Assembly: GCA_934636305.1 (NCBI GenBank)
Contig: CAKUAM010000014.1
Location: forward strand, 1-37,041
Length of the DNA stretch: 37,041 nt
From: an uncultured Oscillospiraceae bacterium
GTDB lineage: Bacteria; Bacillota; Clostridia; Oscillospirales; Oscillospiraceae
Direction of reading: 5' to 3'
Of this stretch, positions 1 through 37,041 are shown one piece after another. Under the pieces are notes generated by a model. The model saw only the letters and a program-made list of their open reading frames with translations. It was not told the origin of the DNA and made no database searches. Position numbers and translations under genes: made by a program. Within the stretch, counting starts at the first letter, position 1, and the number at the start of each line of letters is the position of its first letter.

Positions 1-2283
1 AGCATTCTGGCGATGGTTCTGTGCGTCACCATGCTCGTCGGCACCACATTTGCCTGGTTCACCGATACGGCCAGCGCGAACGTCAACAAGATCCAGTCTG
101 GTAAGCTGGATGTGGCGCTGTACATGTCTGAGGATGGAACGACATGGACAAATGCAGAAAACAAGACCTTGAACTTTATCAAGGCCGCCGGCGGCGCAGG
201 CCAGGAAATCCTCTGGGAGCCGGGCTGCACGTACAATCTCCCGCAGCTCAAAATTGTCAATGAGGGCAATCTGAATCTTAAATACAAGATTGTGATTTCT
301 GGTGCAACTGGTGATACGAAGCTGCTGGATGCAATCCAGTTCACTGCTTCTGTAGCCGGTGAAAAAGTGGAATTTGGAAACGGCAAGACAATCATCTCGG
401 ATAAGACTCTTGCCCCGAATGCTGAAAATATTGTTGCGATTTCTGGTACTATGCCAACGAGCGTTGGAAATGAATATCAGAACTTGACGGTCAGCGGTAT
501 TTCTATCACGGTCTATGCTACGCAGGTTGAAGGTGAGTACGATAGCACGCGAAATGACTATGATGCAAAAGCTGAGTATCCGGAGTGGGATCAGACTGCA
601 AAAGCAACCGGTACGGCAACGGCTGATGGTTCTGTTGAACTGAGTGGCTCGACAATCAAGGCAACTGCTCCCGCGGGTACTGTTGTAGAGAATGCAAAGC
701 TAACACTGACGAAGGAAAAGGTCAGCACTCCGTCTACGGTCAATATTGAGGCTGGCAGCAGCTCTGTCAGCTATGAGATCAAGATCTCGGATGAAAATGG
801 TACGGTTACAGCTAAAGAAGGAAAATACTTTACATTGACAATGAATGTCCCCACAAACCTTGTTATCACGTCCTTTAAGCACAATGATGCAGAAATGACC
901 AAGGTGGATTCGCTGGAGGCGATCAATGCAAATGACCAGTATTATTATGATGCGGCAACTGGCGTAATCACATTTACCACGGATGATTTCTCTCCGTTCA
1001 CAGTTGCCTACAAGTATCATGGTGGTAATGGTACAGAAACTGCTCCGTACCTGATTGCAACGGCCGATGATTGGGCAAGTATCAGCAAGGATACTGCTGA
1101 AAATATTTATTTTAAGCAGATCGCGGATATTAAAGTCAGCAGCGTAGTCAGCGGCTTCAGCGGCACATATGATGGTGGGGATCACCAGATTTCGACTACT
1201 TTAACGGCATCTAGCAATGCTGTCTCTCTGTTCGAAAGCCTTGCAGGCAGTGCGACAGTTCGCAATCTCAATGTGCAGATGGGTACAACTGCGGTTTCTC
1301 TGTTCTATGAGACAAACTGGGAAAGTGCGTATGATCTTACCGTTGAGAATATAACGTTTAATAGCACCGAGAGTCTAATTCAAACCAATGTAACAAACTT
1401 CGGATTTGTGGCTATTGACGCATTGTATACTTCAGGTAGTGGAACGCCGACCTATACATTTAAGAATATCACCAATAATGTGAATCTGCAGAATGCAGGT
1501 ACTTGCACTGGTGTATTTGTTGGCTCTGGCCCGTGCTTCAATGTGAAGACAACTTTGAATTACGATGGATGCGTAAACAACGGCAATATTACTGGTAAGG
1601 AATCAGTTGGTTTCTTGTATGGCAATAGTGCGTATATTAAGACTGTCGACGCAACTGAATCGAGTATTACTGTGAACAATTGCGAAAATACTGCCACATT
1701 GACTGTTACTGAACCGACAGGCATATGCGCATTTGCTCCGAAGTATGATACGCTCAACAATCAGTATCAGACTGCTTGTGGTGGTAGGTATCAGATTGGT
1801 GATGTGGTCGGCAATGCAACCTTTACCGTGACACAGAAGAACGATGGTTCGGCGTTCCATATTGAAAGCACACTGAGTGGAAATTACACTTATAAGTTTG
1901 CCATGAATGTGTCCGCCACCTATACGATGAAGGATGGACAGGCTTGGGACGAAAGTGATGTAACTGCGATTAAGAATGGTAAAAGGGATACCGTTGCTGA
2001 TGTTTCCAATGGACGGAAGTATCTCGTTGAAAACAGCACCTCCGGTGATGGATTTATGTCGCTCCATGAATTCCATGCATACGATATCCGTTCGGCTCAG
2101 GCAGCAGGAATTGATACTGCTGGCCTGACGTTTAACGCTGATGGGTATGCAATTGTTGTGATAGATGACGTCAACTATATGATTTTTAACAGCAATGCCA
2201 GCGTATATATCGATTGCGATGTTACACCGATTGTTTATGTATATAGCGGCAACAGCATTGTTGGTACAAAAAATATCAAGTAA
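1..2283 (+). CDS. SipW-dependent/TasA-like large secreted protein, 5' truncated
   Basis: The reading frame is open from base 1, so the true start lies upstream of the window; the first visible residues (SILAMVLCVTMLVGTTFAWF) are the hydrophobic core of a signal peptide. It is followed by FAWFTDTASANVNKIQSGKLDV, the pattern of TasA/camelysin-type proteins cleaved by the archaeal-type signal peptidase SipW. Residues to about 175 resemble the TasA-like beta-sandwich; about 200-330 look like an Ig-like or adhesin module; the rest, rich in Gly/Asn/Thr with repeated GTYDGGDHQI- and FVGSG-like turns, looks like a beta-helical region. I see no LPXTG sorting signal or C-terminal membrane segment, so the protein is probably released or assembled extracellularly. 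A matrix or fibre role is inference from the N-terminus only. It ends just before a strong terminator. Confidence 0.75.
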   Translation, partial: SILAMVLCVTMLVGTTFAWFTDTASANVNKIQSGKLDVALYMSEDGTTWTNAENKTLNFIKAAGGAGQEILWEPGCTYNLPQLKIVNEGNLNLKYKIVISGATGDTKLLDAIQFTASVAGEKVEFGNGKTIISDKTLAPNAENIVAISGTMPTSVGNEYQNLTVSGISITVYATQVEGEYDSTRNDYDAKAEYPEWDQTAKATGTATADGSVELSGSTIKATAPAGTVVENAKLTLTKEKVSTPSTVNIEAGSSSVSYEIKISDENGTVTAKEGKYFTLTMNVPTNLVITSFKHNDAEMTKVDSLEAINANDQYYYDAATGVITFTTDDFSPFTVAYKYHGGNGTETAPYLIATADDWASISKDTAENIYFKQIADIKVSSVVSGFSGTYDGGDHQISTTLTASSNAVSLFESLAGSATVRNLNVQMGTTAVSLFYETNWESAYDLTVENITFNSTESLIQTNVTNFGFVAIDALYTSGSGTPTYTFKNITNNVNLQNAGTCTGVFVGSGPCFNVKTTLNYDGCVNNGNITGKESVGFLYGNSAYIKTVDATESSITVNNCENTATLTVTEPTGICAFAPKYDTLNNQYQTACGGRYQIGDVVGNATFTVTQKNDGSAFHIESTLSGNYTYKFAMNVSATYTMKDGQAWDESDVTAIKNGKRDTVADVSNGRKYLVENSTSGDGFMSLHEFHAYDIRSAQAAGIDTAGLTFNADGYAIVVIDDVNYMIFNSNASVYIDCDVTPIVYVYSGNSIVGTKNIK

Positions 2284-2300
2284 CGACTTATTAAATTAAA

Positions 2301-2340
2301 GCAGAACCCCTCTGGTCATTGGTCAGAGGGGTTCTGCTTT
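2301..2340 (+). terminator. Rho-independent terminator of the secreted-protein gene
   Basis: A 14-bp perfect stem (GCAGAACCCCTCTG pairing with CAGAGGGGTTCTGC) with a 9-base loop, followed by CTTTC, begins 18 bases after the stop codon. Confidence 0.85.
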
Positions 2341-2350
2341 CTGCCGACTT

Positions 2351-2482
2351 TGCGCGGGAAAGATCCAAGAAAACCGAAGCGGTTTTCTTGGCCGCTTTAA
2401 GGGGTCCGGGGGAAATCGGAATCCCCCGGGTTCCTCTTTCTTTGCTATACTTTCTTTCTCGGAGAAGCGAGAAAGAAAGTAT
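2351..2482 (+). repeat. Hairpin-mosaic repeat, copy R1
   Basis: Three hairpins in a row: 2365-2376/2380-2391 (CCAAGAAAACCG, loop AAG), 2406-2413/2422-2429 (CCGGGGGA/TCCCCCGG), and 2447-2461/2468-2482 (15-bp stem, loop GAGAAG). The same series recurs at 32.67-32.81 kb, and parts recur at 6.61 and 24.7-25.1 kb. It lies between two convergent genes, beyond a separate terminator. No convincing gene is present here; short open frames across it are by-products of the repeat. Confidence 0.8.
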
Positions 2483-2529
2483 GAATACCGATCTGCTTGT
2501 GGCAGCAGCGGCATGGAAAATCCATTTGA

Positions 2530-4122
2530 TTATTTCTCCCAGCGGTCGATCAGCGCCTGAATCTGCGCGGTAAAGCGCGTAAGATCCCGGTTGGACCGCT
2601 CCTTGCAGCCCTTCGCAACGAGCAGCAGCTTCTGCGCTGCGGCGATGAGCGCATCAAAGACACTCTTTTTCCGGGCTGCGCCGCTCTTTTCGATGCGCCG
2701 TCCCTCCGGGCAGGCGGTCAGCTGGCCTGCGGCAAGATCAAACTGTGTGCCGGAGTAGGGGGCAATGGCGATGTAACCCTTCTGCTGCAGCAGGGCCTGA
2801 AAGGCTTCGCAGCCCTCGTCGTCGCCGTGATTGACAAAGACAACCTCGGGCTTGCGGTCAAACGCCTCCACCCAGTCGAGCAGTCCCTTCTGATCGGCGT
2901 GGCCGCTCGTGCCGTGCAGCACGGCAATTTCCGCGTTCACGGCGATTTCCTCGCCAAACAGGCGAACCTCCTTCACGCCGTCGAGCAGCGCACGGCCAAG
3001 CGTGCCCTTGGACTGATAACCGGCAATCAGGATGATATTCTCCGGCATCCAGAGGTTGTGCTTGAGATGGTGGCGGATGCGGCCTGCGTCGCACATTCCG
3101 CTGGCCGAGAGAATGACTTTGGGGCGCGGATCGTTGTTGATGGCTTTGGAATCCTCGACGCTGACAGCCAGCTGCAGGCCGGGACACCAAATGGGGTTCT
3201 GACCGCTTTTCAGAACGGCCTGTGTCTCCGGGTCAAAGCAGTCGGTATCGCACTGGAGAAAGACGCTCGTCGCCTCCTCAGCCAGCGGGCTGTCCACGTA
3301 GACAGGGAACCCATCATGACCGTGGACGAGCTTTTTCTGCTTGATCTCGCGCAGCAGATATAAAAGCTCCTGCGTCCGGCCCACGGCGAAGGCCGGGATA
3401 ATGACGCTGCCGCCGCGGTCAAAGGCCCGCTGCAGCACGTCCGTCAGCTCGGCGCGGACATCCTTTGGCTTGTCATGCAGGCGGTTGCCGTATGTGGATT
3501 CAACGACAAGATAATCCGTCTGCGCAACCGGCTGCGGGTCGTTGAGAATGGGCTGATTGGTATTGCCGACGTCACCGGAAAAGACAATTTTTTTCTCGAT
3601 ATCGCCCTCGCGCAGCCAAGCTTCAATGCAGGCCGAGCCCAGCAGATGGCCAATATCCGAAAAGCGAACCTGCAGACCGTCCGCGATCCGGACAGTCTCA
3701 CCATAGCGGCAGGGACGGAACAGCCGGACCGCGCCCTGCGCGTCCTCCACAGTGTAAAGCGGCTCGACAGGCGGAAGGCCCGCGCGCTCAGCCTTGCGTG
3801 TTTTCCATTCGGCGTCGGACTGCTGGATGTTGGCAGCATCGCGCAGCATGACGTCCGAGAGGCTGCAGGTGGCGGGCGTGGCGTAGATTTTGCCGCGGAA
3901 GCCGTCCTTATACAGCTTCGGCAGCATGCCGGCATGGTCGATGTGTGCGTGTGTCAGGAAAACGGCAGAGATCGCATTGGCGGCGACGGGCAGGGGAATG
4001 TTCTCATAGACGTCCGTGCCCTGCTCCATGCCGCAGTCGATCAGATAGCTTGCGCCGGACAGCTCCAGCAGCGTGCAGCTGCCGGTGACTTCGTGCGCGG
4101 CACCGATAAATGTAAGTTTCAT
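2530..4122 (-). CDS. MBL-fold beta-CASP RNA metallo-hydrolase
   Basis: A 530-residue protein of the metallo-beta-lactamase/beta-CASP nuclease group (CPSF73/RNase-like). Visible motifs are the metal-binding LTHAHIDHAG near residue 55, SGDVGN near 180, ESTYGNRLH near 207, the beta-CASP segment PAFAVGRTQELLYLL, SASGMCDAGRIRHHL, and the C-terminal RMMBL motifs LHGTSGHADQ and VFVNHGDDEG. All expected metal ligands seem present, so an active zinc-dependent RNA endo- or exonuclease is likely; the exact substrate is unknown. The ATG at 4122 has GGAGG 9 bases upstream, and a TATACT-like -10 lies at 4145-4150 on the same strand. A basic C-terminal tail of about 60 residues after the RMMBL domain may bind RNA. 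It is transcribed alone, convergent with the secreted-protein gene. Confidence 0.88.
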   Translation of the reverse strand: MKLTFIGAAHEVTGSCTLLELSGASYLIDCGMEQGTDVYENIPLPVAANAISAVFLTHAHIDHAGMLPKLYKDGFRGKIYATPATCSLSDVMLRDAANIQQSDAEWKTRKAERAGLPPVEPLYTVEDAQGAVRLFRPCRYGETVRIADGLQVRFSDIGHLLGSACIEAWLREGDIEKKIVFSGDVGNTNQPILNDPQPVAQTDYLVVESTYGNRLHDKPKDVRAELTDVLQRAFDRGGSVIIPAFAVGRTQELLYLLREIKQKKLVHGHDGFPVYVDSPLAEEATSVFLQCDTDCFDPETQAVLKSGQNPIWCPGLQLAVSVEDSKAINNDPRPKVILSASGMCDAGRIRHHLKHNLWMPENIILIAGYQSKGTLGRALLDGVKEVRLFGEEIAVNAEIAVLHGTSGHADQKGLLDWVEAFDRKPEVVFVNHGDDEGCEAFQALLQQKGYIAIAPYSGTQFDLAAGQLTACPEGRRIEKSGAARKKSVFDALIAAAQKLLLVAKGCKERSNRDLTRFTAQIQALIDRWEK

Positions 4123-4230
4123 CTGAAAGCCTCCTTCTGTTTTCAGTATAGCACAGATTCACCCGGCAGGCACAGTGTTTTTTCGGGATGTCCATGCGAA
4201 AAGAAAAATGAAAAAAATCAGAAAAAGGGC

Positions 4231-4259
4231 TTGCATTTTTTTCGCTTCTATGCTAGTAT
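4231..4259 (+). promoter_or_regulatory. Promoter of tRNA-Arg
   Basis: TTGCAT at 4231-4236 and TAGTAT at 4254-4259 are separated by 17 bases and lie about 27 bases before the mature tRNA, which fits a sigma-A promoter. Confidence 0.65.
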
Positions 4260-4285
4260 AGTGGGGCGCTGAGGAAGCGTGGTAT

Positions 4286-4362
4286 GCGCCGGTAGCTCAG
4301 TTGGATAGAGTGACTGGCTACGAACCAGTAGGTCGGGGGTTCGAGTCCCTTCCGGCGTACCA
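4286..4362 (+). tRNA. tRNA-Arg (anticodon ACG)
   Basis: A complete 77-base cloverleaf with CCA encoded. Acceptor GCGCCGG pairs with CCGGCGT (G-U at the first pair), the D arm has GCTC/GAGT, the anticodon stem is ACTGG/CCAGT with loop CTACGAA, and the T loop is TTCGAGT. The anticodon is ACG; A34 is expected to be edited to inosine, reading CGU, CGC and CGA. A terminator hairpin starts at the last base of the CCA end. Confidence 0.97.
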
Positions 4363-4397
4363 GAAAGAGCTGATTTCAAATGAAATCAGCTCTTTCT
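4363..4397. terminator. Bidirectional terminator after tRNA-Arg
   Basis: A near-17-bp perfect stem (GAAAGAGCTGATTTCA with its complement) and a 2-base AA loop, followed by TATTTTT on the plus strand. The minus-strand small gene ends at 4402, so the hairpin can serve both. Confidence 0.85.
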
Positions 4398-4401
4398 ATT
4401 T

Positions 4402-4572
4402 TTACATGCCCTTGGAAATGGATGTGATGGCCTTTTCGGCACCCTGCTCAATGGCCTTGGCGGCCTGCTTGGTCATGCGGTAAGCGTCCGAATTTTTGGG
4501 CAGCATCATGACGCCCAGTGCACCGGCGGCCATGCCGGCGCCCATTGTCAGCAGAAAGCTGCGCATTTTCAT
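4402..4572 (-). CDS. Small membrane-anchored protein, function unknown
   Basis: A 56-residue product beginning MKMRSFLLTMGAGMAAGALGVMMLPK. Residues 4-24 form one hydrophobic, Gly/Ala-rich segment, followed by a charged, probably helical tail (KQAAKAIEQGAEKAITSISKGM). The layout resembles small YtxH-like proteins, but I do not recognise the family with certainty. The start at 4572 was chosen because GAGGGG lies just upstream and the hydrophobic segment then sits at the N-terminus; a longer frame reaching 4866 would overlap the divergent decarboxylase-like gene and is unlikely. Its promoter region is shared with that gene. Confidence 0.65.
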   Translation of the reverse strand: MKMRSFLLTMGAGMAAGALGVMMLPKNSDAYRMTKQAAKAIEQGAEKAITSISKGM

Positions 4573-4684
4573 GCTCTCACCCCTCTCAGCAATAGATTGT
4601 GTGTTTTTTCGCGTGCTATGTCTGGCAAATCTCTGTTCAAGTGGCGCAATCTGTGATATGATACGAAAAAAGAGGGGGGATACC

Positions 4685-5605
4685 GTGTCGATTGATGTTT
4701 TACAGGAAAGAATCCGGAGGCTGCAGAATCCGACCATGGTGGCAATCAGTCCGTCGGTGCTGGATCTGCCGGCTGCAATCAAGCAGACGTGTACCGCGGA
4801 ATACGGCAGCACGCTCCGGGCCGCAGCGGAGGGATACCGGCAGTTCAGTATGGGGATCCTTGACACGCTGGAGGGGATTGTGCCGGCGGTGAGCGTGGAG
4901 ACCGGCAGCTTTTATGCCCTTGGCGCAGAGGGGGTTGCGGCCATGCAGGATGTGCTGCGCGGCGCGGCAGAGCGGGGATATTATGTGCTGCTGGATCTGA
5001 TGCGCGGCGATATCGGTCCGACGGCGCAGACCATGGCAGATGCCTGCTTCGGCGCGGTGCAGGTGGGCGATCAATCGTTTACCCCGTATCCATGCGATGG
5101 CGCGCTGCTGAGCGGGTATCTCGGCAGTGACTCGGTGATGCCGTTTGCACAGTATTGCAGAAAGGGAAAAAATGTATTTGTCGTTGCGCGCAGTTCCAAC
5201 AAATCGGCGCGCGAGGTGCAGGATCTGCTCTCCGGCGACCGGATCGTCTACCAGGTGATGGCGGATCTTGTGATGCGCTGGTCGGCAGGGCTGTTTACCA
5301 GGTCTGGCTACAGTGAGATGGGAATTGCCGTCGGCGCAACGAATCCGACAGTGCTGCAGGCGCTGCGGCGAAAGTATGATAAGCTGTTTTTCCTTGTGCC
5401 CGGCTACGGTACGCAGGGGGCAAGCGCACACGATGCATCGCTGGCCTTTGACGCAGCCGGCTATGGCGCGTGCGTGATTGTCGGCAGAAGCATTCTCAAT
5501 GCCCACCTGCGTACACCGCAGGCCGGTGAGGATTACCGCACGAGCGCGAAGCAGGCGGCTATCGCCATGCGTGAGCAGCTGCTGCGGTATGTGAAGGTAT
5601 TCTGA
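4685..5605 (+). CDS. Orotidine-5'-phosphate decarboxylase-like protein, catalytic residues altered
   Basis: A 306-residue TIM-barrel protein matching type-2 OMP decarboxylase (PyrF) in length and layout. Recognisable parts are the N-terminal strand MVAISPS (residues 18-24), the core strand YYVLLDLMRGDIGPTAQT, VPGYGTQGA and a late IVGRS phosphate-site Arg. Active enzymes carry DxKxxD here, in type 2 usually DAKRGDI. In this protein it reads D104-L-M106-R-G-D109, so the catalytic lysine is Met. The usual Asp of the first strand (VGLDP) is Ser22. Phosphate-binding elements look retained. It may be a non-catalytic paralogue or bind another nucleotide; a normal pyrF would then be expected elsewhere in the genome. 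The GTG at 4685 follows AGGGGGG by about 6 bases; the frame extends upstream, but without a better site. No other pyrimidine gene is adjacent. Confidence 0.8.
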   Translation: MSIDVLQERIRRLQNPTMVAISPSVLDLPAAIKQTCTAEYGSTLRAAAEGYRQFSMGILDTLEGIVPAVSVETGSFYALGAEGVAAMQDVLRGAAERGYYVLLDLMRGDIGPTAQTMADACFGAVQVGDQSFTPYPCDGALLSGYLGSDSVMPFAQYCRKGKNVFVVARSSNKSAREVQDLLSGDRIVYQVMADLVMRWSAGLFTRSGYSEMGIAVGATNPTVLQALRRKYDKLFFLVPGYGTQGASAHDASLAFDAAGYGACVIVGRSILNAHLRTPQAGEDYRTSAKQAAIAMREQLLRYVKVF

Positions 5606-5621
5606 GTACAGGATAAAAGGT

Positions 5622-5662
5622 GCAGGCGTCTGTACGGCAAGAGCCGCCGTGCAGATGCCTGC
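5622..5662. terminator. Bidirectional terminator between convergent genes
   Basis: GCAGGCGTCTGTACGGC pairs with GCCGTGCAGATGCCTGC through 17 pairs including two G-U, with a short loop. The minus-strand exit is CCTTTTATCC, and the plus side has only a short T-run. Confidence 0.65.
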
Positions 5663-5668
5663 TTTGGA

Positions 5669-5941
5669 TTATCGTCCGGTGACGCTGCGGCCGGTGGTAC
5701 CGGCAGTCCCGGTGGTACCGGATGTGCTGCCGGTATAGCCCGGGTTGTAGCCAGGCACATAGGAGCCGTTGTACATGCCGCCGTGGGTTCCGTCATAGCC
5801 ATTTGTACCGTTTACGCGGCCATCTCTTGTTGTCGAGACATTGGAATAGCCGTCGTAATAATACGGCTGCGATGCGGCGCAGGCAGTCAGCATGGTAGCC
5901 AGCATCAGCGCGGCAAACAGCAGAATCAGTGCTTTTTTCAT
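5669..5941 (-). CDS. Small Gly/Thr/Tyr-rich lipoprotein
   Basis: A 90-residue product. MKKALILLFAALMLATMLTAC is a lipoprotein signal peptide with lipobox LTAC, so Cys21 should be lipidated and the protein anchored outside the membrane. The mature part is low-complexity: YYYDGYSNVS, then turns with GTNGYDGTHGG, YVPGYNPGYTG and GTTGTAGTTGR. No enzymatic domain is visible. The ATG at 5941 has AAAGGAGG 7 bases upstream, a near-ideal site. It is divergent from the ferredoxin gene. The function is unknown; an exposed flexible envelope protein is the most that can be inferred. Confidence 0.8.
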   Translation of the reverse strand: MKKALILLFAALMLATMLTACAASQPYYYDGYSNVSTTRDGRVNGTNGYDGTHGGMYNGSYVPGYNPGYTGSTSGTTGTAGTTGRSVTGR

Positions 5942-6057
5942 GGAAAATCCTCCTTTTTGCAATACAGCCTTGTGCTGGCAGTAGTTTGCGTGGCAGAACG
6001 AAAAATATGCTGGCGGTTTTTTCCGCCATATGATGGATGGATTCGATAAAAAGTGAT

Positions 6058-6086
6058 TGAAAGTCGACGAAATAGTCTGTATAATG
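6058..6086 (+). promoter_or_regulatory. Promoter of the ferredoxin gene
   Basis: TTGAAA at 6058-6063 and a consensus TATAAT at 6081-6086 have a 17-base spacer and lie 37 bases before the start codon. Confidence 0.8.
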
Positions 6087-6123
6087 ACAGATAGAAACAC
6101 ATAAAAGGAGAAGGAGACCACCT

Positions 6124-6510
6124 ATGAAAAAGCTTTCCATCAAAAAGGATGTGCAGTGCATGGCATGTCTGGAGTGCGTGCGCGCATGTTCCACGGCATA
6201 CTATAAGGAATTCGACCCGGATAAGGCATGTCTGCAGATTGTCCAGCGCGGCGACAAGGTCAAGCCTATGGTCTGTGTCCAGTGCGGCAAGTGCATGCAG
6301 GCATGTCCCGCCGGTGCAATCACCCAGAATCCGAAGGGCGTGTACATGATTAACCGCAAGACTTGCACCGGCTGTGGCAAATGCGTGGAGGCATGTCCGT
6401 TTGGCCTTGTCGTGAAGGCAGAGAATGTTGCCTATTCGACCAAGTGCACGGCCTGTGGGATCTGTGTGAAGGCATGTCCCATGGAACTGCTGGAAATCGT
6501 GGAAAAATAA
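6124..6510 (+). CDS. 4Fe-4S ferredoxin-type electron carrier with four cluster motifs
   Basis: A 128-residue protein with four CxxCxxCxxxC motifs: CMACLECVRAC (from residue 12), CVQCGKCMQACP (51), CTGCGKCVEACP and CTACGICVKACP. Sixteen cysteines in this spacing fit up to four [4Fe-4S] clusters, as in polyferredoxin-like electron-transfer subunits (HycB/CooF type) rather than a two-cluster ferredoxin. No signal peptide is seen, so it should act in the cytoplasm or on an inner membrane face. The start has GGAGAAGGAG upstream and a consensus promoter; a terminator follows directly. It is thus transcribed alone, without an adjacent oxidoreductase to name its partner. Confidence 0.88.
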   Translation: MKKLSIKKDVQCMACLECVRACSTAYYKEFDPDKACLQIVQRGDKVKPMVCVQCGKCMQACPAGAITQNPKGVYMINRKTCTGCGKCVEACPFGLVVKAENVAYSTKCTACGICVKACPMELLEIVEK

Positions 6511-6527
6511 ATCAACGGCGATAGACA

Positions 6528-6568
6528 AACCCAGCCGGCAGACACACAAAATGTCTGCCGGCTGGGTT
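6528..6568 (+). terminator. Terminator of the ferredoxin gene
   Basis: A perfect 17-bp stem (AACCCAGCCGGCAGACA with TGTCTGCCGGCTGGGTT) and a 7-base loop. The T-run is short, so it could also act in the other direction. Confidence 0.75.
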
Positions 6569-6610
6569 ACTATTATCGGATGATATCTCAATAGAAAAGA
6601 CATTGTTTTG

Positions 6611-6667
6611 TCTCTGACGCGCCATACTTTCTTTCTCGGAGAAGCGAGAAAGAAAGTATGAAACACG
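6611..6667 (+). repeat. Hairpin-mosaic repeat, copy R2 (short)
   Basis: It consists of CTGACGCGCC followed by a 16-bp perfect stem (6623-6638/6645-6660) with loop GAGAAG and then AAACACG. The join between CTGACGCGCC and the hairpin is the same as at the left end of the 24.7-25.4 kb copy. It sits between the convergent ferredoxin and NhaC genes. The remaining bases to 6745 contain no gene I can support. Confidence 0.75.
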
Positions 6668-6745
6668 TTTCATTTGGAGAAGTAAAAAGAAGATGCTGAG
6701 AAATGCTGCCCCAATTTTCCAATTTGCGGCTGGAAATTTTTGTAG

Positions 6746-8365
6746 TTATGCTGCAGCTTTATTTTTTGCCCGCAGGACAAACATAACAGCCAGCATCAGA
6801 ACCAGGCTGACAAGCCAGGTAACCAAAACATTTTGTACAAAGCCGGCGACAATGAAGCCGACAAAGCTGACAATGGCGACGGTGACGGCGTAGGGCAGCT
6901 GCGTGGAGACATGGTTCAGATGCTCGCACTGCGCGCCGGCAGAGGCCATGATGGTGGTGTCGGAGATGGGGGAGCAATGGTCCCCGCAGACGGCGCCTGC
7001 GCAGCAGGCGGAGATGCCGATGATAAGAAGCTTGCTGTCAGTGGGGAATACCGCTGTGACAATCGGAATCAGGATGCCGAACGTGCCCCAGCTTGTGCCG
7101 GAGGCAAAGGCCAGCACGCAGGCAACCAGGAAGATCACAGCCGGCAGCATGCTGTACAGACTCTCGGAGGCGACAAACATCAGGTCATGGACATAGACGT
7201 CTGCGCCAAGGGAGTTGATCATGGCCTTGAGGGAAACAGCCAGCGTCAGGATGATGATCGGAGGCACCATGGCGATAAAGCCCTTGGGCACGCAGGCCAT
7301 AGCGTCCTTAAAGGAAATTACCTTGCGCGCGACCAGATAAATCACTGTGAGGATGAGCGCGATAAGGCCGCCCCAGGGCAGGCCGATAAAGGCGTTCGTG
7401 TTGCCGAAGGCACCGATGAAGTCACCGGCATTTTCGGTGCCGCCCCAGGCGTCAACGCCGAAGAAGCCGCCGACGTAGACCATGCCAAGCGTGCAGGTAA
7501 TGATGAGGACAATGACCGGGAGAAGGAGGTCAATGACGCGGCCCTTCGGGTTCGGCGTCTCGGTTTCGCCGATCTCCAGAGCGGAGAGCTCACCCTTGGC
7601 GGCTTTTGCCTCAAAGGTGCGCATGGGGCCGTAATCAAACTTCATGCTTACAAGCAGGAGGATAAACACAAAGGTCAGGATCGAGTAGAGGTTATAGGGG
7701 ATGGCGCGGACGAACAGCTCAATGCCGCTCATGCCGGTGTCCAGCCCCTCTGCTGTGGAGGAGACGGCGGCGGCCCAGGAGGAAATCGGCGCGATCATGC
7801 ACACAGGCGCTGCCGTGGCGTCAATGAGGTACGCCAGCTTCGGGCGGGAAATCTTATGGCTGTCGGTGATGGGGCGCATGACGGAGCCGACGGTCAGGCA
7901 GTTAAAATAGTCGTCGATGAAGATGAGCACACCGAGCACGAACGTTGCCAGCTGCGCGCCGACGCGTGTTTTGATGTGCGTTTCTGCCCAGCGGCCAAAC
8001 GCGGCAGAGCCGCCGGCGGCGTTGACGAGCGCGACAATGATGCCCAGCAGAACAAGAAACAGGAAAATGCCTGCGTTGCCGGAAAGCGCGGAGATCAGGC
8101 CATCGTTGACAATGGCGTCCAGCGTGGCAACGGGATGGAAGCCGCAGGTGAACAGGGCGCCGACGAGCACGCCGACAAAGAGCGCGCTGTAGGCCTCCTT
8201 CGTGATAAGGGCGAGAACAATTGCGATGATCGGCGGCAGCAGCGACCATGCCGTGTTGGCAAGCGCGGCACCGTTGGCGCTGCGTATGCCCGCGATGATG
8301 AGCAGCGCGGCAATGGCCACCACGACGGCAATGCTGACGATGGTGCTGGAACGGGACTTTTTCAT
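6746..8365 (-). CDS. NhaC-family antiporter/transporter under lysine riboswitch control
   Basis: A 539-residue integral membrane protein with about 11-13 hydrophobic segments. It resembles the NhaC Na+/H+ antiporter family (IFIDDYFNCLTVGSVMRPITD, ASGTSWGTFGILIPI, CGDHCSPISDTTIMAS). The usual family role is exchange of Na+ for H+ or for an organic substrate. Because a lysine riboswitch with a terminator precedes it, the likely substrate is lysine or a related amine, as known for some lysine-riboswitch-controlled NhaC-like genes; this is inference. The start at 8365 (MKKSRSS) is chosen because GAGGAG lies 8 bases upstream and between terminator and gene; the frame remains open upstream through the riboswitch, but that is not coding. 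It is a single-gene unit. Confidence 0.88.
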   Translation of the reverse strand: MKKSRSSTIVSIAVVVAIAALLIIAGIRSANGAALANTAWSLLPPIIAIVLALITKEAYSALFVGVLVGALFTCGFHPVATLDAIVNDGLISALSGNAGIFLFLVLLGIIVALVNAAGGSAAFGRWAETHIKTRVGAQLATFVLGVLIFIDDYFNCLTVGSVMRPITDSHKISRPKLAYLIDATAAPVCMIAPISSWAAAVSSTAEGLDTGMSGIELFVRAIPYNLYSILTFVFILLLVSMKFDYGPMRTFEAKAAKGELSALEIGETETPNPKGRVIDLLLPVIVLIITCTLGMVYVGGFFGVDAWGGTENAGDFIGAFGNTNAFIGLPWGGLIALILTVIYLVARKVISFKDAMACVPKGFIAMVPPIIILTLAVSLKAMINSLGADVYVHDLMFVASESLYSMLPAVIFLVACVLAFASGTSWGTFGILIPIVTAVFPTDSKLLIIGISACCAGAVCGDHCSPISDTTIMASAGAQCEHLNHVSTQLPYAVTVAIVSFVGFIVAGFVQNVLVTWLVSLVLMLAVMFVLRAKNKAAA

Positions 8366-8381
8366 ACATACACTCCTCAAT

Positions 8382-8411
8382 AAAAAATGCGTCATGACGG
8401 AGCCATGACGC
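8382..8411 (-). terminator. Riboswitch-linked terminator
   Basis: On the minus strand GCGTCATG and CATGACGC form an 8-bp stem followed by ATTTTTT. It lies between the lysine aptamer and the ribosome-binding site, as in transcription-attenuating lysine riboswitches. Lysine binding is expected to favour termination. Confidence 0.88.
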
Positions 8412-8430
8412 AATCCAAGGGTATATTTGC

Positions 8431-8630
8431 GCATGACAGCTCTCCACCTCTGCGCATCTTTTTGTCTGCAGCACAGAAATGACAGTCCGCAGGATATTCT
8501 CCTGCGGCCCAGACACGGCCTGTGGGAACAGGGCCGGGCCTTCGGCGGCATTCCCCTTTCCAGCTGTGCCCGGTTCCCGCCGGATGACGCACGCTGTACT
8601 GATGTTTGCCGCAGCCTCTATCGATGACAT
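8431..8630 (-). ncRNA. Lysine riboswitch (L-box)
   Basis: Read on the minus strand it contains the L-box core in order: GATAGAGGCTGCG, GGAAAGGGGAATGCC, GCCGAAGG, CTGTCAT, and finally GGAGAGCTGTCATGC, where CTGTC closes the P1 helix with GATAG. The length of about 200 bases, the strong promoter on one side and the terminator on the other fit a complete transcription-control riboswitch for the NhaC-type gene. Confidence 0.93.
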
Positions 8631-8634
8631 GTCC

Positions 8635-8662
8635 ATTATACAAACCGGCAGAAATTTGTCAA
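8635..8662 (-). promoter_or_regulatory. Promoter of the riboswitch-NhaC unit
   Basis: On the minus strand a consensus TTGACA (8657-8662) and a consensus TATAAT (8635-8640) are 16 bases apart, just before the aptamer. Confidence 0.88.
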
Positions 8663-8768
8663 TCAATTTATGAATAAATTTTGAATTTTCTGCGGGAAAT
8701 GAGAAAAACGACGCGGAATGTGGCGGCTTTTTCCGGTCTGGCATACGATAGGGCAGGAGGGGTGCACC

Positions 8769-9023
8769 ATGTTTTCGTATTTTTTTACATTTCGCGGACT
8801 GACAGCTGCCCAGTCGGCGCGGAGTGTGCTGCATGATGCAGGGATCTGGACGCGCCTGCAGCGGGCACCGGCGGAGATTTCCGGACTGGGCTGTGCCTAT
8901 GCGGTGCACGTGCAGGCGCAGGAGGCGGCCCGCGCCGCGCAGCTGCTGCGCGTGTGGCAGAAGCCGCCGTCTGGCATCTACCGGCTTTATGCCAACGGTT
9001 TTATCGAGGAGGCTGCGCTGTGA
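8769..9023 (+). CDS. DUF3343 protein (putative sulfur/selenium carrier-like)
   Basis: An 84-residue protein beginning MFSYFFTFRGLTAAQSARSVL. It matches the small DUF3343 family, a ferredoxin-like fold often described as a putative Se/S carrier, in length and layout: a first strand ending in F, helix, AGIWTRLQRAPAEIS, then SGLGCAYAV with the family cysteine. GGAGGGG lies just upstream of the ATG. Its stop overlaps the start of the next gene (GTGA), so the two are translationally coupled. Since the neighbour is a cysteine-desulfurase-like enzyme, this protein may accept the persulfide or selenium that enzyme releases; that is inferred from context. I could not pick a convincing promoter in 8663-8768. 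Confidence 0.8.
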   Translation: MFSYFFTFRGLTAAQSARSVLHDAGIWTRLQRAPAEISGLGCAYAVHVQAQEAARAAQLLRVWQKPPSGIYRLYANGFIEEAAL

Positions 9024-10135
9024 TCTATCTGGATGCTGGTGCGACCACCCTGCAGAAGCCGCCGCAGGTCCCGGCAGCACTGGCGCAGGCGGCATACACC
9101 TGCGCAACGCCGGGGCGCGGCGGCTACGAGCCGGCAATGCTGGCGGCGGAGCGGGTATTTGCATGCAGGCAGCTGGCGGCGCGCCTGTTTGACACGCAGC
9201 CGGAGCGCGTGGTGCTGACGATGAACGCCACGCATGCGCTGAATCTGGCCATCAAGACACTGGTCGGGCCGGGGGATCGCGCGGTGATCTCCGGCTTCGA
9301 GCACAATGCGGTGCTGCGGCCGCTGCACCATGTTGGCGCGCAGATTGCAGTGGCGGGACGGCGCTTATTTGACCAGGAGGATACGCTGGCGGCCTTCCGG
9401 CGCGCACTTACCCCGGGCACGAAGGCTGCTGTGTGCACGCAGGTATCGAATGTGTTTGGATATATGCTGCCGGTTACGGAAATTGCGGCGCTCTGCCGGG
9501 AGCGGGAAATTCCGCTGGTTGTCGATGCGTCGCAGGCGGCAGGGCTGCTGCCGGTGCGCCTGCGGGAGCTTGGAGCGGCGTTTGTCTGCATGCCGGGGCA
9601 TAAGGCGCTCTATGGCCCGCAGGGGACGGGACTGCTGCTGTGCGGGCAGACTCCCAAAACGCTGCTGGAGGGCGGCAGCGGCAGCGCTTCACGCCTGCCG
9701 GATATGCCGCCGGAGCTGCCGGAGCATGCGGAGGCCGGCACGCAGAATGTCTGCGGGGTCTGCGCGCTGGCAGAGGGACTCCGGTTCGTGCTGGAGCAGA
9801 CGCCGCAGAAGCTTTTATCGCATGAGATCCGGCTGCGGCAGACCCTGACCCGGCTTTTGGAGGAGACAGACGGCGTGGAGGCCTTTACCGGACCGTGCCA
9901 GACGGGGACGGTATCCATCCGCGCGGCGCGGATGGACGCAGAGCTGCTGGCGCAGGAACTGGCGGCGCGCGGCATCTGTGTGCGCGCCGGGCTGCATTGC
10001 GCACCGCTGGCGCACGAGTCGGCGGGGACGCTGCAGACAGGAACTGTCAGGATCAGTCTGTCGGCATTCAACACAGAGCAGCAGATGCAGCAGACTGCGC
10101 AGGCGGTGCGGGAGATTCTGGGGGAAGGGCACTGA
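9020..10135 (+). CDS. Cysteine desulfurase-family PLP enzyme
   Basis: A 371-residue class-V aminotransferase-fold protein of the SufS/CsdB-like subgroup. Visible features are YLDAGATT at the N-terminus, NATHALN, SGFEHNAVLRPL, the pyridine-nitrogen Asp in VVDASQAAG, the PLP lysine in MPGHKALYGPQGTG (about residue 200), and AGLHCAPLAH near the C-terminus with the catalytic-loop cysteine. The likely reaction is release of sulfur (or selenium) from cysteine (or selenocysteine) as an enzyme persulfide. The GTG at 9020 overlaps the DUF3343 stop and has GAGGAGG upstream; this start gives the family N-terminus. The frame is open further upstream but without support. There is no scaffold or SufU-like partner beside it, so delivery to Fe-S assembly is not evident. 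Confidence 0.87.
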   Translation: MIYLDAGATTLQKPPQVPAALAQAAYTCATPGRGGYEPAMLAAERVFACRQLAARLFDTQPERVVLTMNATHALNLAIKTLVGPGDRAVISGFEHNAVLRPLHHVGAQIAVAGRRLFDQEDTLAAFRRALTPGTKAAVCTQVSNVFGYMLPVTEIAALCREREIPLVVDASQAAGLLPVRLRELGAAFVCMPGHKALYGPQGTGLLLCGQTPKTLLEGGSGSASRLPDMPPELPEHAEAGTQNVCGVCALAEGLRFVLEQTPQKLLSHEIRLRQTLTRLLEETDGVEAFTGPCQTGTVSIRAARMDAELLAQELAARGICVRAGLHCAPLAHESAGTLQTGTVRISLSAFNTEQQMQQTAQAVREILGEGH

Positions 10136-10166
10136 AAACTTCCTGAAACTTTCTTCCGGGTTGCAC

Positions 10167-10195
10167 TTGCGAAGCGTGGGATTATGGAGTATAAT
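10167..10195 (+). promoter_or_regulatory. Promoter of the cdaA-rsgA operon
   Basis: TTGCGA at 10167-10172 and a consensus TATAAT at 10190-10195 have a 17-base spacer, 36 bases before cdaA. No further terminator was seen until after rsgA. Confidence 0.75.
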
Positions 10196-10231
10196 TCACA
10201 ATATCTATAAGTATCAGTGGGAGAATGACCT

Positions 10232-11095
10232 ATGGCTGCTGTGCGCGAATTCTTCCAGAATCTCCTGTATGCGATTCCCAATATCGGGATTTCGGATATT
10301 GTTGATATTTTGGTTGTCTCCATCATATTCTACGCCCTGCTGCGCCTGATCCGCTCGACGAGCGCGGCGCGTGTGGCGCGTGCAATTTTGATGCTTCTTA
10401 TCATCACGCTTCTGACGGATGTGCTGAATCTATACACCCTCAACTGGCTGCTGGACAAAATTTTTGAGGTTGGCGCGATTGCACTGATTATTGTGTTCCA
10501 GCCGGAGCTGCGGCGCGCGCTCGAACGCGTGGGCTCGCAGCTGCATTTCCATCTGCTGTCCACCACAACCGGTGCGAGCATCGAGCAGACCGCAATCGCG
10601 GCGACCGTGCAGGCGTGCGAGATCATGTCCAAAGAGCGCGTGGGCGTGCTGCTCGTGTTCGAGCGGCAGACACCGCTCGACGAATACTTCAAGACCGGAA
10701 CGATTGTCGATGCACAGCTGTCAGAGCAGCTGCTGCGCAATCTGTTTTTCAAAAATTCGCCGCTGCACGACGGCGCGGTCATCGTGCGCGGCGGCCGGGT
10801 TGCGGCCGCGGGCTGCGTGATGCCGCTGAGCGACAATCCGCACCTGCCGAGTGATCTTGGCACGCGTCACCGCGCGGGCGTCGGCACGAGCGAGGCTACG
10901 GACGCTGTGGTTGTCATCGTCTCTGAGGAGAACGGGACAATCTCCGTTGCCATCGGCGGCATGCTCAAGCGCCACCTGGCGCCGCAGACGCTGCAGAAGC
11001 TTCTGACCAACGAGCTGGTGACCGGCGAGGAGGAGAAGAAGTCGCTGCTGAAGAAGCTTACCGCGCGCTTTGGCAGAAAGGACGGCGTACAATGA
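10232..11095 (+). CDS. cdaA: Diadenylate cyclase CdaA
   Basis: A 287-residue membrane-bound enzyme that condenses two ATP to cyclic di-AMP, the messenger controlling potassium and osmotic balance in Firmicutes. Three hydrophobic segments lie within residues 15-90 (ILVVSIIFYALLRLI, AILMLLIITLLTDVL, IFEVGAIALIIVFQPELRRAL). The DisA_N/DAC domain follows, with the nucleotide-binding LHDGAVIV and the metal/ATP motif GTRHRAGVGTSEATDAVVVIVSEE. Both DGA and RHR motifs are intact, so it should be active. It overlaps cdaR by 4 bases (ATGA). The usual third gene glmM does not follow; the unit runs on into yicC. Confidence 0.95.
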   Translation: MAAVREFFQNLLYAIPNIGISDIVDILVVSIIFYALLRLIRSTSAARVARAILMLLIITLLTDVLNLYTLNWLLDKIFEVGAIALIIVFQPELRRALERVGSQLHFHLLSTTTGASIEQTAIAATVQACEIMSKERVGVLLVFERQTPLDEYFKTGTIVDAQLSEQLLRNLFFKNSPLHDGAVIVRGGRVAAAGCVMPLSDNPHLPSDLGTRHRAGVGTSEATDAVVVIVSEENGTISVAIGGMLKRHLAPQTLQKLLTNELVTGEEEKKSLLKKLTARFGRKDGVQ

Positions 11096-12339
11096 AAAGT
11101 AAGCTGTTTACCATGATTATTTCTGTTCTGGCGGCGACATGTCTCTGGATCTATGTGGTGACGGTTGTGAACCCGGACGGCGATACGCTTATCGGGAATA
11201 TTCCCGTGACGTTTTCCGGTGCAGAGGTTCTGCGCGAGGATCATGGGCTTGTCATTACCGGGGATTATCAGGAATTTGTCTCCGTGCGGTTCTACGGGAA
11301 AAATACCGATCTCAAGCAGCTTGACCAGCACAAGGATGAGATCCGGGCCGTCGTCGATGTGTCCAAGGTGCGCAGCACCAAGGAATACACCATGACCTAT
11401 GATCTGCAGCTGCCGGGCGGCGTGTCCGCCGCATCCATCACCAAAATGGACAAGAACCCCTCCACCATCACGTTCAACGTGGAGCGGCAGATCTCCAAAG
11501 CTGTGGAGGTTAAGGGCGATTTCTCCAATGTGAAAATCGCCGAGGGGTATATGCTCGACAGCACGCGCTTCGACTATGATACCATCACGGTCGAGGGGCC
11601 GGAGTCCATTGTCAGCACCATCGACCATGCGCAGGTCACGCTTGAGCGCAGCAACGTCGACAAGACCATTACCGAATCTGTGCCCTTTACGCTGATTGCC
11701 AAGGACGGCAGCGAGGTTGCAAGCTCCGAGCTGACGCTCAGCGCGGACGCCGTTGAGGTGACAATGAACGTTGTGAAGTATAAGGTTGTGCCGATTGAGG
11801 TGCAGTTTACCGAGGGCGGCGGCGCAAAGATTTCCGATCTGAAGTGGGATTATTCGCCGAAATCCATTACGCTCTCCGGTGATTCCACGGTGCTCGATGG
11901 GCTCAATTCGATCCAGCTTGATCCCATTGACCTGTCTGCCCTGTCCAGTAACGAGCAGACCGTGACGCGCACCATCCTCATCCCGAACAACGCGAAGAAC
12001 GTCTCCGGCGAGGAGGAGGTTTCCATCCAGATCACCATCACCGGAAAGCAGATCAAGACGCTCCGCACGACAAATATCGTCTTTATCGGCGTTGACGAGG
12101 AAAAATTCAGCGTCAAGAGCCTGGCCCAGCAGCTACAGGTGACGATCCGCGCCGATGCGGCGGATGCAGCGAAAATCACAGCGAACAATGTCCGCATTGT
12201 CGCCGATATGAGCAGCTATTCCCAGGAGGGAACCTATCAGGTGCCTGTTACCGTCTACATTGACGGCTATGATTCTGCCGGCGCGATCGGGCAGTATTCC
12301 ATCGCAGTGAACCTTTCGGCGGCAGAGGCTGCGGATTAA
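11092..12339 (+). CDS. cdaR: CdaR/YbbR-like regulator of CdaA
   Basis: A 415-residue protein with one N-terminal membrane segment (LFTMIISVLAATCLWIYVVTVV, residues 3-24) followed by an extracellular chain of YbbR-type repeats of about 80 residues each (for example DTLIGNIPVTFSG..., SKAVEVKGDFSNVKIAEGYM, KYKVVPIEVQFTEGGGAKI, IKTLRTTNIVFIGV). CdaR is known as the membrane partner that modulates CdaA. The start codon overlaps the cdaA stop, which fits the partnership. The yicC gene starts 22 bases after the stop. Confidence 0.9.
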   Translation: MKSKLFTMIISVLAATCLWIYVVTVVNPDGDTLIGNIPVTFSGAEVLREDHGLVITGDYQEFVSVRFYGKNTDLKQLDQHKDEIRAVVDVSKVRSTKEYTMTYDLQLPGGVSAASITKMDKNPSTITFNVERQISKAVEVKGDFSNVKIAEGYMLDSTRFDYDTITVEGPESIVSTIDHAQVTLERSNVDKTITESVPFTLIAKDGSEVASSELTLSADAVEVTMNVVKYKVVPIEVQFTEGGGAKISDLKWDYSPKSITLSGDSTVLDGLNSIQLDPIDLSALSSNEQTVTRTILIPNNAKNVSGEEEVSIQITITGKQIKTLRTTNIVFIGVDEEKFSVKSLAQQLQVTIRADAADAAKITANNVRIVADMSSYSQEGTYQVPVTVYIDGYDSAGAIGQYSIAVNLSAAEAAD

Positions 12340-12360
12340 GAGAATTGGAGGAGAAGTTAC

Positions 12361-13239
12361 GTGATCAGAAGTATGACCGGCTATGGCCGCGCGGTGCAGA
12401 CCATTGAGGGGCGTGAAATCACCGTGGAGATGCGCGCGGTCAATAACCGTTATCTGGACCTCAGCGTCAAGCTCCCGCGGATGTATGGCTTTGCCGAGGA
12501 TGCGGTGAAATCTGCGGTCAAGGGGCAGATTTCCCGCGGCAAGGTGGATATATTCATCAGTGTCAATGCACTTGAGGACGAGAGCATGAAGGTCTCGCTC
12601 AACCATCCTGTGCTGGAGGGGTATCTGGCGGCGTTGCGCACCCTTCCGGAGACCTATGGTGTGCGCGACGACATTTCTGTGATGTCGCTTGCGCGGCTGC
12701 CGGATGTGTTTGTCGTGGAGAAGCAGGAGCAGGACGAGCAGAAGCTGACGGCGGATATTCTTGGCGTTGCGAATGAAGCAATTGCAAAGTTCAACGCCAT
12801 GCGCGAAAAAGAGGGCGCGGCGATGGAGCAGGATCTGCGCAGCCGCGCGAAAACCGTGCTTTCCCTGGTCGAAAAGGTCGAGCAGCGCAGCCCGGTGACA
12901 CTGGCTGAGTACCGTGCGCGGCTGACAGAAAAAATGCAGGAGGTTCTGCAGAATACGAACATCGACGAGGGCCGCATTTTGCAGGAGGCTGCCATCTATG
13001 CCGACAAAATTGCCGTCGACGAGGAGACGGTCCGTCTGCGCAGCCACCTGAGCCAACTTGACCAGATGCTGACCGCCGGCGGCGCGATTGGCCGCAAGCT
13101 GGATTTTCTGCTGCAGGAGTTCAACCGGGAGGCCAATACCATCGGCTCCAAGGGCAACGATCTGGAGCAGGCGCGGACCGTGGTGGAAATCAAGGCGGAG
13201 CTTGAAAAGATCCGTGAGCAGACGCAGAATATCGAATAA
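12361..13239 (+). CDS. yicC: YicC-family endoribonuclease
   Basis: A 292-residue protein with the YicC hallmark N-terminus [10 protein letters not shown] and [18 protein letters not shown], and the conserved C-terminus [24 protein letters not shown] followed by [18 protein letters not shown]. Family members cleave RNA and affect small-RNA turnover. The start is GTG at 12361, preceded by GGAGGAG at about 8 bases. In Firmicutes yicC stands at the head of the remA-gmk-rpoZ-priA cluster, as here; in this genome it seems fused transcriptionally to cdaA-cdaR. Confidence 0.93.
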
Positions 13240-13253
13240 CAGGAGGCGCGGAC

Positions 13254-13517
13254 ATGCAGCTGATACCGATTGGCTTTGGCAGCGTCGTGGCGGCGGCGAG
13301 AATCCTCGCAGTCATCAGCCCGGACTCTGCGCCGATTAAGCGTGTGGTGCAGGAGGCGCGCGACCGGGGGATGCTCATTGACGCGTCGTTCGGGCGCAAA
13401 ACGAAATCCGTCCTGCTGATGGACACCGATCACGTGATCTTGTCGTCCGTCCTGCCGGAGACAATAGCGGCGCGGATGGAGGAAACAACAATGCAGGAGA
13501 CGAACGAACCGATATGA
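13254..13517 (+). CDS. remA: RemA-like DNA-binding regulator (DUF370)
   Basis: An 87-residue protein starting [30 protein letters not shown], the signature of RemA/YlzA. RemA oligomerises on DNA and in Bacillus activates extracellular matrix and osmoprotection genes. Conserved parts also include [29 protein letters not shown] lies 8-9 bases before the ATG, and its stop overlaps the gmk start. The tail beyond residue 75 is variable in the family. Whether it controls the secreted TasA-like protein at the left end of this window cannot be decided here. Confidence 0.92.
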
Positions 13518-14110
13518 GAGGAAAACTGTTTGCAGTTTCCGGGCCGTCGGGCGTCGGAAAAAATACGGTTCTGAACCGCGTGATGGAGCTGCGCGATCAT
13601 GTGCAGTATTCTATTTCTGCCACCTCGCGTGCCATGCGGCCAGGTGAGGTGGATGGGAAAAGCTATTATTTTGTGACGCGCGCGCAGTTTGAGCAGATGA
13701 TTGAAGCCGGGCAGCTGCTGGAGCATGCGGAATACGTCGGCAATTATTACGGCACGCCCGTGCAGCCCGTGCGTGAGGCGATGGAGGCCGGCAACGACGT
13801 TGTGATGGACGTGGATGTGGTGGGCGCGCTCAATATCAAGCGTGTCATGCCGGAGACGGTGCTGGTATTTTTGACGGCGCCGAGTCTGCAGGAGATCCGC
13901 CGGCGGCTGGAGCACCGCGGCGACGTGAGCCCCGAAGCACTGGAAAAGCGCATGGAGCGCGCCAGATGGGAATACGCCCAGGCACATCACTATGATTATC
14001 TTGTTGTCAATGACGCGGTCGACCATGCGGCAGATGAGCTGCTGGCAATTATGACTGCTGAAAAATGTAAAATGATGGATCGCATCCATATCATGAAGGA
14101 GGAACTCTAA
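13514..14110 (+). CDS. gmk: Guanylate kinase
   Basis: A 198-residue enzyme that phosphorylates GMP to GDP with ATP. It shows the P-loop GPSGVGKNT (residues 9-17), the GMP-binding region [36 protein letters not shown], and the lid region [19 protein letters not shown]. The P-loop ends KNT instead of the more common KGT or KST, a mild variant that keeps the lysine. It overlaps remA by 4 bases (ATGA) and shares one base with rpoZ (TAATG), so translation is probably coupled across all three. Confidence 0.95.
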
Positions 14111-14316
14111 TGCTTTATCCCGCAATGTCGGATCTTCTGAAGAATGTAGACAGCCGTTACCTGCTTGTCAATGTCGTGGCGCACCGCGCCCGTCAGCTCT
14201 CCATTGAATCGGAGCTGACCCATGAGCCGCTGGAGGAGAAGCCGGTTACGCTGGCCATCCGCGAGGTGGCAAACGGCAAGCTCCGGGCTGTGCTGGACGA
14301 TAAATATAAGCTATAA
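14110..14316 (+). CDS. rpoZ: RNA polymerase omega subunit
   Basis: A 68-residue protein with the omega pattern: MSDLLKNVDSRYLLVNVVAHRARQL followed by EEKPVTLAIREVANGKL. It helps assemble the beta' subunit. The start overlaps the gmk stop by one base. The length and the position between gmk and priA are typical for Firmicutes. After it there is a 102-base gap with possible alternative hairpins before priA. Confidence 0.92.
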   Translation: MLYPAMSDLLKNVDSRYLLVNVVAHRARQLSIESELTHEPLEEKPVTLAIREVANGKLRAVLDDKYKL

Positions 14317-14318
14317 CC

Positions 14319-14391
14319 GCTTTGCCTGCGCCGCTGCAGGCCGGTGCAAAGCACGGTATGAGGCGCGGGCCGGCAACCTGCGCCTTTGCAC
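14319..14391 (+). promoter_or_regulatory. Possible alternating hairpins before priA
   Basis: GCTTTGC (14319-14325) can pair with GCAAAGC (14346-14352), and the overlapping GTGCAAA (14344-14350) can instead pair with TTTGCAC (14385-14391), with GGCGC/GCGCC inside. The two pairings exclude each other, as in attenuators, but there is no T-run and no recognised ligand domain. Confidence 0.3.
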
Positions 14392-14418
14392 GTAAATAAG
14401 CCCAAAGGAGGAGCGCCG

Positions 14419-16869
14419 GTGATTGCACAGCTGGCTGTCGCGGCAGCCGTTTTTGCCATTGATAAGCCATATTCCTACCGGATCCCCGATGCAATGCGCG
14501 TGGTGCCGGGCATGCGCGTGCTGGTGCCCTTCGGGCGCGGCAACCGGCGGTCGGAGGCCGTTGTGCTTTCGACACAAACCGGCAGCGCAGATGGGCTAAA
14601 ATCCATAGAGCAGCAGCTGGACGAGGCGCCGGTTCTGACGCATGCACAGCTGCAGCTGGCTGCGTTCATGAAGGAGCGCTATTTCTGCACGTTCTATGAG
14701 GCAATCAAGGCGATCCTGCCGGCCGGCTTCTGGTTCCAGGCCAAAAAGACGCTGACGCTTGCGCCGGGTGCGCAGCAGAAGCTGCCGCTTGGCATGAAGG
14801 ACACAGACGCGGACAGGCTGGTGCAACTGCTGGCGGATCTCGGCGGCAGCGCACCGGAGAAGCTTGTGCGGCAGCAGTTTGAGCCGCCGGAGCGCTTTGA
14901 GCAGGCCGTGCAGGCGCTCTCAAAGCGAAAGCTCCTTCGCACAGACGCGGAGCTGTCCCAGAAGGCAGGGGAAAAGACCGTGAAGCTGGCCTCGCTTGCC
15001 ATCAGCGCGGAGGAGGCCAGTGAGCAGGCTTCGCGCCGGGCGCGTACCGCGCCGGTGCAGGCGGAGGTTCTGCGGCTGCTGCTTGCCATTGGCGAGGGGC
15101 CGTGCCGGGAGATCTGCTATCTGACCGGGGCAAGCATGGCGACACTCAACCGCCTGCAGAAGCTTTCGCTGATTGCGCTGCGGGAGCAGCCGCAGCTGCG
15201 CACGCCGGCGCATACGCCCACAGCCCCGGCAGAGCCGCTGACGCTGACACCGGAGCAGCAGCAGGTATACGAGGGGCTTCTTGTACAGATGGAAAGCTCC
15301 CGGCCTGGGGCGGCACTTTTGTATGGTGTGACGGGCAGCGGAAAAACATCGGTGTATCTTGCGCTCATTTACCGCGCGCTGGCCGCTGGGCGCTCTGCGC
15401 TGCTGCTGGTGCCGGAGATTGCGCTGACGCCGCAGCTTCTGGGAAAGCTGACGGCGCACTTTGGAAAAACAGTGGCCGTTCTGCATTCGAGCCTGCGCGT
15501 GGGTGAGCGCTATGACGAGTGGCGCCGCATTGAGCAGGGGCAGGCACGTGTTGTGGTCGGCACACGATCGGCGGTGTTTGCGCCGGTCAGTAATCCTGCG
15601 GTGATCATCCTGGATGAGGAGCAGGAGCATACCTATAAATCGGAAAATGCCCCGCGCTACCACGCGCGGGAAATTGCGCTCTACCGCGGGGCCAGGGCGG
15701 GCGCACTGGTGCTGCTTGGCTCAGCAACACCGTCGATTGAGACGATGTATCTGGCAAAGAGCGGCGTGTACAGCCTGTATGAGCTGCGCACGCGCTACAA
15801 TGGACGCGCGCTGCCGGCGGCGCGGATCATCGATATGAAGCAGGAGCTGCGCGCCGGCAATGATCTTGATCTCAGCCGGGAGCTGGAGGAGGGCGTGCGC
15901 GACGCGGTGATTGCCGGAAAGCAGTCGATCCTGTTTTTGAACCGGCGCGGCAACAGCCGCTTTCTTGTCTGTATGGAGTGCGGCGAGGTGCCGTCGTGCC
16001 CGCGCTGCAGCGTCCATCTGACATACCATTCGGCCAACCGGCGGCTTATGTGCCACTACTGCGGCTATTCTGAGCCGGCCCACGCGCGCTGCAGCAAATG
16101 CGGCGGCGCGATGAAGGCGGTCGGCAGCGGCACGCAGAAGGTGGAGCAGGAGCTGAAGGCGCTGTTCCCCGATACAAAGGTTTTGCGTATGGACGCGGAT
16201 ACCGTGGCGGCCTCCGGCGGCCATGAGGCCATGCTGCAGCGGTTCCAGAAGGAGCGGATCCCGATTCTGCTCGGCACGCAGATGGTGGCGAAGGGACTGG
16301 ACTTTCCGCTGGTTACGCTTGTTGGCGTGATCGACGCGGATATGAGCCTGTATGTGGATAATTTCCGCGCGGCGGAGACAACCTTTTCTCTCATCACGCA
16401 GGTTGTTGGGCGCTCCGGACGCGGCGCGGACGAGGGCTGCGCCATGATCCAGACCATGACGCCGGATCATCCGGTGATCCGGCTGGCGGCGGAACAGGAC
16501 TACGATGGGTTTTATGCGCTGGAGCTGCAGATGCGGAAGATCCGCAATTGCCCGCCGTTTTCTGACCTGTTCACCATTACGGTTGCGGGGCTGGAGGAGC
16601 GGGGGCTCATTGAGGCGGCGGTCCGCCTGCGCGACGCGCTGGCGGCAAATCTGCAGCGTGCGCCATACGACGCCATGCCCGCCCAACTGCTTGGGCCGGC
16701 ACCGGCGAGTGTTGCGCGCGTCAACTACAGCTACCGCTACCAGCTGACGCTTGTGTGCAGAAATTCCGCCCCGCTGCGGCGGCTGCTTGCATTTTTGCTT
16801 GCAGAGTTTGCAAAAGATAAGAAAAATAAAGGAATTACTGCCTTTTTGGATATCAATTCGTACAATTAA
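14419..16869 (+). CDS. priA: Primosomal replication-restart helicase PriA
   Basis: An 816-residue superfamily-2 helicase that loads the replisome at stalled forks. The N-terminal 3'-DNA-binding domain starts VIAQLAVAAAVFAIDKPYSY. Walker A GVTGSGKTSVYL is near residue 302, the DEEQ-type Walker B LDEEQEHTY near 398, and GSATPSIET follows. The zinc region carries paired cysteines (CMECGEVPSCPRC, CHYCG, CSKCGG) at about 517-570. Helicase motifs GTQMVAKGLDFP and QVVGRSGRG are present. The GTG at 14419 was preferred because AAAGGAGG lies 7-8 bases before it and it gives the family N-terminus; the frame extends 11 codons upstream. Confidence 0.95.
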   Translation: MIAQLAVAAAVFAIDKPYSYRIPDAMRVVPGMRVLVPFGRGNRRSEAVVLSTQTGSADGLKSIEQQLDEAPVLTHAQLQLAAFMKERYFCTFYEAIKAILPAGFWFQAKKTLTLAPGAQQKLPLGMKDTDADRLVQLLADLGGSAPEKLVRQQFEPPERFEQAVQALSKRKLLRTDAELSQKAGEKTVKLASLAISAEEASEQASRRARTAPVQAEVLRLLLAIGEGPCREICYLTGASMATLNRLQKLSLIALREQPQLRTPAHTPTAPAEPLTLTPEQQQVYEGLLVQMESSRPGAALLYGVTGSGKTSVYLALIYRALAAGRSALLLVPEIALTPQLLGKLTAHFGKTVAVLHSSLRVGERYDEWRRIEQGQARVVVGTRSAVFAPVSNPAVIILDEEQEHTYKSENAPRYHAREIALYRGARAGALVLLGSATPSIETMYLAKSGVYSLYELRTRYNGRALPAARIIDMKQELRAGNDLDLSRELEEGVRDAVIAGKQSILFLNRRGNSRFLVCMECGEVPSCPRCSVHLTYHSANRRLMCHYCGYSEPAHARCSKCGGAMKAVGSGTQKVEQELKALFPDTKVLRMDADTVAASGGHEAMLQRFQKERIPILLGTQMVAKGLDFPLVTLVGVIDADMSLYVDNFRAAETTFSLITQVVGRSGRGADEGCAMIQTMTPDHPVIRLAAEQDYDGFYALELQMRKIRNCPPFSDLFTITVAGLEERGLIEAAVRLRDALAANLQRAPYDAMPAQLLGPAPASVARVNYSYRYQLTLVCRNSAPLRRLLAFLLAEFAKDKKNKGITAFLDINSYN

Positions 16870-16881
16870 GGAGCGATTACC

Positions 16882-17391
16882 ATGGCACTGAGAAAAATCG
16901 TAACGGTCGGCGACCCGATTCTGACGAAGGTTTGCCGCCCGGTGACAAAATTTGACCAGAAGCTTGCAATTCTGATTGAGGATATGATTGAAACCATGCA
17001 CGACGCCAATGGCGTCGGTCTGGCCGGGCCGCAGGTGGGCATTCTGCGCCGCGTCGTCGTCGTGGATACCGGCGAGGAGGATCTGGAGCTGGTGAACCCC
17101 GAGGTTGTCGAGGTCAGCGAACAGACGCAGACCGGGCTGGAGGGCTGTCTGAGCCTGCCGGGCAAGTACGGCATTGTGACCCGGCCGGAGCATGTGGTCG
17201 TCCGGGCGCAGGACCGCTATGGCGACTGGTATGAATACGAGGGCGAGGAGCTGCTGGCACGCTGCTTTATGCATGAGATTGACCATCTGGATGGTCATAT
17301 GTACACAGAAATTGCCGAGAAGATGCTCACACCGGAGGAGCTTGAGGAGCTCAGCCGCCAGCAGGAGGAAGACGAGGAGGACGAGGGCTGA
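16882..17391 (+). CDS. def: Peptide deformylase
   Basis: A 169-residue metal enzyme removing the formyl group from nascent proteins. All three family motifs are visible: GVGLAGPQVGI (motif 1), EGCLSLPGKYG (motif 2, metal-binding Cys) and HEIDHLDGH (motif 3, metal-binding His and catalytic Glu). The C-terminus ends in an acidic stretch (EELEELSRQQEEDEEDEG). The stop and the fmt start share one base (TGATG), which fits their opposing steps in the formyl cycle. Confidence 0.96.
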   Translation: MALRKIVTVGDPILTKVCRPVTKFDQKLAILIEDMIETMHDANGVGLAGPQVGILRRVVVVDTGEEDLELVNPEVVEVSEQTQTGLEGCLSLPGKYGIVTRPEHVVVRAQDRYGDWYEYEGEELLARCFMHEIDHLDGHMYTEIAEKMLTPEELEELSRQQEEDEEDEG

Positions 17392-18308
17392 TGCGGTTGG
17401 TCTTTATGGGAACGCCCGATTTTGCAAAGGTGTGTCTGGAAACACTCTATACACAGGGCTTTGAGATTGCGGGCGTCTATACCAAGCAGGATACACCCAA
17501 GAACCGCGGCATGAAGCTGCTGCCGTCGCCGGTGAAGGAATACGCGCTGTCGGTGGGGCTGCCGGTCTATCAGCCGCAGAGCTTCCGGGACGACGCCGTG
17601 GTGGAGGAGCTTCGTGCGCTGAAGCCGGATCTGCTTGTCGTTGTGGCCTATGGCAAGATTCTGCCGCAGCGTGTGCTGGATCTTGCGCCCTATGGCGCCA
17701 TCAACATGCATGGCAGTATTCTGCCGCAGCTGCGCGGCTCCGCGCCGGTGCAGCGCTCAATCCTGAATCACTGCGATGAGGCAGGCGTCACGGCGATGTA
17801 TCTGTCTGCCGGGATGGACGAGGGCGATATCATTGAGATCCGGAAAACGCCCATTGCGCCGTTGGAGACCTCGGATGAGCTGATGGCGCGGCTGGCACAG
17901 ATTGCAGCGCCGCTCTGCGCCGATACGGTGCGGGCCATCGCTGCCGGCACTGCGCCGCGCACGCCGCAGGAGCAGGAGAAGGCAACCTATGCGCCCATGC
18001 TTTCCAAGGAGGAAAGCCCCATTGACTGGAACCAGCCGGCGCGCTTTGTTGTCGATCATGTGCGCGGGCTTGTGCCCTGGCCGGTGGCGACGGCCAGGCT
18101 GGGCGGCACGGACTTTAAAATTTACCGTGTGGAATACACCGATCAGAAAACGGATCTGGCGCCGGGCTCCCTTGTCGCACTGACGAAAAAGGGGCTGCTT
18201 GTTGCATGCGCGGGCGGCGATGTGCTTCTTGTGCGGGAACTGCAGGCGCAGGGCGGCAAGCGGATGGGCGCGGCGGATTATTTCCGCGGGCACCCCATCA
18301 CCATCTGA
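17391..18308 (+). CDS. fmt: Methionyl-tRNA formyltransferase
   Basis: A 305-residue enzyme that formylates the initiator Met-tRNA using 10-formyl-tetrahydrofolate. It starts LVFMGTPDFAKVCLETL; the folate-binding and catalytic region INMHGSILPQLRGSAPVQRSILN contains the conserved Asn and His, with the catalytic Asp in GMDEGDI. The C-terminal OB-fold domain starts near residue 205. It is translationally coupled to def. In many relatives a zinc metallopeptidase gene follows fmt; here rsmB follows directly after 3 bases. Confidence 0.95.
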   Translation: MRLVFMGTPDFAKVCLETLYTQGFEIAGVYTKQDTPKNRGMKLLPSPVKEYALSVGLPVYQPQSFRDDAVVEELRALKPDLLVVVAYGKILPQRVLDLAPYGAINMHGSILPQLRGSAPVQRSILNHCDEAGVTAMYLSAGMDEGDIIEIRKTPIAPLETSDELMARLAQIAAPLCADTVRAIAAGTAPRTPQEQEKATYAPMLSKEESPIDWNQPARFVVDHVRGLVPWPVATARLGGTDFKIYRVEYTDQKTDLAPGSLVALTKKGLLVACAGGDVLLVRELQAQGGKRMGAADYFRGHPITI

Positions 18309-18311
18309 GCC

Positions 18312-19622
18312 ATGGCAAACGCGAGAACAACGGCGCTGTCGGCGCTGATTGCGGTCAGACGGCAGGGAGCCTGGGCAGACGGCGCGCTCAAGGAGTATCT
18401 TGCGCGTGACCGGCTGGACCGGCGCGACGCGGCGCTGGCGGTGCGGCTGGTGTACGGCGTGGTGCAGAACCGGATGCTGCTGGATTATGATCTGGCGCAG
18501 GTGGTAAGCTGTCCGCTTTCCAGGCTGCAGCCCGTGGTGCTGGATATTCTGCGCCTTGGTGCGTACCAGATTCTGTTTTTGGACAAGATTCCAATCTCAG
18601 CTGCCGTCAACGAGGCGGTTGAGCAGACGAAGGCCTACGCCAACAAGCGCGCGGCGGGGCTGGTGAACGGCTCTTTGCGCGCGCTTGGCCGCAGGAAGGG
18701 GACGCTCCTGCCGCCGCCGGATCTGGCTACAAGATATTCGCATCCGCAGCCGCTGCTTGACTGTCTGCGCACGTCCATGGACGAGGCGCAGCTGGAGGCA
18801 TTTTTGCAGGCGAACAACGAAACGCCCAAAACCGCGCTGCAGGTCAATCCCCTGCTGGCAACGGCGGAGCAGGTGACTGCTGCGCTGGAGCAGGCGCAGA
18901 TCCCATACACGCCGCATCCGTGGCTGCCGGGGTGCTATCTGGTTTCCGGCACGGGCAATCTGGAGCAGCTGCCGCTGTTCCAGTCCGGATGCGTGTATGT
19001 GCAGGACGCCGCGGCGAAGCTTGCCGCCATCGTCTCCGGCGCAGCGCCGGGGATGCAGGTGGCGGACGTCTGTGCGGCGCCCGGCGGCAAGAGCTTTGCC
19101 GCGGCCATGCAGATGGAAAATTGCGGAAGCATCCTTTCCTGCGATCTGCATGCGCACAAGATTGCGCTGATTGAGAAAAATGCGCAGCGGCTCGGCATTT
19201 CGATCCTGAAAGCGGAGCAGCGCGACGCGTCAAAGCCGGACCCGGCGCTGGAGGAGCGGTTTGACGTTGTGATTGCAGACGTTCCGTGCTCCGGCCTCGG
19301 CGTTATCCGCAAAAAGCCGGATATCCGCTATAAGGCGCTGGACGCCATTGAGCGTTTGCCGCAGGTGCAGCAGGCAATTTTGCAGACGGCCAGCCGGTAT
19401 GTAAAGCCCGGCGGCGTGCTGCTCTACAGCACGTGTACGGTGCGCCGGGAGGAAAATGAAGGCGTCTGTCTGCCGTTTCTGCAGACGCATGCGGAATTTT
19501 CGGCGGAGCCGTTTCCGGTGCCGGGGCTGTCGGAACTTGGGAAAAGCGGTATGGCGACGCTTTGGCCGCAGCTGCATGAGGCGGATGGTTTTTTCATCTG
19601 TAAACTGAGGAAACAGAAATGA
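18312..19622 (+). CDS. rsmB: 16S rRNA m5C967 methyltransferase RsmB
   Basis: A 436-residue protein. Residues 1 to about 135 form a NusB-like RNA-binding domain (ARTTALSALIAVRRQGAWAD, LDKIPISAAVNEAVEQTKAY). The SAM-dependent methyltransferase domain follows, with ADVCAAPGGKSFAAA, the motif IV cysteine in DVPCSGLGVIRKKPDIR and the nucleophilic cysteine in YSTCTVRREENEGV. It methylates C967 of 16S rRNA in characterised relatives. The start lies 3 bases after fmt with only a weak ribosome-binding site, so coupling to fmt translation is likely. It overlaps rlmN by 4 bases. Confidence 0.93.
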   Translation: MANARTTALSALIAVRRQGAWADGALKEYLARDRLDRRDAALAVRLVYGVVQNRMLLDYDLAQVVSCPLSRLQPVVLDILRLGAYQILFLDKIPISAAVNEAVEQTKAYANKRAAGLVNGSLRALGRRKGTLLPPPDLATRYSHPQPLLDCLRTSMDEAQLEAFLQANNETPKTALQVNPLLATAEQVTAALEQAQIPYTPHPWLPGCYLVSGTGNLEQLPLFQSGCVYVQDAAAKLAAIVSGAAPGMQVADVCAAPGGKSFAAAMQMENCGSILSCDLHAHKIALIEKNAQRLGISILKAEQRDASKPDPALEERFDVVIADVPCSGLGVIRKKPDIRYKALDAIERLPQVQQAILQTASRYVKPGGVLLYSTCTVRREENEGVCLPFLQTHAEFSAEPFPVPGLSELGKSGMATLWPQLHEADGFFICKLRKQK

Positions 19623-20647
19623 AGCAGGATATCAAATCCATGACGCTCGCCGAGCTGCAGGAGGCATTTGCCGCGCTCGGTGAGCCAGGCTTCCGCGCCA
19701 AGCAGGTCTTTACCTGGCTGCATCGCGGGGCAACATCATTTGACGCGATGACGAATCTGTCAAAGCCGCTGCGGGAAAAGCTGGATGGGCTTTTTTACAT
19801 CACTGCGCCGACTGTGGCGCGCAAGCAGATCTCGAAGCTGGACGGCACAATCAAATATCTCTGGAGGCTGCGCGACGGCAACTGCGTGGAGTCGGTTGTC
19901 ATGCAGTATCATCACGGCAACACGGTCTGCATTTCTTCCGAGGTTGGCTGCCCGATGGGCTGCAAATTCTGTGCGTCGACGATTGGCGGGCTTGTCCGGC
20001 GGCTGGAGCCGTCGGAGCTTGTGGATCAGGTGCTGTTTTCCCAGCTCGACTCGGGGCTGGAAATTTCCAACATTGTTTTGATGGGCATCGGGGAGCCGCT
20101 GGATAACTTTGAGAATGTCATGCGCTTTCTGGAACTCATCAACGCGCCGGAGGGCATGCATATCGGCATGCGTCACATCAGCCTGTCCACGTGCGGGCTG
20201 GTGGATAAGATTGAGCGGCTGGCGGAGCGGAATCTGCAGCTGACGCTGTCTGTTTCGCTCCACTCGCCGGACGATGCATCGAGAAGCAAAATTATGCCGG
20301 TCAACCGCCGCTGGCCCGTCGATACGCTGCTGGCGGCCTGCCGGGCCTATTTTGAAAAGACCGGACGGCGTATTTCGTTTGAATACACCATGATCAGCGG
20401 CGTCAGCGACTCGCCGGAGCAGGCGGAGCTGCTGGCAAAAAAGCTGGCCGGGATGGGCGCGCATGTGAATATGATCCCGCTGAACAATGTCACAGAGAGC
20501 GGCCTGCACGCGTCTTCGCCGCAGGCAATCCGCCGCTTCCAGACCATTTTGGAACAGCATGGGATCACTGCAACGCTCCGGCGCACGCTCGGCAGCGACA
20601 TCGACGCGTCGTGCGGCCAGCTGCGGCGGAAATACGAATCAACCTGA
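19619..20647 (+). CDS. rlmN: 23S rRNA/tRNA m2A methyltransferase RlmN
   Basis: A 342-residue radical-SAM enzyme that methylates C2 of A2503 in 23S rRNA and of A37 in some tRNAs. The cluster motif is GCPMGCKFC (CxxxCxxC). SSEVGCPMG, IVLMGIGEPLDN and FEYTMISGVSD are typical. The C-terminal DIDASCGQLR carries the catalytic cysteine that becomes methylated, and RlmN rather than Cfr is favoured by operon position and overall layout. Its start overlaps the rsmB stop by 4 bases. Confidence 0.95.
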   Translation: MKQDIKSMTLAELQEAFAALGEPGFRAKQVFTWLHRGATSFDAMTNLSKPLREKLDGLFYITAPTVARKQISKLDGTIKYLWRLRDGNCVESVVMQYHHGNTVCISSEVGCPMGCKFCASTIGGLVRRLEPSELVDQVLFSQLDSGLEISNIVLMGIGEPLDNFENVMRFLELINAPEGMHIGMRHISLSTCGLVDKIERLAERNLQLTLSVSLHSPDDASRSKIMPVNRRWPVDTLLAACRAYFEKTGRRISFEYTMISGVSDSPEQAELLAKKLAGMGAHVNMIPLNNVTESGLHASSPQAIRRFQTILEQHGITATLRRTLGSDIDASCGQLRRKYEST

Positions 20648-20663
20648 CAAAGGAGGAATTGCC

Positions 20664-21395
20664 ATGCAGACATGGGGATTGACAGACCAGGGCAATATCC
20701 GCGAGCAGAATCAGGATTCCTACGCGATTGTCCCCTTCGGGCGTGACCGCGTGCTCATGATTGTCTGCGACGGCATGGGTGGCGCAAAGTCCGGAAACGT
20801 GGCAAGTGCGCTTGCGGTGGAGGTCTTTACGGATGAGGTGCGCCGCACGCAGAAGCCTGCAATGACGGCGGAAAAGGCGGCGAGGATGCTGCGCGGCGCG
20901 CTGGAGCTTGCCAACCGCGCAGTATATGAGCAGTCACAGCTGAGCGAGGACTTCACCGGTATGGGGACGACGCTTGTGGCGGCGTGGCTCAGCCGGGATC
21001 TGGCTGTCATTGTCAACGTCGGGGACAGCCGTGCCTATCACTTTACCAAAGAGGATGTTTCGCTTGTCACGCGCGACCATTCCATGGTTGCGTATATGGT
21101 CGAGCGGGGAGAGCTGACGCAGGAGCAGGCCAAGCTCCACCCCGGTAAAAATGTGATTACCCGCGCCGTCGGCACGGAGCCGGAGGTTGAGGGAGACATT
21201 TTTATCTGCAAGCTGCGCAAGGATGAGTGTCTGCTTCTGTGCTCGGATGGTCTGTCCAATGAGATGGCGGATCAGGAGATGCTGTTTGAGGTTGTGCACG
21301 GCATCAACAAGAGCGATTGCTGCCAGAGGCTGCTGCATATTGCGAAAAAGCGCGGCGCGCCGGATAACGTGACCGTCGCGCTGGCGGTGGTATGA
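20664..21395 (+). CDS. prpC: PP2C-type serine/threonine phosphatase PrpC
   Basis: A 243-residue PPM/PP2C phosphatase that reverses phosphorylation by the neighbouring PrkC kinase. Motifs: GNIREQNQDSYAI, the metal-binding VCDGMGGAKSGNVAS, GTTLVAAWL, NVGDSRAY, TRDHSMVAYMVERGELT, LLCSDGLSNEM and GAPDNVTVALAVV. All metal-binding Asp residues look intact. The ATG at 20664 follows AAAGGAGG by about 7 bases; longer upstream frames overlap rlmN and lack the family start. It precedes prkC as in most Firmicutes. Confidence 0.95.
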   Translation: MQTWGLTDQGNIREQNQDSYAIVPFGRDRVLMIVCDGMGGAKSGNVASALAVEVFTDEVRRTQKPAMTAEKAARMLRGALELANRAVYEQSQLSEDFTGMGTTLVAAWLSRDLAVIVNVGDSRAYHFTKEDVSLVTRDHSMVAYMVERGELTQEQAKLHPGKNVITRAVGTEPEVEGDIFICKLRKDECLLLCSDGLSNEMADQEMLFEVVHGINKSDCCQRLLHIAKKRGAPDNVTVALAVV

Positions 21396-21442
21396 CGGCG
21401 GAGGCGCAGCATGCACGATTTTCTGAAAAAGGAGCGAACCTG

Positions 21443-23707
21443 ATGGACCGATACATAGGCAAGCTATTGGATAATCGCTACGAGATCCTGGAAAAGATCG
21501 GCTCCGGCGGCATGGCGGACGTCTACAAGGCGCGCTGCCACCGGCTCAACCGGCTCGTAGCAATCAAAATACTCAAAGAGGAGCTGTCGCAGGACGCAGA
21601 GTTCCGCCGGCGGTTCCATGCCGAGTCACAGGCCGTTGCCATGCTCTCACACCCGAATATTGTGAGCGTGTACGACGTGTCGCACTCGGATAACATCGAT
21701 TATATTGTCATGGAGCTGATTGAGGGAATTACGCTCAAGCAGTATATGGAGCAGAAGGGGACGCTCAACTGGCGGGAGGCGCTGCATTTTGCCACGCAGA
21801 TCTGCAAGGCGCTTGAGCATGCGCACAGCCGCGGCATTGTCCACCGGGATATCAAGCCCCATAACATCATGATTTTAAAGGACGGCAGCGTCAAGGTTGC
21901 AGACTTTGGCATTGCGCGCGTGTCCTCCGCGCAGAATACGCTGACGCGCGAGGCGCTGGGCTCCGTCCATTATATTTCTCCGGAGCAGGCCAAGGGCGCG
22001 CAGGTGGACTGCCGCGCGGATCTGTATGCGCTGGGCGTGGTGATGTATGAGATGCTGACCGGCCGGCCGCCCTATGACGGGGATACGCCGGTATCCGTCG
22101 CCATTCAGCATATCAACGGCCACCCGACCATGCCGCGTGAACTGAATCCCTCCATTCCCGCAGGGCTGGAGCAGATCACCATGCACGCCATGACGGCGGA
22201 TCTTTCCAAGCGCTACCCGACGGCAACGCGGATGCTGCATGATCTGGAGGAGTTCCGCAAGGATCCGAATATTGTCTTTGATTTTTCCGCCGAGGCGGAC
22301 AGCATTGACGTGCAGCGGTTAATCAATGACCCGAGCTACATGCCGAAGGGGCTTGGCCGGACGAACGCGGTCAAGCGTCCGCTGGCAGAGCAGGTTGCAA
22401 AGAAGAAGCAGGAGCAGGGGAAAAAGGAGGAGCAGGATGCCTCCCGCCGCGGCAGCCGCATTGCATTGATTGCCGGGATTGTGTGCATTGCGATGGCAGT
22501 GCTTGTGATCTGCTATTTCCTGTATAACTACTTCTTCTCCGGCCTGTTCAGCAAGACCGATGAGGTACAGGTGCCAAGCTTCGTTGGCCAGTACGCGGAG
22601 AATATCCGGCAGGAGGATTATCCGGATTTCGTCATTGAGATCGGCAGCTATGTGGAAAGCACACAATATGCAGCCGGCATGGTCGCAGACCAGTCTCCTG
22701 CGCCGGAAAAGACCGTGAAGGTCGGCAGCACGGTGAAGCTGACCGTTTCAACGGGAGCCAGTGAAATTAAAATGCCGAACCTGGTCAATCTGGCGCAGCA
22801 GAATGCAGAGCTTTCGCTGCAGCAGCTTGGGCTGGGGCTGAACGTTACAATCCAGCAGCAGAAAAGCGATGTCTACACCGAGGGATATGTGATTGAAACC
22901 TCTCCCGCGGCAGGAGAAACGCTCAGTGAGGGGAAGACCGTGACGCTGGTGGTGTCGCTGGGGCCGGATGTCGAGCTTGTCGCCGTGCCGACGCTTGTCG
23001 GCGAGGATGTGGACAAGGCGCTTGAGATGATTACCGACGCCGGACTGCAGCAAGGCAGTCTCCGCTATGATGACAGTGACCTGCCGAAGGATACAGTCAC
23101 GTTCCAGTCCATTGCGGGCGGAGAAAAGGTCAAGAAGGACACCGTGATCAATCTGCGCGTGTCCAGAGGGCCGGAGGAGGCGGCAACGCCTGTCGTAACG
23201 AGTCTCACGCAGGACCAGGTGGTCAGCGTGGGCGACAGCGTGACGCTGTCTGTTTCTGCCTATGCCCCGGACGAGGGAACGCTGCGCTACGCATGGTATA
23301 TGAGCGCGGACGCAAGCTATGACGATGCCACGCTTGTCTCAAGAAGCAGGGAGGGCAACACCTCCTGCAAGGTGGATACGTCCGAGCCTGGTAAATACTA
23401 TTACTTCTGCACCATTGAAAATACGCTCGATGATACGAAGCAGACGAAGGATACCGATCTCATTGAGATTGTTGTACAGGAAAAGAGCACGGAAAAGACC
23501 ATTGAGGTCATTCTGCCGAATGACAGCACGCTCCACGAGGTGACCGTCTATGTGGACGGTGTGCGCCAGTATGGCCCGACCTCTGTGACCATCACCGACA
23601 GCGCCAATGTGACGCTGCAGGTGCCGATTCATGGCAGCGGTACATTGCCGGTTGATGTGTATCTTGACGGCGTGATCTATGATTCTCAGCTAGTATCGTT
23701 CGAATAA
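21443..23707 (+). CDS. prkC: PASTA-domain Ser/Thr protein kinase PrkC
   Basis: A 754-residue membrane kinase sensing cell-wall fragments. The Gly-rich loop is KIGSGGMADVYKA (near residue 18), VAIKIL has the ATP-binding lysine, the catalytic loop is HRDIKPHN (about 133) and the metal motif DFG is near 153. A basic Lys/Glu-rich linker precedes one membrane segment at about 340-363. Three extracellular PASTA domains follow (about 373-438, 439-510, 512-576). The remaining 175 residues, with an Ig-like sandwich (RYAWYMSADASYDD, YYFCTIENTLDDTKQ), are an extra C-terminal extension. The ATG at 21443 is chosen for AAGGAG 9 bases upstream and the usual MDRYIGKLLDNRYEI start; an ATG at 21392 overlaps the prpC stop but adds an atypical leader. 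Confidence 0.95.
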   Translation: MDRYIGKLLDNRYEILEKIGSGGMADVYKARCHRLNRLVAIKILKEELSQDAEFRRRFHAESQAVAMLSHPNIVSVYDVSHSDNIDYIVMELIEGITLKQYMEQKGTLNWREALHFATQICKALEHAHSRGIVHRDIKPHNIMILKDGSVKVADFGIARVSSAQNTLTREALGSVHYISPEQAKGAQVDCRADLYALGVVMYEMLTGRPPYDGDTPVSVAIQHINGHPTMPRELNPSIPAGLEQITMHAMTADLSKRYPTATRMLHDLEEFRKDPNIVFDFSAEADSIDVQRLINDPSYMPKGLGRTNAVKRPLAEQVAKKKQEQGKKEEQDASRRGSRIALIAGIVCIAMAVLVICYFLYNYFFSGLFSKTDEVQVPSFVGQYAENIRQEDYPDFVIEIGSYVESTQYAAGMVADQSPAPEKTVKVGSTVKLTVSTGASEIKMPNLVNLAQQNAELSLQQLGLGLNVTIQQQKSDVYTEGYVIETSPAAGETLSEGKTVTLVVSLGPDVELVAVPTLVGEDVDKALEMITDAGLQQGSLRYDDSDLPKDTVTFQSIAGGEKVKKDTVINLRVSRGPEEAATPVVTSLTQDQVVSVGDSVTLSVSAYAPDEGTLRYAWYMSADASYDDATLVSRSREGNTSCKVDTSEPGKYYYFCTIENTLDDTKQTKDTDLIEIVVQEKSTEKTIEVILPNDSTLHEVTVYVDGVRQYGPTSVTITDSANVTLQVPIHGSGTLPVDVYLDGVIYDSQLVSFE

Positions 23708-23717
23708 GGCGGTTTGC

Positions 23718-24596
23718 ATGGAAGAAAACAGAATTATCAAGGCAATCAGCGGCTTTTACTATGTCCAGACTGAAACCGGTGTGGTGGAGTGCAAGGCACG
23801 CGGCCGGTTCCGCAGACAGGAGCAGTCGCCGCTCGTGGGAGATTTCGTGCGCATCACCCGCCAGGGGGAGAAGGGCGTACTGGAGGAGATTTTGCCACGG
23901 AAGAATACATTTATCCGTCCGGCAATTGCAAATATTGACCAGCTGATCGTGCTGGCCTCCTGTGCGGTGCCCGTGACAGAGCCGTTTCTGATTGACCGCG
24001 TGCTGGCCATTGCGCAGCTGCAGCAGGTTGCCGCGATTGTCTGCATCAACAAGGACGATCTGGCCCCGGCTGCGCCGCTGGCTGGGATCTACCGCCGGGC
24101 GGGGATCCCGGTGATTGTGACGAGCGCGCAGACCGGAGAGGGCATCGACGAGCTGCGTCGGGCGCTGGCTGGAAAGCTGTCCTGCCTGACCGGCAATTCC
24201 GGCGTGGGCAAATCGAGCCTTCTCAACCGGGTGTGCCCGACGCTGGAGCTTCCGGTCGGGGAGGTCTCGCAGAAGCTGGGCCGCGGACGGCACACCACGC
24301 GCCATATTGAGCTTTATACGCTGACGCCGGATACCTTTGTGGCGGATACGCCGGGCTTTTCTGCGTTTGACACAGAGCGTATGGAGCTGGTGCACAAGGA
24401 GCAGCTGCAGGACGCGTTTGTGGAGTTTGCACCGTATCTGGGGCATTGCCAGTTCCCGGACTGCGCGCACCGGAAGGAGCCCGGGTGCGCAGTGCGCCAG
24501 GCGCTGGCCGGGGGGAAAATCGGTCAGACGCGCTATGACAGCTATGAGAGGCTGTATGAGATGGCAAGCCAGATCAAAAGCTGGGAGATGAAATAA
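23718..24596 (+). CDS. rsgA: Ribosome small-subunit GTPase RsgA
   Basis: A 292-residue circularly permuted GTPase that checks maturation of the 30S subunit. An N-terminal OB-fold (IIKAISGFYYVQTETGVVECKARG) precedes the permuted motifs: NKDD (G4), TSAQTGEG (G5), TGNSGVGKSSLLN (G1), RGRHTTRH (G2) and DTPGFSAF (G3). The C-terminal zinc knuckle is CQFPDCAH with EPGCAV. The ribosome-binding site is weak (GGCGG). It is the last gene of the long operon; rpe and thiN, which often follow, are absent and a repeat region lies downstream. Confidence 0.95.
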   Translation: MEENRIIKAISGFYYVQTETGVVECKARGRFRRQEQSPLVGDFVRITRQGEKGVLEEILPRKNTFIRPAIANIDQLIVLASCAVPVTEPFLIDRVLAIAQLQQVAAIVCINKDDLAPAAPLAGIYRRAGIPVIVTSAQTGEGIDELRRALAGKLSCLTGNSGVGKSSLLNRVCPTLELPVGEVSQKLGRGRHTTRHIELYTLTPDTFVADTPGFSAFDTERMELVHKEQLQDAFVEFAPYLGHCQFPDCAHRKEPGCAVRQALAGGKIGQTRYDSYERLYEMASQIKSWEMK

Positions 24597-24730
24597 TCAA
24601 TCGGCTGGAGACTGAGCCAGTAGGTAGGGATGCGTCCAACACGCCAGCTTTCCTGTTTGCTTCTGCGGGAGAGGGAAAAGCTTTGCAATAGTTTCTTTTT
24701 TGTGCTGTCTGTACAATCTGGGGATGTTCA

Positions 24731-25413
24731 GTGTGTTTCATCCTTTCTTTCTCGCTTCTCCGAGAAAGAAAGTATGGCGCGTCAGAAACGGTCACGACGG
24801 AACGAGCCACCGCAAGCGATGGCTCTAATCCTATGTGGCCGCTTCTTCCTTTCCAAACCGCAAACGCTTCGCTGGTTTGCGGTTTGGAGCCCGGGGGATT
24901 TCGATTTCCCTCAGACTTCGTCAGAATCAAAGCTTCCGAAACGAAGCCTTGCGCAGCAAGGCTTCTTATTCTGGCGCTTTGTTCCTCCTCTTGCGATGCA
25001 GACCGCAGGCTGGGTCTGCATCGCAGAAACCGCTTCGGTTTTCTTGAATCTTTCCCGCGTTGTCTGGAAGCCCAATGCGAATCCGCACTGCGTAGCAAAT
25101 TTTGCTGGCAGTACGGATTTTTTGCACCTATGAAACTGCAACTGCTGTCAAATTTGATTCCGAAATGACGGGCGGCGCGTAGTAAGACGCGGTGAGGTGA
25201 GTTGGTGCGATATGAGTACTGCCCAATCTGTTTCTCACCTAAATTCAGATGCAGATTGCACCAAACGTACCCAAGCGCCCCTTTTCTCCCCCATCTTTTC
25301 CGGCAGCCAACCAGCGACATCGTCGCTGGTTGGAAAGGAAGAAACGGCCACAGAGGATCAGAGACGGCGTTTACGGCGGCTCGTTCTGTCGTGGCCGTTT
25401 CTGACGCGCCGTC
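24731..25413 (-). repeat. Hairpin-mosaic repeat, copy R3 (large, with terminal inverted repeats)
   Basis: A 680-bp intergenic mosaic. It includes the GAGAAG-loop hairpin (24743-24754/24761-24772), a 13-bp hairpin at 24853-24865/24875-24887, a 10-bp one at 24943-24952/24956-24965, a 13-bp one at 24992-25004/25013-25025 and a 12-bp one at 25307-25318/25322-25333. The core 24776-25410 is bounded by perfect 16-bp inverted ends (GGCGCGTCAGAAACGG), and similarity extends inward for about 80 bp. Bases 25045-25303 match 32431-32690 in opposite orientation. Open frames run through it in several directions but carry no recognisable domain; I do not call a gene. 24597-24730 also holds nothing I can support. 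Confidence 0.8.
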
Positions 25414-25438
25414 GGAAGCCAAACAAACCTGATCATTT

Positions 25439-25475
25439 AAAATTGCCAGGGACGCATTGCGTCCCTGGCAATTTT
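25439..25475. terminator. Bidirectional terminator at the flotillin 3' end
   Basis: AAAATTGCCAGGGACGC and its perfect complement form a 17-bp stem with a 3-base loop, followed by TT on the plus strand and by TAAATG-type sequence on the minus. It ends exactly where the flotillin stop begins. Confidence 0.85.
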
Positions 25476-27014
25476 TTACTCATTTTCTGGTTCCGGTGTA
25501 CCTTCTGTCTCCGGCTGCTCCGCCTTCTGCGGTGCATCCTCCGCCTGTACCTGCGGGGTCTGGACAATCACCGTCGGCGCAGCCGCCTCCGGCTTTGCCG
25601 CCAGCTTTGCCCCCAGCGCACCGGCAATGAGCGTGCGGATGTCGATGCCCATACCGGCTGTCAGCCCCTCCGTCACCTGCGTGGTGCCGTTGATGATATC
25701 GCTGAGCAGCTTGGCGCTGTTGCCCTCGCCGTACATGGTGATCTTGTCGACCTTGCTCAGAGGCTCCGCCACATTCTTGGCGATCTCCGGCAGTGCGCCC
25801 ATCACCATTTCGACGATAGCAGCTTCGCCGTACTTCTTCATCGCCTCGGCCTTCTTGTCAATACCTTCGGCCTCCGCAACCGCCTTAGCGCGGATAGCCT
25901 CCGCCTCCGCCTTGCCGACCGCGGCAATACCGGCAGCCTCCTGCTCCTTGGCAAACTTTACAGCCTCGGCCTCGGCCTTTTTCGCCTCCGCCGCGCGCTG
26001 CTGCTCAAACAGCCGCGCCTCTGCATCCTTCTGGCGCTTAAAGAGGTCTGCTTCGGCCTGCTGCTCTGCGCGGTAGCGCTCGGCATCGGCCTGTGCGCGG
26101 ATCTCCGCATCGAGGACAGATTTCTTAACCTCGACCTCTTTCGTTTTCAGCTCCGTCTCACGGTCCGTCTTTGCAATCTGGGCGTTGACGGTTGCCGTTT
26201 CAATGGCTCTTTGCTGCTCCTGTGCCTGGATCTTATAGGCTGCGTCTGCCTCCGCCTTCTTTGTATCCTCCTGCACCTTAAGCTCTGCCTGCTTGATGGC
26301 AAGATCGTTGCGCCGCTGGGCAATCTCCATATCGGCTGTAACCTTGGCATCGTTGGAGGCCTTGGCTGCGGATGCCTGCGCAATGGCAATATCGCGCTCA
26401 GCCTCGGCCTTGGCAATGGCGGCGTCCTTCTGGATCTTGCTCATGTTATCCTGACCAAGGGAGTTGATGAGGCTGTTCTCGTCGGTCACGCGTTGGATGT
26501 TGCAGGAAATAATCTGGATACCGAGTGCATTCATGTCGGTCTGTGCCTTGGACTGCACCTCGTCGCCGAATTTCTTGCGGTCGTTGCAGATTTCCTTCAG
26601 TGTAATCGTGCCGATGATCTCACGCATGTTGCCCTGCAGGGAATCGACGATGGCGCGGTTGAAATCCTCCTCTGTCATGTTGAGGAAGTTCTTCATAGCA
26701 AGCTGGATCCCCTCCGGATCGGTCATGACGCGAACCTTCGCCACGGCATCCACATCCACACCAATGAAATCCTGCGTGGGGATATAACCCTCAGATTTGA
26801 TGTCGATGGAGATCTGGCGGACAATCAACTTATCAACACGCTCCAAAAACGGGATCTTGACGCCGGCCTTACCGATGAGCACCTTCGGGTGCTTCCGCAG
26901 GCCCGAGATGATATACGCCACGTCGGGCGGGGCCTTGACATAGCCCAGCAGGAAAATGAGAATCACGACAGCTGCTGCGAGAATGCCGGGGAGAAACTTG
27001 AGAAAATCGTTCAT
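25476..27014 (-). CDS. floT: Flotillin-like SPFH protein
   Basis: A 512-residue protein of the flotillin family (FloT/YuaG type). One N-terminal membrane segment (LPGILAAAVVILIFLLGYV, residues 7-25) is followed by the SPFH/band-7 domain (GKAGVKIPFLERVDKL, DFIGVDVDAVAKVRV, FLNMTEEDFNRAIVDSLQGNMREIIGTITLKEI). Then comes a long Ala/Glu/Lys coiled-coil region with repeated EA heptads (about 225-420) and a flexible acidic tail rich in Pro/Glu. Flotillins organise membrane microdomains. The start at 27014 has AAAGGAG 7 bases upstream; the frame reads on upstream without a start signal. The usual NfeD partner gene is not adjacent; instead a 53-residue gene lies upstream on the same strand. Confidence 0.92.
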   Translation of the reverse strand: MNDFLKFLPGILAAAVVILIFLLGYVKAPPDVAYIISGLRKHPKVLIGKAGVKIPFLERVDKLIVRQISIDIKSEGYIPTQDFIGVDVDAVAKVRVMTDPEGIQLAMKNFLNMTEEDFNRAIVDSLQGNMREIIGTITLKEICNDRKKFGDEVQSKAQTDMNALGIQIISCNIQRVTDENSLINSLGQDNMSKIQKDAAIAKAEAERDIAIAQASAAKASNDAKVTADMEIAQRRNDLAIKQAELKVQEDTKKAEADAAYKIQAQEQQRAIETATVNAQIAKTDRETELKTKEVEVKKSVLDAEIRAQADAERYRAEQQAEADLFKRQKDAEARLFEQQRAAEAKKAEAEAVKFAKEQEAAGIAAVGKAEAEAIRAKAVAEAEGIDKKAEAMKKYGEAAIVEMVMGALPEIAKNVAEPLSKVDKITMYGEGNSAKLLSDIINGTTQVTEGLTAGMGIDIRTLIAGALGAKLAAKPEAAAPTVIVQTPQVQAEDAPQKAEQPETEGTPEPENE

Positions 27015-27135
27015 ATGGGGCTCCTTTCTTTTTCTGTTCTGTTCGTTCGGTTCTATCTTTTGGGTTTGCTTCTGTACCCGCCACATCTCTATAGACGGCT
27101 CACCACCAAAAATGTTCCATGCTCTGCCCGATTTC

Positions 27136-27297
27136 TCACTGTACCCGGTAGCCTTCCATCACCAGCCGGATCACAATCCCCCAAAATTCACGCTCCCCGG
27201 CGCAGAAATGCCGGCTGTTCGGAATCTCATGGAAGGAGATAATCCGCCGTTCCTCCTCCAGCCAGGCTTCAAAGCATGGATCTTCTTTTCGTTCCAC
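27136..27297 (-). CDS. Small hypothetical protein upstream of flotillin
   Basis: A 53-residue frame, VERKEDPCFEAWLEEERRII..., ending EFWGIVIRLVMEGYRVQ. It starts with GTG at 27297, with GGAGG 9 bases upstream, and ends at TGA 27136-27138. It lies directly behind a good minus-strand promoter (TTGCAT, 17 bases, TATTAT) and 121 bases before the flotillin start, so the two are probably co-transcribed. It is acidic and aromatic, has no membrane segment or signal peptide, and contains two cysteines. I recognise no family with certainty; a short soluble partner is possible. Evidence is the site, promoter and codon pattern. Confidence 0.55.
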   Translation of the reverse strand: MERKEDPCFEAWLEEERRIISFHEIPNSRHFCAGEREFWGIVIRLVMEGYRVQ

Positions 27298-27325
27298 CTG
27301 TCATTCCTCCCTGGTTCTCCACAAT

Positions 27326-27351
27326 AATGTCGTAATAAATAATACGACATT
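27326..27351. promoter_or_regulatory. Palindromic operator over the flotillin-operon -10
   Basis: AATGTCGTA and TACGACATT form perfect 9-base arms around 8 A/T bases. On the minus strand the -10 TATTAT (27339-27344) lies inside it, with -35 TTGCAT at 27362-27367 and a 17-base spacer. This fits a repressor site on the small-protein/flotillin promoter; the adjacent XRE gene is the obvious candidate repressor. Confidence 0.6.
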
Positions 27352-27366
27352 TGTTATTAAAATGCA

Positions 27367-27400
27367 ACGATTTTTCAAAGTATAATAATCGAAAAATCGT
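27367..27400. promoter_or_regulatory. Second palindrome, over the XRE gene -10
   Basis: Perfect 10-base arms ACGATTTTTC (27367-27376) and GAAAAATCGT (27391-27400) flank 14 bases that include a consensus TATAAT at 27381-27386, 28 bases before the XRE start. It may be an autoregulatory site, although its sequence differs from the other palindrome. Confidence 0.5.
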
Positions 27401-27414
27401 AGGTAGGTGATCGT

Positions 27415-27729
27415 GTGACAGATATTCTCGGAATGATCCGAAAAAACCGTGAGGCAAGAGGCTGGACAGAATACCAGCTTGCCGAACACTCCGGCCTGCC
27501 GCAGTCAACCATTTCCTCCTGGTACAAAAAAGGGATGACGCCCTCGTTTTCCTCGCTGGAGCGGATCTGCGACGCATTCGGGCTGACGCTGTCGCAATTC
27601 TTTGCTGACGGTGAGCAGGCACTCGCTCTGACGCCCGCGCAGCGCAGCATGCTGGAACGGTGGAACAAGCTTACCGGCAGCCAGCAGACCGCACTGCTCG
27701 CACTTCTGGACACCATGACAACCTCTTAG
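27415..27729 (+). CDS. XRE-family helix-turn-helix regulator
   Basis: A 104-residue protein with a Cro/C1-type HTH in residues 5-62: MIRKNREARGWTEYQLAEHSGLPQSTISSWYKKGMTPSFSSLERICDAFGLTLSQFF. The C-terminal third (ALTPAQRSMLERWNKLTGSQQTALLALLDTM) is probably a short dimerisation helix. It starts with GTG and has only a partial ribosome-binding site (AGGTAGGTG). It is divergent from the small-protein/flotillin unit, and the shared 117-base region holds two palindromes and both promoters. Local repression of flotillin and itself is the natural guess but is inferred from layout only. Confidence 0.85.
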   Translation: MTDILGMIRKNREARGWTEYQLAEHSGLPQSTISSWYKKGMTPSFSSLERICDAFGLTLSQFFADGEQALALTPAQRSMLERWNKLTGSQQTALLALLDTMTTS

Positions 27730-27756
27730 GGTGTATTATAATTCCGCCGGGTACAG

Positions 27757-27800
27757 AACGCCCCATATCAGGATACTGCAGTATCCTGATATGGGGCGTT
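27757..27800. terminator. Bidirectional terminator between XRE gene and cobQ
   Basis: A perfect 44-base palindrome (AACGCCCCATATCAGGATAC onward, centre TGCA) followed by TTTTTC on the plus strand. It ends 8 bases from the cobQ stop, so it serves both convergent genes. Confidence 0.85.
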
Positions 27801-27808
27801 TTTCTTAT

Positions 27809-29272
27809 TCAGACCTCGCGGCGCAGCACCCGATAGACATAGTCCATATCCAGTCCCCGGCGCACACCATCCGCCAGCAGATCATACTGCTGGTTTTTAT
27901 ATTCCTGCAAATCAAAGCTCTCCAGCCTGCCCGGATCGATCCCCCGCTGCGCGCAGACAGCCCGCAGCACGCCGTCTGCAATTCCAGGTGCGTCGAACAC
28001 GCCGTGGATATATGTGCCGTAGACATTGCCGCTGCCGGTCAGCACCGGGCGCGGCCTGTCACTGCGGCCCATGTGGATTTCATACCCCTCATAGCGCAGC
28101 CCATTCAGCCCGGCCAGCATCCCTTCTATCCCGGAAAATGTCCCGGATGTCTGCGTCTGTACCTTTTTCCCCTGGAACACCGTCTGTATCTCCAGCAGGC
28201 CAAGGCCGCGGATCTCCCGCAGACCGGCCGCCTCCACGCCGTCAGGGTCCGACACAATGGTACCCAGCATCTGATAGCCGCCGCAGATTCCGAAAACCAG
28301 CGTTCCGCGCGCAGCCTGCTTGCAGATAGCTGCCTCCAGACCGCTCTCGCGCAGCCATTTGAGATCCGCAATGGTGCTCTTGGTCCCAGGCAGCAGAATC
28401 AGATCCGGGCTGCCCAGCGTCTGCACGCGGTCAACATACCGCAGCGACACATTTTCGTAGCGCTCAAACGGCGAAAAATCCGTAAAGTTGGAGATTCTGG
28501 GCAGTCGGATCACCGCAATATCCAGAAGCTTTCGCGCCTCATTTCTGGAAAAACGCACCGACAGGCTGTCCTCGTCGTCAATATCGACATGCAGATATGG
28601 CACCACGCCAGCCACCGGCACGCCGCAGAGCTCCTCAAGCATGGTAAGTCCGGGCTCCAGGATTGCGCGGTCGCCGCGGAACTTGTTGATGATGGTTCCC
28701 TTGATGCGCGCACGCTCCTCCGGCTCCAGGAGGGCCACCGTGCCATACAGCTGGGCGAATACGCCGCCGCGGTCAATATCCCCGATCAAAAGAACCGGCG
28801 CGTCCACGAGCCTGGCGAGCCCCATATTGACAAAGCTGTCACACTTGAGGTTAATTTCCGCTGGACTGCCTGCACCCTCGATGACAATCACGTCGTATTC
28901 CGACGCAAGGCTCTCATACGCCTGCTGCACCGCCGGCAGATACTGCTGCTTGCGGCGGAAATACTCCGCCGCCCCCATGTTGCCCTGCACATGGCCATTC
29001 ACGATAACCTGGCTGCCGACGTCTGTCGTCGGCTTGAGCAGAACCGGGTTCATGCGCACATCCGGCTCGATGCCCGCAGCCTCCGCCTGTACAACCTGCG
29101 CGCGGCCCATTTCGCCGCCATCCTTTGTGATAAAGGAGTTCAGGGCCATATTTTGCCCCTTGAATGGAGCGACACGGTAGCCGTCCTGTTTGAAAATCCG
29201 GCAGAGTCCCGCCGCCAGCATGCTCTTGCCGGCATTTGACATCGTCCCCTGCAGCATAATATTCAGCGCCAT
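27809..29272 (-). CDS. cobQ: Cobyric acid synthase CobQ/CbiP
   Basis: A 487-residue ATP- and glutamine-dependent enzyme that amidates four carboxyl groups of the corrin ring in cobalamin synthesis. The N-terminal dethiobiotin-synthetase-like domain has the P-loop [10 protein letters not shown] (about 7-17), MALNSFIT, and [13 protein letters not shown]. The C-terminal class-I glutaminase domain has the nucleophile cysteine in [11 protein letters not shown] (about residue 328) and the catalytic His in YIHGVFD. All visible motifs are intact. It overlaps the cobD-like gene by 10 bases. The other cob/cbi genes are not in this window, so a complete pathway is not shown. Confidence 0.94.
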
Positions 29273-30321
29273 GTTTCATCCTCCATCACACGCCGCAGCG
29301 CAGCCAGCAGCGCCTCATTTTCTTCCCGCAGCCGTACTGCCGTTCGGTACCACCCGGGGCCGAGCCCTGGATAGTTGCTGCAGTTCCGGATTGCAATCCC
29401 CTCTCGCCGCAGCGCAGCATCCAGACCGATAGGCGCGCGGAACAGCAGATAATTGGCTTCCGACGGGTATACAGAAAACCCGAGTGCCTGCAGGCCCTGC
29501 TGCATAGACGCGCGCTCCGCCGGAAGCATCGCCCGTGTCTCCTGCAGAAATTGCGTCTGCTGCAGCGCGGCGACGCCCGCCTGCTGCGCAAGCAGCGACA
29601 CATTCCATGGCTGCATCCCTGCCGCCATTTTTTCAAGCAGCGCGGTATCCCACGTCAGGCAATAGCCCACACGGATCCCCGCAAGCGCATAATTCTTTGT
29701 AAACGCCTTTAAAAGCAACACATTCGGATAGTCCGGCAGCAGCCAGGCTGTGCTCCGCTGCTCCGTAAAGTCCAGAAAGCATTCATCCAGCAGCACGCGC
29801 GTCCCCTGCTTCCGGCAGCATGTCAGCACCTTCTCCAGCAGCGGGCGCGGAAAGCACCTGCCGGTCGGATTATTGGGGGAGCAAAGGAACAGAACCTCCG
29901 GCTTTTGCTCCGCAAGAAATGCAAGCAGCCCCTCATCCGGCAGAAACTCACGCTCTGCAGAAAGCGTATACCGCACTACGCGCGCACCATAATAGGACGC
30001 TGCCGCACTGTATTCCAAAAAGGTCGGCGCCAGTTCTGCCGCGCAGACAGGCCGCAGCGCCTGGCAATAGGCATAAATCAGCTCCGCGGCGCCCGCGCCG
30101 CAGAGCACAGCCCGCGCCGGCACATGCTCGTATGCTGCAATGGCCGAGACAAGCGCCCGGCAATAGGGGTCTGGGTACTGCCGCACCTGCGCAGCAGCCG
30201 CCCGGATGGCAGCCACCACGCCCGGCGGCGTGCCAAGCGGATTGGTATTCGACGAAAAATCCAGCGTAATCTGTTCGCTGTAAACATCCCCGCCATGCGG
30301 GTTTTTCTGGTTATATAGCAT
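29263..30321 (-). CDS. cobD: Threonine-phosphate decarboxylase CobD-like
   Basis: A 352-residue class-I PLP enzyme. The N-terminal [24 protein letters not shown] matches CobD rather than histidinol-phosphate aminotransferase. Further motifs are [30 protein letters not shown] and the PLP lysine in [20 protein letters not shown] (about residue 208). CobD makes (R)-1-aminopropan-2-ol phosphate, the linker of the cobalamin lower ligand. The partner cobQ directly follows with an overlap, supporting a cobalamin role. HisC-like aminotransferase activity is the main alternative. The gene begins only 38 bases after the ROK regulator gene, with a small GC hairpin and no T-run between, so read-through from that gene is possible. 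Confidence 0.87.
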
Positions 30322-30359
30322 AATGTCTTGGTTCCTTCAGGCGGCTGCGCCGCTTCTTT

Positions 30360-31520
30360 TTACAGCCCGTTGACAAACTGATCGAGTACACGCAGCGCAG
30401 CGCCCGCCGCTGTGGCCTCCGTCTTGAATTTACAGGGAAACACATACGTCCTTGAAAACGGCGTAAAGATGCTGCGGGCGTCCACCTTTTTGTACAGATC
30501 ATCCAGAAATGGGCCAATATACGCGCCGATATAGCCGCCAATTACAATGGTGCAGTCAAAAAGCATCTTCAGATTGTGGATGGCCAGCGCAAGATTTTCC
30601 GTATACGTCTCCCACCGTGCGGCCGCGCCGGAGTCCCCCGCCGCAAGCAGCGCAAAAAAGCGCGGCAGGCTGCCTTCGCAATAGCTGTCCAGAACGATTG
30701 TATTGCAGAGCGTATCAAAGCAGCCCACCCGTCCGCAGTAGCACCGCCTGCCGCTGTGCGTGTCAATCACCATATGCCCAAGCTCTCCGGCCCGGCCATT
30801 ATCGCCTGCATACAGCTTTCCGCGCAGATAAACAGAGCTTCCGACACTGCTGTTCAGGCTGAGATAGACCATGTTCATCGGGCTCTCTGTCCGCCATACC
30901 TCGGCAAAGCCAGCCGTCTCTGAATCGTGATAAATCCGAACCGGATATGGGATATAATCCTCAAAATACTTTCTTGTAATGCCGGTAAAGTCTGACGTCA
31001 TGCCGTACACGGTGCTCTCCCCATCCTCGCCGACAAGGCTTGGAATGGCAATGCCGACGCCGAGCAGCTGCGCCTCCGGAAGCCCCGTCTGGACGCGCAC
31101 CTGCTCAATCATGTCCGCCAGCTGCCCCATATAGTCGCTGTCATGCAGATCCAGCTGGCAATCTGCGCGCTTCGTGTACAGAATTTCGCCGTTCATATCC
31201 ACACTGACGCAAATGAAGTGGTGCAAAGACAGGAAAATTCCAATTGCGAACCAGTTTTTTGCCGCCGCAATATACGACACCGCATTCCGCCCGCCCGTGT
31301 TTTTTACCACGTGCCCACGTGCAATCAGCTTTTCCGCCTCCAGCGTCTGCAGCGCCTGCTTGATGGTGGGCAGACTCAGCCCAAGGTCCGTAAAAAGAAG
31401 CTGCTTGGTTGCCGAGCCATGGTTGAGAATATACCGGAAAATTGCCTGCTTGTTTTCCGTCTTTGTTTTTACGTCGTTTTGCTCCCTTGGTATGACACAC
31501 GCCCCGTTTCTCCGTTTCAA
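30360..31520 (-). CDS. ROK-family transcriptional regulator
   Basis: A protein of up to 386 residues. An N-terminal winged helix (NKQAIFRYILNHGSATKQLLFTDLGLSLPTIKQALQTLEAEKLI) precedes a ROK sugar-kinase-like domain (ICVSVDMNGEIL, LLGVGIAIPSLV) with the zinc motif CYCGRVGCFDTLC and GRAGELGHMVI. This is the XylR/NagC-type arrangement of sugar-responsive repressors. The start is uncertain: no ATG or GTG precedes the HTH, and TTG at 31520 is the best available; AAGGGAG near 31487 does not lie before a usual start codon. It is divergent from a broken alcohol dehydrogenase and upstream of cobD on the same strand. The sugar ligand is unknown. Confidence 0.85.
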   Translation of the reverse strand: MKRRNGACVIPREQNDVKTKTENKQAIFRYILNHGSATKQLLFTDLGLSLPTIKQALQTLEAEKLIARGHVVKNTGGRNAVSYIAAAKNWFAIGIFLSLHHFICVSVDMNGEILYTKRADCQLDLHDSDYMGQLADMIEQVRVQTGLPEAQLLGVGIAIPSLVGEDGESTVYGMTSDFTGITRKYFEDYIPYPVRIYHDSETAGFAEVWRTESPMNMVYLSLNSSVGSSVYLRGKLYAGDNGRAGELGHMVIDTHSGRRCYCGRVGCFDTLCNTIVLDSYCEGSLPRFFALLAAGDSGAAARWETYTENLALAIHNLKMLFDCTIVIGGYIGAYIGPFLDDLYKKVDARSIFTPFSRTYVFPCKFKTEATAAGAALRVLDQFVNGL

Positions 31521-31537
31521 TCTGGAATATATATTTT

Positions 31538-31674
31538 ATCATTTTGTAAATTAGCTTGTAAAATGTGATACTGCACAAAATACAGCCAATATTTTCGTCA
31601 AAAAATAGATTGACATACACAATTCCATTCGATACTATTCTATGCATTTGTTTTGCAAATCATTTTGTAAAATG
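31538..31674. promoter_or_regulatory. Promoter and repeated operator-like sites between ROK gene and dehydrogenase remnant
   Basis: A plus-strand promoter has a consensus TTGACA (31610-31615), a 17-base spacer and TACTAT (31633-31638). The 13-base word ATCATTTTGTAAA occurs twice, at 31538-31550 near the ROK start and at 31659-31671 just downstream of the plus promoter. The second lies in CATTTTgtAAAATG (31661-31674). These are good candidates for ROK-regulator binding sites. Confidence 0.6.
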
Positions 31675-31700
31675 CATTCAAAGCTATGGAGGACACACAT

Positions 31701-32308
31701 ATGAAAGCGACTGTATCAGCTGTCATTGAAAAAATGATGACCGGCGCAACCCTGCCGGGCAACAGCACCGTCATGTCGGCCTTGGCCCGGTCGGGCTTGC
31801 GGCGCTGATGCTCTGCCGCGCACTTGGCGCGGAAAAGCTGATTGGTGTGGAGATGAATGAATACCGCATCCAGATGGCGCAGCGGCTGGGGCTTGTGGAT
31901 CACATTGTCCGGCCCTCTGATACGGCAGTCGAGGAGATTCTGGCCCTGACAGGCGGCCACGGCGTGGAGCGTGCCATTGATTGCTCTGCCTCGGACGCTG
32001 GTCGTCAAACAGCCGTCCGTGCAACAAGACAGTGGGGCAAAATTGCTCTCGTCGGCGAAGGAAACGCCATGACGCTTGCTCCAAGCCCGGATCTGATACA
32101 CGGTCAAAAGAGCATTTACGGCTCCTGGGTCACCTCCACGTGGCGGATGATGGATCTGGTCGAGCATCTGGTACGCTTGGGCATTCATCCCGGGGATCTG
32201 ATCACTGACGAGTTCCCTCTCGAGCGTGCTGGAGAGGCCTATGCGCTGATGGCCAGCGGCCGCTGCGGCAAGGTAGCGGTCACTTTCCCCGAAAGCAAGG
32301 ATTATTAA
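31701..32308 (+). pseudogene. Zinc-type alcohol dehydrogenase remnant (internal deletion and frameshift)
   Basis: A ribosome-binding site (GGAGG) and ATG at 31701 start a 35-codon frame MKATVSAVIEKMMTGATLPGNSTVM... ending at TGA 31806-31808. Close to 31773-31778 the reading changes by one base into the frame VGLGPVGLAALMLCRALGAEKLIGVEMNEYRIQMAQRLGLVDHIV, which runs to 32308. The latter is the NAD(P)-binding half of a medium-chain dehydrogenase (GxGxxG Rossmann motif, then GGHGVERAIDCSAS and the C-terminal TDEFPLERAGEAYALM). The catalytic GroES-like domain with its zinc ligands is missing, by a deletion of roughly 130-140 codons after about residue 11. It is most like sorbitol/threonine-type dehydrogenases. 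An active product is very unlikely. Confidence 0.85.
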
Positions 32309-32411
32309 CATAATCCATTTACAATGCTTATACCTCAGTCAGCACGTCGGAAATGTTCTAAGCTGGATGAACTGCTTCAACAATCACGTAACCTTGCTCA
32401 GCCTCCGACGG

Positions 32412-32807
32412 CCCCATCTTTTCCGCCTTGCCGGAAAAGATGGGGGAGAAAAGGGGCGCTGGGTTACGTTTGGTGCATACTGCATCTGAATTTAGGCAGC
32501 AAGCAGACCGGATAGAAGTCATATCGCACCAACTCACCTCACCGCATCTTACTACGCGCCGCCCGTCATTTCGGAATCGAATTTGGTAGTTGTTGCGGTT
32601 TAATAGGTGCAGAAAATCCGTACTGCCAACAGAATTTGTTACGCCGTACGGATTCGCCGGAGTCTTTCAGGCAACGCGGGAAAGATCCAAGAAAACCGAA
32701 GCGGTTTTCTTGGTCGCTTTAAGGGGTCCGGGGGAAACCGAAATCCCCCGGGCTCCTTTTTTCTTTTGCCAGCGTTTTCTTTTTGGAGAAGCAAAAAAGA
32801 AAATGCT
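32412..32807 (+). repeat. Hairpin-mosaic repeat, copy R4
   Basis: It starts with a 14-bp perfect hairpin (32412-32425/32432-32445). About 260 bases (32431-32690) match R3 at 25045-25303 in inverted orientation. Then comes the R1-like series: CCAAGAAAACCG hairpin (32687-32698/32702-32713), CCGGGGGA hairpin (32728-32735/32744-32751), and a stem with loop GAGAAG at 32771-32807. It lies between the dehydrogenase remnant and the E1 gene, which converge. No gene is supported in 32309-32956. Confidence 0.8.
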
Positions 32808-32918
32808 GAAAAACATCGTTCCTATAAAAGCAAAGTTCCCTTTCCTTCCAGTCCGCTTGATGGCAATTATAAAGGAGTTAAATTTAACCTTGCAGCATTA
32901 TATTCCCAGCATAACGTA

Positions 32919-32948
32919 AAAAGCGCAGGGCCGAAGCCCTGCGCTTTT
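32919..32948. terminator. Bidirectional terminator at the E1 3' end
   Basis: AAAAGCGCAGGGC and GCCCTGCGCTTTT pair perfectly over 13 bases around a CGAA loop. The minus-strand side has the T-run following the E1 stop at 32957. Confidence 0.85.
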
Positions 32949-32956
32949 CTTGTGTA

Positions 32957-35440
32957 TTACACGCCCATCTTTGCGCGGCGGATAATCTCCGTCTCGTCCG
33001 GGGTCGTGGTGGAGGTATAGCCCTCCAGCGGGATCAGGCGGGCGTTGACAGCGTCAACAATCCACTCTGCATACGGGAAGAAGTACTTGTCGAACTCATG
33101 CGGCGGGGTGATCCAGTTGCGCGCGCCAATGACAACGGGAGGCGCATCCAGATAATCGAAGCACATGGTGGACAGGTTCTCCGCAATCTCATTGAGGAAC
33201 GTGCCTCTTGCGCAGGCGTCGGACGCAAGCACAACGCGGCCCGTCTTTTTGACGGAGGCAATCAGATCGGTGTAGTCCAGCGGAACCAGGGACGGCATAT
33301 TGATAACGTCAGCCTCAACGCCATACTTTTCAGAGAGCGTCTTGGCAGCGTCCATTGCACGGTACAGCGTAGCACCAATGGTGAGGATGGTCAGATCCTT
33401 GCCATCGCGGACCTTGTTGACCGCACCGGGTGCCCATTCGTACTCCTCTGCCGGGACGCCGCCCTCGTGGAACTCCTCGCCCTTGCCGTAGATACGCTGG
33501 GACTCGAAGATGACGCAGGGATCGGTGCCGTTCAGAGCAGCCTGCATGATGCCCTTTGCCTCGTACGGTGTAGCCGGGAAGAATACCTTGAGGCCCGGAA
33601 TGTGGGAAACGATTGCAACCCAGTCCTGAGAATGCTGCGCGCCGTACTTGGCACCGACAGACATACGCAGGATCATCGGCATCTTCAGGATGCCGGCAGA
33701 CATGGCCTGCCACTTGGACATCTGGTTGAACACCTCGTCGCCTGCACGGCCCAGGAAGTCGCAGTACATCAGCTCGACAACTGCGCGGCCGCCGCACATG
33801 CAGTAGCCAACAGCAGTACCGACAATGGCAGCCTCAGAAATCGGTGAGTTAAAGAGTCTGGAGTGCGGAATGACATCCATCAGGCCGCGGTAAACTGCAT
33901 ACGCGCCGCCCCAGTCACGCACATCCTCGCCGTAGGCAACGAGTGTCGGGTCCTCATAATACTTGTTGATCAGCGGCTCAAAGATTGCATCACGGATGTT
34001 GTAGACCTTCATGTCGGAGAACTTGTTGCCGTTCTTATCGAACGCATAGTGCTCCTTCTTGGCAAGGTCTGCATAGCGCTTGCAGCTCTCCTTCGGGCCG
34101 GTCACATTGAGCTTCTGATCCGGATCACCCATGGAGCGGCGGGTCTCGTTGGAGAACATGAGGTTTGCAATGTAATCCGGGTTCTTGTCGAAATCGACGT
34201 ACGGAGAGATCTCCTTATCGTCGGCTGCGCGGCAGATCATGGTCATACGGTCAGCCGTATCCTGCAGCAGCTTTGCAAAGAACTCGTCGGACTCGACGCC
34301 GGCCTCCACGAGAGCCTCGCGGAACTTGACGATCGGGTCATGGCTGCGCCAATCCTCAATTTCTTCCTTCGTGCGGTATGCATTCTGGTCAGATGTGGAA
34401 TGGCCGACAAGGCGATAGGTCACGACGTCGAGCAGGACGGGGCCTTCGTTGTTCTTGATGATCTCCATCTTGCGCTTGTACGCATCGATGACAGCCAGCG
34501 GGTTCCAGCCGTCGACACGCTCTGCGTGCATCTGGCTCGGGGTGATGCCTGCGCCGAGACGGGCCGGCATATTGTAGGCCATGGTTTCGCCCATCGTCTG
34601 GCCGCCCATGCCGTAGAAGTTATCAAAGACGTTGAAGATGATCGGCAGACCACCCTTACGGCCTTCCTCCCACAGGGTCTTGAACTGATCCATGGCGGAG
34701 AAGTTCATCGCCTCGTAGACCGGGCCGCAGCCAAGCGACGCATCGCCGATGTTGCAGACGACAACGCCCTTCTTGTCGTTGTTCTTCTGATAGAGCGCAG
34801 CGCCCGTTGCAATCGGAGCGGAGCCGCCGACGATGGCGTTGTTGGGGTAGATGCCGAACGGCAGGAAGAATGCGTGCATCGAGCCGCCCATGCCATGGTG
34901 GAAGCCATTCTCACGGGCAAAGATCTCTGCGACTGTGCCGTAGAGCAGGAAGCGGATTGCCAGCTCCTTGACGTCGCTGGTATCGGCAAACTTCTTGACA
35001 GCAGCAAGCGTCTTGCCGCCGAGGAAGTTTTCCATGGTGCTCATGAGCTCTTCATTGGAGAGCTTGTTGATGCAGCTGAGGCCCTTGGACAGGATCTCGG
35101 AGTGGGAACGGTGGGAACCGAAGGTGATGTCATCCTTCGTCAGCAGATAGGCCTCGCCGACGCAGGAAGCCTCCTGGCCGAGCGACAGATGCGCCGGGCC
35201 GGGATACGTGGTCTCTACGCCGTTGTAGTTGGCCTGCGTCTTGATGAGCGTGAGCATATGCTCAAACTCACGGCAGATGGCCATATCGCGGTAGATGCGG
35301 ATCAGATCTTCCTTGGTGTAGTTGCCTTCCTCAAGCTCCTGCTTGATGGTCTTGTTGTACTGGCAAACAGGAATATCTTCAAAATGGATGTAACCGGGCT
35401 GCCGGACGGCAACCGGATCGATATACAAAGACTTCGGCAT
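32957..35440 (-). CDS. 2-oxoacid dehydrogenase E1, fused alpha and beta subunits
   Basis: An 827-residue thiamine-diphosphate enzyme. Residues about 40-400 are E1-alpha-like (YRDMAICREFEHML, HLSLGQEASCVGEAYLL, FGSHRSHSEILSKG, HHGMGGSMHAF, thiamine motif GDASLGCGPVYEAMNFS...FDNFYG near 230, LVGHSTSDQNAYR). Residues about 480-827 are E1-beta-like (EDVRDWGGAYAVYRGL, SPISEAAIVGTAVG with the catalytic Glu near 534, GAKYGAQHSQDW, FESQRIYG). It decarboxylates a 2-oxoacid (or acetoin) and passes the acyl group to the E2 lipoyl arm. The third motif base-residue is Ala (GDA) instead of the usual Gly (GDG). The E2 gene is just upstream, 21 bases away. The substrate cannot be fixed: acetoin, pyruvate or branched-chain oxoacids are all possible. 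Confidence 0.88.
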   Translation of the reverse strand: MPKSLYIDPVAVRQPGYIHFEDIPVCQYNKTIKQELEEGNYTKEDLIRIYRDMAICREFEHMLTLIKTQANYNGVETTYPGPAHLSLGQEASCVGEAYLLTKDDITFGSHRSHSEILSKGLSCINKLSNEELMSTMENFLGGKTLAAVKKFADTSDVKELAIRFLLYGTVAEIFARENGFHHGMGGSMHAFFLPFGIYPNNAIVGGSAPIATGAALYQKNNDKKGVVVCNIGDASLGCGPVYEAMNFSAMDQFKTLWEEGRKGGLPIIFNVFDNFYGMGGQTMGETMAYNMPARLGAGITPSQMHAERVDGWNPLAVIDAYKRKMEIIKNNEGPVLLDVVTYRLVGHSTSDQNAYRTKEEIEDWRSHDPIVKFREALVEAGVESDEFFAKLLQDTADRMTMICRAADDKEISPYVDFDKNPDYIANLMFSNETRRSMGDPDQKLNVTGPKESCKRYADLAKKEHYAFDKNGNKFSDMKVYNIRDAIFEPLINKYYEDPTLVAYGEDVRDWGGAYAVYRGLMDVIPHSRLFNSPISEAAIVGTAVGYCMCGGRAVVELMYCDFLGRAGDEVFNQMSKWQAMSAGILKMPMILRMSVGAKYGAQHSQDWVAIVSHIPGLKVFFPATPYEAKGIMQAALNGTDPCVIFESQRIYGKGEEFHEGGVPAEEYEWAPGAVNKVRDGKDLTILTIGATLYRAMDAAKTLSEKYGVEADVINMPSLVPLDYTDLIASVKKTGRVVLASDACARGTFLNEIAENLSTMCFDYLDAPPVVIGARNWITPPHEFDKYFFPYAEWIVDAVNARLIPLEGYTSTTTPDETEIIRRAKMGV

Positions 35441-35461
35441 AATGATTGTCCTTCCTTTCTC

Positions 35462-37033
35462 TTACTTGGCCAGCAGGGTCATGAAGTTCTCGAGGCTCTT
35501 GCACAGCTCACTCATGTAACGCGCAGCAGGCGCGCCGTCGATGACTCTGTGGTCGAAGGTCAGAGACAGGCCCATCGCCGGATACGTCTCAATGACGCCG
35601 TCCTTGGCAGACTTGATCCTGGTCTGGATGTTGCAGACACCGAGAATGCCGGTCTGGGGCGGGTTGATGACCGGGGTGAACGCCTCGCAGCCGAACGAGC
35701 CGATGTTGGAGATGGTGAAGGTTGCACCGGACATATAGTCGGGGCTGAGCTTGCCTTCGCGTGCTTCGGCAGCCAGACGCTTCGCCTCAACAGACAGCTC
35801 AAGCAGCGTCATCTGGTCGGCATTGAAGATGGTGGGAACGATCAGGCCGCGCGGCGTGTCGCAGGCGAAGCCGAGGTTCACATTGCTGAAGTGACGGACA
35901 ACATTCTCCTCGAGAACGTTTGCATTGAGATCCGGGCAGGACTTGATGGTCTTGGCAACCGCGAACATCACCATGTCGTTGAGGCTGACCTTGCCCATGG
36001 GCGCGTCCATCGGCTTGAGCATAGCGCGATATGCCTGGATCTGGGTTGCGTCGAAGGAATACTGCTGCGTGAGCTGTGCCATGGTGGACAGGCTCTTGGT
36101 CATGGACTTGGCAGTTGCCTTGCGGACCGGGCTCCACTTGACATCCTCAAACTCGGCAGCAGCGGGAGCTGCAGCAGAAGCGGTGTATGCGGCAGCTGCG
36201 CCGGAGGCAATCAGCTTGTCGATATCGCGCTCGATGATACGGCCGTTGGGGCCAGTGCCGGTTGCCAGGGCGGGGTTGACGTTGTTGGCGACAGCCTTGG
36301 CCATGGCGCGCGGGGAAATTGCCACAAATGCAGCGGCGGCTGCGGGTGCTGCAGCAGCTGCGGGAGCTGCTTCTTCTGCGGCGGGCGCAGCTGCAGGAGC
36401 CGGAGCCTCAGCACCGGGCTTCAGGAACTCGTAGGCATCGCCTTCGTTGCCGATGGCGCAGACATTGCCGAGGCACGGAACCTCGTCGCCGTCCTCATAG
36501 AACTTGGCAAGCAGCGTGCCGGCTGCGGTGGATTCGCATTCGAACTCCGCCTTGTCGGTCTCATAGGTGAACAGGACATCGCCGACATTGACCTTGTCGC
36601 CGACATTCTTCTTCCACTCGCCGATGATGCAGGACTCGACGGTGATGCCTTCCTTCGGCATGATGACCGCCTGGGCGCAGGGGCCGGCGGGTGCCTGAAC
36701 AGCAGCGGGAGCGGCTGCCGGAGCAGCAGCTGCAGCCGGAGCGGCAGGAGCTGCCGATGCTGCGGGTGCATTCTTGAGCGCGGAGGTATCCTCGCCGGGA
36801 TTGCCGATTGCACAGACGTTCACGAGGCACGGAACCTCGTCGCCGTCCTCATAGAATTTTTCAAGCAGCGTGCCGGCTGCGGTGGATTCGCATTCGAACT
36901 CCGCCTTGTCGGTCTCATAAGTGAACAGGACATCGCCGACATTGACCTTGTCGCCGACATTCTTTTTCCACTCGCCAATGATGCAAGATTCGACTGTAAT
37001 GCCTTCTTTGGGCATCAATACGCCTTCTGCCAT
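35462..37033 (-). CDS. 2-oxoacid dehydrogenase E2, two lipoyl domains
   Basis: A 523-residue dihydrolipoyl acyltransferase. Two lipoyl domains (about 1-80 and 120-200) each carry the lipoylation motif YETDKAEFECES with Lys43 and Lys160. Ala/Pro-rich linkers follow each. The peripheral-subunit-binding domain is near 240-275 (AISPRAMAKAVANNVNPALATGTGPNGRIIERDI). The catalytic domain starts near 300 (WSPVRKATAKSMTKSL) and ends with TFDHRVIDG, giving the HxxxD active site at His495 and Asp499. The two lipoyl domains are almost identical even in DNA. The ATG at 37033 is 8 bases from the window edge, so the ribosome-binding site is not visible. E3 and lipoate-attaching genes probably lie beyond the edge. 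Confidence 0.92.
   Translation of the reverse strand: MAEGVLMPKEGITVESCIIGEWKKNVGDKVNVGDVLFTYETDKAEFECESTAAGTLLEKFYEDGDEVPCLVNVCAIGNPGEDTSALKNAPAASAAPAAPAAAAAPAAAPAAVQAPAGPCAQAVIMPKEGITVESCIIGEWKKNVGDKVNVGDVLFTYETDKAEFECESTAAGTLLAKFYEDGDEVPCLGNVCAIGNEGDAYEFLKPGAEAPAPAAAPAAEEAAPAAAAAPAAAAAFVAISPRAMAKAVANNVNPALATGTGPNGRIIERDIDKLIASGAAAAYTASAAAPAAAEFEDVKWSPVRKATAKSMTKSLSTMAQLTQQYSFDATQIQAYRAMLKPMDAPMGKVSLNDMVMFAVAKTIKSCPDLNANVLEENVVRHFSNVNLGFACDTPRGLIVPTIFNADQMTLLELSVEAKRLAAEAREGKLSPDYMSGATFTISNIGSFGCEAFTPVINPPQTGILGVCNIQTRIKSAKDGVIETYPAMGLSLTFDHRVIDGAPAARYMSELCKSLENFMTLLAK
36430..37020 (-). repeat. Tandem duplication of lipoyl-domain DNA within the E2 gene
   Basis: About 220 bases at 36430-36663 and 36795-37020 are nearly identical on the DNA level, including silent positions; a variable Ala/Pro linker separates them. 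This suggests recent duplication or gene conversion within the gene. Confidence 0.85.
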
Positions 37034-37041
37034 AAGTGTTT

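Follow-up and report, generated by a model that had tools for sequence, protein, structure and literature searches.

Cited work on triplex motifs reportedly includes papers by Hoyne and Maher. The closest known kind of repeat to the elements described here is that of the intrastrand-triplex (PIT/ITxF) repeats, which include TMECO of Escherichia coli: a three-block motif, consisting of a hairpin plus a third strand, occurs in many intergenic copies, some of them inverted pairs (5 pairs among 23 TMECO), with copy numbers that swing between relatives and no linked mobility genes found (PMC4666352). TMECO follows the pattern CCCTCNCCC N3-6 GGGNGAGGG N3 GGGNGAGGG, is of a G/C-rich purine type and lies more often upstream of genes, and the word "convergent" is absent from the main text of the paper that describes it (Holder et al. 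2015, PMC4666352). REP/BIME elements, which are associated with a REP-associated tyrosine transposase (RAYT), are short intergenic hairpins in mosaic arrays with alternating orientation (PMC2817692), and MITEs and the enterobacterial RU repeats are non-autonomous, nested, intergenic elements with inverted ends (PMC2759123). The elements that we analyzed share these respective traits but differ from TMECO, as described in PMC4666352, in having pyrimidine-type motifs that are A/T-rich or mixed (class IV, Y1-Y2-R), in carrying the triplex motif as the end module of a hairpin mosaic of 130-490 bp, in having asymmetric tracts that allow a mirror to be told from a direct repeat, and in favoring convergent gaps in two of the genomes. 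They differ from REP/BIME elements by a third strand in the units, a different sequence and no linked RAYT found (PMC2817692), and from MITEs and RU repeats (PMC2759123) by triplex-motif ends; neither a target duplication nor, in a search limited to Y1_Tnp, a parent transposase was found.

The window, that is, the whole stretch of 37,041 nucleotides analyzed here, from a Ruminococcaceae-like bacterium, had been predicted to hold four repeat copies with shared modules. Repeats are indeed present at all four places (2351-2482, 6611-6667, 24731-25413 and 32412-32807), but they are not equivalent, since copies 2 and 3 are incomplete and the ordered H1-H2-H3 unit is found only in copies 1 and 4. 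Copy 1 (2353-2485, + strand), in the convergent gap 2284-2529, is a full A-element composed of H1, H2 and a triplex motif. Its H1 hairpin (2365-2391, +; CCAAGAAAACC-GAAGC-GGTTTTCTTGG) covaries, the two arms being CCAGAAAAACC and GGTTTTTCTGG in the nearest relative found, the MAG RUG14158 (G001). H2 (2400-2435, +; CCGGGGG-AAATCGGAAT-CCCCCGG plus a T-rich tail) is terminator-like in a pattern scan, and beyond it lie the tract Y1 (2434-2443, +; CTCTTTCTTT), read from the sequence as a putative third strand that mirrors Y2, and the H3 hairpin (2447-2482, +), which contains Y2 (2450-2460), a loop and R (2469-2479). Copy 2 (6623-6660, +) is a lone H3, the GAGAAG hairpin and nothing else, which follows TCTCTGACGCGC without a Y1 tract; the orthologous G001 gap showed no counterpart. 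Copy 3 (24733-25410, -) consists of M4 and an A-element split by two inverted M5 units, 81% complementary to each other, and by inserted hairpins, which interrupt its CCAAGAAAACCG hairpin. The H3 hairpin of this copy (24739-24776, -) lacks Y1 and has M5 before it; one M5 unit, of about 105 bp, spans 24776-24880 (+), and the second, inverted, lies within the M4 front hairpin (25306-25410, -). Copy 4 (32404-32812, +), the most complete of the four, comprises M4 on the left and an A-element on the right, bordered by two inverted triplex motifs. The left motif (32412-32456, -), made of the M4 front hairpin (32412-32445) and GAGAAAAGGGG, has its purine arm outermost; the right part contains H1 (32687-32713, +), a terminator-like H2 from the pattern scan (32721-32758, +) and a motif (32757-32803, +) with Y1 at 32757-32767 (TTTTTTCTTTT), Y2 at 32774-32784 and R at 32793-32803. 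The original prediction had overlooked the mirror tracts, which accompany the GAGAAG hairpin in both copy 1 and copy 4 and also the left-end hairpin of the latter.

All four copies are predicted to fold strongly, with z-scores of -6.6, -5.7, -16.7 and -6.8 for copies 1 to 4, and no shuffled sequence folded as well as its copy (200, 200, 20 and 100 shuffles, respectively). Covariation between two strands is apparent at the sequence level. The M4 front hairpin is paired in 99.5% of cells, with a covariation score reached by 0 of 500 shuffles, and H1 and H2 together score 0.218 against 0.124 when shuffled (0 of 500 as high); the covarying stems include a few G-U pairs. Compared with G001, the more distant family member G023 has other H1 and H3 stems in an unchanged order of modules.

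As for the third strand, in copies 1 and 4 the pyrimidine tract Y1 upstream of the GAGAAG hairpin mirrors its 5' arm, which is the arrangement that an intrastrand triple helix needs, and the left-end hairpin of copy 4 is a second, inverted potential triplex motif. Three consecutive blocks of about 8 nt or more, which could make a Y.R-Y or R.R-Y triplex within a single strand, are present in these two of the four window copies (triad scores 10 and 11, with perfect 10 nt blocks in both in an open scan), with tracts of TTTCTTT type that do not match the TMECO pattern. Y1 is absent at the H3 of copies 2 and 3 and is kept in only 2 of 13 A-element sites of G001, where the right-end motif is, in most copies, a plain hairpin or lost. 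Across 23 sequence types, the mirror (parallel) match between Y1 and R amounts to 210, versus 151.7 +- 6.9 when permuted (0 of 20,000). The 13 types from the window and the G001 family alone give 137 versus 93.8 (0 of 20,000), and for the 10 types taken from viral contigs and plasmid records the figures are 73 versus 69.1 (19 of 20,000). A direct-repeat model is weaker than the mirror (z 4.0 versus 8.4) and gives no signal in those 10 types; scored singly, 3 of the 23 types are better described as direct repeats and 6 suit both models equally, one of the latter being a G254 chimera whose Y1 fails to match R. Pairing with the AAGG linker as the reason for the retention of Y1 was rejected as well, the covariation being absent (z 0.2) against a z of 7.9 for Y1-R over 24 combinations.

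An open scan for 9 nt blocks (linker cap 14, no mismatch, symmetric blocks excluded) yielded 37 mirror-only, 23 ambiguous and 0 direct-only tracts, counted as copies of which many are near-identical, with 0 in a control of one shuffle per sequence. With the linker capped at 8 nt, mirror versus direct counts were 5/22 in G023, 2/2 in the window, 9/4 in G001 and 3/0 in G254; the direct excess in G023 is due to the cap, which excluded the mirror register for the type most frequent there, with a CTCCTC core that is identical in both reading directions. Since the scan settings were altered after the cap-8 result was known, more weight belongs to the 23-type permutation test, in which the linker is not capped, and it argues against Y1 as a direct repeat. 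Mirror symmetry would not be expected to arise from direct or inverted duplication. Judged from its sequence, the motif may form an intrastrand triplex. At neutral pH, neighboring C+ triads such as those of TTTTCCCTCTTTG are disfavored, and it would then fall to the opposite strand to form a purine-type triplex.

All four window copies lie in convergent gaps, as had been claimed, and Pfam supports seven of the eight flanking genes, the exception being 13-2283; the last gap is convergent too because 31808-32308 (+) is the C-terminal piece of a zinc-dehydrogenase. Four of the seven convergent gaps, the 39 bp gap tRNA-Arg/4402 being counted among the seven, carry a copy, and a module search found none in the window's 8 other gaps of at least 40 bp. 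The further claim that the repeats occur only between convergent genes does not extend to relatives, whose copies also lie in co-directional and some divergent gaps, so exclusivity gives way to a bias. With genes predicted by a home-made codon-usage caller in G001, G023 and G254, the 30 sites of G001 comprise 9 convergent, 7 co-directional and 3 divergent (all M4 only), plus 11 at contig ends; in G023, an element is present in 15 of the 26 convergent gaps read, in 14 of the 103 co-directional ones and in none of the 30 divergent ones, a gradient from the first to the last. Convergent versus co-directional placement differs in both (Fisher p = 0.002 in G001 and 1e-5 in G023). The bias is absent from G254 (8 sites: 1 convergent, 6 co-directional, 1 divergent) and from Ilyobacter (7 places: 2, 3 and 2). 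The original prediction had held that an equal spread of copies would make the placement rule chance; in the relatives exclusivity fell, and convergent enrichment stood in two genomes. The element thus shows a convergent bias in G001 and G023, and no absolute rule. A strand rule, with the H3 end toward the stop codon, fitted the first G023 loci and was dropped, orientation in co-directional gaps of G023 being 7 versus 8. One of 16 G023 sites has the element inside a weak called ORF.

The repeats are multi-copy and intergenic in both relatives, with 34 matches in G001 and 48 H2 loops in G023. Copies less than 1.5 kb apart in G023 form inverted pairs in 8 of 8 cases, with long inverted ends, the purine arm outward and 707-1088 bp in extent; terminal inversion is likewise seen in the M5 pair of copy 3, and the same inverted order recurs in Variovorax, Pasteurella and Caballeronia, in one record (replicon) each. 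A phylum-wide spread of H2 (matches in 29 of 398 genomes, G001 included) was discarded as chance, because the 19 loci read outside G001 all lie within open frames of 215-732 codons and have stems of at most 5 pairs. The cross-phylum motif had no match in a phage collection, nor its 44-base version in E. coli genomes, the copy 1 sequence in plasmids or two A-element patterns in viral contigs. The claim of novelty is based solely on the literature searched, in which no description of the family was recognized. The elements may be mobile. Only one empty site was found, the G001 gap orthologous to copy 2, with diverged flanks, and no target-site duplication could be defined, the element ends not being fixable in the gaps read. 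The genes flanking one G023 pair are on separate contigs in G254, G743 and G735; the query of this comparison matched 31 of the 34 genomes of G023's genus. The right-hand neighbor of rsgA differs in G001, and an A-element stands at each of the two places. Rearrangement at elements is a possible lead, confounded by contig breaks.

We somewhat favor the reading that these are non-autonomous mosaic intergenic repeats whose complete outer ends, each built as Y1, linker, Y2, loop and R, are potential intrastrand triplex motifs. The triplex would form in single-stranded DNA or in a transcript, and selection would keep it if the ends were recognized as a structure while the element is copied; the convergent bias would follow if copies were tolerated downstream of genes and purged near promoters. 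Counting against this reading are the small share of copies with a Y1 in G001 and in the window, the failure to find a linked transposase or a target-site duplication, the variable orientation relative to co-directional genes, the types that fit a direct repeat as well or better, the C+ triads, and the lack of a convergent bias in G254 and Ilyobacter. The likeness to REP/BIME elements that had been suggested holds as far as a real mosaic family with REP/BIME-like behavior goes, including mosaic arrays of short palindromes between genes and inverted pairs. Mobilization by a RAYT is nonetheless very improbable, and we do not regard such an origin as supported. The search for a matching REP-type transposase, with Y1_Tnp (PF01797) as the only enzyme family, found none in G001 (a MAG that may be incomplete) despite its 34 repeat matches, and the single G023 match stands among a different repeat, GGGGACGGTT, in a 2.7 kb locus without an A-element match. 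No transposase was thus found linked to the family in either genome. An ordinary MITE of a putative DDE transposon, with hairpins and mirror tracts as by-products of inverted ends, would suit the multi-copy state, the nested insertions, the long inverted ends of the G023 pairs and, in copy 3, the two M5 units of opposite orientation. This is quite unlikely, as inverted ends leave unexplained why each end has its own three-block motif, H1 and H3 stems are replaced with their order kept, and no target duplication was found.

Two readings place the function in transcription. The elements might be bidirectional stops, in which transcripts are ended by the T-rich-tailed H2, and by the strong H3, before they enter the facing gene, so that copies are kept in convergent gaps. 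The occupied convergent gaps of G023 and the inverted pairs, which would act in both directions, agree with this, as does the pattern scan, which lists H2 and its tail in copies 1 and 4. That listing also weakens the earlier assertion that termination alone does not explain the repeats. Read by eye, a separate terminator-like hairpin lies near each copy; the scan lists just one of these (32919-32948). Such nearby hairpins, random orientation in co-directional G023 gaps, divergent sites (3 in G001, 1 in G254) and a Y1 mirroring Y2, for which a terminator has no need, make this reading unlikely. A transcribed structured RNA (3' UTR or small RNA), with a triple helix protecting or regulating the transcript, is compatible with the strong folding, the stem covariation with a few G-U pairs and the three-strand covariation. 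We nevertheless find it decidedly doubtful. Rfam shows no known RNA family, five loci with elements giving no hit even at E = 1 and the elements of the window none at the gathering score; orientation to genes is not fixed in G023; and the start of the L058 copy lies some 10 bases or less from a called stop codon, which leaves no room for its own promoter.

A broader version of the triplex-end reading, that bacteria of several phyla carry mobile intergenic elements whose inverted ends are selected as triple helices and recognized in this folded state by a putative enzyme, is improbable on present evidence. If true, covariation among three strands could be read from sequences as a mark of triplexes kept by selection rather than of chance low-complexity tracts. 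These families bear on whether intrastrand triplexes matter in bacteria. The motif blocks of E. coli are nearly symmetric, and their sequence barely separates a triplex from a repeat, whereas asymmetric and fast-changing families can separate the two: here Y1 tracks R, as a mirror, which opens the triplex question to a direct test by compensated three-strand mutants. For the bacterial family itself, the motif provides a marker for a common class of repeats.

The four repeats proposed in the window are real, and they fold far better than shuffled sequence. Of the four, copy 4 (32404-32812, plus strand) is the most complete and is composed of a left part of ~270 bp (M4), whose first feature is the hairpin CCCCATCTTTTCC-GCCTTGCC-GGAAAAGATGGGG, and a right part of ~130 bp (A-element). 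The latter displays, in this order, a hairpin H1 with arms CCAAGAAAACC/GGTTTTCTTGG, a linker containing AAGG, a hairpin H2 with a loop close to AAATCGAAAT, the pyrimidine stretch Y1, and a hairpin H3 with pyrimidine arm Y2, loop GGAGAAGC, and purine arm R. Copy 1 (2353-2485, plus) corresponds to the A-element only and copy 2 (6623-6660, plus) to H3 only, while copy 3 (24733-25410, minus) consists of M4 and A-element, broken by extra hairpins and two inverted ~105-bp units (M5). Copy 4 is adjoined by a C-terminal piece of a zinc-binding dehydrogenase (31808-32308), probably a gene remnant. Elsewhere, a lysine riboswitch (RF00168, 77 bits; 8429-8628, minus) lies upstream of a minus-strand gene of the Na+/H+ antiporter family.

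The nearest named relative found for the window (GC content 57%) is the Ruminococcaceae MAG RUG14158 (G001), from which all seven contigs matched by an H1 left-arm pattern search originate. Since common stretches are 73-89% identical, the two are related but distinct species. In G001, copies of the window modules are joined in chains with other repeat families. Those linked to M4/A in the gaps of L054, L058, L060-L063, and L070 include GTAGGGGCCGATG...CATCGGCCC, CCCCTTG...AAGGGG units, and a tRNA T-arm-like string, GGTTCGAATCCCC. Sequences related to the H2 core are present in four genomes from the bacterial family of G001 (G023, G171, G254, and G179). By sequence comparison, the H1 (CCAGTAGGGGG.../...CCCCCTAACTGG) and H3 (CTTTCTCCCTTTTG.../...CAAAAGGGAGAAAG) stems of G023 are replaced relative to G001, with module order conserved. 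Family-wide, at least 7 of 300 genomes match (two candidates scored per genome), and in the genus of G023, 31 of 34 match a query comprising element and flanking genes, part of the matches being to the genes.

The tract preceding H3 and the H3 purine arm are CTCTTTCTTT and GAGAAAGAAAG in copy 1, TTTTTTCTTTT and AAAAAAGAAAA in copy 4, and TTTTCCCTCTTT and AAAAGGGAGAAA in G023. In each, Y1 is a parallel (Hoogsteen) partner of R, and therefore a mirror of Y2, as would befit a third strand. For 23 Y1/R types, hand-picked from the loci read, the mirror score with their own R is 210 vs. 151.7 ± 6.9 when permuted, a value reached in 0 of 20,000 permutations, while the direct-repeat score is 176 vs. 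150.4 (4/20,000). Type by type, mirror exceeds direct in 14, equals it in 6, and falls below it in 3. The 13 types from the window and G001's family score 137 vs. 93.8 as mirrors (0/20,000) and 103 vs. 90.0 as direct repeats (197/20,000); for the 10 types from plasmid records and viral contigs, the mirror score is 73 vs. 69.1 (19/20,000), and the direct-repeat signal is absent. Over 24 script-collected combinations, Y1-R pairing has z = 7.9 and linker-Y1 pairing z = 0.2. An open scan at 9 nt of read stretches of the window, G001, G023, and G254, most of them chosen for holding elements, gave 37 mirror-only, 23 both, and 0 direct-only cases, counted as copies, many near-identical; one shuffle per sequence gave 0. 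A per-copy tabulation started from 187 hairpins and attributed 139 of them to H3 or M4. Scores were computed for the 56 that had pyrimidine-rich sequence upstream (48 types), and the remaining 83 were excluded. Mirror was better in 23 of 29 for H3 (equal in 4, worse in 2) and in 15 of 19 for M4 (2 and 2).

The third strand is not always retained. H3 lacks Y1 in copies 2 and 3, and among 13 A-element sites of G001, two have Y1, five a perfect hairpin without it, and six no perfect purine hairpin of the H3 kind (one of these, L053, has H3 with a mismatch). The open scan found 45 motifs in G023, so that genome keeps the full motif, which has undergone partial decay in G001 and in the window. A chimeric G254 copy combines Y1 from one type with the hairpin from another (score 6).

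The stems themselves covary, as judged against 500 shuffles that kinship of the sequences alone can beat, structure or not. For the M4 front hairpin, 20 examples falling into 15 distinct rows give 99.5% paired cells, a covariation score of 0.296 vs. 0.074 (0/500 as high), and 5 of 14 pairs in which both sides change (6/500). Two adjacent pairs (columns 5-6 with 31-32 of alignment A3) take several base combinations and could be a specificity position, and the pairs loopward of them are invariant across the 15 rows. For H1 and H2 (12 rows), pairing (96.9%) and covariation score (0.218 vs. 0.124) were reached in 0/500 shuffles, double changes (4 of 19 pairs) were equalled in 117/500, and further pair types were reached in 500/500.

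In minus-strand orientation, another mirror tract, CCCCTTTTCTC, stands before the M4 front hairpin, and variants of this tract follow the stem changes in L073, L074, and L110; copy 4 thus has purine arms outward at both ends. In G023, each of the eight A-element pairs spaced by under 1.5 kb is arranged minus-plus (707-1088 bp). A motif of like design, TTTTCTTTGGTTACTTTCTTT with hairpin arm AAAGAAAGTAAC, occurs in three viral contigs and six plasmid or megaplasmid records (Ilyobacter, Variovorax, Caballeronia, and three from Pasteurella); such a motif may be widespread. It forms inverted pairs in the one record read apiece from Variovorax, Pasteurella, and Caballeronia, and the Ilyobacter replicon has 10 matches. 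In Variovorax (L229, gap 1818-2617), a second inverted pair resembling the TMECO kind (CCCTCTCCC...GGGAGAGGG...GGGTGAGGG) is nested within the A/T-rich triplex pair.

Placement exclusively between convergent genes, as first proposed, holds for the four window copies and fails beyond them, with co-directional sites in G001 (7) and G023 (15) and divergent ones in G001 (3). The 30 G001 sites comprise 9 convergent, 7 co-directional, 3 divergent, and 11 at contig ends, 10 of which adjoin a gene 3' end; its A-element sites number 4, 3, 0, and 6, respectively. G023 has 20 convergent, 15 co-directional, 0 divergent, and 13 unassigned sites (48 in all). The fractions of gaps read that carry an element, inflated because stretches were fetched around elements but still comparable across gap types, are 9/35 convergent, 7/119 co-directional, and 3/52 divergent in G001 (convergent vs. 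co-directional, Fisher 0.002), and 15/26, 14/103, and 0/30 in G023 (Fisher 1e-5). Because an element lengthens its own gap, a comparison of G023 gaps ≥150 bp is fairer (15/25 vs. 14/51, p = 0.011). The bias is missing in G254 (1 convergent, 6 co-directional, and 1 divergent of 8 sites) and Ilyobacter (2, 3, and 2 for 7 of 10 matches, from an incomplete gene table with a locus tag skipped in two of the seven gaps); it therefore characterizes certain lineages. Contig ends adjoin 11 of the 30 G001 sites (L050, L052, L056, and L076 among them); metagenome assemblies therefore seem to fragment at these repeats, and counts taken from MAGs probably fall short of the true copy number.

High copy number, sites differing among relatives, and nested insertions would argue, from sequence, for mobility. 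The gap holding copy 2 has an element-free counterpart in G001, which counts in its favor, although the two gaps are otherwise barely alignable and compatible with gain or loss. Against mobility, a Y1_Tnp search of G001 and G023 revealed no linked enzyme, and no target duplication was defined in the gaps read. The A-element at the rsgA 3' flank is found in both window and G001, with different right-hand neighbors. GGGGACGGTT/AACCGTCCCC repeats surround G023's only Y1_Tnp match (L129, contig C45) and occupy the middle of inverted A-element pairs (L078, L079, and L205 gaps); they are likely a separate REP/RAYT family nested in these pairs.

Holder et al. 2015 (PMC4666352) surveyed 5246 genomes and plasmids to catalog their intrastrand triplex motifs, defined the class IV order (Y1-Y2-R) applied here, and described TMECO as G/C-rich, intergenic, in inverted pairs in 5 among 23, without mobility genes, and at more rearranged loci. 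By its motif, our family belongs to this broad kind, with differences, and its single motifs may already be in that database. In the literature searched, with most subscription journals outside its scope, we recognized no description of this family and no report of three-strand covariation in such repeats. On balance, we lean slightly toward triplex-ended, non-autonomous mosaic repeats in which the triplex is selected, the placement bias coming from tolerance downstream of genes. The main interest of the family lies in its end motif.
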